Of a stretch of DNA of 64,000 nucleotides, positions 1-64,000 are shown in pieces. The first letter of the stretch is position 1, and each line of letters begins with the position of its first letter. The translations under genes and the position numbers were made by a program. The stretch spans positions 9,740,001-9,804,000 of the forward strand of contig OV121092.1 of the NCBI GenBank assembly GCA_921293015.1, given 5' to 3'. The DNA comes from Phorcus lineatus (Eukaryota; Mollusca; Gastropoda; Trochida; Trochidae). The notes beneath the pieces were generated by a model that was given only the letters and a program-made list of their open reading frames with translations, ran no database searches and was not told the origin of the DNA.

Positions 1-108
1 TTTTCTATGATCTGGCTTTTCTCAATTTGCGCGGCAACTCACCTGTTTTCTTCAAAGTGAGTATCAGTGATAATTCAAAAGAACAAATATCTAGTTTGCA
101 ACGGTCAT

Positions 109-114
109 TTTATT
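109..114 (-). terminator. Distal poly(A) signal of peptide gene 1
   Basis: AATAAA on the minus strand, 87-92 bases past the stop codon, followed by a mixed T/G-rich stretch. It is present at the same place in the other units; gene 2 keeps it in an AAATAAA context. Confidence 0.65.
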
Positions 115-200
115 CAAATAGCTGTTTGTTTCACTTTTTCTTGACTGTCTGACAGAAAAGATGCAATCTGCTGTGCTGACAGGGGAAAGTTTAATCACTT

Positions 201-551
201 TCATCCGTGGTGACCCTTTCCTCCTTTACCCCCGTGGCCCTTTCCACCATGTCCTTTGCCTCCACCGTGACCTTTGCCTCCACCACGTCCTTTTCCTCCA
301 CCACGACCTTTTCCCCCTCCACGGCCCTTGCCTCCTCCTCCTCTTCCGCCGTGTCCAGCCATGGTAGTCCCAAATACGGCAGCAAGAACTGTAAGAGAAA
401 TTTCATGAGTAAGTGAAAATGAGTAAAATCGTTGAGATATTGTTGTACAAATCAAAATGTCATATACACATCTGATAAAAGAAAATTGGACCCAAACATG
501 TCCAATACACAAACCTGCTAAAACAAGGAGGGTGATGGTGAAAATCTGCAT
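201..551 (-). CDS. Secreted Gly/Lys/Arg/His-rich cationic peptide, gene 1 (reference copy)
   Basis: Two exons: 515-551 (ATG, 37 nt) and 201-388. They are separated by a 126-nt intron (389-514) with a GTTTGT donor after CAG and the acceptor TTTCTCTTACAG. The spliced product has 74 residues. Residues 1-23 form a signal peptide with a hydrophobic core TLLVLAVLAAVFG and a likely cut after TTMA. Residues 24-74 are the mature peptide: three RGGGKG repeats, then HGGGKG and HGGKG repeats, ending GHHG. It has 12 Lys/Arg, 6 His, 33 Gly, no Cys and no acidic residue. I do not recognise a named family. A structural or adhesive protein, an antimicrobial peptide or a metal-binding secretory peptide would all fit the composition. 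The final Gly could in principle be an amidation donor. The intron reading is supported by the signal peptide formed across the junction, by both splice sites, and by a stop codon in the intron of gene 26. Function unknown. Confidence 0.85.
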   Translation of the reverse strand: MQIFTITLLVLAGLCIGHVWVQFSFIRCVYDILICTTISQRFYSFSLTHEISLTVLAAVFGTTMAGHGGRGGGGKGRGGGKGRGGGKGRGGGKGHGGGKGHGGKGHGGKGGKGHHG

Positions 552-610
552 ATTGATGTCTGTTCCTTGCTTCTGGTAGAATGCAATGAAAGAGTCGGAG
601 TTGACTTTGT

Positions 611-618
611 CTTTTATA
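611..618 (-). promoter_or_regulatory. TATA box of peptide gene 1
   Basis: TATAAAAG on the minus strand, 60-67 bases upstream of the A of the ATG. An initiator-like TTTCATTGC puts the likely start of transcription at about 587, 31 bases downstream of the first T of the TATA box. This gives a 5' UTR of about 36 bases. The same TATA box is kept at the same distance in the copies I inspected, including the truncated unit at 33.3 kb. Gene 4 has a changed initiator (TCATCGC). Confidence 0.75.
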
Positions 619-1479
619 GAAATCTCTCAGCATGAAAGATATGGCAATAACCTGTGGCACACCTCTATCATAGCGATTATGACTTCATATGGAGATATAT
701 CTTAATCACTGCACTTTTTCCAAAATGCAGCGTTCTTCTTTTTCAGACATGATGTTTCCTAATTAAATGACTCCATGCTGTGATCTCACTTGAGTCCAGA
801 CAGAATGTCTTTCATCATTCTTACGCTAGAAACACTCACATTGGTCATTGAGGCCATGGAGTAGGGGTATTATCTTTTCGTTTAAGTGTTTAAAGTTACA
901 GAATATTTCTTTCCAAGTTTAGCCAAACTATTAACAAAAAAACGTATGTCAAAACTAAATATTACAATCGATTTCTGATTTCAAACTGTCAAATTTCTTT
1001 TCAGGTCAATGTCAGGTGCCAGTTGATAGTATGGACATGACACTGATACTTTTTGACAAATCAAAGAGTACACAAACTTTGTAAAATCACTATGGTCATA
1101 TGACTTCCGCACCTTTTTTTAACACATCATTTATGGTTTTCTAATTGTAAATTAACAGGGGCTCGTTTTGTTTTATTAGCGCCAAATGCGTCACCATCTA
1201 TCAAAGTAAAGAGCGTCTGATGTAGGTTTCTTGATGAAATGCTAGGAATAGATTGATAAATGCATGCTTTGTTTAGGAATTCTACTGCAGATATAATGTT
1301 CAATGTCCTTGTATTATAAAGGGTTAGGAATGGATTGGTTGTTTGTGAAATGGGCTTGGTAAGGTCAAAGTAGACTTCTTGAAGAACTTTAATACTGCCT
1401 TGCTAGTCCAAGTTAAACAGGACTTTTACATACAGACCACATGTTAGTTTTCATTATTTGTCATTTCACCATTTGAGTG
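619..1479. other. Spacer upstream of peptide gene 1 (reference for all units)
   Basis: No credible coding exon is visible. On the minus strand close to the TATA box are a CATATG E-box (near 690) and GATA-like TGATAG (near 670), both of unproven use. A plus-strand TATAAA at 1315-1320 (in ATTATAAAGGG) is kept in most units and could be a promoter element for plus-strand transcription. The rest is AT-rich spacer. Open frames across it start at GTG or TTG and look like shadows. Confidence 0.5.
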
Positions 1480-1632
1480 TGACTCATTAATCACTTTGGC
1501 TGTGATTGTTCAAGACTGAAGGGAAACGTGGCTTTGCTAGTTTCTTTACAACCACAGACAGACCACTGACGCAACACAGGAAGATTTGGCACGAATGCGA
1601 AGCCAGTGTGACGTCACCTCAAATATTGCAAT
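1480..1632 (+). promoter_or_regulatory. Cluster of bZIP-type sites upstream of the captured exon (unit 1)
   Basis: Within 153 bases there are four sites: TGACTCA (AP-1 or CNC-Maf type) at 1480-1486, TGACGCAA (CRE half plus C/EBP half) at 1567-1574, the palindromic CRE TGACGTCA at 1609-1616, and the C/EBP palindrome ATTGCAAT at 1625-1632. The cluster recurs in the other units, with an AP-1 loss near 21,049 (TGAGACTCA). It lies about 150-300 bases before the plus-strand exon, so it may be that exon's promoter, but it could equally act on the divergent peptide gene about 1 kb away. Confidence 0.5.
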
Positions 1633-1783
1633 TTCCTTGTTGCATATTTTTTTCTTCAACAAACCGTCTTTATTTAGTAACACTTATCATGGTCGACAAA
1701 GGCTGTATTTTAATGAGCAACGTATTTGATTTTGACTCTTTTAGCATACGCGGCACATTACTGAAGTAGTTGAAAAGTATGCA

Positions 1784-1842
1784 ATGGCGTTGGATTCTTT
1801 TAAAGTGAAAATAGTTCTTCATGGCACTGATATCAACAGTAG
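1784..1842 (+). pseudogene. Captured first coding exon, PB1-like (p62/SQSTM1 or NBR1 type?), reference copy
   Basis: An ATG in good context (G at -3, G at +4) opens 59 nt coding for MALDSFKVKIVLHGTDINS plus two bases of the next codon, then a consensus donor AG/GTAAGT at 1843-1848. KVKIVL with a basic residue in the first strand, followed by a turn and then Arg, resembles the first strand and turn of PB1 domains of the p62/NBR1 kind. This is recognition by eye over 19 residues, so the family is tentative. An out-of-frame ATG lies 5 bases upstream. No convincing second exon exists in the unit: after the best acceptor (about 1945) the frame runs about 24 codons of unlike sequence and stops. Copies start at 3978, 6172, 8366, 10390, 12585, 14790, 17004, 19165, 21352, 23538, 25725, 27912, 30993, 33153 (broken), 34578, 36773, 38968, 41164, 43359, 45554, 47750, 49946, 52142, 54345, 56541, 58738, 60941 and 63152. 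Subfamily B copies read Pro instead of Ser at residue 5. Confidence 0.4.
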
Positions 1843-2395
1843 GTAAGTTTTCAAACCCGACACTGAAAGTGTGCACACCTAAAACAGTTTAGATAATGCA
1901 ACATAGACTTGGAATGAAATTTCTTTTCTTAGTTTTCATTTCAGTAAATGGCGATCAAACCTGTTTCTTAGATTTATGCCAATTGTGTTATTTAGATTTG
2001 TTGGTTCATTTGGTGAAACATAATCGTGGTTGAGTAGAAAGACATCATAAGGGAGGTATTCAAAGTTTAAATTTACAGCTTGATTTCTTTTCTGAGATGA
2101 TGCAAAACCACCCTTGACATGATGATTCATTTGAGTAAACCTACAGTTTTCAGCGTGAATCTTGAATTGGTCACAGGATATAGCATGTTTTGTCTTTTCT
2201 ATGATTTGGCTTTTCTCAGTTTGAGCAGCAACTCACCTATTTTCTTCAAAGTGAGTATCAGTGATAATTCAAAACATACAAATATCTAGTTTGCAACGGT
2301 CATTTTATTTAAATAGCTGTTTGTTTCACTTTATCTTGACTGTCTGACAGAAAAGATGCAATCTGCTGTGCTGACAGGGGAAAGTTAAATCACTT

Positions 2396-2746
2396 TCATC
2401 CGTGGTGACCCTTTCCTCCTTTACCCCCGTGGCCCTTTCCACCATGTCCTTTGCCTCCACCGTGACCTTTGCCTCCACCACGTCCTTTTCCTCCACCACG
2501 ACCTTTTCCCCCTCCACGGCCCTTGCCTCCTCCTCCTCTTCCGCCGTGTCCAGCCATGGTAGTCCCAAATACGGCAGCAAGAACTGTAAGAGAAATTTCA
2601 TGAGTAAGTGAAAATGAGTAAAATCGTTGAGATATTGTTGTACAAATCAAAATGTCATATACACATCTGATAAAAGAAAATTGGACCCAAACATGTCCAA
2701 TACACAAACCTGCTAAAACAAGGAGGGTGATGGTGAAAATCTGCAT
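2396..2746 (-). CDS. Gly-rich cationic secreted peptide, gene 2
   Basis: Exons 2710-2746 and 2396-2583. The predicted 74-residue peptide is identical to that of gene 1. The base after the stop region differs from gene 1 (GTTAAATC in place of GTTTAATC on the plus strand), a state shared with gene 4. Confidence 0.85.
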   Translation of the reverse strand: MQIFTITLLVLAGLCIGHVWVQFSFIRCVYDILICTTISQRFYSFSLTHEISLTVLAAVFGTTMAGHGGRGGGGKGRGGGKGRGGGKGRGGGKGHGGGKGHGGKGHGGKGGKGHHG

Positions 2747-4589
2747 ATTGATGTCTGTTCCTTGCTTCTGGTAGAATGCAATGAAAGAGTCGGAGTTGAC
2801 TTTGTCTTTTATAGAAATCTCTCAGCATGAAAGATATGGCAATAACCTGTGGCACACCTCTATCATAGCGATTATGACTTCATATGGAGATATATCTTAA
2901 TCACTGCACTTTTTCCAAAATGCAGCGTTCTTCTTTTTCAGACATGATGTTTCCTAATTAAATGACTCCATGCTGTGATCTCACTTGAGTCCAGACAGAA
3001 TGTCTTTCATCTTTCTTACGCTAGAAACACTCACATTGGTCATTGAGGCCATGGGGTAGGGGTATTATCTTTTCGTTTAAGTGTTTAAAGTTACAGAATA
3101 TTTCTTTCCAAGTTTAGCCAAACTATTAACAAAAAAACGTATGTCAAAACTAAATATTACAATCGATTTCTGATTTGAAACTGTCAAATTTCTTTTCAGG
3201 TCAATGTCAGGTGCCAGTTGATAGTATGGACATGACACTGATACTTTTTGACAAATCAAAGAGTACACAAACTTTGTAAAATCACTATGGTAATATGACT
3301 TCCGCACATTTTTTAACACATCATTTATGGTTTTCTAATTGTAAATTAACAGGGGCTCGTTTTGTTTTATCAGCGCCAAATGCGTCACCATCTATCAAAG
3401 TAAAGAGCGTCTGATGTAGGTTTCTTGATGAAATGCTAGGAATAGATTGATAAATGCATGCTTTGTTTAGGAATTCTACTGCAGATATAATGTTCAATGT
3501 CCTTGTATTATAAAGGGTTAGGAATGGATTGGTTGTTTGTGAAATGGGCTTGGTAAGGTCAAAGTAGACTTCTTGAAGAACTTTAATACTGCCTTGCTAG
3601 TCCAAGTTAAACAGGACTTTTACATACAGACCACATGTTAGTTTTCATTATTTGTAATTTCACCATTTGAGTGTGACTCATTAATCACTTTGGCTGTGAT
3701 TGTTTAAGACTGAAGGGAAACGTGGCTTTGCTAGTTTCTTTACAACCACAGACAGACCACTGACGCAACAGAGGAAGATTTGGCACGAATGCGAAGCCAG
3801 TGTGACGTCACCTCAAATATTGCAATTTCCTTGTTGCATATCTTTTTCTTCAACAAACCGTCTTGATTTAGTAACACTTATCATGATCGACAAAGGCTGT
3901 ATTTTAATGAGCAACGTATTTGATTTTGACTCTTTTAGCATAGGCGGCACATTACTGAAGTAGTTGAAAAGTATGCAATGGCGTTGGATTCTTTTAAAGT
4001 GAAAATAGTTCTTCATGGCACTGATATCAACAGTAGGTAAGTTTTCAAACCCGACACTGAAAGTGTGCACACCTAAAACAGTTTAGATAATGCAACATAG
4101 ACTTGGAATGAAATTTCTTTTCTTAGTTTTCATTTCAGTAAATGGCGATCAAACCTGTTTCTTAGATTTATGCCAATTGTGTTATTTAGATTTGTTGGTT
4201 CATTTGGTGAAACATAATCGTGGTTGACTAGAAAGACATCATAAGGGAGGTATTCAAAGTTTAAATTTACAGCTTGATTTCTTTTCTGAGATGATGCAAA
4301 ACCACCCTTGACATGATGATTCATTTGAGTAAACCTACAGTTTTCAGCGTGAATCTTGAATTGGTCACAGGATATAGCATGTTTTGTCTTTTCTATGATT
4401 TGGCTTTTCTCAGTTTGAGCAGCAACTCACCTATTTTCTTCAAAGTGAGTATCAGTGATAATTCAAAACATACAAATATCTAGTTTGCAACGGTCATTTT
4501 ATTCAAATAGCTGTTTGTTTCACTTTATCTTGACTGTCTGACAGAAAAGATGCAATCTGCTGTGCTGACAGGGGAAAGTTTAATCACTT

Positions 4590-4940
4590 TCATCCGTGGT
4601 GACTCTTTCCTCCTTTACCCCCGTGGCCCTTTCCACCATGTCCTTTGCCTCCACCGTGACCTTTGCCTCCACCACGTCCTTTTCCTCCACCACGACCTTT
4701 TCCCCCTCCACGGCCCTTGCCTCCTCCTCCTCTTCCGCCGTGTCCAGCCATGGTAGTCCCAAATACGGCAGCAAGAACTGTAAGAGAAATTTCATGAGTA
4801 AGTGAAAATGAGTAAAATCGTTGAGATATTGTTGTACAAATCAAAATGTCATATACACATCTGATAAAAGAAAATTGGACCCAAACATGTCCAATACACA
4901 AACCTGCTAAAACAAGGAGGGTGATGGTGAAAATCTGCAT
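4590..4940 (-). CDS. Gly-rich cationic secreted peptide, gene 3 (G71S)
   Basis: Exons 4904-4940 and 4590-4777. One residue differs from gene 1: Gly71 becomes Ser near the C terminus (GGT to AGT). Confidence 0.85.
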   Translation of the reverse strand: MQIFTITLLVLAGLCIGHVWVQFSFIRCVYDILICTTISQRFYSFSLTHEISLTVLAAVFGTTMAGHGGRGGGGKGRGGGKGRGGGKGRGGGKGHGGGKGHGGKGHGGKGGKSHHG

Positions 4941-6783
4941 ATTGATGTCTGTTCCTTGCTTCTGGTAGAATGCAATGAAAGAGTCGGAGTTGACTTTGTC
5001 TTTTATAGAAATCTCTCAGCATGAAAGATATGGCAATAACCTGTGGCACACCTCTATCATAGCGATTATGACTTCATATGGAGATATATCTTAATCACTG
5101 CACTTTTTCCAAAATGCAGCGTTCTTCTTTTTCAGACATGATGTTTCCTAATTAAATGACTCCATGCTGTGATCTCACTTGAGTCCAGACAGAATGTCTT
5201 TCATCTTTCTTACGCTAGAAACACTCACATTGGTCATTGAGGCCATGGGGTAAGGGTATTATCTTTTCGTTTAAGTGTTTAAAGTTACAGAATATTTCTT
5301 TCCAAGTTTAGCCAAACTATTAACAAAAAAACGTATGTCAAAACTAAATATTACAATCGATTTCTGATTTGAAACTGTCAAATTTCGTTTCAGGTCAATG
5401 TCAGGTGCCAGTTGATAGTATGGACATGACACTGATACTTTTTGACAAATCAAAGAGTACACAAACTTTGTAAAATCACTATGGTAATATGACTTCCGCA
5501 CATTTTTTAACACATCATTTATGGTTTTCTAATTGTAAATTAACAGGGGCTCGTTTTGTTTTATTAGCGCCAAATGCGTCACCATCTATCAAAGTAAAGA
5601 GCGTCTGATATAGGTTTCTTGATGAAATGCTAGGAATAGATTGATAAATGCATGCTTTGTTTAGGAATTCTACTGCAGATATAATGTTCAATGTCCTTGT
5701 ATTATAAAGGGTTAGGAATGGATTGGTTGTTTGTGAAATGGGCTTGGTAAGGTCAAAGTAGACTTCTTGAAGAACTTTAATACTGCCTTGCTAGTCCAAG
5801 TTAAACAGGACTTTTACATACAGACCACATGTTAGTTTTCATTATTTGTCATTTCACCATTTGAGTGTGACTCATTAATCACTTTGGCTGTGATTGTTTA
5901 AGACTGAAGGGAAACGTGGCTTTGCTAGTTTCTTTACAACCACAGACAGACCACTGACGCAACACAGGAAGATTTGGCACGAATGCGAAGCCAGTGTGAC
6001 GTCACCTCAAATATTGCAATTTCCTTGTTGCATATCTTTTTCTTCAACAAACCGTCTTGATTTAGTAACACTTATCATGGTCGACAAAGGCTGTATTTTA
6101 ATGAGCAACGTATTTGATTTTGACTCTTTTAGCATAGGCGGCACATTACTGAAGTAGTTGAAAAGTATGCAATGGCGTTGGATTCTTTTAAAGTGAAAAT
6201 AGTTCTTCATGGCACTGATATCAACAGTAGGTAAGTTTTCAAACCCGACACTGAAAGTGTGCACACCTAAAACAGTTTAGATAATGCAACATAGACTTGG
6301 AATGAAATTTCTTTTCTTAGTTTTCATTTCAGTAAATGGCGATCAAACCTGTTTCTTAGATTTATGCCAATTGTGTTATTTAGATTTGTTGGTTCATTTG
6401 GTGAAACATAATCGTGGTTGACTAGAAAGACATCATAAGGGAGGTATTCAAAGTTTAAATTTACAGCTTGATTTCTTTTCTGAGATGATGCAAAACCACC
6501 CTTGACATGATGATTCATTTGAGTAAACCTACAGTTTTCAGCGTGAATCTTGAATTGGTCACAGGATATAGCATGTTTTGTCTTTTCTATGATTTGGCTT
6601 TTCTCAGTTTGAGCAGCAACTCACCTATTTTCTTCAAAGTGAGTATCAGTGATAATTCAAAACATACAAATATCTAGTTTGCAACGGTCATTTTATTCAA
6701 ATAGCTGTTTGTTTCACTTTATCTTGACTGTCTGACAGAAAAGATGCAATCTGCTGTGCTGACAGGGGAAAGTTAAATCACTT

Positions 6784-7134
6784 TCATCCGTGGTGACCCT
6801 TTCCTCCTTTACCCCCGTGGCCCTTTCCACCATGTCCTTTGCCTCCACCGTGACCTTTGCCTCCACCACGTCCTTTTCCTCCACCACGACCTTTTCCCCC
6901 TCCACGGCCCTTGCCTCCTCCTCCTCTTCCGCCGTGTCCAGCCATGGTAGTCCCAAATACGGCAGCAAGAACTGTAAGAGAAATTTCATGAGTAAGTGAA
7001 AATGAGTAAAATCGTTGAGATATTGTTGTACAAATCAAAATGTCATATACACATCTGATAAAAGAAAATTGGACCCAAACATGTCCAATACACAAACCTG
7101 CTAAAACAAGGAGGGTGATGGTGAAAATCTGCAT
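6784..7134 (-). CDS. Gly-rich cationic secreted peptide, gene 4
   Basis: Exons 7098-7134 and 6784-6971. Peptide as gene 1. The initiator region reads TCATCGC instead of TCATTGC. Its flanks match gene 2 at several variant sites, 4388 bases away. Confidence 0.85.
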   Translation of the reverse strand: MQIFTITLLVLAGLCIGHVWVQFSFIRCVYDILICTTISQRFYSFSLTHEISLTVLAAVFGTTMAGHGGRGGGGKGRGGGKGRGGGKGRGGGKGHGGGKGHGGKGHGGKGGKGHHG

Positions 7135-8977
7135 ATTGATGTCTGTTCCTTGCTTCTGGTAGAATGCGATGAAAGAGTCGGAGTTGACTTTGTCTTTTAT
7201 AGAAATCTCTCAGCATGAAAGATATGGCAATAACCTGTGGCACACCTCTATCATAGCGATTATGACTTCATATGGAGATATATCTTAATCACTGCACTTT
7301 TTCCAAAATGCAGCGTTCTTCTTTTTCAGACATGATGTTTCCTAATTAAATGACTCCATGCTGTGATCTCACTTGAGTCCAGACAGAATGTCTTTCATCT
7401 TTCTTACGCTAGAAACACTCACATTGGTCATTGAGGCCATGGGGTAGGGGTATTATCTTTTCGTTTAAGTGTTTAAAGTTACAGAATATTTCTTTCCAAG
7501 TTTAGCCAAACTATTAACAAAAAAACGTATGTCAAAACTAAATATTACAATCGATTTCTGATTTGAAACTGTCAAATTTCTTTTCAGGTCAATGTCAGGT
7601 GCCAGTTGATAGTATGGACATGACACTGATACTTTTTGACAAATCAAAGAGTACACAAACTTTGTAAAATCACTATGGTAATATGACTTCCGCACATTTT
7701 TTAACACATCATTTATGGTTTTCTAATTGTAAATTAACAGGGGCTCGTTTTGTTTTATTAGCGCCAAATGCGTCACCATCTATCAAAGTAAAGAGCGTCT
7801 GATATAGGTTTCTTGATGAAATGCTAGGAATAGATTGATAAATGCATGCTTTGTTTAGGAATTCTACTGCAGATATAATGTTCAATGTCCTTGTATTATA
7901 AAGGGTTAGGAATGGATTGGTTGTTTGTGAAATGGGCTTGGTAAGGTCAAAGTAGACTTCTTGAAGAACTTTAATACTGCCTTGCTAGTCCAAGTTAAAC
8001 AGGACTTTTACATACAGACCACATGTTAATTTTCATTATTTGTCATTTCACCATTTGAGTGTGACTCATTAATCACTTTGGCTGTGATTGTTTAAGACTG
8101 AAGGGAAACGTGGCTTTGCTAGTTTCTTTACAACCACAGACAGACCACTGACGCAACAGAGGAAGATTTGGCACGAATGCGAAGCCAGTGTGACGTCACC
8201 TCAAATATTGCAATTTCCTTGTTGCATATCTTTTTCTTCAACAAACCGTCTTGATTTAGTAACACTTATCATGATCGACAAAGGCTGTATTTTAATGAGC
8301 AACGTATTTGATTTTGACTCTTTTAGCATAGGCGGCACATTACTGAAGTAGTTGAAAAGTATGCAATGGCGTTGGATTCTTTTAAAGTGAAAATAGTTCT
8401 TCATGGCACTGATATCAACAGTAGGTAAGTTTTCAAACCCGACACTGAAAGTGTGCACACCTAAAACAGTTTAGATAATGCAACATAGACTTGGAATGAA
8501 ATTTCTTTTCTTAGTTTTCATTTCAGTAAATGGCGATCAAACCTGTTTCTTAGATTTATGCCAATTGTGTTATTTAGATTTGTTGGTTCATTTGGTGAAA
8601 CATAATCGTGGTTGACTAGAAAGACATCATAAGGGAGGTATTCAAAGTTTAAATTTACAGCTTGATTTCTTTTCTGAGATGATGCAAAACCACCCTTGAC
8701 ATGATGATTCATTTGAGTAAACCTACAGTTTTCAGCGTGAATCTTGAATTGGTCACAGGATATAGCATGTTTTGTCTTTTCTATGATTTGGCTTTTCTCA
8801 GTTTGAGCAGCAACTCACCTATTTTCTTCAAAGTGAGTATCAGTGATAATTCAAAACATACAAATATCTAGTTTGCAACGGTCATTTTATTCAAATAGCT
8901 GTTTGTTTCACTTTATCTTGACTGTCTGACAGAAAAGATGCAATCTGCTGTGCTGACAGGGGAAAGTTTAATCACTT

Positions 8978-9328
8978 TCATCCGTGGTGACCCTTTCCTC
9001 CTTTACCCCCGTGGCCCTTTCCACCATGTCCTTTGCCTCCACCGTGACCTTTGCCTCCACCACGTCCTTTTCCTCCACCACGACCTTTTCCCCCTCCACG
9101 GCCCTTGCCTCCTCCTCCTCTTCCGCCGTGTCCAGCCATGGTAGTCCCAAATACGGCAGCAAGAACTGTAAGAGAAATTTCATGAGTAAGTGAAAATGAG
9201 TAAAATCGTTGAGATATTGTTGTACAAATCAAAATGTCATATACACATCTGATAAAAGAAAATTGGACCCAAACATGTCCAATACACAAACCTGCTAAAA
9301 CAAGGAGGGTGATGGTGAAAATCTGCAT
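8978..9328 (-). CDS. Gly-rich cationic secreted peptide, gene 5
   Basis: Exons 9292-9328 and 8978-9165. Peptide as gene 1. The spacer upstream carries the 170-bp deletion at about 9,660, more than 300 bases from the TATA box, so the core promoter is intact. Confidence 0.85.
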   Translation of the reverse strand: MQIFTITLLVLAGLCIGHVWVQFSFIRCVYDILICTTISQRFYSFSLTHEISLTVLAAVFGTTMAGHGGRGGGGKGRGGGKGRGGGKGRGGGKGHGGGKGHGGKGHGGKGGKGHHG

Positions 9329-9656
9329 ATTGATGTCTGTTCCTTGCTTCTGGTAGAATGCAATGAAAGAGTCGGAGTTGACTTTGTCTTTTATAGAAAT
9401 CTCTCAGCATGAAAGATATGGCAATAACCTGTGGCACACCTCTATCATAGCGATTATGACTTCATATGGAGATATATCTTAATCACTGCACTTTTTCCAA
9501 AATGCAGCGTTCTTCTTTTTCAGACATGATGTTTCCTAATTAAATGACTCCATGCTGTGATCTCACTTGAGTCCAGACAGAATGTCTTTCATCTTTCTTA
9601 CGCTAGAAACACTCACATTGGTCATTGAGGCCATGGGGTAGGGGTATTATCTTTTC

Positions 9657-9661
9657 GTTTT
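9657..9661. other. 170-bp deletion junction in the spacer
   Basis: 'cttttcg' is joined to 'tttgacaaatcaaag' at a short T-run. The same two segments are about 170 bases further apart in neighbouring units (for example about 7,466 and 7,637). T-run microhomology points to a simple deletion. Confidence 0.85.
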
Positions 9662-11002
9662 GACAAATCAAAGAGTACACAAACTTTGTAAAATCACTAT
9701 GGTAATATGACTTCCGCACATTTTTTAACACATCATTTATGGTTTTCTAATTGTAAATTAACAGGGGCTCGTTTTGTTTTATTAGCGCCAAATGCGTCAC
9801 CATCTATCAAAGTAAAGAGCGTCTAATGTAGGTTTCTTGATGAAATGCTAGGAATAGATTGATAAATGCATGCTTTGTTTAGGAATTCTACTGCAGATAT
9901 AATGTTCAATGTCCTTGTATTATAAAGGGTTAGGAATGGATTGGTTGTTTGTGAAATGGGCTTGGTAAGGTCAAAGTAGACTTCTTGAAGAACTTTAATA
10001 CTGCCTTGCTAGTCCAAGTTAAACAGGACTTTTACATACAGACCACATGTTAATTTTCATTATTTGTCATTTCACCATTTGAGTGTGACTCATTAATCAC
10101 TTTGGCTGTGATTGTTTAAGACTGAAGGGAAACGTGGCTTTGCTAGTTTCTTTACAACCACAGACAGACCACTGACGCAACAGAGGAAGATTTGGCACGA
10201 ATGCGAAGCCAGTGTGACGTCACCTCAAATATTGCAATTTCCTTGTTGCATATCTTTTTCTTCAACAAACCGTCTTTATTTAGTAACACTTATCATGGTC
10301 GACAAAGGCTGTATTTTAATGAGCAACGTATTTGATTTTGACTCTTTTAGCATAGGCGGCACATTACTGAAGTAGTTGAAAAGTATGCAATGGCGTTGGA
10401 TTCTTTTAAAGTGAAAATAGTTCTTCATGGCACTGATATCAACAGTAGGTAAGTTTTCAAACCCGACACTGAAAGTGTGCACACCTAAAACAGTTTAGAT
10501 AATGCAACATAGACTTGGAATGAAATTTCTTTTCTTAGTTTTCATTTCAGTAAATGGCGATCAAACCTGTTTCTTAGATTTATGCCAATTGTGTTATTTA
10601 GATTTGTTGGTTCATTTGGTGAAACATAATCGTGGTTGACTAGAAAGACATCATAAGGGAGGTATTCAAAGTTTAAATTTACAGCTTGATTTCTTTTCTG
10701 AGATGATGCAAAACCACCCTTGACATGATGATTCATTTGAGTAAACCTACAGTTTTCAGCGTGAATCTTGAATTGGTCACTGGATAAAGTATGTTTTTGT
10801 CTTTTCTATGATTTGGCTTTTCTCAGTTTGAGCAGCAACTCACCTATTTTCTTCAAAGTGAGTATCAGTGATAATTCAAAACATACAAATATCTAGTTTG
10901 CAACGGTCATTTTATTCAAATAGCTGTTTGTTTCACTTTATCTTGACTGTCTGACAGAAAAGATGCAATCTGCTTTGTTGACAGGGGAAAGTCTAATCAC
11001 TT

Positions 11003-11353
11003 TCATCCGTGGTGACCCTTTCCTCCTTTACCCCCGTGGCCCTTTCCACCATGTCCTTTGCCTCCACCGTGACCTTTGCCTCCACCACGTCCTTTTCCTC
11101 CACCACGACCTTTTCCCCCTCCACGGCCCTTGCCTCCTCCTCCTCTTCCGCCGTGTCCAGCCATGGTAGTCCCAAATACGGCAGCAAGAACTGTAAGAGA
11201 AATTTCATGAGTAAGTGAAAATGAGTAAAATCGTTGAGATATTGTTGTACAAATCAAAATGTCATATACACATCTGATAAAAGAAAATTGGACCCAAACA
11301 TGTCCAATACACAAACCTGCTAAAACAAGGAGGGTGATGGTGAAAATCTGCAT
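11003..11353 (-). CDS. Gly-rich cationic secreted peptide, gene 6
   Basis: Exons 11317-11353 and 11003-11190. Peptide as gene 1. Its 3' UTR (CTTTGTTGACAGG on the plus strand) begins the second subgroup of subfamily A. Confidence 0.85.
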   Translation of the reverse strand: MQIFTITLLVLAGLCIGHVWVQFSFIRCVYDILICTTISQRFYSFSLTHEISLTVLAAVFGTTMAGHGGRGGGGKGRGGGKGRGGGKGRGGGKGHGGGKGHGGKGHGGKGGKGHHG

Positions 11354-13197
11354 ATTGATGTCTGTTCCTTGCTTCTGGTAGAATGCAATGAAAGAGTCGG
11401 AGTTGACTTTGTCTTTTATAGAAATCTCTCAGCATGAAAGATATGGCAATAACCTGTGGCACACCTCTATCATAGCGATTATGACTTCATATGGAGATAT
11501 ATCTTAATCACTGCACTTTTTCCAAAATGCAGCGTTCTTCTTTTTCAGACATGATGTTTCCTAATTAAATGACTCCATGCTGTGATCTCACTTGAGTCCA
11601 GACAGAATGTCTTTCATCATTCTTACGCTAGAAACACTCACATTGGTCATTGAGGCCATGGGGTAGGGGTATTATCTTTTCGTTTAAGTGTTTAAAGTTA
11701 CAGAATATTTCTTTCCAAGTTTAGCCAAACTATTAACAAAAAAACGTATGTCAAAACTAAATATTACAATCGATTTCTGATTTGAAACTGTCAAATTTCT
11801 TTTCAGGTCAATGTCAGGTGCCAGTTGATAGTATGGACATGACACTGATACTTTTTGACAAATCAAAGAGTACACAAACTTTGTAAAATCACTATGGTAA
11901 TATGACTTCCGCACATTTTTTAACACATCATTTATGGTTTTCTAATTGTAAATTAACAGGGGCTCGTTTTGTTTTATTAGCGCCAAATGCGTCACCATCT
12001 ATCAAAGTAAAGAGCGTCTGATATAGGTTTCTTGATGAAATGCTAGGAATAGATTGATAAATGCATGCTTTGTTTAGGAATTCTACTGCAGATATAATGT
12101 TCAATGTCCTTGTATTATAAAGGGTTAGGAATGGATTGGTTGTTTGTGAAATGGGCTTGGTAAGGTCAAAGTAGACTTCTTGAAGAACTTTAATACTGCC
12201 TTGCTAGTCCAAGTTAAACAGGACTTTTACATACAGACCACATGTTAGTTTTCATTATTTGTCATTTCACCATTTGAGTGTGACTCATTAATCACTTTGG
12301 CTGTGATTGTTTAAGACTGAAGGGAAACGTGGCTTTGCTAGTTTCTTTACAACCACAGACAGACCACTGACGCAACAGAGGAAGATTTGGCACGAATGCG
12401 AAGCAAGTGTGACGTCACCTCAAATATTGCAATTTCCTTGTTGCATATCTTTTTCTTCAACAAACCGTCTTTATTTAGTAACACTTATCATGGTCGACAA
12501 AGGCTGTATTTTAATGAGGAACGTATTTGATTTTGACTCTTTTAGCATACGCGGCACATTACTGAAGTAGTTGAAAAGTATGCAATGGCGTTGGATTCTT
12601 TTAAAGTGAAAATAGTTCTTCATGGCACTGATATCAACAGTAGGTAAGTTTTCAAACCCGACACTGAAAGTGTGCACATCTAAAACAGTTTAGATAATGC
12701 AACATAGACTTGGAATGAAATTTCTTTTCTTAGTTTTCATTTCAGTAAATGGCGATCAAACCTGTTTCTTAGATTTATGCCAATTGTGTTATTTAGATTT
12801 GTTGGTTCATTTGGTGAAACATAATCGTGGTTGACTAGAAAGACATCATAAGGGAGGTATTCAAAGTTTAAATTTACAGCTTGATTTCTTTTCTGAGATG
12901 ATGCAAAACCACCCTTGACATGATGATTCATTTGAGTAAACCTACAGTTTTCAGCGTGAATCTTGAATTGGTCACTGGATAAAGTATGTTTTTGTCTTTT
13001 CTATGATTTGGCTTTTCTCAGTTTGAGCAGCAACTCACCTATTTTCTTCAAAGTGAGTATCAGTGATAATTCAAAACATACAAATATCTAGTTTGCAACG
13101 GTCATTTTATTCAAATAGCTGTTTGTTTCACTTTATCTTGACTGTCTGACAGAAAACATTCAATCTGCTTTGTTGACAGGGGAAAGTCTAATCACTT

Positions 13198-13566
13198 TCA
13201 TCCGTGGTGACCCTTTCCTCCTTTACCCCCGTGGCCCTTTCCACCATGTCCTTTGCCTCCACCGTGACCTTTGCCTCCACCGTGACCTTTGCCTCCACCA
13301 CGTCCTTTTCCTCCACCACGACCTTTTCCCCCTCCACGGCCCTTGCCTCCTCTTCCTCTTCCGCCGTGTCCAGCCATGGTAGTCCCAAATACGGCAGCAA
13401 GAACTGTAAGAGAAATTTCATGAGTAAGTGAAAATGAGTAAAATCGTTGAGATATTGTTGTACAAATCAAAATGTCATATACACATCTGATAAAAGAAAA
13501 TTGGACCCAAACATGTCCAATACACAAACCTGCTAAAACAAGGAGGGTGATGGTGAAAATCTGCAT
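13198..13566 (-). CDS. Gly-rich cationic secreted peptide, gene 7, expanded to 80 residues
   Basis: Exons 13530-13566 and 13198-13403. One extra 18-bp repeat adds a GHGGGK block to the His-rich half, and Gly30 becomes Arg. The frame is kept. Confidence 0.85.
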   Translation of the reverse strand: MQIFTITLLVLAGLCIGHVWVQFSFIRCVYDILICTTISQRFYSFSLTHEISLTVLAAVFGTTMAGHGGRGRGGKGRGGGKGRGGGKGRGGGKGHGGGKGHGGGKGHGGKGHGGKGGKGHHG

Positions 13567-15402
13567 ATTGATGTCTGTTCCTTGCTTCTGGTAGAATGCA
13601 ATGAAAGAGTCGGAGTTGACTTTGTCTTTTATAGAAATCTCTCAGCATGAAAGATATGGCAATAACCTGTGTCACACCTCTATCATAGCGATTATGACTT
13701 CATATGGAGATATATCTTAATCACTGCACTTTTTCCCAAATGCAGCGTTCTTCTTTTTCAGACATGATGTTTCCTAATTAAATGACTCCATGCTGTGATC
13801 TCACTTGAGTCCAGACAGAATGTCTTTCATCATTCTTACGCTAGAAACACTCACATTGGTCATTGAGGCCAGGGGGTAGGGGTATTATCTTTTCGTTTAA
13901 GTGTTTAAAGTTACAGAATATCTCTTTCCAAGTTTAGCCAAACTATTAACAAAAAAACGTATGTCAAAATTAAATATTACAATCGATTTCTGATTTCAAA
14001 CTGTCAAATTTCTTTTCAGGTCAATGTCAGGTGCCAGTTGATAGTATGGAAATGACACTGATACTTTTTGACAAATCAAAGAGTACACAAACTTTGTAAA
14101 ATCACTATGGTCATATGACTTCCGCACTTTTTTTTAACACATCATTTATGGTTTTCTAATTGTAAATAAACAGGGGCTCGTTTTGTTTTATTAGCGCCAA
14201 ATACTAATAAAGTAAAGAGCGCCTGATGTAGGTTTCTTGATGAAATGCTAGGAATAGATTGATAAATGCATGCTTTGTTTAGGAATTCTACTGCAGATAT
14301 AATGTTCAATGTCCTTGTATTATAAAGGGTTAGGAATGGATTGGTTGTTTGTGAAATGGGCTTGGTAAGGTCAAAGTAGACTTCTTGAAGAACTTTAATA
14401 CTGCCTTGCTAGTCCAAGTTAAACAGGACTTTTACATACAGACCACATGTTAATTTTCATTATTTGTAATTTCACCATTTGAGTGTGACTCATTAATCAC
14501 TTTGGCTGTGATTGTTTAAGACTGAAGGGAAACGTGGCTTTGCTAGTTTCTTTACAACCACAGACAGACCACTGACGCAACACAAAAAGATTTGGCACGA
14601 ATGCGAAGCCAGTGTGACGTCACCTCAAATATTGCAATTTCCTTGTTGCATATTTTTTTCTTCAACAAACCGTCTTTATTTAGTAACACTTATCATGATC
14701 GACAAAGGCTGTATTTCAATGAGCAAATTATTTGATTTTGACTCTTTTAGCATACGCGGCACATTACTGAAGTAGTTGAAAAGTATGCAATGGCGTTGGA
14801 TTCTTTTAAAGTGAAAATAGTTCTTCATGGCACTGATATCAACAGTAGGTAAGTTTTCAAACCCGACACTGAAAGTGTGCACACCTAAAACAGTTTAGAT
14901 AATGCAACATAGACTTGGAATGAAATTTCTTTTCTTAGTTTTCATTTCAGTAAATGGCGATCAAACCTGTTTCTTAGATTTATGCCAATTGTGTTATTTA
15001 GATTTGTTGGTTCATTTGGTGAAACATAATCGTGGTTGACTAGAAAGACATCATAAGGGAGGTATTCAAAGTTTAAATTTACAGCTTGATTTCTTTTCTG
15101 AGATGATGCAAAACCACCCTTGACATGATGATTCATTTGAGTAAACCTACAGTTTTCAGCGTGAATCTTGAATTGGTCACTGGATAAAGTATGTTTTTGT
15201 CTTTTCTATGATTTGGCTTTTCTCAGTTTGAGCAGCAACTCACCTATTTTCTTCAAAGTGAGTATCAGTGATAATTCAAAACATACAAATATCTAGTTTG
15301 CAACGGTCATTTTATTCAAATAGCTGTTTGTTTCACTTTATCTTGACTGTCTGACAGAAAACATTCAATCTGCTTTGTTGACAGGGGAAAGTCTAATCAC
15401 TT

Positions 15403-15771
15403 TCATCCGTGGTGACCCTTTCCTCCTTTACCCCCGTGGCCCTTTCCACCATGTCCTTTGCCTCCACCGTGACCTTTGCCTCCACCGTGACCTTTGCCTC
15501 CACCACGTCCTTTTCCTCCACCACGACCTTTTCCCCCTCCACGGCCCTTGCCTCCTCTTCCTCTTCCGCCGTGTCCAGCCATGGTAGTCCCAAATACGGC
15601 AGCAAGAACTGTAAGAGAAATTTCATGAGTAAGTGAAAATGAGTAAAATCGTTGAGATATTGTTGTACAAATCAAAATGTCATATACACATCTGATAAAA
15701 GAAAATTGGACCCAAACATGTCCAATACACAAACCTGCTAAAACAAGGAGGGTGATGGTGAAAATCTGCAT
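15403..15771 (-). CDS. Gly-rich cationic secreted peptide, gene 8, expanded to 80 residues
   Basis: Exons 15735-15771 and 15403-15608. It has the same 18-bp expansion and Gly30Arg as gene 7, so the two copies share a recent origin or a conversion event. Confidence 0.85.
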   Translation of the reverse strand: MQIFTITLLVLAGLCIGHVWVQFSFIRCVYDILICTTISQRFYSFSLTHEISLTVLAAVFGTTMAGHGGRGRGGKGRGGGKGRGGGKGRGGGKGHGGGKGHGGGKGHGGKGHGGKGGKGHHG

Positions 15772-17335
15772 ATTGATGTCTGTTCCTTGCTTCTGGTAGA
15801 ATGCAATGAAAGAGTCGGAGTTGACTTTGTCTTTTATAGAAATCTCTCAGCATGAAAGATATGGCAATAACCTGTGGCACACCTCTATCATAGCGATTAT
15901 GACTTCATATGGAGATATATCTTAATCACTGCACTTTTTCCAAAATGCAGCGTTCTTCTTTTTCAGACATGATGTTTCCTAATTAAATGACTCCATGCTG
16001 TGATCTCACTTGAGTCCAGACAGAATGTCTTTCATCATTCTTACGCTAGAAACACTCACATTGGTCATTGAGGCCATGGGGTAGGGGTATTATCTTTTCG
16101 TTTAAGTGTTTAAAGTTACAGAATATTTCTTTCCAAGTTTAGCCAAACTATTAACAAAAAAACGTATGTCAAAACTAAATATTACAATCGATTTCTGATT
16201 TGAAACTGTCAAATTTCTTTTCAGGTCAATGTCAGGTGCCAGTTGATAGTATGGACATGACACTGATACTTTTTGACAAATCAAAGAGTACACAAACTTT
16301 GTAAAATCACTATGGTAATATGACTTCCGCACATTTTTTTAACACATCATTTATGGTTTTCTAATTGTAAATTAACAGGGGCTCGTTTTGTTTTATTAGC
16401 GCCAAATGCGTCCCCATCTATCAAAGTAAAGAGCGTCTGATATAGGTTTCTTGATGAAATGCTAGGAATAGATTGATAAATGCATGCTTTGTTTAGGAAT
16501 TCTACTGCAGATATAATGTTCAATGTCCTTGTATTATAAAGGGTTAGGAATGGATTGGTTGTTTGTGAAATGGGCTTGGTAAGGTCAAAGTAGACTTCTT
16601 GAAGAACTTTAATACTGCCTTGCTAGTCCAAGTTAAACAGGACTTTTACATACAGACCACATGTTAGTTTTCATTATTTGTCATTTCACCATTTGAGTGT
16701 GACTCATTAATCACTTTGGCTATGATTGTTTAAGAGTGAAGGGAAACGTGGCTTTGCTAGTTTCTTTACAACCACAGACAGACCACTGACGCAACACAGG
16801 AAGATTTGGCACGAATGCGAAGCCAGTGTGACGTCACCTCAAATATTGCAATTTCCTTGTTGCATATCTTTTTCTTCAACAAACCGTCTTGATTTAGTAA
16901 CACTTATCATGGTCGACAAAGGCTGTATTTTAATGAGCAACGTATTTGATTTTGACTCTTTTAGCATACGCGGCACATTACTGAAGTAGTTGAAAAGTAT
17001 GCAATGGCGTTGGATTCTTTTAAAGTGAAAATAGTTCTTCATGGCACTGATATCAACAGTAGGTAAGTTTTCAAACCCGACACTGAAAGTGTGCACATCT
17101 AAAACAGTTTAGATAATGCAACATAGACTTGGAATGAAATTTCTTTTCTTAGTTTTCATTTCAGTAAATGGCGATCAAACCTGTTTCTTAGATTTATGCC
17201 AATTGTGTTATTTAGATTTGTTGGTTCATTTGGTGAAACATAATCGTGGTTGAGTAGAAAGACATCATAAGGGAGGTATTCAAAGTTTAAATTTACAGCT
17301 TGATTTCTTTTCTGAGATGATGCAAAACCACCCTT

Positions 17336-17340
17336 GACAG
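17336..17340. other. 26-bp deletion junction in the spacer
   Basis: 'cccttgacag' replaces 'cccttgacatgatgattc' of the other units. The loss runs between two ACA trinucleotides, a microhomology deletion. It removes the ATG of the small minus-strand frame that ends at 17,156. Confidence 0.85.
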
Positions 17341-17590
17341 TTTTCAGCGTGAATCTTGAATTGGTCACTGGATAAAGTATGTTTTTGTCTTTTCTATGAT
17401 TTGGCTTTTCTCAGTTTGAGCAGCAACTCACCTATTTTCTTCAAAGTGAGTATCAGTGATAATTCAAAACATACAAATATCTAGTTTGCAACGGTCATTT
17501 TATTCAAATAGCTGTTTGTTTCACTTTATCTTGACTGTCTGACAGAAAACATTCAATCTGCTTTGTTGACAGGGGAAAGTCTAATCACTT

Positions 17591-17941
17591 TCATCCGTGG
17601 TGACCCTTTCCTCCTTTACCCCCGTGGCCCTTTCCACCATGTCCTTTGCCTCCACCGTGACCTTTGCCTCCACCACGTCCTTTTCCTCCACCACGACCTT
17701 TTCCCCCTCCACGGCCCTTGCCTCCTCCTCCTCTTCCGCCGTGTCCAGCCATGGTAGTCCCAAATACGGCAGCAAGAACTGTAAGAGAAATTTCATGAGT
17801 AAGTGAAAATGAGTAAAATCGTTGAGATATTGTTGTACAAATCAAAATGTCATATACACATCTGATAAAAGAAAATTGGACCCAAACATGTCCAATACAC
17901 AAACCTGCTAAAACAAGGAGGGTGATGGTGAAAATCTGCAT
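17591..17941 (-). CDS. Gly-rich cationic secreted peptide, gene 9
   Basis: Exons 17905-17941 and 17591-17778. Standard 74-residue peptide. The upstream flank shares private variants with gene 7 (GTGTCACACC, TTTTTCCCAAATG on the plus strand). Confidence 0.85.
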   Translation of the reverse strand: MQIFTITLLVLAGLCIGHVWVQFSFIRCVYDILICTTISQRFYSFSLTHEISLTVLAAVFGTTMAGHGGRGGGGKGRGGGKGRGGGKGRGGGKGHGGGKGHGGKGHGGKGGKGHHG

Positions 17942-19777
17942 ATTGATGTCTGTTCCTTGCTTCTGGTAGAATGCAATGAAAGAGTCGGAGTTGACTTTGT
18001 CTTTTATAGAAATCTCTCAGCATGAAAGATATGGCAATAACCTGTGTCACACCTCTATCATAGCGATTATGACTTCATATGGAGATATATCTTAATCACT
18101 GCACTTTTTCCCAAATGCAGCGTTCTTCTTTTTCAGACATGATGTTTCCTAATTAAATGACTCCATGCTGTGATCTCACTTGAGTCCAGACAGAATGTCT
18201 TTCATCATTCTTACGCTAGAAACACTCACATTGGTCATTGAGGCCAGGGGGTAGGGGTATTATCTTTTCGTTTAAGTGTTTAAAGTTACAGAATATCTCT
18301 TTCCAAGTTTAGCCAAACTATTAACAAAAAAACGTATGTCAAAATTAAATATTACAATCGATTTCTGATTTCAAACTGTCAAATTTCTTTTCAGGTCAAT
18401 GTCAGGTGCCAGTTGATAGTATGGAAATGACACTGATACTTTTTGACAAATCAAAGAGTACACAAACTTTGTAAAATCACTATGGTCATATGACTTCCGC
18501 ACTTTTTTTTAACACATCATTTATGGTTTTCTAATTGTAAATAAACAGGGGCTCGTTTTGTTTTATTAGCGCCAAATACTAATAAAGTAAAGCGCGCCTG
18601 ATGTAGGTTTCTTGATGAAATGCTAGGAATAGATTGATAAATGCATGCTTTGTTTAGGAATTCTACTGCAGATATAATGTTCAATGTCCTTGTATTATAA
18701 AGGGTTAGGAATGGATTGGTTGTTTGTGAAATGGGCTTGGTAAGGTCAAAGTAGACTTCTTGAAGAACTTTAATACTGCCTTGCTAGTCCAAGTTAAACA
18801 GGACTTTTACATACAGACCACATGTTAGTTTTCATTATTTGTAATTTCACCATTTGAGTGTGACTCATTAATCACTTTGGCTGTGATTGTTTAAGACTGA
18901 AGGGAAACGTGGCTTTGCTAGTTTCTTTACAACCACAGACAGACTACTGACGCAACACAAAAAGATTTGGCACGAATGCGAAGCCAGTGTGACGTCACCT
19001 CAAATATTGCAATTTCCTTGTTGCATATCTTTTTCTTCAACAAACCGTCTTTATTTAGTAACACTTATCATGATCGACAAAGGCTGTATTTCAATGAGCA
19101 AATTGTTTGATTTTGACTCTTTTAGCATACGCGGCACATTACTGAAGTAGTTGAAAAGTATGCAATGGCGTTGGATTCTTTTAAAGTGAAAATAGTTCTT
19201 CATGGCACTGATATCAACAGTAGGTAAGTTTTCAAACCCGACACTGAAAGTGTGCACACCTAAAACAGTTTAGATAATGCAACATAGACTTGGAATGAAA
19301 TTTCTTTTCTTAGTTTTCATTTCAGTAAATGGCGATCAAACCTGTTTCTTAGATTTATGCCAATTGTGTTATTTAGATTTGTTGGTTCATTTGGTGAAAC
19401 ATAATCGTGGTTGAGTAGAAAGACATCATAAGGGAGGTATTCAAAGTTTAAATTTACAGCTTGATTTCTTTTCTGAGATGATGCAAAACCACCCTTGACA
19501 TGATGATTCATTTGAGTAAACCTACAGTTTTCAGCGTGAATCTTGAATTGGTCACTGGATAAAGTATGTTTTTGTCTTTTCTATGATTTGGCTTTTCTCA
19601 GTTTGAGCAGCAACTGACCTATTTTCTTCAAAGTGAGTATCAGTGATAATTCAAAACATACAAATATCTAGTTTGCAACGGTCATTTTATTCAAATAGCT
19701 GTTTGTTTGACTTTATCTTGACTGTCTGACAGAAAACATTCAATCTGCTTTGTTGACAGGGGAAAGTCTAATCACTT

Positions 19778-20128
19778 TCATCCGTGGTGACCCTTTCCTC
19801 CTTTACCCCCGTGGCCCTTTCCACCATGTCCTTTGCCTCCACCGTGACCTTTGCCTCCACCACGTCCTTTTCCTCCACCACGACCTTTTCCCCCTCCACG
19901 GCCCTTGCCTCCTCCTCCTCTTCCGCCGTGTCCAGCCATGGTAGTCCCAAATACGGCAGCAAGAACTGTAAGAGAAATTTCATGAGTAAGTGAAAATGAG
20001 TAAAATCGTTGAGATATTGTTGTACAAATCAAAATGTCATATACACATCTGATAAAAGAAAATTGGACCCAAACATGTCCAATACACAAACCTGCTAAAA
20101 CAAGGAGGGTGATGGTGAAAATCTGCAT
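19778..20128 (-). CDS. Gly-rich cationic secreted peptide, gene 10
   Basis: Exons 20092-20128 and 19778-19965. Standard peptide. Genes 10-13 share a TGTTTCTTGC state in the 5' UTR region. Confidence 0.85.
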   Translation of the reverse strand: MQIFTITLLVLAGLCIGHVWVQFSFIRCVYDILICTTISQRFYSFSLTHEISLTVLAAVFGTTMAGHGGRGGGGKGRGGGKGRGGGKGRGGGKGHGGGKGHGGKGHGGKGGKGHHG

Positions 20129-21964
20129 ATTGATGTCTGTTTCTTGCTTCTGGTAGAATGCAATGAAAGAGTCGGAGTTGACTTTGTCTTTTATAGAAAT
20201 CTCTCAGCATGAAAGATATGGCAATAACCTGTGGCACACCTCTATCATAGCGATTATGACTTCATATGGAGATATATCTTAATTACTGCACTTTTTCCAA
20301 AATGCAGCGTTCTTCTTTTTCAGACATGATGTTTCCTAATTAAATGACTCCATGCTGTGATCTCACTTGAGTCCAGACAGAATGTCTTTCATCATTCTTA
20401 CGCTAGAAACACTCACATTGGTCATTGAGGCCAGGGGGTAGGGGTATTATCTTTTCGTTTAAGTGTTTAAAGTTACAGAATATCTCTTTCCAAGTTTAGC
20501 CAAACTATTAACAAAAAAACGTATGTCAAAATTAAATATTACAATCGATTTCTGATTTCAAACTGTCAAATTTCTTTTCAGGTCAATGTCAGGTGCCAGT
20601 TGATAGTATGGAAATGACACTGATACTTTTTGACAAATCAAAGAGTACACAAACTTTGTAAAATCACTATGGTCATATGACTTCCGCACTTTTTTTTAAC
20701 ACATCATTTATGGTTTTCTAATTGTAAATAAACAGGGGCTCGTTTTGTTTTATTAGCGCCAAATACTAATAAAGTAAAGCGCGCCTGATGTAGGTTTCTT
20801 GATGAAATGCTAGAAATAGATTGATAAATGCATGCTTTGTTTAGGAATTCTACTGCAGATATAATGTTCAATGTCCTTGTATTATAAAGGGTTAGGAATG
20901 GATTGGTTGTTTGTGAAATGGGCTTGGTAAGGTCAAAGTAGACTTCTTGAAGAACTTTAATACTGCCTTGCTAGTCCAAGTTAAACAGGACTTTTACATA
21001 CAGACCACATGTTAGTTTTCATTATTTGTAATTTCACCATTTGAGTGAGACTCATTAATCACTTTGGCTGTGATTGTTTAAGACTGAAGGGAAACGTGGC
21101 TTTGCTAGTTTCTTTACAACCACAGACAGACCACTGACGCAACAGAGGAAGATTTGGCACGAATGCGAAGCCAGTGTGACGTCACCTCAAATATTGCAAT
21201 TTCCTTGTTGCATATTTTTTTCTTCAACAAACCGTCTTTATTTAGTAACACTTATCATGATCGACAAAGGCTGTATTTCAATGAGCAAATTGTTTGATTT
21301 TGACTCTTTTAGCATACGCGGCACATTACTGAAGTAGTTGAAAAGTATGCAATGGCGTTGGATTCTTTTAAAGTGAAAATAGTTCTTCATGGCACTGATA
21401 TCAACAGTAGGTAAGTTTTCAAACCCGACACTGAAAGTGTGCACACCTAAAACAGTTTAGATAATGCAACATAGACTTGGAATGAAATTTCTTTTCTTAG
21501 TTTTCATTTCAGTAAATGGCGATCAAACCTGTTTCTTAGATTTATGCCAATTGTGTTATTTAGATTTGTTGGTTCATTTGGTGAAACATAATCGTGGTTG
21601 AGTAGAAAGACATCATAAGGGAGGTATTCAAAGTTTAAATTTACAGCTTGATTTCTTTTCTGAGATGATGCAAAACCACCCTTGACATGATGATTCATTT
21701 GAGTAAACCTACAGTTTTCAGCGTGAATCTTGAATTGGTCACTGGATAAAGTATGTTTTTGTCTTTTCTATGATTTGGCTTTTCTCAGTTTGAGCAGCAA
21801 CTGACCTATTTTCTTCAAAGTGAGTATCAGTGATAATTCAAAACATACAAATATCTAGTTTGCAACGGTCATTTTATTCAAATAGCTGTTTGTTTGACTT
21901 TATCTTGACTGTCTGACAGAAAACATTCAATCTGCTTTGTTGACAGGGGAAAGTCTAATCACTT

Positions 21965-22315
21965 TCATCCGTGGTGACCCTTTCCTCCTTTACCCCCGTG
22001 GCCCTTTCCACCATGTCCTTTGCCTCCACCGTGACCTTTGCCTCCACCACGTCCTTTTCCTCCACCACGACCTTTTCCCCCTCCACGGCCCTTGCCTCCT
22101 CCTCCTCTTCCGCCGTGTCCAGCCATGGTAGTCCCAAATACGGCAGCAAGAACTGTAAGAGAAATTTCATGAGTAAGTGAAAATGAGTAAAATCGTTGAG
22201 ATATTGTTGTACAAATCAAAATGTCATATACACATCTGATAAAAGAAAATTGGACCCAAACATGTCCAATACACAAACCTGCTAAAACAAGGAGGGTGAT
22301 GGTGAAAATCTGCAT
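21965..22315 (-). CDS. Gly-rich cationic secreted peptide, gene 11
   Basis: Exons 22279-22315 and 21965-22152. Standard peptide. The unit is close to that of gene 10, including TTAATTACTGC in the upstream spacer. Confidence 0.85.
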   Translation of the reverse strand: MQIFTITLLVLAGLCIGHVWVQFSFIRCVYDILICTTISQRFYSFSLTHEISLTVLAAVFGTTMAGHGGRGGGGKGRGGGKGRGGGKGRGGGKGHGGGKGHGGKGHGGKGGKGHHG

Positions 22316-24150
22316 ATTGATGTCTGTTTCTTGCTTCTGGTAGAATGCAATGAAAGAGTCGGAGTTGACTTTGTCTTTTATAGAAATCTCTCAGCATGAA
22401 AGATATGGCAATAACCTGTGGCACACCTCTATCATAGCGATTATGACTTCATATGGAGATATATCTTAATTACTGCACTTTTTCCAAAATGCAGCGTTCT
22501 TCTTTTTCAGACATGATGTTTCCTAATTAAATGACTCCATGCTGTGATCTCACTTGAGTCCAGACAGAATGTCTTTCATCATTCTTACGCTAGAAACACT
22601 CACATTGGTCATTGAGGCCAGGGGGTAGGGGTATTATCTTTTCGTTTAAGTGTTTAAAGTTACAGAATATCTCTTTCCAAGTTTAGCCAAACTATTAACA
22701 AAAAAACGTATGTCAAAATTAAATATTACAATCGATTTCTGATTTCAAACTGTCAAATTTCTTTTCAGGTCAATGTCAGGTGCCAGTTGATAGTATGGAA
22801 ATGACACTGATACTTTTTGACAAATCAAAGAGTACACAAACTTTGTAAAATCACTAAGGTCATATGACTTCCGCACTTTTTTTTAACACATCATTTATGG
22901 TTTTCTAATTGTAAATAAACAGGGGCTCGTTTTGTTTTATTAGCGCCAAATACTAATAAAGTAAAGCGCGCCTGATGTAGGTTTCTTGATGAAATGCTAG
23001 AAATAGATTGATAAATGCATGCTTTGTTTAGGAATTCTACTGCAGATATAATGTTCAATGTCCTTGTATTATAAAGGGTTAGGAATGGATTGGTTGTTTG
23101 TGAAATGGGCTTGGTAAGGTCAAAGTAGACTTCTTGAAGAACTTTAATACTGCCTTGCTAGTCCAAGTTAAACAGGACTTTTACATACAGACCACATGTT
23201 AGTTTTCATTATTTGTAATTTCACCATTTGAGTGTGACTCATTAATCACTTTGGCTGTGATTGTTTAAGACTGAAGGGAAACGTGGCTTTGCTAGTTTCT
23301 TTACAACCACAGACAGACCACTGACGCAACAGAGGAAGATTTGGCACGAATGCGAAGCCAGTGTGACGTCACCTCAAATATTGCAATTTCCTTGTGCATA
23401 TTTTTTTCTTCAACAAACCGTCTTTATTTAGTAACACTTATCATGATCGACAAAGGCTGTATTTCAATGAGCAAATTGTTTGATTTTGACTCTTTTAGCA
23501 TACGCGGCACATTACTGAAGTAGTTGAAAAGTATGCAATGGCGTTGGATTCTTTTAAAGTGAAAATAGTTCTTCATGGCACTGATATCAACAGTAGGTAA
23601 GTTTTCAAACCCGACACTGAAAGTGTGCACACCTAAAACAGTTTAGATAATGCAACATAGACTTGGAATGAAATTTCTTTTCTTAGTTTTCATTTCAGTA
23701 AATGGCGATCAAACCTGTTTCTTAGATTTATGCCAATTGTGTTATTTAGATTTGTTGGTTCATTTGGTGAAACATAATCGTGGTTAAGTAGAAAGACGTC
23801 ATAAGGGAGGTATTCAAAGTTTAAATTTACAGCTTGATTTCTTTTCTGAGATGATGCAAAACCACCCTTGACATGATGATTCATTTGAGTAAACCTACAG
23901 TTTTCAGCGTGAATCTTGAATTGGTCACTGGATAAAGTATGTTTTTGTCTTTTCTATGATTTGGCTTTTCTCAGTTTGAGCAGCAACTGACCTATTTTCT
24001 TCAAAGTGAGTATCAGTGATAATTCAAAACATACAAATATCTAGTTTGCAACGGTCATTTTATTCAAATAGCTGTTTGTTTGACTTTATCTTGACTGTCT
24101 GACAGAAAACATTCAATCTGCTTTGTTGACAGGGGAAAGTCTAATCACTT

Positions 24151-24501
24151 TCATCCGTGGTGACCCTTTCCTCCTTTACCCCCGTGGCCCTTTCCACCAT
24201 GTCCTTTGCCTCCACCGTGACCTTTGCCTCCACCACGTCCTTTTCCTCCACCACGACCTTTTCCCCCTCCACGGCCCTTGCCTCCTCCTCCTCTTCCGCC
24301 GTGTCCAGCCATGGTAGTCCCAAATACGGCAGCAAGAACTGTAAGAGAAATTTCATGAGTAAGTGAAAATGAGTAAAATCGTTGAGATATTGTTGTACAA
24401 ATCAAAATGTCATATACACATCTGATAAAAGAAAATTGGACCCAAACATGTCCAATACACAAACCTGCTAAAACAAGGAGGGTGATGGTGAAAATATGCA
24501 T
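24151..24501 (-). CDS. Gly-rich cationic secreted peptide, gene 12 (Q2H)
   Basis: Exons 24465-24501 and 24151-24338. Residue 2 of the signal peptide is His instead of Gln (CAG to CAT). The mature part is unchanged. Confidence 0.85.
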   Translation of the reverse strand: MHIFTITLLVLAGLCIGHVWVQFSFIRCVYDILICTTISQRFYSFSLTHEISLTVLAAVFGTTMAGHGGRGGGGKGRGGGKGRGGGKGRGGGKGHGGGKGHGGKGHGGKGGKGHHG

Positions 24502-26337
24502 ATTGATGTCTGTTTCTTGCTTCTGGTAGAATGCAATGAAAGAGTCGGAGTTGACTTTGTCTTTTATAGAAATCTCTCAGCATGAAAGATATGGCAATAA
24601 CCTGTGGCACACCTCTATCATAGCGATTGTGACTTCATATGGAGATATATCTTAATCACTGCACTTTTTCCAAAATGCAGCGTTCTTCTTTTTCAGACAT
24701 GATGTTTCCTAATTAAATGACTCCATGCTGTGATCTCACTTGAGTCCAGACAGAATGTCTTTCATCATTCTTACGCTAGAAACACTCACATTGGTCATTG
24801 AGGCCAGGGGGTAGGGGTATTATCTTTTCGTTTAAGTGTTTAAAGTTACAGAATATCTCTTTCCAAGTTTAGCCAAACTATTAACAAAAAAACGTATGTC
24901 AAAATTAAATATTACAATCGATTTCTGATTTCAAACTGTCAAATTTCTTTTCAGGTCAATGTCAGGTGCCAGTTGATAGTATGGAAATGACACTGATACT
25001 TTTTGACAAATCAAAGAGTACACAAACTTTGTAAAATCACTATGGTCATATGACTTCCGCACTTTTTTTTAACACATCATTTATGGTTTTCTAATTGTGA
25101 ATAAACAGGGGCTCGTTTTGTTTTATTAGCGCCAAATACTAATAAAGTAAAGCGCGCCTGATGTAGGTTTCTTGATGAAATGCTAGGAATAGATTGATAA
25201 ATGCATGCTTTGTTTAGGAATTCTACTGCAGATATAATGTTCAATGTCCTTGTATTATAAAGGGTTAGGAATGGATTGGTTGTTTGTGAAATGGGCTTGG
25301 TAAGGTCAAAGTAGACTTCTCGAAGAACTTTAATACTGCCTTGCTAGTCCAAGTTAAACAGGACTTTTACATACAGACCACATGTTAGTTTTCATTATTT
25401 GTCATTTCACCATTTGAGTGTGACTCATTAATCACTTTGGCTCTGATTGTTCAAGACTGAAGGAAAACGTGGCTTTGCTAGTTTCTTTACAACCACAGAC
25501 AGACCACTGACGCAACAGAGGAAGATTTGGCACGAATGCAAAGCCAGTGTGACGTCACCTCAAATATTGCAATTTCCTTGTTGCATATTTTTTTCTTCAA
25601 CAAACCGTCTTTATTTAGTAACACTTATCATTGTCGACAAAGGCTGTATTTTAATGAGCAACGTATTTGATTTTGACTCTTTTAGCATACGCGGCACATT
25701 ACTGAAGTAGTTGAAAAGTATGCAATGGCGTTGGATTCTTTTAAAGTGAAAATAGTTCTTCATGGCACTGATATCAACAGTAGGTAAGTTTTCAAACCCG
25801 ACACTGAAAGTGTGCACACCTAAAACAGTTTAGATAATGCAACATAGACTTGGAATGAAATTTCTTTTCTTAGTTTTCATTTCAGTAAATGGCGATCAAA
25901 CCTGTTTCTTAGATTTATGCCAATTGTGTTATTTAGATTTGTTGGTTCATTTGGTGAAACATAATCGTGGTTCAGTAGAAAGACATCATAAGGGAGGTAT
26001 TCAAAGTTTAAATTTACAGCTTGATTTCTTTTCTGAGATGATGCAAAACCACCCTTGACATGATGATTCATTTGAGTAAACCTACAGTTTTCAGCGTGAA
26101 TCTTGAATTGGTCACAGGATATAGCATGTTTTTGTCTTTTCTATGATTTGGCTTTTCTCAGTTTGAGCAGCAACTCACCTATTTTCTTCAAAGTGAGTAT
26201 CAGTGATAATTCAAAACATACAAATATCTAGTTTGCAACGGTCATTTTATTCAAATAGCTGTTTGTTTCACTTTATCTTGACTGTCTGACAGAAAAGATG
26301 CAATCTGCTTTGCTAACAGGGGAAAATCTAATCACTT

Positions 26338-26688
26338 TCATCCGTGGTGACCCTTTCCTCCTTTACCCCCGTGGCCCTTTCCACCATGTCCTTTGCCTCC
26401 ACCGTGACCTTTGCCTCCACCACGTCCTTTTCCTCCACCACGACCTTTTCCCCCTCCACGGCCCTTGCCTCCTCCTCCTCTTCCGCCGTGTCCAGCCATG
26501 GTAGTCCCAAATACGGCAGCAAGAACTGTAAGAGAAATTTCATGAGTAAGTGAAAATGAGTAAAATCTTTGAGATATTGTTGTACAAATCAAAATGTCAT
26601 ATACACATCTGATAAAAGAAAATTGGACCCAAACATGTCCAATACACAAACCTGCTAAAACAAGGAGGGTGATGGTGAAAATCTGCAT
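26338..26688 (-). CDS. Gly-rich cationic secreted peptide, gene 13
   Basis: Exons 26652-26688 and 26338-26525. Standard peptide. There is one intron substitution (AATCTTTGAG on the plus strand). Confidence 0.85.
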   Translation of the reverse strand: MQIFTITLLVLAGLCIGHVWVQFSFIRCVYDILICTTISQRFYSFSLTHEISLTVLAAVFGTTMAGHGGRGGGGKGRGGGKGRGGGKGRGGGKGHGGGKGHGGKGHGGKGGKGHHG

Positions 26689-28523
26689 ATTGATGTCTGT
26701 TTCTTGCTTCTGGTAGAATGCAATGAAAGAGTCGGAGTTGACTTTGTCTTTTATAGAAATGTCTCAGCATGAAAGATATGGCAATAACCTGTGTCACACC
26801 TCTATCATAGCGATTATGACTTCATATGGAGATATATCTTAATCACTGCACTTTTTCCCAAATGCAGCGTTCTTCTTTTTCAGACATGATGTTTCCTAAT
26901 TAAATGACTCCATGCTGTGATCTCACTTGAGTCCAGACAGAATGTCTTTCATCATTCTTACGCTAGAAACACTCACATTGGTCATTGAGGCCAGGGGGTA
27001 GGGGTATTATCTTTTCGTTTAAGTGTTTAAAGTTACAGAATATCTCTTTCCAAGTTTAGCCAAACTATTAACAAAAAAACGTATGTCAAAATTAAATATT
27101 ACAATCGATTTCTGATTTCAAACTGTCAAATTTCTTTTCAGGTCAATGTCAGGTGCCAGTTGATAGTATGGAAATGACACTGATACTTTTTGACAAATCA
27201 AAGAGTACACAAACTTTGTAAAATCACTATGGTCATATGACTTCCGCACTTTTTTTTAACACATCATTTATGGTTTTCTAATTGTGAATAAACAGGGGCT
27301 CGTTTTGTTTTATTAGCGCCAAATACTAATAAAGTAAAGCGCGCCTGATGTAGGTTTCTTGATGAAATGCTAGGAATAGATTGATAAATGCATGCTTTGT
27401 TTAGGAATTCTACTGCAGATATAATGTTCAATGTCCTTGTATTATAAAGGGTTAGGAATGGATTGGTTGTTTGTGAAATGGGCTTGGTAAGGTCAAAGTA
27501 GACTTCTCGAAGAACTTTAATACTGCCTTGCTAGTCCAAGTTAAACAGGACTTTTACATACAGACCACATGTTAGTTTTCATTATTTGTCATTTCACCAT
27601 TTGAGTGTGACTCATTAATCACTTTGGCTCTGATTGTTCAAGACTAAAGGAAAACGTGGCTTTGCTAGTTTCTTTACAACCACAGACAGACCACTGACGC
27701 AACAGAGGAAGATTTGGCACGAATGCAAAGCCAGTGTGACGTCACCTCAAATATTGCAATTTCCTTGTTGCATATTTTTTTCTTCAACAAACCGTCTTTA
27801 TTTAGTAACACTTATCATTGTCGACAAAGGCTGTATTTTAATGAGCAACGTATTTGATTTTGACTCTTTTAGCATACGCGGCACATTACTGAAGTAGTTG
27901 AAAAGTATGCAATGGCGTTGGATTCTTTTAAAGTGAAAATAGTTCTTCATGGCACTGATATCAACAGTAGGTAAGTTTTCAAACCCGACACTGAAAGTGT
28001 GCACACCTAAAACAGTTTAGATAATGCAACATAGACTTGGAATGAAATTTCTTTTCTTAGTTTTCATTTCAGTAAATGGCGATCAAACCTGTTTCTTAGA
28101 TTTATGCCAATTGTGTTATTTAGATTTGTTGGTTCATTTGGTGAAACATAATCGTGGTTCAGTAGAAAGACATCATAAGGGAGGTATTCAAAGTTTAAAT
28201 TTACAGCTTGATTTCTTTTCTGAGATGATGCAAAACCACCCTTGACATGATGATTCATTTGAGTAAACCTACAGTTTTCAGCGTGAATCTTGAATTGGTC
28301 ACAGGATATAGCATGTTTTGTCTTTTCTATGATTTGGCTTTTCTCAGTTTGAGCAGCAACTGACCTATTTTCTTCAAAGTGAGTATCAGTGATAATTCAA
28401 AACATACAAATATCTAGTTTGCAACGGTCATTTTATTCAAATAGCTGTTTGTTTCACTTTATCTTGACTGTCTGACAGAAAAGATGCAATCTGCTTTGCT
28501 AACAGGGGAAAGTCTAATCACTT

Positions 28524-28874
28524 TCATCCGTGGTGACCCTTTCCTCCTTTACCCCCGTGGCCCTTTCCACCATGTCCTTTGCCTCCACCGTGACCTTTGC
28601 CTCCACCACGTCCTTTTCCTCCACCACGACCTTTTCCCCCTCCACGGCCCTTGCCTCCTCCTCCTCTTCCGCCGTGTCCAGCCATGGTAGTCCCAAATAC
28701 GGCAGCAAGAACTGTAAGAGAAATTTCATGAGTAAGTGAAAATGAGTAAAATCGTTGAGATATTGTTGTACAAATCAAAATGTCATATACACATCTGATA
28801 AAAGAAAATTGGACCCAAACATGTCCAATACACAAACCTGCTAAAACAAGGAGGGTGATGGTGAAAATCTGCAT
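28524..28874 (-). CDS. Gly-rich cationic secreted peptide, gene 14
   Basis: Exons 28838-28874 and 28524-28711. Standard peptide. This is the last subfamily A gene. Its promoter is intact (TATAAAAG), and the insert begins about 375 bases upstream of its ATG. Confidence 0.85.
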   Translation of the reverse strand: MQIFTITLLVLAGLCIGHVWVQFSFIRCVYDILICTTISQRFYSFSLTHEISLTVLAAVFGTTMAGHGGRGGGGKGRGGGKGRGGGKGRGGGKGHGGGKGHGGKGHGGKGGKGHHG

Positions 28875-29772
28875 ATTGATGTCTGTTCCTTGCTTCTGGT
28901 AGAATGCAATGAAAGAGTCGGAGTTGACTTTGTCTTTTATAGAAATGTCTCAGCATGAAAGATATGGCAATAACCTGTGGCACACCTCTATCATAGCGAT
29001 TATGACTTCATATGGAGAAATATCTTAATCACTGCACTTTTTCCCAAATGCAGCGTTCTTCTTTTTCAGACATGATGTTTCCTAATTAAATGACTTCATG
29101 CTGTGATCTCACTTGAGTCGAGACAGAATGTCTTTCATCATTCTTACGCTAGAAACACTCACATTGGTCATTGAGGCCAGGGGGTAGGGGTATTATCTTT
29201 TCGTTTAAGTGCTTAAAGTTACAGAATATTTCTTTCTAAGTTTAGCCATAGATTGATAAAAAGGTTTATTAAATCAAATGAAACGATTGTAGTCTTTGTG
29301 AAGTTACCAATTTTGAAACATTGTCAGATACATTTTATTTGTTAAACGCATTGAATTCATATATCTAAGACGAAACGAGAGGAAGCGTTATTATAAACAC
29401 TTATGTACATTTGTTCATAAATCATTTGATAAGAATTTGAGGCTATTGAAAGTTAGACTTTGATTTTAACTTTACTTCTTGAATGCATCAATGTCCTGTA
29501 ACAATAATAGTTTTAGCATGCACGTGGGTTTTTTTAACTTCTACAATATCCTTCATAGATCCACGACCCTGTCTGCCATTGAAATGATACATGCACATGT
29601 TAAATTATTAGAGTTGACAACGTCCCAACAGAATAAATCACTTGGTCAATATTAATAATCATTACATTCGTTAATGTTACATGCTTTCTCTTAAATCGGG
29701 ATATCATCTCTATAAATCCTTAATTATAATTCAGATAGTTGAAATACCGACACACCGTATCTACTCAACACG

Positions 29773-30111
29773 ATGTCTAGATATGCAGTATTTGTATTTA
29801 CAAATGAAAATGCATATAAATCAACGTATGTGAAAATACTCTTTGAGCATGTTTATGAATTGAAATGGGAAAAACCGCAAAATATCAACCCAAAGGTGAA
29901 ATATCACATGTTATATTCATGTAAAGTATCAATATCCAGCACCTGCATCTATCTGCACGAAACTATAAAACAATCAAGACTTTATGGCACAAGGCTAGAC
30001 AGTGTCCGGTCAACTATGGCCCTCAAAGGCCCCCGCGAAGAGACGGGGTTCTTTGAGCTAATTGGTTTCGCGATAGCGAGGAGTGTCTGTGGTCAGTGGC
30101 CCAGGCGTTGA
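29773..30111 (+). CDS. Unrecognised 112-codon open frame inside the insert
   Basis: It starts at a real ATG (MSRYAVFVF...) and ends in the GC-rich end of the insert. I recognise no domain or signal peptide. Its last third runs through the hairpin-forming terminal sequence, which suggests a chance frame or a chimeric remnant rather than a gene. Confidence 0.15.
   Translation: MSRYAVFVFTNENAYKSTYVKILFEHVYELKWEKPQNINPKVKYHMLYSCKVSISSTCIYLHETIKQSRLYGTRLDSVRSTMALKGPREETGFFELIGFAIARSVCGQWPRR
30022..30057. repeat. Hairpin near the right end of the insert
   Basis: Arms CTCAAAGGCCCCCG (30022-30035) and CGGGGTTCTTTGAG (30044-30057) pair over 14 positions, with two G-T pairs, around an 8-base loop. 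This is consistent with the folded end of a non-autonomous element. Confidence 0.6.
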
Positions 30112-30992
30112 GCCGTGAAGCTGTCTCGGCGTTAATGAGTTAACAAAAAAACGTATGTCAAAATTAAATATTACAATCGATTTCTGATTTGAAACTGTCA
30201 AATTTCTTTTCAGATCAATGTCAGATGCCAGTTGATAGTATGGACATGACACTGATACTTTTTGACAAATCAAAGAGTACACAAACTTTGTAAAATCACT
30301 ATGGTCATATGACTTCCGCACTTTTTTTTAACACATCATTTATGGTTTTCTAATTGTAAATTAACAGGGGCTTGTTTTGTTTTATTAGCGCCAAATGCGT
30401 CACCATCTATCAAAGTAAAGAGCGTCTGATGTAGGTTTCTTGATGAAATGCTAGGAATAGATTGATAAATGCATGCTTTGTCTAGGAATGCTACTGCAGA
30501 TATAATATTCAATGTCCTTGTATTATAAAGGGTTAGGAATGGATTGGTTGTTTGTGAAATGGGCTTGGTAAGGTCAAAGTAGACTTCTTGAAGAACTTTA
30601 ATACTGCCTTGCTAGTCCACGTTAAACAGGACTTTTACATACAGACCACATGTTAGTTTTCATTATTTGTCATTTCACCATTTGAGTGTGACTCATTAAT
30701 CACTTTGGCTGTGATTGTTCAAGACTGAAGGGAAACGTGGCTTTGCTAGTTTCTTTACAACCACAGACAGACCACTGACGCAACAGAGGAAGATTTGGCA
30801 CGAATGCGAAGCCAGTGTGACGTCACCTCAAATATTGCAATTTCCTTGTTGCATATTTTTTTCTTCAACAAACCGTCTTGATTTAGTAACACTTATCATG
30901 GTCGACAAAGGCTGTATTTTAATGAGGAACGTATTTGATTTTGACTCTTTTAGCATACGCGGCACATTACTGAAGTAGTTGAAAAGTATGCA

Positions 30993-31055
30993 ATGGCGTT
31001 GGATCCTTTTAAAGTGAAAATAGTTCTTCATGGCACTGATATCAACAGTAGGTTT
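30993..31055 (+). pseudogene. Captured exon copy with destroyed donor
   Basis: The exon reads as in other subfamily B units, but the donor is altered: 36 bases after AGTAGGT are missing and GTAAGT becomes GTTTAA. If the other copies splice, this one should not, or should do so poorly. Confidence 0.45.
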
Positions 31056-31557
31056 AACAGTTTAGATAATGCAACATAGACTTGGAATGAAATTTCTTTT
31101 CTTAGTTTTCATTTCAGTAAATGGCGATCAAACCTGTTTCTTAGATTTATGCCAATTGTGTTATTTAGATTTGTTGGTTCATTTGGTGAAACATAATCGT
31201 GGTTGAGTAGAAAGACATCATAAGGGAGGTATTCAAAGTTCAAATTTACAGCTTGATTTCTTTTCTGAGATGATGCAAAACCACCCTTGACATGATGATT
31301 CATTTGAGTAAACCTACAGTTTTCAGCGTGAATCTTGAATTGGTCACTGGATATAGCATGTTTTTGTCTTTTCTATGATTTGGCTTTTCTCAGTTTGAGC
31401 AGCAACTCACCTATTTTCTTCAAAGTGAGTATCAGTGATAATTCAAAACATACAAATATCTAGTTTGCAACGGTCATTTTATTCAAATAGCTGTTTGTTT
31501 GACTTTATCTTGACTGTCTGTCAGAAAAGATACAATCCGCTGTGCCGACAGGGAAAG

Positions 31558-31563
31558 TTTATT
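31558..31563 (-). terminator. Proximal AATAAA gained in subfamily B (reference copy)
   Basis: On the minus strand the stop TGA is followed by AAGTG and then AATAAA, so a poly(A) signal begins five bases past the stop codon. Subfamily A has GATTAA, GATTTAA or GATTAGA here. The signal is present in genes 15, 17-27, 29 and 30, and is lost in gene 28 (GAATGA). The distal AATAAA is also kept at 31478-31483. Confidence 0.6.
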
Positions 31564-31568
31564 CACTT

Positions 31569-31919
31569 TCATCCGTGGTGACCCTTTCCTCCTTTACCCC
31601 CGTGGCCCTTTCCACCATGTCCTTTGCCTCCACCGTGACCTTTGCCTCCACCACGTCCTTTTCCTCCACCACGACCTTTTCCCCCTCCACGGCCCTTGCC
31701 TCCTCCTCCTCTTCCGCCGTGTCCAGCCATGGTAGTCCCAAATACGGCAGCAAGAACTGTAAGAGAAATTTCATGAGTAAGTGAAAATAAGTAAAATCGT
31801 TGAGATATTGTTGTACAAATCAAAATGTCATATACACATCTGATAAAAGAAAATTGGACCCAAACATGTCCAATACACAAACCTGCTAAAACAAGAAGGG
31901 TGATGGTGAAAATCTGCAT
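31569..31919 (-). CDS. Gly-rich cationic secreted peptide, gene 15
   Basis: Exons 31883-31919 and 31569-31756. Standard peptide, with a synonymous CTC to CTT change in exon 1. This is the first subfamily B gene. Exon 2 could also be reached from the orphan exon 1 at 33,310-33,346. Confidence 0.85.
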   Translation of the reverse strand: MQIFTITLLVLAGLCIGHVWVQFSFIRCVYDILICTTISQRFYLFSLTHEISLTVLAAVFGTTMAGHGGRGGGGKGRGGGKGRGGGKGRGGGKGHGGGKGHGGKGHGGKGGKGHHG

Positions 31920-33152
31920 ATTGATGTCTGTTCCTTGCTTCTGGTAGAATGCAATGAAAGAGTCGGAGTTGACTTTGTCTTTTATAGAAATCTCTCAGCA
32001 TGAAAGATATGGCAATAACCTGTGGCACACCTCTATCATAGCGATTATGACTTCATATGGAGATATATCTTAATCACTGCACTTTTTTCCAAAATGCAGC
32101 GTTCTTCTTTTTCAGACATGATGTTTCCTAATTAAATGACTCCATGCTGTGATCTCACATGAGTCGAGACAGAATGTCTTTCATCATTCTTACGCTAGAA
32201 ACACTCACATTGGTCATTGAGGCCAGGGGGTAGAGGTATTATCTTTTCGTTTAAGTGTTTAAAGTTACAGAATATCTCTTTCCAAGTTCAACGAAACTAT
32301 TAACAAGAAAACGTATGTCAAAATTAAATATTACAATCGATTTCTGATTTCAAACTGTCAAATTTCTTTTCAGATCAATGTCAGATGCCAGTTGATAGTA
32401 TGGACATGACACTGATACTTTTTGACAAATCAAAGAGTACACAAACTTTGTAAAATCACTATGGTCATATGACTTCCGCACTTTTTTTAAACACATCATT
32501 TATGGTTTTCTAATTGTAAATTAACAGGGGCTCGTTTTGTTTTATTAGCGCCAAATGCGTCACCATCTATCAAAGTAAAGAGCGCCTGATGTAGGTTTCT
32601 TGATGAAATGCTAGGAATAGATTGATAAATGCATGCTTTGTTTAGGAATTCTACTGCAGATATAATATTCAATGTCCTTGTATTATAAAGGGTTAGGAAT
32701 GGATTGGTTGTTTGTGAAATGGGCTTGGTAAGGTCAAAGTAGACTTCTTGAAGAACTTTAATACTGCCTTGCTAGTCCAAGTTAAACAGGACTTTTACAT
32801 ACAGACCACATGTTAGTTTTCATTATTTGTCATTTCACCATTTGAGTGTGACTCATTAATCACTTTGGCTGTGATTGTTCAAGACTGAAGGGAAACGTGG
32901 CTTTGCTAGTTTCTTTACAACCACAGACAGACCACTGACGCAACAGAGGAAGATTTGGCACGAATGCGAAGCCAGTGTGACGTCACCTCAAATATTGCAA
33001 TTTCCTTGTTGCATATTTTTTTCTTCAACAAACCGTCTTGATTTATTAACACTTATCATAGTCGACAAAGGCTGTATTTTAATGAGGAACGTATTTGATT
33101 TTGACTCCTTTAGCATACGCGGCACATTACTGAAGTAGTTGAAAAGTATGCA

Positions 33153-33209
33153 ATGGCGTTGGATCCTTTTAAAGTGAAAATAGTTCTTCATGGCACTGAT
33201 ATCAACAGT
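33153..33209 (+). pseudogene. Captured exon copy fused to peptide-gene intron
   Basis: The exon is cut after ATCAACAGT and joined directly to GAAAATGAGTAAAATC, which is intron sequence of the peptide gene. The donor AG/GTAAGT is gone. Confidence 0.5.
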
Positions 33210-33346
33210 GAAAATGAGTAAAATCGTTGAGATATTGTTGTACAAATCAAAATGTCATATACACATCTGATAAAAGAAAATTAAACCCAAACATGTCCAA
33301 TACACAAACCTGCTAAAACAAGAAGGGTGATGGTGAAAATCTGCAT
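33210..33346 (-). pseudogene. Truncated peptide gene 16: exon 1 only
   Basis: Exon 1 (33310-33346), the donor and the TATA box (33406-33413) are present. A deletion of about 768 bases removed the acceptor, exon 2, both poly(A) signals and the end of the preceding spacer. The junction has an AGT microhomology. A transcript would run on through the next spacer, and exon 1 could only make the peptide by splicing to exon 2 of gene 15, about 1.55 kb downstream. Confidence 0.85.
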
Positions 33347-35189
33347 ATTGATGTCTGTTCCTTGCTTCTGGTAGAATGCAATGAAAGAGTCGGAGTTGAC
33401 TTTGTCTTTTATAGAAATCTCTCAGCATGAAAGATATGGCAATAACCTGTGGCACACCTCTATCATAGCGATTATGACTTCATATGGAGATATATCTTAA
33501 TCACTGCACTTTTCCCAAATGCAGCGTTCTTCTTCTTCAGACATGATGTTTCCTAATTAAATGACTCCATGCTGTGATCTCACGTGAGTCGAGGCAGAAT
33601 GTCTTTCATCATTCTTACGCTAGAAACACTCACATTGGTCATTGAGGCCAGGGGGTAGGGGTATTATCTTTTCGTTTAAGTGTTTAAAGTTACAGAATAT
33701 CTCTTTCCAAGTTCAGCGAAACTATTAACAAAAAAACGTATGTCAAAATTAAATATTACAATCGATTTCTGATTTGAAACTGTCAAATTTCTTTTCAGAT
33801 CAATGTCAGATGCCAGTTGATAGTATGGACATGACACTGATACTTTTTGACAAATCAAAGAGTACACAAACATTGTAAAATCACTATGGTCATATGACTT
33901 CCGCACTTTTTTTTAACACATCATTTATGGTTTTCTAATTGTAAATTAACAGGGGCTCGTTTTGTTTTATTAGCGCCAAATGCGTCACCATCTATCAAAG
34001 TAAAGAGCGTCTGATGTAGGTTTCTTGATGAAATGCTAGGAATAGATTGATAAATGCATGCTTTGTTTAGGAATTCTACTGCAGATATAATATTCAATGT
34101 CCTTGTATTATAAAGGGTTAGGAATGGATTGGTTGTTTGTGGAATTGGCTTGGTAAGGTCAAAGTAGACTTCTTGAAGAACTTTAATACTGCCTTGCTAG
34201 TCCAAGTTAAACAGGACTTTTACATACAGACAACATGTTAGTTTTCATTACTTGTAATTTCACCATTTGAGTGTGACTCATTAATCACTTTGGCTGTAAT
34301 TGTTCAAGACTGAAGGAAAACGTGGCTTTGCTAGTTTCTTTACAACCACAGACAGACCACTGACGCAACAGAGGAAGATTTGGCACGAATGCGAAGCCAG
34401 TGTGACGTCACCTCAAATATTGCAATTTCCTTGTTGCATATTTTTTTCTTCAACAAACCGTCTTGATTTATTAACACTTATCATAGTCAACAAAGGCTGT
34501 ATTTTAATGAGGAACGTATTTGATTTTGACTCTTTTAGCATACGCGGCACATTACTGAAGTAGTTGAAAAGTATGCAATGGCGTTGGATCCTTTTAAAGT
34601 GAAAATAGTTCTTCATGGCACTGATATCAACAGTAGGTAAGTTTTCAAACCCGACACTGAAAGTGTGCACACCTAAAACAGTTTAGATAATGCAACATAG
34701 ACTTGGAATGAAATTTCTTTTCTTAGTTTTCATTTCAGTAAATGGCGATCAAACCTGTTTCTTAGATTTATGCCAATTGTGTTATTTAGATTTGTTGGTT
34801 CATTTGGTGAAACATAATCGTGGTTGAGTAGAAAGACATCATAAGGGAGGTATTCAAAGTTCAAATTTACAGCTTGATTTCTTTTCTGAGATGATGCAAA
34901 ACCACCCTTGACATGATGATTCATTTGAGTAAACCTACAGTTTTCAGCGTGAATCTTGAATTGGTCACTGGATATAGCATGTTTTTGTCTTTTCTATGAT
35001 TTGTCTTTTCTCAGTTTGAGCAGCAACTCACCTATTTTCTTCAAAGTGAGTATCAGTGATAATTCAAAACATACAAATATCTAGTTTGCAACGGTCATTT
35101 TATTCAAATAGCTGTTTGTTTGACTTTATCTTGACTGTCTGTCAGAAAAGATACAATCCGCTGTGCCGACAGGGAAAGTTTATTCACTT

Positions 35190-35540
35190 TCATCCGTGGT
35201 GACCCTTTCCTCCTTTACCCCCGTGGCCCTTTCCACCATGTCCTTTGCCTCCACCGTGACCTTTGCCTCCACCACGTCCTTTTCCTCCACCACGACCTTT
35301 TCCCCCTCCACGGCCCTTGCCTCCTCCTCCTCTTCCGCCGTGTCCAGCCATGGTAGTCCCAAATACGGCAGCAAGAACTGTAAGAGAAATTTCATGAGTA
35401 AGTGAAAATAAGTAAAATCGTTGAGATATTGTTGTACAAATCAAAATGTCATATACACATCTGATAAAAGAAAATTGGACCCAAACATGTCCAATACACA
35501 AACCTGCTAAAACAAGAAGGGTGATGGTGAAAATCTGCAT
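35190..35540 (-). CDS. Gly-rich cationic secreted peptide, gene 17
   Basis: Exons 35504-35540 and 35190-35377. Standard peptide, with the proximal AATAAA present. Confidence 0.85.
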   Translation of the reverse strand: MQIFTITLLVLAGLCIGHVWVQFSFIRCVYDILICTTISQRFYLFSLTHEISLTVLAAVFGTTMAGHGGRGGGGKGRGGGKGRGGGKGRGGGKGHGGGKGHGGKGHGGKGGKGHHG

Positions 35541-37384
35541 ATTGATGTCTGTTCCTTGCTTCTGGTAGAATGCAATGAAAGAGTCGGAGTTGACTTTGTC
35601 TTTTATAGAAATCTCTCAGCATGAAAGATATGGCAATAACCTGTGGCACACCTCTATCATAGCGATTATGACTTCATATGGAGATATATCTTAATCACTG
35701 CACTTTTTCCAAAATGCAGCGTTCTTCTTCTTCAGACATGATGTTTCCTAATTAAATGACTCCATGCTGTGATCTCACATGAGTCGAAGCAGAATGTCTT
35801 TCATCATTCTTACGCTAGAAACACTCACATTGGTCATTGAGGCCATGGGGTAGGGGTATTATCTTTTCGTTTAAGTGTTTAAAGTTACAGAATATCTCTT
35901 TCCAAGTTCAGCGAAACTATTAACAAAAAAACGTATGTCAAAATTAAATATTACAATCGATTTCTGATTTGAAACTGTCAAATTTCTTTTCAGATCAATG
36001 TCAGATGCCAGTTGATAGTATGGACATGACACTGATACTTTTTGACAAATCAAAGAGTACACAAACATTGTAAAATCACTATGGTCATATGACTTCCGCA
36101 CTTTTTTTTAACACATCATTTATGGTTTTCTAATTGTAAATTAACAGGGGCTCGTTTTGTTTTATTAGCGCCAAATGCGTCACCATCTATCAAAGTAAAG
36201 AGCGTCTGATGTAGGTTTCTTGATGAAATGCTAGGAATAGATTGATAAATGCATGCTTTGTTTAGGAATTCTACTGCAGATATAATATTCAATGTCCTTG
36301 TATTATAAAGGGTTAGGAATGGATTGGTTGTTTGTGAAATGGGCTTGGTAAGGTCAAAGTAGACTTCTTGAAGAACTTTAATACTGCCTTGCTAGTCCAA
36401 GTTAAACAGGACTTTTACATACAGACCACATGTTAGTTTTCATTATTTGTCATTTCACCATTTGAGTGTGACTCATTAATCACTTTGGCTGTGATTGTTC
36501 AAGACTGAAGGGAAACGTGGCTTTGCTAGTTTCTTTACAACCACAGACAGACCACTGACGCAACAGAGGAACATTTGGCACGAATGCGAAGCCAGTGTGA
36601 CGTCACCTCAAATATTGCAATTTCCTTGTTGCATATTTTTTTCTTCAACAAACCGTCTTGATTTAGTAACACTTATCATAGTCGACAAAGGCTGTATTTT
36701 AATGAGGAACGTATTTGATTTTGACTCTTTTAGCATACGCGGCACATTACTGAAGTAGTTGAAAAGTATGCAATGGCGTTGGATCCTTTTAAAGTGAAAA
36801 TAGTTCTTCATGGCACTGATATCAACAGTAGGTAAGTTTTCAAACCCGACACTGAAAGTGTGCACACCTAAAACAGTTTAGATAATGCAACATAGACTTG
36901 GAATGAAATTTCTTTTCTTAGTTTTCATTTCAGTAAATGGCGATCAAACCTGTTTCTTAGATTTATGCCAATTGTGTTATTTAGATTTCTTGGTTCATTT
37001 GGTGAAACATAATCGTGGTTGACTAGAAAGACATCATAAGGGAGGTATTCAAAGTTCAAATTTACAGCTTGATTTCTTTTCTGAGATGATGCAAAACCAC
37101 CCTTGACATGATGATTCATTTGAGTAAACCTACAGTTTTCAGCGTGAATCTTGAATTGGTCACTGGATATAGCATGTTTTTGTCTTTTCAATGATTTGTC
37201 TTTTCTCAGTTTGAGCAGCAACTCACCTATTTTCTTCAAAGTGAGTATCAGTGATAATTCAAAACATACAAATATCTAGTTTGCAACGGTCATTTTATTC
37301 AAATAGCTGTTTGTTTGACTTTATCTTGACTGTCTGTCAGAAAAGATACAATCCGCTGTGCCGACAGGGAAAGTTTATTCACTT

Positions 37385-37735
37385 TCATCCGTGGTGACCC
37401 TTTCCTCCTTTACCCCCGTGGCCCTTTCCACCATGTCCTTTGCCTCCACCGTGACCTTTGCCTCCACCACGTCCTTTTCCTCCACCACGACCTTTTCCCC
37501 CTCCACGGCCCTTGCCTCCTCCTCCTCTTCCGCCGTGTCCAGCCATGGTAGTCCCAAATACGGCAGCAAGAACTGTAAGAGAAATTTCATGAGTAAGTGA
37601 AAATAAGTAAAATCGTTGAGATATTGTTGTACAAATCAAAATGTCATATACACATCTGATAAAAGAAAATTGGACCCAAACATGTCCAATACACAAACCT
37701 GCTAAAACAAGAAGGGTGATGGTGAAAATCTGCAT
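37385..37735 (-). CDS. Gly-rich cationic secreted peptide, gene 18
   Basis: Exons 37699-37735 and 37385-37572. Standard peptide. Its unit pairs with that of gene 21, 6586 bases away, through private variants in both flanks. Confidence 0.85.
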   Translation of the reverse strand: MQIFTITLLVLAGLCIGHVWVQFSFIRCVYDILICTTISQRFYLFSLTHEISLTVLAAVFGTTMAGHGGRGGGGKGRGGGKGRGGGKGRGGGKGHGGGKGHGGKGHGGKGGKGHHG

Positions 37736-39579
37736 ATTGATGTCTGTTCCTTGCTTCTGGTAGAATGCAATGAAAGAGTCGGAGTTGACTTTGTCTTTTA
37801 TAGAAATCTCTCAGCATGAAAGATATGGCAATAACCTGTGGCACACCTCTATCATAGCGATTATGACTTCATATGGAGATATATCTTAATCACTGCACTT
37901 TTTCCAAAATGCAGCGTTCTTCTTCTTCAGACATGATGTTTCCTAATTAAATGACTCCATGCTGTGATCTCACATGAGTCGAAGCAGAATGTCTTTCATC
38001 ATTCTTACGCTAGAAACACTCACATTGGTCATTGAGGCCATGGGGTATGGGTATTATCTTTTCGTTTAAGTGTTTAAAGTTACAGAATATCTCTTTCCAA
38101 GTTCAGCGAAACTATTAACAAAAAAACGTATGTCAAAATTAAATATTACAATCGATTTCTGATTTGAAACTGTCAAATTTCTTTTCAGATCAATGTCAGA
38201 TGCCAGTTGATAGTATGGACATGACACTGATACTTTTTGACAAATCAAAGAGTACACAAACATTGTAAAATCACTATGGTCATATGACTTCCGCACTTTT
38301 TTTTAACACATCATTTATGGTTTTCTAATTGTAAATTAACAGGGGCTCGTTTTGTTTTATTAGCGCCAAATGCGTCACCATCTATCAAAGTAAAGAGCGT
38401 CTGATGTAGGTTTCTTGATGAAATGCTAGGAATAGATTGATAAATGCATGCTTTGTTTAGGAATTCTACTGCAGATATAATATTCAATGTCCTTGTATTA
38501 TAAAGGGTTAGGAATGGATTGGTTGTTTGTGAAATGGGCTTGGTAAGGTCAAAGTAGACTTCTTGAAGAACTTTAATACTGCCTTGCTAGTCCAAGTTAA
38601 ACAGGACTTTTACATACAGACCACATGTTAGTTTTCATTATTTGTCATTTCACCATTTGAGTGTGACTCATTAATCACTTTGGCTGTGATTGTTCAAGAC
38701 TGAAGGGAAACGTGGCTTTGCTAGTTTCTTTACAACCACAGACAGACCACTGACGCAACAGAGGAAGATTTGGCACGAATGCGAAGCCAGTGTGACGTCA
38801 CCTCAAATATTGCAATTTCCTTGTTGCATATTTTTTTCTTCAACAAACCGTCTTGATTTAGTAACACTTATTATGGTCGACAAAGGCTGTATTTTAATGA
38901 GGAACGTATTTGATTTTGACTCTTTTAGCATACGCGGCACATTACTGAAGTAGTTGAAAAGTATGCAATGGCGTTGGATCCTTTTAAAGTGAAAATAGTT
39001 CTTCATGGCACTGATATCAACAGTAGGTAAGTTTTCAAACCCGACACTGAAAGTGTGCACACCTAAAACAGTTTAGATAATGCAACATAGACTTGGAATG
39101 AAATTTCTTTTCTTAGTTTTCATTTCAGTAAATGGCGATCAAACCTGTTTCTTAGATTTATGCCAATTGTGTTATTTAGATTTGTTGGTTCATTTGGTGA
39201 AACATAATCGTGGTTGACTAGAAAGACATCATAAGGGAGGTATTCAAAGTTCAAATTTACAGCTTGATTTCTTTTCTGAGATGATGCAAAACCACCCTTG
39301 ACATGATGATTCATTTGAGTAAACCTACAGTTTTCAGCGTGAATCTTGAATTGGTCACTGGATATAGCATGTTTTTGTCTTTTCTATGATTTGGCTTTTC
39401 TCAGTTTGAGGAGCAACTCACCTATTTTCTTCAAAGTGAGTATCAGTGATAATTCAAAACATACAAATATCTAGTTTGCAACGGTCATTTTATTCAAATA
39501 GCTGTTTGTTTGACTTTATCTTGACTGTCTGTCAGAAAAGATACAATCCGCTGTGCCGACAGGGAAAGTTTATTCACTT

Positions 39580-39930
39580 TCATCCGTGGTGACCCTTTCC
39601 TCCTTTACCCCCGTGGCCCTTTCCACCATGTCCTTTGCCTCCACCGTGACCTTTGCCTCCACCACGTCCTTTTCCTCCACCACGACCTTTTCCCCCTCCA
39701 CGGCCCTTGCCTCCTCCTCCTCTTCCGCCGTGTCCAGCCATGGTAGTCCCAAATACGGCAGCAAGAACTGTAAGAGAAATTTCATGAGTAAGTGAAAATG
39801 AGTAAAATCGTTGAGATATTGTCGTACAAATCAAAATGTCATATACACATCTGATAAAAGAAAATTGGACCCAAACATGTCCAATACACAAACCTGCTAA
39901 AACAAGAAGGGTGATGGTGAAAATCTGCAT
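39580..39930 (-). CDS. Gly-rich cationic secreted peptide, gene 19
   Basis: Exons 39894-39930 and 39580-39767. Standard peptide. The intron carries TATTGTCGTAC, shared with genes 20, 22-24 and 26. Confidence 0.85.
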   Translation of the reverse strand: MQIFTITLLVLAGLCIGHVWVQFSFIRCVYDILICTTISQRFYSFSLTHEISLTVLAAVFGTTMAGHGGRGGGGKGRGGGKGRGGGKGRGGGKGHGGGKGHGGKGHGGKGGKGHHG

Positions 39931-41775
39931 ATTGATGTCTGTTCCTTGCTTCTGGTAGAATGCAATGAAAGAGTCGGAGTTGACTTTGTCTTTTATAGAA
40001 ATCTCTCAGCATGAAAGATATGGCAATAACCTGTGGCACACCTCTATCATAGCGATTATGACTTCATATGGAGATATATCTTAATCACTGCACTTTTTCC
40101 CAAATGCAGCGTTCTTCTTCTTCAGACATGATGTTTCCTAATTAAATGACTCCATGCTGTGATCTCACATGAGTCGAGACAGAATGTCTTTCATCATTCT
40201 TACGCTAGAAACACTCACATTGGTCATTGAGGCCAGGGGGTAGGGGTATTATCTTTTCGTTTAAATGTTTAAAGTTACAGAATATCTCTTTCCAAGTTCA
40301 GCGAAACTATTAACAAAAAAGCGTATGTCAAAATTAAATATTACAATCGATTTCTGATTTGAAACTGTCAAATTTCTTTTCAGATCAATGTCAGATGCCA
40401 GTTGATAGTATGGACATGACACTGATACTTTTTGACAAATCAAAGAGTACACAAACTTTGTAAAATCACTATGGTCATATGACTTCCGCACTTTTTTTTT
40501 TAACACATCATTTATGGTTTTCTAATTGTAAATTAACAGGGGCTCGTTTTGTTTTATTAGCGCCAAATGCGTCACCATCTATCAAAGTAAAGAGCGTCTG
40601 ATGTAGGTTTCTTGATGAAATGCTAGGAATAGATTGATAAATGCATGCTTTGTTTAGGAATTCTACTGCAGATATAATATTCAATGTCCTTGTATTATAA
40701 AGGGTTAGGAATGGATTGGTTGTTTGTGAAATGGGCTTGGTAAGGTCAAAGTAGACTTCTTGAAGAACTTTAATACTGCCTTGCTAGTCCAAGTTAAACA
40801 GGACTTTTACATACAGACCACATGTTAGTTTTCATTATTTGTCATTTCACCATTTGAGTGTGACTCATTAATCACTTTGGCTGTGATTGTTCAAGACTGA
40901 AGGAAACGTGGCTTTGCTAGTTTCTTTACAACCACAGACAGACCACTGACGCAACAGAGGAAGATTTGGCACGAATGCGAAGCCAGTGTGACGTCACCTC
41001 AAATATTGCAATTTCCTTGTTGCATATTTTTTTCTTCAACAAACCGTCTTGATTTAGTAACACTTATTATGGTCGACAAAGGCTGTATTTTAATGAGGAA
41101 CGTATTTGATTTTGACTCTTTTAGCATACGCGGCACATTACTGAAGTAGTTGAAAAGTATGCAATGGCGTTGGATCCTTTTAAAGTGAAAATAGTTCTTC
41201 ATGGCACTGATATCAACAGTAGGTAAGTTTTCAAACCCGACACTGAAAGTGTGCACACCTAAAACAGTTTAGATAATGCAACATAGACTTGGAATGAAAT
41301 TTCTTTTCTTAGTTTTCATTTCAGTAAATGGCGATCAAACCTGTTTCTTAGATTTATGCCAATTGTGTTATTTAGATTTGTTGGTTCATTTGGTGAAACA
41401 TAATCGTGGTTGACTAGAAAGACATCATAAGGGAGGTATTCAAAGTTCAAATTTACAGCTTGATTTCTTTTCTGAGATGATGCAAAACCACCCTTGACAT
41501 GATGATTCATTTGAGTAAACCTACAGTTTTCAGCGTGAATCTTGAATTGGTCACTGGATATAGCATGTTTTTGTCTTTTCTATGATTTGGCTTTTCTCAG
41601 TTTGAGGAGCAACTCACCTATTTTCTTCAAAGTGAGTATCAGTGATAATTCAAAACATACAAATATCTAGTTTGCAACGGTCATTTTATTCAAATAGCTG
41701 TTTGTTTGACTTTATCTTGACTGTCTGTCAGAAAAGATACAATCCGCTGTGCCGACAGGGAAAGTTTATTCACTT

Positions 41776-42126
41776 TCATCCGTGGTGACCCTTTCCTCCT
41801 TTACCCCCGTGGCCCTTTCCACCATGTCCTTTGCCTCCACCGTGACCTTTGCCTCCACCACGTCCTTTTCCTCCACCACGACCTTTTCCCCCTCCACGGC
41901 CCTTGCCTCCTCCTCCTCTTCCGCCGTGTCCAGCCATGGTAGTCCCAAATACGGCAGCAAGAACTGTAAGAGAAATTTCATGAGTAAGTGAAAATGAGTA
42001 AAATCGTTGAGATATTGTCGTACAAATCAAAATGTCATATACACATCTGATAAAAGAAAATTGGACCCAAACATGTCCAATACACAAACCTGCTAAAACA
42101 AGAAGGGTGATGGTGAAAATCTGCAT
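41776..42126 (-). CDS. Gly-rich cationic secreted peptide, gene 20
   Basis: Exons 42090-42126 and 41776-41963. Standard peptide, with the same intron state as gene 19. Confidence 0.85.
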   Translation of the reverse strand: MQIFTITLLVLAGLCIGHVWVQFSFIRCVYDILICTTISQRFYSFSLTHEISLTVLAAVFGTTMAGHGGRGGGGKGRGGGKGRGGGKGRGGGKGHGGGKGHGGKGHGGKGGKGHHG

Positions 42127-43970
42127 ATTGATGTCTGTTCCTTGCTTCTGGTAGAATGCAATGAAAGAGTCGGAGTTGACTTTGTCTTTTATAGAAATCT
42201 CTCAGCATGAAAGATATGGCAATAACCTGTGGCACACCTCTATCATAGCGATTATGACTTCATATGGAGATATATCTTAATCACTGCACTTTTTCCAAAA
42301 TGCAGCGTTCTTCTTCTTCAGACATGATGTTTCCTAATTAAATGACTCCATGCTGTGATCTCACATGAGTCGAAGCAGAATGTCTTTCATCATTCTTACG
42401 CTAGAAACACTCACATTGGTCATTGAGGCCATGGGGTAGGGGTATTATCTTTTCGTTTAAGTGTTTAAAGTTACAGAATATCTCTTTCCAAGTTCAGCGA
42501 AACTATTAACAAAAAAACGTATGTCAAAATTAAATATTACAATCGATTTCTGATTTGAAACTGTCAAATTTCTTTTCAGATCAATGTCAGATGCCAGTTG
42601 ATAGTATGGACATGACACTGATACTTTTTGACAAATCAAAGAGTACACAAACATTGTAAAATCACTATGGTCATATGACTTCCGCACTTTTTTTTAACAC
42701 ATCATTTATGGTTTTCTAATTGTAAATTAACAGGGGCTCGTTTTGTTTTATTAGCGCCAAATGCGTCACCATCTATCAAAGTAAAGAGCGTCTGATGTAG
42801 GTTTCTTGATGAAATGCTAGGAATAGATTGATAAATGCATGCTTTGTTTAGGAATTCTACTGCAGATATAATATTCAATGTCCTTGTATTATAAAGGGTT
42901 AGGAATGGATTGGTTGTTTGTGAAATGGGCTTGGTAAGGTCAAAGTAGACTTCTTGAAGAACTTTAATACTGCCTTGCTAGTCCAAGTTAAACAGGACTT
43001 TTACATACAGACCACATGTTAGTTTTCATTATTTGTCATTTCACCATTTGAGTGTGACTCATTAATCACTTTGGCTGTGATTGTTCAAGACTGAAGGGAA
43101 ACGTGGCTTTGCTAGTTTCTTTACAACCACAGACAGACCACTGACGCAACAGAGGAACATTTGGCACGAATGCGAAGCCAGTGTGACGTCACCTCAAATA
43201 TTGCAATTTCCTTGTTGCATATTTTTTTCTTCAACAAACCGTCTTGATTTAGTAACACTTATCATAGTCGACAAAGGCTGTATTTTAATGAGGAACGTAT
43301 TTGATTTTGACTCTTTTAGCATACGCGGCACATTACTGAAGTAGTTGAAAAGTATGCAATGGCGTTGGATCCTTTTAAAGTGAAAATAGTTCTTCATGGC
43401 ACTGATATCAACAGTAGGTAAGTTTTCAAACCCGACACTGAAAGTGTGCACACCTAAAACAGTTTAGATAATGCAACATAGACTTGGAATGAAATTTCTT
43501 TTCTTAGTTTTCATTTCAGTAAATGGCGATCAAACCTGTTTCTTAGATTTATGCCAATTGTGTTATTTAGATTTCTTGGTTCATTTGGTGAAACATAATC
43601 GTGGTTGACTAGAAAGACATCATAAGGGAGGTATTCAAAGTTCAAATTTACAGCTTGATTTCTTTTCTGAGATGATGCAAAACCACCCTTGACATGATGA
43701 TTCATTTGAGTAAACCTACAGTTTTCAGCGTGAATCTTGAATTGGTCACTGGATATAGCATGTTTTTGTCTTTTCAATGATTTGTCTTTTCTCAGTTTGA
43801 GGAGCAACTCACCTATTTTCTTCAAAGTGAGTATCAGTGATAATTCAAAACATACAAATATCTAGTTTGCAACGGTCATTTTATTCAAATAGCTGTTTGT
43901 TTGACTTTATCTTGACTGTCTGTCAGAAAAGATACAATCCGCTGTGCCGACAGGGAAAGTTTATTCACTT

Positions 43971-44321
43971 TCATCCGTGGTGACCCTTTCCTCCTTTACC
44001 CCCGTGGCCCTTTCCACCATGTCCTTTGCCTCCACCGTGACCTTTGCCTCCACCACGTCCTTTTCCTCCACCACGACCTTTTCCCCCTCCACGGCCCTTG
44101 CCTCCTCCTCCTCTTCCGCCGTGTCCAGCCATGGTAGTCCCAAATACGGCAGCAAGAACTGTAAGAGAAATTTCATGAGTAAGTGAAAATAAGTAAAATC
44201 GTTGAGATATTGTTGTACAAATCAAAATGTCATATACACATCTGATAAAAGAAAATTGGACCCAAACATGTCCAATACACAAACCTGCTAAAACAAGAAG
44301 GGTGATGGTGAAAATCTGCAT
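43971..44321 (-). CDS. Gly-rich cationic secreted peptide, gene 21
   Basis: Exons 44285-44321 and 43971-44158. Standard peptide. The counterpart of gene 18 in the trimeric duplication. Confidence 0.85.
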   Translation of the reverse strand: MQIFTITLLVLAGLCIGHVWVQFSFIRCVYDILICTTISQRFYLFSLTHEISLTVLAAVFGTTMAGHGGRGGGGKGRGGGKGRGGGKGRGGGKGHGGGKGHGGKGHGGKGGKGHHG

Positions 44322-46165
44322 ATTGATGTCTGTTCCTTGCTTCTGGTAGAATGCAATGAAAGAGTCGGAGTTGACTTTGTCTTTTATAGAAATCTCTCAG
44401 CATGAAAGATATGGCAATAACCTGTGGCACACCTCTATCATAGCGATTATGACTTCATATGGAGATATATCTTAATCACTGCACTTTTTCCAAAATGCAG
44501 CGTTCTTCTTCTTCAGACATGATGTTTCCTAATTAAATGACTCCATGCTGTGATCTCACATGAGTCGAAGCAGAATGTCTTTCATCATTCTTACGCTAGA
44601 AACACTCACATTGGTCATTGAGGCCATGGGGTATGGGTATTATCTTTTCGTTTAAGTGTTTAAAGTTACAGAATATCTCTTTCCAAGTTCAGCGAAACTA
44701 TTAACAAAAAAACGTATGTCAAAATTAAATATTACAATCGATTTCTGATTTGAAACTGTCAAATTTCTTTTCAGATCAATGTCAGATGCCAGTTGATAGT
44801 ATGGACATGACACTGATACTTTTTGACAAATCAAAGAGTACACAAACATTGTAAAATCACTATGGTCATATGACTTCCGCACTTTTTTTTAACACATCAT
44901 TTATGGTTTTCTAATTGTAAATTAACAGGGGCTCGTTTTGTTTTATTAGCGCCAAATGCGTCACCATCTATCAAAGTAAAGAGCGTCTGATGTAGGTTTC
45001 TTGATGAAATGCTAGGAATAGATTGATAAATGCATGCTTTGTTTAGGAATTCTACTGCAGATATAATATTCAATGTCCTTGTATTATAAAGGGTTAGGAA
45101 TGGATTGGTTGTTTGTGAAATGGGCTTGGTAAGGTCAAAGTAGACTTCTTGAAGAACTTTAATACTGCCTTGCTAGTCCAAGTTAAACAGGACTTTTACA
45201 TACAGACCACATGTTAGTTTTCATTATTTGTCATTTCACCATTTGAGTGTGACTCATTAATCACTTTGGCTGTGATTGTTCAAGACTGAAGGGAAACGTG
45301 GCTTTGCTAGTTTCTTTACAACCACAGACAGACCACTGACGCAACAGAGGAACATTTGGCACGAATGCGAAGCCAGTGTGACGTCACCTCAAATATTGCA
45401 ATTTCCTTGTTGCATATTTTTTTCTTCAACAAACCGTCTTGATTTAGTAACACTTATCATAGTCGACAAAGGCTGTATTTTAATGAGGAACGTATTTGAT
45501 TTTGACTCTTTTAGCATACGCGGCACATTACTGAAGTAGTTGAAAAGTATGCAATGGCGTTGGATCCTTTTAAAGTGAAAATAGTTCTTCATGGCACTGA
45601 TATCAACAGTAGGTAAGTTTTCAAACCCGACACTGAAAGTGTGCACACCTAAAACAGTTTAGATAATGCAACATAGACTTGGAATGAAATTTCTTTTCTT
45701 AGTTTTCATTTCAGTAAATGGCGATCAAACCTGTTTCTTAGATTTATGCCAATTGTGTTATTTAGATTTGTTGGTTCATTTGGTGAAACATAATCGTGGT
45801 TGACTAGAAAGACATCATAAGGGAGGTATTCAAAGTTCAAATTTACAGCTTGATTTCTTTTCTGAGATGATGCAAAACCACCCTTGACATGATGATTCAT
45901 TTGAGTAAACCTACAGTTTTCAGCGTGAATCTTGAATTGGTCACTGGATATAGCATGTTTTTGTCTTTTCAATGATTTGTCTTTTCTCAGTTTGAGCAGC
46001 AACTCACCTATTTTCTTCAAAGTGAGTATCAGTGATAATTCAAAACATACAAATATCTAGTTTGCAACGGTCATTTTATTCAAATAGCTGTTTGTTTGAC
46101 TTTATCTTGACTGTCTGTCAGAAAAGATACAATCCGCTGTGCCGACAGGGAAAGTTTATTCACTT

Positions 46166-46516
46166 TCATCCGTGGTGACCCTTTCCTCCTTTACCCCCGT
46201 GGCCCTTTCCACCATGTCCTTTGCCTCCACCGTGACCTTTGCCTCCACCACGTCCTTTTCCTCCACCACGACCTTTTCCCCCTCCACGGCCCTTGCCTCC
46301 TCCTCCTCTTCCGCCGTGTCCAGCCATGGTAGTCCCAAATACGGCAGCAAGAACTGTAAGAGAAATTTTATGAGTAAGTGAAAATGAGTAAAATCGTTGA
46401 GATATTGTCGTACAAATCAAAATGTCATATACACATCTGATAAAAGAAAATTGGACCGAAACATGTCCAATACACAAACCTGCTAAAACAAGAAGGGTGA
46501 TGGTGAAAATCTGCAT
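46166..46516 (-). CDS. Gly-rich cationic secreted peptide, gene 22
   Basis: Exons 46480-46516 and 46166-46353. Standard peptide. Two intron substitutions (Trp to Ser and Glu to Lys if the intron were read through) show that the intron frame is free to change. Confidence 0.85.
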   Translation of the reverse strand: MQIFTITLLVLAGLCIGHVSVQFSFIRCVYDILICTTISQRFYSFSLTHKISLTVLAAVFGTTMAGHGGRGGGGKGRGGGKGRGGGKGRGGGKGHGGGKGHGGKGHGGKGGKGHHG

Positions 46517-48361
46517 ATTGATGTCTGTTCCTTGCTTCTGGTAGAATGCAATGAAAGAGTCGGAGTTGACTTTGTCTTTTATAGAAATCTCTCAGCATGA
46601 AAGATATGGCAATAACCTGTGGCACACCTCTATCATAGCGATTATGACTTCATATGGAGATATATCTTAATCACTGCACTTTTTCCCAAATGCAGCGTTC
46701 TTCTTCTTCAGACATGATGTTTCCTAATTAAATGACTCCATGCTGTGATCTCACATGAGTCGAGACAGAATGTCTTTCATCATTCTTACGCTAGAAACAC
46801 TCACATTGGTCATTGAGGCCAGGGGGTAGGGGTATTATCTTTTCGTTTAAATGTTTAAAGTTACAGAATATCTCTTTCCAAGTTCAGCGAAACTATTAAC
46901 AAAAAAGCGTATGTCAAAATTAAATATTACAATCGATTTCTGATTTGAAACTGTCAAATTTCTTTTCAGATCAATGTCAGATGCCAGTTGATAGTATGGA
47001 CATGACACTGATACTTTTTGACAAATCAAAGAGTACACAAACTTTGTAAAATCACTATGGTCATATGACTTCCGCACTTTTTTTTTTAACACATCATTTA
47101 TGGTTTTCTAATTGTAAATTAACAGGGGCTCGTTTTGTTTTATTAGCGCCAAATGCGTCACCATCTATCAAAGTAAAGAGCGTCTGATGTAGGTTTCTTG
47201 ATGAAATGCTAGGAATAGATTGATAAATGCATGCTTTGTTTAGGAATTCTACTGCAGATATAATATTCAATGTCCTTGTATTATAAAGGGTTAGGAATGG
47301 ATTGGTTGTTTGTGAAATGGGCTTGGTAAGGTCAAAGTAGACTTCTTGAAGAACTTTAATACTGCCTTGCTAGTCCAAGTTAAACAGGACTTTTACATAC
47401 AGACCACATGTTAGTTTTCATTATTTGTCATTTCACCATTTGAGTGTGACTCATTAATCACTTTGGCTGTGATTGTTCAAGACTGAAGGAAACGTGGCTT
47501 TGCTAGTTTCTTTACAACCACAGACAGACCACTGACGCAACAGAGGAAGATTTGGCACGAATGCGAAGCCAGTGTGACGTCACCTCAAATATTGCAATTT
47601 CCTTGTTGCATATTTTTTTCTTCAACAAACCGTCTTGATTTAGTAACACTTATTATGGTCGACAAAGGCTGTATTTTAATGAGGAACGTATTTGATTTTG
47701 ACTCTTTTAGCATACGCGGCACATTACTGAAGTAGTTGAAAAGTATGCAATGGCGTTGGATCCTTTTAAAGTGAAAATAGTTCTTCATGGCACTGATATC
47801 AACAGTAGGTAAGTTTTCAAACCCGACACTGAAAGTGTGCACACCTAAAACAGTTTAGATAATGCAACATAGACTTGGAATGAAATTTCTTTTCTTAGTT
47901 TTCATTTCAGTAAATGGCGATCAAACCTGTTTCTTAGATTTATGCCAATTGTGTTATTTAGATTTGTTGGTTCATTTGGTGAAACATAATCGTGGTTGAC
48001 TAGAAAGACATCATAAGGGAGGTATTCAAAGTTCAAATTTACAGCTTGATTTCTTTTCTGAGATGATGCAAAACCACCCTTGACATGATGATTCATTTGA
48101 GTAAACCTACAGTTTTCAGCGTGAATCTTGAATTGGTCACTGGATATAGCATGTTTTTGTCTTTTCTATGATTTGGCTTTTCTCAGTTTGAGCAGCAACT
48201 CACCTATTTTCTTCAAAGTGAGTATCAGTGATAATTCAAAACATACAAATATCTAGTTTGCAACGGTCATTTTATTCAAATAGCTGTTTGTTTGACTTTA
48301 TCTTGACTGTCTGTCAGAAAAGATACAATCCGCTGTGCCGACAGGGAAAGTTTATTCACTT

Positions 48362-48712
48362 TCATCCGTGGTGACCCTTTCCTCCTTTACCCCCGTGGCC
48401 CTTTCCACCATGTCCTTTGCCTCCACCGTGACCTTTGCCTCCACCACGTCCTTTTCCTCCACCACGACCTTTTCCCCCTCCACGGCCCTTGCCTCCTCCT
48501 CCTCTTCCGCCGTGTCCAGCCATGGTAGTCCCAAATACGGCAGCAAGAACTGTAAGAGAAATTTCATGAGTAAGTGAAAATGAGTAAAATCGTTGAGATA
48601 TTGTCGTACAAATCAAAATGTCATATACACATCTGATAAAAGAAAATTGGACCCAAACATGTCCAATACACAAACCTGCTAAAACAAGAAGGGTGATGGT
48701 GAAAATCTGCAT
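48362..48712 (-). CDS. Gly-rich cationic secreted peptide, gene 23
   Basis: Exons 48676-48712 and 48362-48549. Standard peptide. Its unit is almost the same as those of genes 19 and 24. Confidence 0.85.
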   Translation of the reverse strand: MQIFTITLLVLAGLCIGHVWVQFSFIRCVYDILICTTISQRFYSFSLTHEISLTVLAAVFGTTMAGHGGRGGGGKGRGGGKGRGGGKGRGGGKGHGGGKGHGGKGHGGKGGKGHHG

Positions 48713-50557
48713 ATTGATGTCTGTTCCTTGCTTCTGGTAGAATGCAATGAAAGAGTCGGAGTTGACTTTGTCTTTTATAGAAATCTCTCAGCATGAAAGA
48801 TATGGCAATAACCTGTGGCACACCTCTATCATAGCGATTATGACTTCATATGGAGATATATCTTAATCACTGCACTTTTTCCCAAATGCAGCGTTCTTCT
48901 TCTTCAGACATGATGTTTCCTAATTAAATGACTCCATGCTGTGATCTCACATGAGTCGAGACAGAATGTCTTTCATCATTCTTACGCTAGAAACACTCAC
49001 ATTGGTCATTGAGGCCAGGGGGTAGGGGTATTATCTTTTCGTTTAAATGTTTAAAGTTACAGAATATCTCTTTCCAAGTTCAGCGAAACTATTAACAAAA
49101 AAGCGTATGTCAAAATTAAATATTACAATCGATTTCTGATTTGAAACTGTCAAATTTCTTTTCAGATCAATGTCAGATGCCAGTTGATAGTATGGACATG
49201 ACACTGATACTTTTTGACAAATCAAAGAGTACACAAACTTTGTAAAATCACTATGGTCATATGACTTCCGCACTTTTTTTTTTAACACATCATTTATGGT
49301 TTTCTAATTGTAAATTAACAGGGGCTCGTTTTGTTTTATTAGCGCCAAATGCGTCACCATCTATCAAAGTAAAGAGCGTCTGATGTAGGTTTCTTGATGA
49401 AATGCTAGGAATAGATTGATAAATGCATGCTTTGTTTAGGAATTCTACTGCAGATATAATATTCAATGTCCTTGTATTATAAAGGGTTAGGAATGGATTG
49501 GTTGTTTGTGAAATGGGCTTGGTAAGGTCAAAGTAGACTTCTTGAAGAACTTTAATACTGCCTTGCTAGTCCAAGTTAAACAGGACTTTTACATACAGAC
49601 CACATGTTAGTTTTCATTATTTGTCATTTCACCATTTGAGTGTGACTCATTAATCACTTTGGCTGTGATTGTTCAAGACTGAAGGAAACGTGGCTTTGCT
49701 AGTTTCTTTACAACCACAGACAGACCACTGACGCAACAGAGGAAGATTTGGCACGAATGCGAAGCCAGTGTGACGTCACCTCAAATATTGCAATTTCCTT
49801 GTTGCATATTTTTTTCTTCAACAAACCGTCTTGATTTAGTAACACTTATTATGGTCGACAAAGGCTGTATTTTAATGAGGAACGTATTTGATTTTGACTC
49901 TTTTAGCATACGCGGCACATTACTGAAGTAGTTGAAAAGTATGCAATGGCGTTGGATCCTTTTAAAGTGAAAATAGTTCTTCATGGCACTGATATCAACA
50001 GTAGGTAAGTTTTCAAACCCGACACTGAAAGTGTGCACACCTAAAACAGTTTAGATAATGCAACATAGACTTGGAATGAAATTTCTTTTCTTAGTTTTCA
50101 TTTCAGTAAATGGCGATCAAACCTGTTTCTTAGATTTATGCCAATTGTGTTATTTAGATTTGTTGGTTCATTTGGTGAAACATAATCGTGGTTGACTAGA
50201 AAGACATCATAAGGGAGGTATTCAAAGTTCAAATTTACAGCTTGATTTCTTTTCTGAGATGATGCAAAACCACCCTTGACATGATGATTCATTTGAGTAA
50301 ACCTACAGTTTTCAGCGTGAATCTTGAATTGGTCACTGGATATAGCATGTTTTTGTCTTTTCTATGATTTGGCTTTTCTCAGTTTGAGGAGCAACTCACC
50401 TATTTTCTTCAAAGTGAGTATCAGTGATAATTCAAAACATACAAATATCTAGTTTGCAACGGTCATTTTATTCAAATAGCTGTTTGTTTGACTTTATCTT
50501 GACTGTCTGTCAGAAAAGATACAATCCGCTGTGCCGACAGGGAAAGTTTATTCACTT

Positions 50558-50908
50558 TCATCCGTGGTGACCCTTTCCTCCTTTACCCCCGTGGCCCTTT
50601 CCACCATGTCCTTTGCCTCCACCGTGACCTTTGCCTCCACCACGTCCTTTTCCTCCACCACGACCTTTTCCCCCTCCACGGCCCTTGCCTCCTCCTCCTC
50701 TTCCGCCGTGTCCAGCCATGGTAGTCCCAAATACGGCAGCAAGAACTGTAAGAGAAATTTCATGAGTAAGTGAAAATGAGTAAAATCGTTGAGATATTGT
50801 CGTACAAATCAAAATGTCATATACACATCTGATAAAAGAAAATTGGACCCAAACATGTCCAATACACAAACCTGCTAAAACAAGAAGGGTGATGGTGAAA
50901 ATCTGCAT
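50558..50908 (-). CDS. Gly-rich cationic secreted peptide, gene 24
   Basis: Exons 50872-50908 and 50558-50745. Standard peptide, with the proximal AATAAA present. Confidence 0.85.
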   Translation of the reverse strand: MQIFTITLLVLAGLCIGHVWVQFSFIRCVYDILICTTISQRFYSFSLTHEISLTVLAAVFGTTMAGHGGRGGGGKGRGGGKGRGGGKGRGGGKGHGGGKGHGGKGHGGKGGKGHHG

Positions 50909-52753
50909 ATTGATGTCTGTTCCTTGCTTCTGGTAGAATGCAATGAAAGAGTCGGAGTTGACTTTGTCTTTTATAGAAATCTCTCAGCATGAAAGATATG
51001 GCAATAACCTGTGGCACACCTCTATCATAGCGATTATGACTTCATATGGAGATATATCTTAATCACTGCACTTTTTCCCAAATGCAGCGTTCTTCTTCTT
51101 CAGACATGATGTTTCCTAATTAAATGACTCCCTGCTGTGATCTCACATGAGTCGAGACAGAATGTCTTTCATCATTCTTACGCTAGAAACACTCACATTG
51201 GTCATTGAGGCCAGGGGGTAGGGGTATTATCTTTTCGTTTAAATGTTTAAAGTTACAGAATATCTCTTTCCAAGTTCAGCGAAACTATTAACAAAAAAGC
51301 GTATGTCAAAATTAAATATTACAATCGATTTCTGATTTGAAACTGTCAAATTTCTTTTCAGATCAATGTCAGATGCCAGTTGATAGTATGGACATGACAC
51401 TGATACTTTTTGACAAATCAAAGAGTACACAAACTTTGTAAAATCACTATGGTCATATGACTTCCGCACTTTTTTTTTTAACACATCATTTATGGTTTTC
51501 TAATTGTAAATTAACAGGGGCTCGTTTTGTTTTATTAGCGCCAAATGCGTCACCATCTATCAAAGTAAAGAGCGTCTGATGTAGGTTTCTTGATGAAATG
51601 CTAGGAATAGATTGATAAATGCATGCTTTGTTTAGGAATTCTACTGCAGATATAATATTCAATGTCCTTGTATTATAAAGGGTTAGGAATGGATTGGTTG
51701 TTTGTGAAATGGGCTTGGTAAGGTCAAAGTAGACTTCTTGAAGAACTTTAATACTGCCTTGCTAGTCCAAGTTAAACAGGACTTTTACATACAGACCACA
51801 TGTTAGTTTTCATTATTTGTCATTTCACCATTTGAGTGTGACTCATTAATCACTTTGGCTGTGATTGTTCAAGACTGAAGGAAACGTGGCTTTGCTAGTT
51901 TCTTTACAACCACAGACAGACCACTGACGCAACAGAGGAACATTTGGCACGAATGCGAAGCCAGTGTGACGTCACCTCAAATATTGCAATTTCCTTGTTG
52001 CATAATTTTTTCTTCAACAAACCGTCTTGATTTAGTAACACTTATCATGGTCGACAAAGGCTGTATTTTAATGAGGAACGTATTTGATTTTGACTCTTTT
52101 AGCATACGCGGCACATTACTGAAGTAGTTGAAAAGTATGCAATGGCGTTGGATCCTTTTAAAGTGAAAATAGTTCTTCATGGCACTGATATCAACAGTAG
52201 GTAAGTTTTCAAACCCGACACTGAAAGTGTGCACACCTAAAACAGTTTAGATAATGCAACATAGACTTGGAATGAAATTTCTTTTCTTAGTTTTCATTTC
52301 AGTAAATGGCGATCAAACCTGTTTCTTAGATTTATGCCAATTGTGTTATTTAGATTTGTTGGTTCATTTGGTGAAACATAATCGTGGTTGAGTAGAAAGA
52401 CATCATAAGGGAGGTATTCAAAGTTCAAATTTACAGCTTGATTTCTTTTCTGAGATGATGCAAAACCACCCTTGACATGATGATTCATTTGAGTAAACCT
52501 ACAGTTTTCAGCGTGAATCTTGTATTGGTCACTGGATATAGCATGTTTTTGTCTTTTCTATGATTTGTCTTTTCTCAGTTTGAGGAGCAACTCACCTATT
52601 TTCTTCAAAGTGAGTATCAGTGATAATTCAAAACATACAAATATCTAGTTTGCAAAGGTCATTTTATTCAAATAGCTGTTTGTTTGACTTTATCTTGACT
52701 GTCTGTCAGAAAAGATACAATCCGCTGTGCCGACAGGGAAAGTTTATTCACTT

Positions 52754-53104
52754 TCATCCGTGGTGACCCTTTCCTCCTTTACCCCCGTGGCCCTTTCCAC
52801 CATGTCCTTTGCCTCCACCGTGACCTTTGCCTCCACCACGTCCTTTTCCTCCACCACGACCTTTTCCCCCTCCACGGCCCTTGCCTCCTCCTCCTCTTCC
52901 GCCGTGTCCAGCCATGGTAGTCCCAAATACGGCAGCAAGAACTGTAAGAGAAATTTTATGAGTAAGTGAAAATGAGTAAAATCGTTGAGATATTGTTGTA
53001 CAAATCAAAATGTCATATACACATCTGATAAAAGAAAATTGGACCCAAACATGTCCAATACACAAACCTGCTAAAACAAGAAGGGTGATGGTGAAAATCT
53101 GCAT
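52754..53104 (-). CDS. Gly-rich cationic secreted peptide, gene 25
   Basis: Exons 53068-53104 and 52754-52941. Standard peptide. The acceptor-side intron has ATAAAATTTC in place of ATGAAATTTC, as in genes 22 and 27; the AG is intact. Confidence 0.85.
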   Translation of the reverse strand: MQIFTITLLVLAGLCIGHVWVQFSFIRCVYDILICTTISQRFYSFSLTHKISLTVLAAVFGTTMAGHGGRGGGGKGRGGGKGRGGGKGRGGGKGHGGGKGHGGKGHGGKGGKGHHG

Positions 53105-54956
53105 ATTGATGTCTGTTCCTTGCTTCTGGTAGAATGCAATGAAAGAGTCGGAGTTGACTTTGTCTTTTATAGAAATCTCTCAGCATGAAAGATATGGCAA
53201 TAACCTGTGGCACACCTCTATCATAGCGATTATGACTTCATATGGAGATATATCTTAATCACTGCACTTTTTCCAAAATGCAGCGTTCTTCTTTTTCAGA
53301 CATGATGTTTCCTAATTAAATGACTCCATGCTGTGATTTCACATGAGTCGAGACAGAATGTCTTTCATCATTCTTACGCTAGAAACACTCACATTGGTCA
53401 TTGAGGCCAGGGGGTAGGGGTATTATCTTTTCGTTTAAATGTTTAAAGTTACAGAATATCTCTTTCCAAGTTCAGCGAAACTATTAACAAAAAAACGTAT
53501 GTCAAAATTAAATATTACAATCGATTTCTGATTTGAAACTGTCAAATTTCATTTCATCTTTTCAGATCAATGTCAGATGCCAGTTGATAGTATGGACATG
53601 ACACTGATACTTTTTGACAAATCAAAGAGTACACAAACATTATAAAATCACTATGGTCATATGACTTCCGCACTTTTTTTCAACACATCATTTATGGTTT
53701 TCTAATTGTAAATTAACAGGGGCTCGTTTTGTTTTATTAGCGCCAAATGCGTCACCATCTATCAAAGTAAAGAGCGTCTGATGTAGGTTTCTTGATGAAA
53801 TGCTAGGAATAGATTGATAAATGCATGCTTTGTTTAGGAATTCTACTGCAGATATAATATTCAATGTCCTTGCATTATAAAGGGTTAGGAATGGATTGGT
53901 TGTTTGTGAAATGGGCTTGGTAAGGTCAAAGTAGACTTCTTGAAGAACTTTAATACTGCCTTGCTAGTCCAAGTTAAACAGGACTTTTACATACAGACCA
54001 CATGTTAGTTTTCATTATTTGTCATTTCACCATTTGAGTGTGACTCATTAATCACTTTGGCTGTGATTGTTCAAGACTGAAGGGAAACGTGGCTTTGCTA
54101 GTTTCTTTACAACCACAGACAGACCACTGACGCAACAGAGGAACATTTGGCACGAATGCGAAGCCAGTGTGACGTCACCTCAAATATTGCAATTTCCTTG
54201 TTGCATATTTTTTTCTTCAACAAACCGTCTTGATTTAGTAACACTTATCATGGTCGACAAAGGCTGTATTTTAATGAGGAACGTATTTGATTTTGACTCT
54301 TTTAGCATACGCGGCACATTACTGAAGTAGTTGAAAAGTATGCAATGGCGTTGGATCCTTTTAAAGTGAAAATAGTTCTTCATGGCACTGATATCAACAG
54401 TAGGTAAGTTTTCAAACCCGACACTGAAAGTGTGCACACCTAAAACAGTTTAGATAATGCAACATAGACTTGGAATGAAATTTCTTTTCTTAGTTTTCAT
54501 TTCAGTAAATGGCGATCAAACCTGTTTCTTAGATTTATGCCAATTGTGTTATTTAGATTTGTTAGTTCATGTGGTGAAACATAATCGTGGTTGACTAGAA
54601 AGACATCATAAGGGAGGTATTCAAAGTTCAAATTTACAGCTTGATTTCTTTTCTGAGATAATGCAAAACCACCCTTGACATGATGATTCATTTGAGTAAA
54701 CCTACAGTTTTCAGCGTGAATCTTGAATTGGTCACTGGATATAGCATGTTTTTGTCTTTTCTATGATTTGGCTTTTCTCAGTTTGAGCAGCAACTCACCT
54801 ATTTTCTTCAAAGTGAGTATCAGTGATAATTCAAAACATACAAATATCTAGTTTGCAACGGTCATTTTATTCAAATAGCTGTTTGTTTGACTTTATCTTG
54901 ACTGTCTGTCAGAAAAGATACAATCCGCTGTGCCGACAGGGAAAGTTTATTCACTT

Positions 54957-55307
54957 TCATCCGTGGTGACCCTTTCCTCCTTTACCCCCGTGGCCCTTTC
55001 CACCATGTCCTTTGCCTCCACCGTGACCTTTGCCTCCACCACGTCCTTTTCCTCCACCACGACCTTTTCCCCCTCCACGGCCCTTGCCTCCTCCTCCTCT
55101 TCCGCCGTGTCCAGCCATGGTAGTCCCAAATACGGCAGCAAGAACTGTAAGAGAAATTTCATGAGTAAGTGAAAATGAGTAAAATCGTTAAAATATTGTC
55201 GTACAAATCAAAATGTCATATACACATCTGATAAAAGAAAATTGGACCCAAACATGTCCAATACACAAACCTGCTAAAACAAGAAGGGTGATGGTGAAAA
55301 TCTGCAT
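54957..55307 (-). CDS. Gly-rich cationic secreted peptide, gene 26 (stop codon within intron)
   Basis: Exons 55271-55307 and 54957-55144. The spliced peptide is standard. Two G-to-A changes on the plus strand place TAA at 55188-55190, in frame with exon 1. An unspliced message would stop after 39 codons, while the spliced gene is untouched. This is the best internal evidence that 55145-55270 is an intron. Confidence 0.87.
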
Positions 55308-57152
55308 ATTGATGTCTGTTCCTTGCTTCTGGTAGAATGCAATGAAAGAGTCGGAGTTGACTTTGTCTTTTATAGAAATCTCTCAGCATGAAAGATATGG
55401 CAATAACCTGTGGCACACCTCTATCATAGCGATTATGACTTCATATGGAGATATATCTTAATCACTGCACTTTTTCCCAAATGCAGCGTTCTTCTTCTTC
55501 AGACATGATGTTTCCTAATTAAATGACTCCATGCTGTGATCTCACATGAGTCGAGACAGAATGTCTTTCATCATTCTTACGCTAGAAACACTCACATTGG
55601 TCATTGAGGCCAGGGGGTAGGGGTATTATCTTTTCGTTTAAATGTTTAAAGTTACAGAATATCTCTTTCCAAGTTCAGCGAAACTATTAACAAAAAAGCG
55701 TATGTCAAAATTAAATATTACAATCGATTTCTGATTTGAAACTGTCAAATTTCTTTTCAGATCAATGTCAGATGCCAGTTGATAGTATGGACATGACACT
55801 GATACTTTTTGACAAATCAAAGAGTACACAAACTTTGTAAAATCACTATGGTCATATGACTTCCGCACTTTTTTTTTAACACATCATTTATGGTTTTCTA
55901 ATTGTAAATTAACAGGGGCTCGTTTTGTTTTATTAGCGCCAAATGCGTCACCATCTATCAAAGTAAAGAGCGTCTGATGTAGGTTTCTTGATGAAATGCT
56001 AGGAATAGATTGATAAATGTATGCTTTGTTTAGGAATTCTACTGCAGATATAATATTCAATGTCCTTGTATTATAAAGGGTTAGGAATGGATTGGTTGTT
56101 TGTGAAATGGGCTTGGTAAGGTCAAAGTAGACTTCTTGAAGAACTTTAATACTGCCTTGCTAGTCCAAGTTAAACAGGACTTTTACATACAGACCACATG
56201 TTAGTTTTCATTATTTGTCATTTCACCATTTGAGTGTGACTCATTAATCACTTTGGCTGTGATTGTTCAAGACTGAAGGGAAACGTGGCTTTGCTAGTTT
56301 CTTTACAACCAGAGACAGACCACTGACGCAACAGAGGAACATTTGGCACGAATGCGAAGCCAGTGTGACGTCACCTCAAATATTGCAATTTCCTTGTTGC
56401 ATATTTTTTTCTTCAACAAACCGTCTTGATTTAGTAACACTTATCATGGTCGACAAAGGCTGTATTTTAATGAGGAACGTATTTGATTTTGACTCTTTTA
56501 GCATACGCGGCACATTACTGAAGTAGTTGAAAAGTATGCAATGGCGTTGGATCCTTTTAAAGTGAAAATAGTTCTTCATGGCACTGATATCAACAGTAGG
56601 TAAGTTTTCAAACCCGACACTGAAAGTGTGCACACCTAAAACAGTTTAGATAATGCAACATAGACTTGGAATGAAATTTCTTTTCTTAGTTTTCATTTCA
56701 GTAAATGGCGATCAAACCTGTTTCTTAGATTTATGCCAATTGTGTTATTTAGATTTGTTGGTTCATTTGGTGAAACATAATCGTGGTTGAGTAGAAAGAC
56801 ATCATAAGGGAGGTATTCAAAGTTCAAATTTACAGCTTGATTTCTTTTCTGAGATGATGCAAAACCACCCTTGACATGATGATTCATTTGAGTAAACCTA
56901 CAGTTTTCAGCGTGAATCTTGAATTGGTCACTGGATATAGCATGTTTTTGTCTTTTCTATGATTTGTCTTTTCTCAGTTTGAGGAGCAACTCACCTATTT
57001 TCTTCAAAGTGAGTATCAGTGATAATTCAAAACATACAAATATCTAGTTTGCAACGGAAATTTTATTCAAATAGCTGTTTGTTTGACTTTATCTTGACTG
57101 TCTGTCAGAAAAGATACAATCCGCTGTGCCGACAGGGAAAGTTTATTCACTT

Positions 57153-57503
57153 TCATCCGTGGTGACCCTTTCCTCCTTTACCCCCGTGGCCCTTTCCACC
57201 ATGTCCTTTGCCTCCACCGTGACCTTTGCCTCCACCACGTCCTTTTCCTCCACCACGACCTTTTCCCCCTCCACGGCCCTTGCCTCCTCCTCCTCTTCCG
57301 CCGTGTCCAGCCATGGTAGTCCCAAATACGGCAGCAAGAACTGTAAGAGAAATTTTATGAGTAAGTGAAAATGAGTAAAATCGTTGAGATATTGTTGTAC
57401 AAATCAAAATGTCATATACACATCTGATAAAAGAAAATTGGACCCAAACATGTCCAATACACAAACCTGCTAAAACAAGAAGGGTGATGGTGAAAATCTG
57501 CAT
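57153..57503 (-). CDS. Gly-rich cationic secreted peptide, gene 27
   Basis: Exons 57467-57503 and 57153-57340. Standard peptide. The base context of the distal poly(A) signal is changed (CGGAAATTTTATT on the plus strand), but AATAAA is kept. Confidence 0.85.
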   Translation of the reverse strand: MQIFTITLLVLAGLCIGHVWVQFSFIRCVYDILICTTISQRFYSFSLTHKISLTVLAAVFGTTMAGHGGRGGGGKGRGGGKGRGGGKGRGGGKGHGGGKGHGGKGHGGKGGKGHHG

Positions 57504-59355
57504 ATTGATGTCTGTTCCTTGCTTCTGGTAGAATGCAATGAAAGAGTCGGAGTTGACTTTGTCTTTTATAGAAATCTCTCAGCATGAAAGATATGGCAAT
57601 AACCTGTGGCACACCTCTATCATAGCGATTATGACTTCATATGGAGATATATCTTAATCACTGCACTTTTTCCAAAATGCAGCGTTCTTCTTTTTCAGAC
57701 ATGATGTTTCTTAATTAAATGACTCCATGCTGTGATCTCACATGAGTCGAGACAGAATGTCTTTCATCATTCTTACGCTAGAAACACTCACATTGGCCAT
57801 TGAGGCCAGGGGGTATGGGTATTATTTTTTTCGTTTAAGTGTTTAAAGTTACAGAATATTTCTTTCCAAGTGTAGCGAAACTATTAACAAAAAAACGTAT
57901 GTCAAAATCAAATATTACAATCGATTTCTGATTTGAAACTGTCAAATTTCTTTTCAGATCAACGTCAGATGCCAGTTGATAGTATGGACATGACACTGAT
58001 ACTTTTTGACAAATCAAAGAGTACACAAACTTTGTAAAATCACCATGGTCATATGACTTCCGCACTTTTTTTTTAACACATCATTTATGGTTTTCTAATT
58101 GTAAATTAACAGGGGCTCGTTTTGTTTTATTAGCGCCAAATGCGTCACCATCTATCAAAGTAAAGAGCGTCTGATGTAGGTTTCTTGATGAAATGCTAGG
58201 AATAGATTGATAAATGCATGCTTTGTTTAGGAATTCTACTGCAGATATAATATTCAATGTCCTTGTATTATAAAGGGTTAGGAATGGATTGGTTGTTTGT
58301 GGAATGGGCTTGGTAAGGTCAAAGTAGACTTCTTGAAGAACTTTAATACTGCCTTGCTAGTCCAAGTTAAACAGGACTTTTACATACAGACCACATGTTA
58401 GTTTTCATTATTTGTCATTTCACCATTTGAGTGTGACTCATTAATCACTTTGGCTGTGATTGTTCAAGACTGAAGGGAAACGTGGCTTTGCTAGTTTCTT
58501 TACAACCAGAGACAGACCACTGACGCAACAGAGGAAGATTTGGCACGAATGCGAAGCCAGTGTGACGTCACCTCAAATATTGCAATTTCCTTGTTGCATA
58601 TTTTTTTCTTCAACAAACCGTCTTGATTTAGTAACACTTATCATGGTCGACAAAGGCTGTATTTTAATGAGGAACGTATTTGATTTTGACTCTTTTAGCA
58701 TACGCGGCACATTACTGAAGTAGTTGAAAAGTATGCAATGGCGTTGGATCCTTTTAAAGTGAAAATAGTTCTTCATGGCACTGATATCAACAGTAGGTAA
58801 GTTTTCAAACCCGACACTGAAAGTGTGCACACCTAAAACAGTTTAGATAATGCAACATAGACTTGGAATGAAATTTCTTTTCTTAGTTTTCATTTCAGTA
58901 AATCAAATCTTCTATCAAACCTGTTTCTTAGATTTATGCCAATTGTGTTATTTAGATTTGTTGGTTCATTTGGTGAAACATAATCGTGGTTGAGTAGAAA
59001 GACATCATAAGGGAGGTATTCAAAGTTCAAATTTACAGCTTGATTTCTTTTCTGAGATGATGCAAAACCACCCTTGACATGATGATTCATTTGAGTAAAC
59101 CTACAGTTTTCAGCGTGAATCTTGAATTGGTCACTGGATAAAGTATGTTTTTGTCTTTTCTATGATTTGTCTTTTCTCAGTTTGAGCAGCAACTCACCTA
59201 TTTTCTTCAAAGTGAGTATCAGTGATAATTCAAAACATACAAATATCTAGTTTGCAACGGTCATTTTATTCAAATAGCTGTTTGTTTGACTTTATCTTGA
59301 CTGTCTGTCAGAAAAGATACAATCCGTTCTGCCGACAGGGAAAGTTCATTCACTT

Positions 59356-59706
59356 TCATCCGTGGTGACCCTTTCCTCCTTTACCCCCGTGGCCCTTTCC
59401 ACCATGTCCTTTGCCTCCACCGTGACCTTTGCCTCCACCACGTCCTTTTCCTCCACCACGACCTTTTCCCCCTCCACGGCTCTTGCCTCCTCCTCCTCTT
59501 CCGCCGTGTCCAGCCATGGTAGTCCCAAATACGGCAGCAAGAACTGTAAGAGAAATTTCATGAGTAAGTGAAAATAAGTAAAATCGTTGAGATATTGTTG
59601 TACAAATCAAAATGTCATATACACATCTGATAAAAGAAAATTGGACCCAAACATGTCCAATACACAAACCTGCTAAAACAAGAAGGGTGATGGTGAAAAT
59701 CTGCAT
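59356..59706 (-). CDS. Gly-rich cationic secreted peptide, gene 28 (G34S)
   Basis: Exons 59670-59706 and 59356-59543. Gly34 becomes Ser in the first repeat (GGC to AGC). The proximal AATAAA is mutated to AATGAA. Confidence 0.85.
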   Translation of the reverse strand: MQIFTITLLVLAGLCIGHVWVQFSFIRCVYDILICTTISQRFYLFSLTHEISLTVLAAVFGTTMAGHGGRGGGGKSRGGGKGRGGGKGRGGGKGHGGGKGHGGKGHGGKGGKGHHG

Positions 59707-61490
59707 ATTGATGTCTGTTCCTTGCTTCTGGTAGAATGCAATGAAAGAGTCGGAGTTGACTTTGTCTTTTATAGAAATCTCTCAGCATGAAAGATATGGC
59801 AATAACCTGTGGCACACCTCTATCATAGCGATTATGACTTCATATGGAGATAAATCTTAATCACTGCACTTTTTCCAAAATGCAGCGTTCTTCTTTTTCA
59901 GACATGATGTTTCCTAATTAAATGACTCCATGCTGTGATCTCACATGAGTCGAGACAGAATGTCTTTCATCATTCTTACGCTAGAAACACTCACATTGGC
60001 CATTGAGGCCAGGGGGTATGGGTATTATTTTTTTCGTTTAAGTGTTTAAAGTTACAGAATATTTCTTTCCAAGTGTAGCGAAACTATTAACAAAAAAACG
60101 TATGTCAAAATCAAATATTACAATCGATTTCTGATTTGAAACTGTCAAATTTCTTTTCAGATCAATGTCAGATGCCAGTTGATAGTATGGACATGACACT
60201 GATACTTTTTGACAAATCAAAGAGTACACAAACTTTGTAAAATCACTATGGTCATATGACTTCCGCACTTTTTTTTTAACACATCATTTATGGTTTTCTA
60301 ATTGTAAATTAACAGGGGCTCGTTTTGTTTTATGAGCACCAAATGCGTCACCATCTATCAAAGTAAAGAGCGTCTGATGTAGGTTTATTGATGAAATGCT
60401 AGGAATAGATTGATAAATGCATGCTTTGTTTAGGAATTCTACTGCAGATATAATATTCAATGTCCTTGTATTATAAAGGGTTAGGAATGGATTGGTTGTT
60501 TGTGGAATGGGCTTGGTAAGGTCAAAGTAGACTTCTTGAAGAACTTTAATACTGCCTTGCTAGTCCAAGTTAAACAGGACTTTTACATACAGACCACATG
60601 TTAGTTTTCATTATTTGTCATTTCACCATTTGAGTGTGACTCATTAATCACTTTGGCTGTGATTGTTCAAGACTGAAGGGAAACGTGGCTTTGCTAGTTT
60701 CTTTACAACCAGAGACAGACCACTGACGCAACAGAGGAACATTTGGCACGAATGCGAAGCCAGTGTGACGTCACCTCAAATATTGCAATTTCCTTGTTGC
60801 ATATTTTTTTCTTCAACAAACCGTCTTGATTTAGTAACACTTATCATGGTCGACAAAGGCTGTATTTTAATGAGGAACGTATTTGATTTTGACTCTTTTA
60901 GCATACGCGGCACATTACTGAAGTAGTTGAAAAGTATGCAATGGCGTTGGATCCTTTTAAAGTGAAAATAGTTCTTCATGGCACTGATATCAACAGTAGG
61001 TAAGTTTTCAAACCCGACACTGAAAGTGTGCACACTTAAAACAGTTTAGATAATGCAACATAGACTTGGAATGAAATTTCTTTTCTTAGTTTTCATTTCA
61101 GTAAATCAAATCTTCTATCAAACCTGTTTCTTAGATTTATGCCAATTGTGTTATTTAGATTTGTTGGTTCATTTGGTGAAACATAATCGTGGTTGACTAG
61201 AAAGACATCATAAGGGAGGTATTCAAAGTTCAAATTTACAGCTTGATTTCTTTTCTGAGATGATGCAAAACCACCCTTGACATGATGATTCATTTGAGTA
61301 AACCTACAGTTTTCAGCGTGAATCTTGAATTGGTCACTGGATATAGCATGTTTTTGTCTTTTCTATGATTTGGCTTTTCTCAGTTTGAGGAGCAACTCAC
61401 CTATTTTCTTCAAAGTGAGTATCAGTGATAATTCAAAACATACAAATATCTAGTTTGCAACGGTCATTTTATTCAAATAGCTGTTTGTTT

Positions 61491-61545
61491 CACTTTATCT
61501 TGACTGTCTGACAGAAAACATTCAATCTGCTTTGTTGACAGGGGA
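61491..61545. other. Subfamily A sequence patch inside a B unit
   Basis: The stretch reads CACTTTATC, CTGACAGAAAACATTC and CTTTGTTGACAGGGG like genes 7-9, whereas neighbouring B units read GACTTTATC, CTGTCAGAAAAGATAC and CTGTGCCGACAGGG. Flanking sequence on both sides is of B type, so this looks like a short gene-conversion tract. Confidence 0.65.
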
Positions 61546-61559
61546 AAGTTTATTCACTT

Positions 61560-61910
61560 TCATCCGTGGTGACCCTTTCCTCCTTTACCCCCGTGGCCCT
61601 TTCCACCATGTCCTTTGCCTCCACCGTGACCTTTGCCTCCACCACGTCCTTTTCCTCCACCACGACCTTTTCCCCCTCCACGGCCCTTGCCTCCTCCTCC
61701 TCTTCCGCCGTGTCCAGCCATGGTAGTCCCAAATACGGCAGCAAGAACTGTAAGAGAAATTTCATGAGTAAGTGAAAATGAGTAAAATCGTTGAGATATT
61801 GTTGTACAAATCAAAATGTCATATACACATCTGATAAAAGAAAATTGGACCCAAACATGTCCAATACACAAACCTGCTAAAACAAGAAGGGTGATGGTGA
61901 AAATCTGCAT
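61560..61910 (-). CDS. Gly-rich cationic secreted peptide, gene 29
   Basis: Exons 61874-61910 and 61560-61747. Standard peptide. The 3' UTR is a mosaic: the proximal AATAAA is of B type, but the next 55 bases or so are of A type. Confidence 0.85.
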   Translation of the reverse strand: MQIFTITLLVLAGLCIGHVWVQFSFIRCVYDILICTTISQRFYSFSLTHEISLTVLAAVFGTTMAGHGGRGGGGKGRGGGKGRGGGKGRGGGKGHGGGKGHGGKGHGGKGGKGHHG

Positions 61911-63763
61911 ATTGATGTCTGTTCCTTGCTTCTGGTAGACTGCAATGAAAGAGTCGGAGTTGACTTTGTCTTTTATAGAAATCTCTCAGCATGAAAGATA
62001 TGGCAATAACCTGTGGCACACCTCTATCATAGCGATTATGACTTCATATGGAGATATATCTTAATCACTGCACTTTTTCCCAAATGCAGCGTTCTTCTTC
62101 TTCAGACATGATGTTTCCTAATTAAATGACTCCATGCTGTGATCTCACATGAGTCGAGACAGAATGTCTTTCATCATTCTTACGCTAGAAACACTCACAT
62201 TGGTCATTGAGGCCAGGGGGTAGGGGTATTATCTTTTCGTTTAAATGTTTAAAGTTACAGAATATCTCTTTCCAAGTTCAGCGAAACTATTAACAAAAAA
62301 ACGTATGTCAAAATTAAATATTACAATCGATTTCTGATTTGAAACTGTCAAATTTCTTTTCATCTTTTCAGATCAATGTCAGATGCCAGTTGATAGTATG
62401 GACATGACACTGATACTTTTTGACAAATCAAAGAGTACACAAACATTATAAAATCACTATGGTCATATGACTTCCGCACCTTTTTTTTAACACATCATTT
62501 ATGGTTTTCTAATTGTAAATTAACAGGGGCTCGTTTTGTTTTATTAGCGCCAAATGCGTCACCATCTATCAAAGTAAAGAGCGTCTGATGTAGGTTTCTT
62601 GATGAAATGCTAGGAATAGATTGATAAATGCATGCTTTGTTTAGGAATTCTACTGCAGATATAATATTCAATGTCCTTGTATTATAAAGGGTTAGGAATG
62701 GATTGGTTGTTTGTGAAATGGGCTTGGTAAGGTCAAAGTAGACTTCTTGAAGAACTTTAATACTGCCTTGCTAGTCCAAGTTAAACAGGACTTTTACATA
62801 CAGACCACATGTTAGTTTTCATTATTTGTCATTTCACCATTTGAGTGTGACTCATTAATCACTTTGGCTGTGATTGTTCAAGACTGAAGGGAAACGTGGC
62901 TTTGCTAGTTTCTTTACAACCAGAGACAGACCACTGACGCAACAGAGGAAGATTTGGCACGAATGCGAAGCCAGTGTGACGTCACCTCAAATATTGCAAT
63001 TTCCTTGTTGCATATTTTTTTCTTCAACAAACCGTCTTGATTTAGTAACACTTATCATGGTCGACAAAGGCTGTATTTTAATGAGGAACGTATTTGATTT
63101 TGACTCTTTTAGCATACGCGGCACATTACTGAAGTAGTTGAAAAGTATGCAATGGCGTTGGATCCTTTTAAAGTGAAAATAGTTCTTCATGGCACTGATA
63201 TCAACAGTAGGTAAGTTTTCAAACCCGACACTGAAAGTGTGCACACCTAAAACAGTTTAGATAATGCAACATAGACTTGGAATGAAATTTCTTTTCTTAG
63301 TTTTCATTTCAGTAAATGGCGATCAAACCTGTTTCTTAGATTTATGCCAATTGTGTTATTTAGATTTGTTGGTTCATTTGGTGAAACATAATCGTGGTTG
63401 AGTAGAAAGACATCATAAGGGAGGTATTCAAAGTTCAAATTTACAGCTTGATTTCTTTTCTGAGATGATGCAAAACCACCCTTGACATGATGATTCATTT
63501 GAGTAAACCTACAGTTTTCAGCGTGAATCTTGAATTGGTCACTGGATATAGCATGTTTTTGTCTTTTCTATGATTTGGCTTTTCTCAGTTTGAGGAGCAA
63601 CTCACCTATTTTCTTCAAAGTGAGTATCAGTGATAATTCAAAACATACAAATATCTAGTTTGCAACGGTCATTTTATTCAAATAGCTGTTTGTTTGACTT
63701 TATCTTGACTGTCTGTCAGAAAAGATACAATCCGTTCTGCCGACAGGGAAAGTTTATTCACTT

Positions 63764-63951
63764 TCATCCGTGGTGACCCTTTCCTCCTTTACCCCCGTGG
63801 CCCTTTCCACCATGTCCTTTGCCTCCACCGTGACCTTTGCCTCCACCACGTCCTTTTCCTCCACCACGACCTTTTCCCCCTCCACGGCCCTTGCCTCCTC
63901 CTCCTCTTCCGCCGTGTCCAGCCATGGTAGTCCCAAATACGGCAGCAAGAA
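63764..63951 (-). CDS. Gly-rich cationic secreted peptide, gene 30 (partial, exon 2 only in window)
   Basis: Exon 2 is complete and standard. The acceptor lies at 63952-63953. Exon 1 and the promoter would lie just beyond the right edge of the window, with the ATG expected near 64,114. The array therefore continues. Confidence 0.85.
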
Positions 63952-64000
63952 CTGTAAGAGAAATTTCATGAGTAAGTGAAAATAAGTAAAATCGTTGAGA

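What the first reader, a model, noticed from the sequence alone, without database searches (positions are those of the whole stretch)
1..64000. Dosage-type tandem amplification of an unrecognised secreted peptide gene
At least 28 complete, apparently functional copies encode nearly one peptide. In the mature part I see only G71S, G34S, G30R and one in-frame 18-bp expansion, while spacers carry many more changes. Multi-copy arrays of a small secreted gene usually serve very high output (silks, antifreeze peptides, venom or slime proteins, antimicrobial peptides). I know no named family that matches this Gly/Lys/Arg/His peptide.
Basis: partly seen in the sequence, partly recalled or inferred. 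Interest (0 to 1): 0.8.

Follow-up and report, generated by a model that had tools for sequence, protein, structure and literature searches.

The report
Tandem arrays of Gly/His peptide genes
A genome that is probably a snail's carries a block of about fifty near-identical genes for one tiny secreted glycine-rich, positively charged peptide, and a second, larger block of related glycine-histidine peptide genes on another contig, which suggests very high output of an undescribed secreted material or defence peptide.

Summary
The window has 28 complete two-exon genes (23 encode the identical 74-aa preprotein), one truncated copy and one cut by the edge. The assembly shows the whole array: 114.6 kb on contig C19, 52 first and 51 second exons. 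Over 49 full units 217 of 1969 noncoding sites vary, against 5 of 225 coding sites. Internal GKG[R/H]GG repeats differ mostly at synonymous sites.

New here: a second array on contig C5, spanning 256 kb (100 kb read). Its 2.76-kb unit holds two head-to-head relatives: a Gly/His/Arg peptide (28 of 28 products identical) and a nearly pure (Gly-His)n peptide (27 genes, whose coding sites vary as much as spacers). All three types share a 37-nt first coding exon, a phase-1 intron, similar signal peptides and the ending HHG-stop. A flanking receptor is closest to Haliotis (51%), so the host is probably a gastropod.

I infer a high-output secreted family, most likely a pH- and metal-responsive matrix or mucus component; an antimicrobial role is the main rival. 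Expression is untested.

The parts
201..551 (-). Complete type A gene: exon 1 515-551, 126-nt intron 389-514, exon 2 with stop 201-388
611..619 (-). TATA box CTATAAAAG, 68 nt upstream of the ATG; found in 52 of 52 first-exon copies of the whole array
109..114 (-). AATAAA polyadenylation signal 86 nt after the stop; found in 51 of 52 copies of the whole array (the truncated copy has none)
2396..2746 (-). Complete type A gene
4590..4940 (-). Complete type A gene, G71S
6784..7134 (-). Complete type A gene
8978..9328 (-). Complete type A gene
11003..11353 (-). Complete type A gene
13198..13566 (-). Complete type A gene, G30R and in-frame 18-bp expansion (80 aa)
15403..15771 (-). Complete type A gene, G30R and in-frame 18-bp expansion (80 aa)
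17591..17941 (-). Complete type A gene
19778..20128 (-). Complete type A gene
21965..22315 (-). Complete type A gene
24151..24501 (-). Complete type A gene, Q2H in the signal peptide
26338..26688 (-). Complete type A gene
28524..28874 (-). Complete type A gene (synonymous Leu8 marker CTC from here to the left end, CTT to the right)
29249..30140 (.). About 0.9-kb non-array sequence that replaces a few bases of the spacer in one unit; mobile-element-like, unidentified; boundaries read by eye, approximate
31569..31919 (-). Complete type A gene
33210..33346 (-). Truncated copy: exon 1 and part of the intron, exon 2 deleted (left boundary read by eye)
35190..35540 (-). Complete type A gene
37385..37735 (-). 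Complete type A gene
39580..39930 (-). Complete type A gene
41776..42126 (-). Complete type A gene
43971..44321 (-). Complete type A gene
46166..46516 (-). Complete type A gene
48362..48712 (-). Complete type A gene
50558..50908 (-). Complete type A gene
52754..53104 (-). Complete type A gene
54957..55307 (-). Complete type A gene with a stop codon in the otherwise open intron; argues that the 74-aa spliced form and not the 116-aa read-through is the product
57153..57503 (-). Complete type A gene
59356..59706 (-). Complete type A gene, G34S
61560..61910 (-). Complete type A gene
63764..63951 (-). Exon 2 of a gene whose exon 1 lies just outside the window (ATG at C19:9804114)

Best explanation
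The window is part of a 114.6-kb tandem array of a two-exon gene with a TATA box for a small, apparently secreted peptide. A putative signal peptide of about 23 aa is followed by a 51-aa mature chain made only of Gly (33), Lys (8), His (6) and Arg (4), built on GKG[R/H]GG repeats. It is one of at least two independent arrays of one gene family in a probably gastropod genome. Shown by sequence: the array, the gene structure, the homogenised product, the second array with two relatives, and the shared exon-1 length, intron phase, signal-peptide similarity and HHG end. Inferred: unequal crossing-over and gene conversion keep copies alike, and copy number was selected for very high output in a secretory tissue. 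Inferred further: the peptides work as disordered polycations whose histidines change charge between an acidic secretory granule and the outside (seawater, if the host is marine) and bind Zn or Cu. They would be packed with acidic polymers and would set or stiffen an extruded material (mucus or adhesive gel, egg coat, periostracum, radula or shell matrix).
For: 51 complete genes in the full array, 50 with both canonical splice sites; 42 of those 50 products are identical. TATA box in 52 of 52 copies, AATAAA in 51 of 52. In 49 of 51 units, 217 of 1969 noncoding sites vary, against 3 of 188 in exon 2; 0 of 1468 overlapping noncoding windows is as uniform. The 23 units beyond the window's 26 added 73 variable noncoding sites and no coding substitution, but three copies with length changes. 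All length variants are in frame: 73 aa (2), 76 (1), 80 (2). Internal hexads have pS 0.73 and pN 0.046. Unit distance rises with distance apart (Spearman 0.55, 0 of 499 permutations as high). 3'UTR haplotypes alternate strictly over 7 neighbouring units, and the 8th differs by one base from its class. 962 of 5253 site pairs fail the four-gamete test. Second array, C5:64659805-64916222: type B protein identical in 28 of 28 genes read, 0 of 213 coding sites variable against 74 of 2288 noncoding (Fisher P 0.002); type C (GH)n in 27 genes. The two units share similarity only over exon 2. Signal peptides resemble each other beyond shuffles: A-B 3 of 2000, B-C 3 of 2000, A-C 29 of 2000. Computed charge from pH 7 to 5.5: A +12 to +17, B +6 to +19.
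Against: No expression or proteome evidence was available; tissue and function are inference from composition, and the habitat is not known. The signal peptide was judged by eye. Between copies the coding changes are 4 nonsynonymous to 1 synonymous, and synonymous sites are as depleted as nonsynonymous ones (1 seen against 6.5 expected, 4 against 17.9), so homogenisation of the GC-rich exon could mimic constraint. Type C shows no coding conservation: 8 of 252 coding sites vary against 74 of 2288 noncoding (Fisher P 1.0), and I saw no TATA box in the 80 nt upstream of the one C gene displayed. Plain BLASTP of B and C is not significant (E 1.5). Copy number rests on one assembly. A Gly/His/Lys polycation would also suit an antimicrobial role.
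Confidence: 0.5

Rival explanations
1. The peptides are constitutive cationic Gly/His-rich antimicrobial peptides of mucus or blood cells, amplified for output, like other Gly-rich animal antimicrobial peptides.
For: Mature A has five GGGK tetrapeptides, like the GGGX repeats of armadillidins (PMC7017220, passages). It is strongly cationic. De novo sequenced Cornu aspersum mucus peptides are reported as similar to Gly-rich antimicrobial peptides (PMC11206429, passages).
Against: The mature chains contain no hydrophobic or aromatic residue (A; B and C), unlike acanthoscurrin with its Leu, Tyr and Val (PMC8610171, passages). Products A and B are uniform between copies, whereas immune repertoires often diversify (general knowledge).
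Confidence: 0.25
2. The array is a megasatellite expanded by recombination alone; copy number is incidental, and exon 2 is uniform because its GC-rich repeats are a gene-conversion hotspot rather than because of selection.
For: Coding changes are 4 nonsynonymous to 1 synonymous, and synonymous sites are depleted like nonsynonymous ones. Clear signs of unequal exchange. Type C coding sites vary as much as noncoding ones.
Against: The low-diversity tract ends at the stop codon (3'UTR pi 4.4% against exon 2 0.09%). Length changes keep frame; the TATA box is kept in 52 of 52 copies, splice sites in 50 of the 51 complete genes and AATAAA in 51 of 52. Paralogues were amplified separately on another contig. 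Internal repeats show old amino-acid constraint (the hexads were picked by their amino-acid pattern, which lowers pN).
Confidence: 0.12
3. Assembly artefact: one or a few copies were expanded by mis-assembly.
For: Only one assembly was seen; the closest two A units differ at about 1 site in 2.2 kb, and some C5 units are identical (minimum distance 0). One search lists no type B place in two stretches of the C5 array of about 31 and 22 kb, which were not read.
Against: In array A 0 of 1176 unit pairs are identical. Variants are ordered by position, one copy is truncated, one unit carries an insertion, and both ends join other sequence.
Confidence: 0.04
4. A reproductive role: sperm- or egg-coat basic peptides amplified for bulk packaging or fertilisation.
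For: Basic, low-complexity and multi-copy; compatible with the composition.
Against: The putative signal peptide argues against a nuclear protamine-like role (by eye); A and B do not diversify between copies.
Confidence: 0.09

Closest known systems
Silk-like structural proteins (SLSPs) of animal extracellular materials, as defined in PMC4944945 (passages read)
   Same: Apparently secreted, repetitive, glycine far above the 25% threshold (65% in mature A); recurrent lineage-specific origin, including two uncharacterised abalone proteins whose expression fits a role in the nacreous layer.
   Different: Very short (51-aa mature), no Ala blocks, only G/K/R/H; site of expression unknown; the passages seen describe no large array of identical copies.
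Molluscan mantle secretome families with repetitive low-complexity domains, KRMP and shematrin (PMC4897951, abstract part and passages read)
   Same: Lineage-restricted, duplicated, low-complexity secreted proteins of molluscs.
   Different: Those families diverge between copies. Shematrin and KRMP features that I recall, from no call (Tyr or hydrophobic residues in the repeats, basic Tyr-ending tail), are absent here.
Armadillidins, Gly-rich isopod antimicrobial peptides (PMC7017220, passages read)
   Same: Signal peptide followed by repeated GGGX tetrapeptides, Arg-rich, no defined secondary structure.
   Different: Here X is always K; aromatic residues and the RPYIGGGG start are absent; the paper states that the family is specific to terrestrial isopods.
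Nv1 neurotoxin cluster of Nematostella (PMC9842752, abstract and passages read)
   Same: Works like it at gene level: tandem near-identical copies of a small secreted gene, with singlet, duplet and quadruplet expansions and copy number that correlates with transcript and protein amount.
   Different: Unrelated protein (no cysteine here); 1-24 diploid copies there, against 51 complete genes here in one assembly plus a second array.
Gly/His-rich structural proteins of jaws and beaks, and shepherins (recalled; one paper search on a jaw protein listed nothing)
   Same: Gly-His repeats, proposed metal binding or antimicrobial action.
   Different: Recalled resemblance only; no sequence comparison was made.

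Membership tests
Silk-like structural protein (SLSP) | Glycine at least 25% in the repetitive part | tested here: met
   33 of 51 mature residues; the published window is 80 residues, longer than this chain
Silk-like structural protein (SLSP) | Secreted (signal peptide) | tested here: inconclusive
   Hydrophobic N-terminus MQIFTITLLVLAVLAAVFGTTMA judged by eye; no predictor was available
Silk-like structural protein (SLSP) | Part of an extracellular material | not testable with these tools
   No expression or proteome data
Armadillidin | Repeated GGGX tetrapeptides | tested here: met
   Five GGGK in mature A
Armadillidin | RPYIGGGG start and GGGF repeats of the Armadillidiidae consensus | tested here: not met
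   Mature chain holds only G, K, R, H; consensus
Any Pfam or NCBIfam family | Score at or above the curated cut-off | tested here: not met
   A: none. B: DUF2946 12.6 bits against 23.7, NCBIfam none. C: TrAA12-like 26.7 against 30.9 and CFAP143 12 against 27, NF033849 23.8 against 650; taken as low-complexity matches
One family A/B/C in this genome | Same first coding exon length (37 nt) and phase-1 intron | tested here: met
   A, B, C (sequence shown; products)
One family A/B/C in this genome | Signal peptide similarity beyond shuffles | tested here: met
   A-B 3, B-C 3, A-C 29 of 2000 shuffles reach the observed score; against: BLASTP of B and C gives only E 1.5
Nv1-type dosage cluster | Copy number correlates with expression | not testable with these tools
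   No reads or RNA

The most novel reading that the evidence does not exclude
A gastropod lineage has built a dedicated high-output system of at least three related micro-proteins, a Gly/Lys/Arg polycation (A), a Gly/His/Arg switch peptide (B) and an almost pure (Gly-His)n metal and proton binder (C), from two separately amplified arrays that together span about 0.37 Mb and may hold about 200 genes (51 A complete, at least 76 B, 27 C read). Their charge is tuned to change between granule and outside, so that they act as a self-setting extracellular material with no described equivalent that I found.
Probability: 0.3. Interest if true: 0.78.

Novelty: new variant of a known kind. Interest (0 to 1): 0.6.

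Why it matters
Short low-complexity secreted genes in long arrays are easily lost in annotation and in low-complexity-masked searches. Here two independent arrays of one family in one genome, with homogenised products (A and B) and drifting spacers, make a clean test case for selection on dosage against recombination-driven homogenisation; type C, which varies like its spacers, is a built-in contrast. The peptides, especially (Gly-His)n, are also minimal candidates for pH- and metal-responsive biomaterials or mucosal defence.

Tried and rejected
The 116-aa read-through (intron retained) as the product: the 126-nt intron is open in most copies, but it carries a stop in two complete copies of the array (ATG at C19:9795307, i.e. 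55307 in the window, and C19:9843641). Splicing is the simpler reading.

Purifying selection shown by N/S between copies: rejected as a claim. 4N:1S is near the neutral expectation.

First alignment with units cut 600 nt upstream of the ATG: a deletion near the cut in the reference unit gave a false invariant stretch; replaced.

A 20-codon open stretch on the plus strand of each unit looked to me like a PB1 exon; the PDB search instead gave weak ankyrin matches and Pfam nothing. Left as a note.

Other weak protein matches in the own genome (13 places): three (C12:7576672, C12:8001604, C19:9893803) were displayed in three frames, and the stretches around these and around C12:7583235 and C12:7600839 were scanned for Gly/His/Lys/Arg runs of 18 or more, with none found. 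The remaining 8, on C16 (2), C37, C9, C13, C2, C32 and C25, were not inspected.

Homologue searches gave nothing usable: 5.8 billion proteins with the spliced form and the read-through form (best E 0.05, the six sequences looked at are unrelated low-complexity ones); genome contigs (a bacterial and archaeal collection, so weak). The protein collection does hold gastropods: the flanking receptor found Haliotis at 50-51%. Rfam and tRNA scans were empty. Passages of PMC4275877 on animal adhesives were seen and not used.
Full report
What is in the window. Units of about 2.19 kb each carry one minus-strand gene: TATA box 68 nt before the ATG, a 37-nt first coding exon, a 126-nt GT-AG intron of phase 1, and a 188-nt second exon with the stop, followed by AATAAA 85-86 nt later. 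The window has 29 first exons and 29 second exons: 28 complete genes, one copy truncated in the intron (ATG 33346), and one cut by the right edge. The usual product is MQIFTITLLVLAVLAAVFGTTMA followed by 51 residues, 33 Gly, 8 Lys, 6 His, 4 Arg and nothing else. 23 of 28 products are identical.

The whole array. The window is C19:9740001-9804000 of a 957.8-Mb assembly in 74 contigs. Reading 40 kb to the left and 80 kb to the right shows that the array runs from 9739780 to about 9854366, 114.6 kb, with 52 first exons and 51 second exons; no first exon was found on the other strand. 51 genes are complete; 50 have both canonical splice sites, one (ATG 9830478) has AT in place of the acceptor AG. 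42 of the 50 products are identical; the others are 73 aa (2), 76 aa (1), 80 aa (2) and three single substitutions. At the right end a 53rd copy breaks off inside exon 2 and joins a different repeat of 48 nt (by eye). The DNA search of the whole genome had 53 first-look candidates, and all 40 that it scored lie in this array.

Is it more than chance, and is it real? In 49 of 51 inter-anchor units (a 1425-bp and a 3081-bp unit were dropped) 217 of 1969 noncoding sites vary, 5 of 225 coding sites, 3 of 188 in exon 2; none of 1468 overlapping noncoding windows of exon-2 length is as uniform. No two of the 49 units are identical (0 of 1176 pairs), and distance rises with separation (Spearman 0.55; 0 of 499 permutations reach it). 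3'UTR haplotypes are ordered along the array, alternating strictly over 7 neighbouring copies, with an eighth that differs by one base from its class. That is the footprint of stepwise unequal exchange, including two-unit steps, and speaks against a simple assembly artefact. 962 of 5253 informative site pairs fail the four-gamete test, so exchange between copies is common.

Selection or homogenisation? The five coding substitutions are 4 nonsynonymous and 1 synonymous. Against the noncoding rate, 17.9 nonsynonymous and 6.5 synonymous changes would be expected, so both classes are low. The uniform tract ends sharply at the stop codon: diversity is 0.09% in exon 2 and 4.4% in the next 110 nt. 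Constraint on the peptide is visible on an older scale. The six internal GKG[R/H]GG hexads differ at 73% of synonymous sites and 4.6% of nonsynonymous sites; the hexads were chosen by their amino-acid pattern, which lowers pN by construction, but the synonymous divergence shows that they are old.

A second array. Searching the own genome with the protein (140 matches) gave the 52 places of this array and the partial 53rd copy, 74 places on contig C5 between 64659805 and 64916048, mostly about 2.75 kb apart (counted), and 13 weak ones elsewhere. I read C5:64840001-64940000. Each unit of about 2.76 kb there holds two genes head to head; in the six shown the ATGs are about 842 nt apart where a partner follows. 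Type B, minus strand, 70 aa, mature part Gly 28, His 18, Arg 5: 28 genes, all 28 products identical, 0 of 213 coding sites variable against 74 of 2288 noncoding in the 26 of 27 units aligned (a 2061-bp unit was dropped). Type C, plus strand, 81-87 aa, (Gly-His)n with rare Gly or Arg replacements: 27 genes, 15 of them the same 85-aa product, length changing mostly by Gly-His steps. Type C does not show the coding uniformity of A and B: 8 of 252 coding sites vary, the same rate as noncoding. One search listed 26 of the 28 type B genes in the part read, so 74 is a lower bound and at least 76 exist. The left 180 kb were not read; one search lists nothing in two stretches there, about 31 kb (64681745-64712719) and 22 kb (64759525-64781467), so the array may be interrupted.

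One family. A, B and C all have a first coding exon of exactly 37 nt, a phase-1 intron inside the signal peptide, a start MQ, a mature part that begins GHGG or HGHGG, and the end HHG-stop. Signal peptides resemble each other more than shuffles (3, 29 and 3 of 2000 for A-B, A-C and B-C), although plain BLASTP of B and C is not significant (E 1.5). DNA similarity between the two units is confined to exon 2, so two paralogous loci were amplified separately.

Which animal. Left of the array lie plus-strand ORFs with ankyrin and BRCT domains, which I take for a BARD1-like gene (the name is recalled); right of it a somatomedin-B/7tm_2 receptor. The receptor's best relatives among 7 matches are Haliotis proteins at 50-51% identity, so the host is probably a gastropod, perhaps a vetigastropod, and probably not Haliotis itself. 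The species is not known to me.

What it most likely does. Shown: many intact, uniform A genes with intact promoter and processing signals. Inferred: bulk secretion. The mature chains have no hydrophobic, aromatic, acidic or cysteine residues, so I expect no fold and no simple membrane-lytic mode. Computed net charge goes from +12 (pH 7) to +17 (pH 5.5) for A and from +6 to +19 for B, and His-rich chains bind Zn and Cu (general knowledge). My preferred mechanism is storage as a charged complex in an acidic granule and setting on release, as part of mucus, glue, egg coat, periostracum, radula or shell matrix. The abalone precedent for uncharacterised Gly-rich secreted proteins with expression fitting the nacreous layer is in PMC4944945 (passages), and the mantle secretome is rich in such low-complexity proteins (PMC4897951, passages). 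The Gly-rich antimicrobial alternative stays open (PMC7017220 and PMC11206429, passages). The gene-level analogue is the Nv1 cluster of Nematostella, where copy number correlates with transcript and protein (PMC9842752, abstract and passages).

Limits. No RNA, reads or proteomes were available; the signal peptide was judged by eye; the homologue null is weak for a low-complexity query, and B and C were not searched that way. Ten paper searches listed no paper on this array or peptide, judged by titles and abstract starts.

Noticed in passing
G000:C5:64659805-64916222 (read: L021-L028): Second array, about 2.76-kb units with two head-to-head genes per unit (Gly/His/Arg type B and (Gly-His)n type C), paralogous to the window's gene; left 180 kb not read, two stretches there without a listed match.
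   Followed up: partly
window 1784-1842 and the same place in other units, + strand: Open 20-codon stretch ending at a GT splice-donor-like site, reading MALDSFKVKIVLHGTDINSR; weak ankyrin-like match only. 1 of 59 sites varied in the first alignment. Possibly an exon fragment carried along in the unit.
   Followed up: partly
window 29249-30140: About 0.9-kb foreign segment in one unit, mobile-element-like, no Pfam match above cut-off for the one ORF tested; it lies near the truncated copy and at the boundary between the two sub-families of units (Leu8 CTT or CTC).
   Followed up: partly
3'UTR of each unit, e.g. window 100-200: Diversity in the 110 nt after the stop is 4.4% (49 units) against 0.9-1.9% in the other noncoding parts: distinct 3'UTR haplotypes in blocks, unexplained; perhaps old haplotypes spread by conversion.
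   Followed up: partly
L018:366-790: The array's right end joins a 48-nt tandem repeat whose frame reads LLPDMTTASPAPDDT-like units (by eye).
   Followed up: no
L020:1719-3144 (C19:9875719-9877144): Another tandem repeat, open in several frames on both strands.
   Followed up: no
C19:9830478 (- strand gene, in L015): One copy has AT in place of AG at the intron acceptor; intron retention would give an in-frame 116-aa product.
   Followed up: partly
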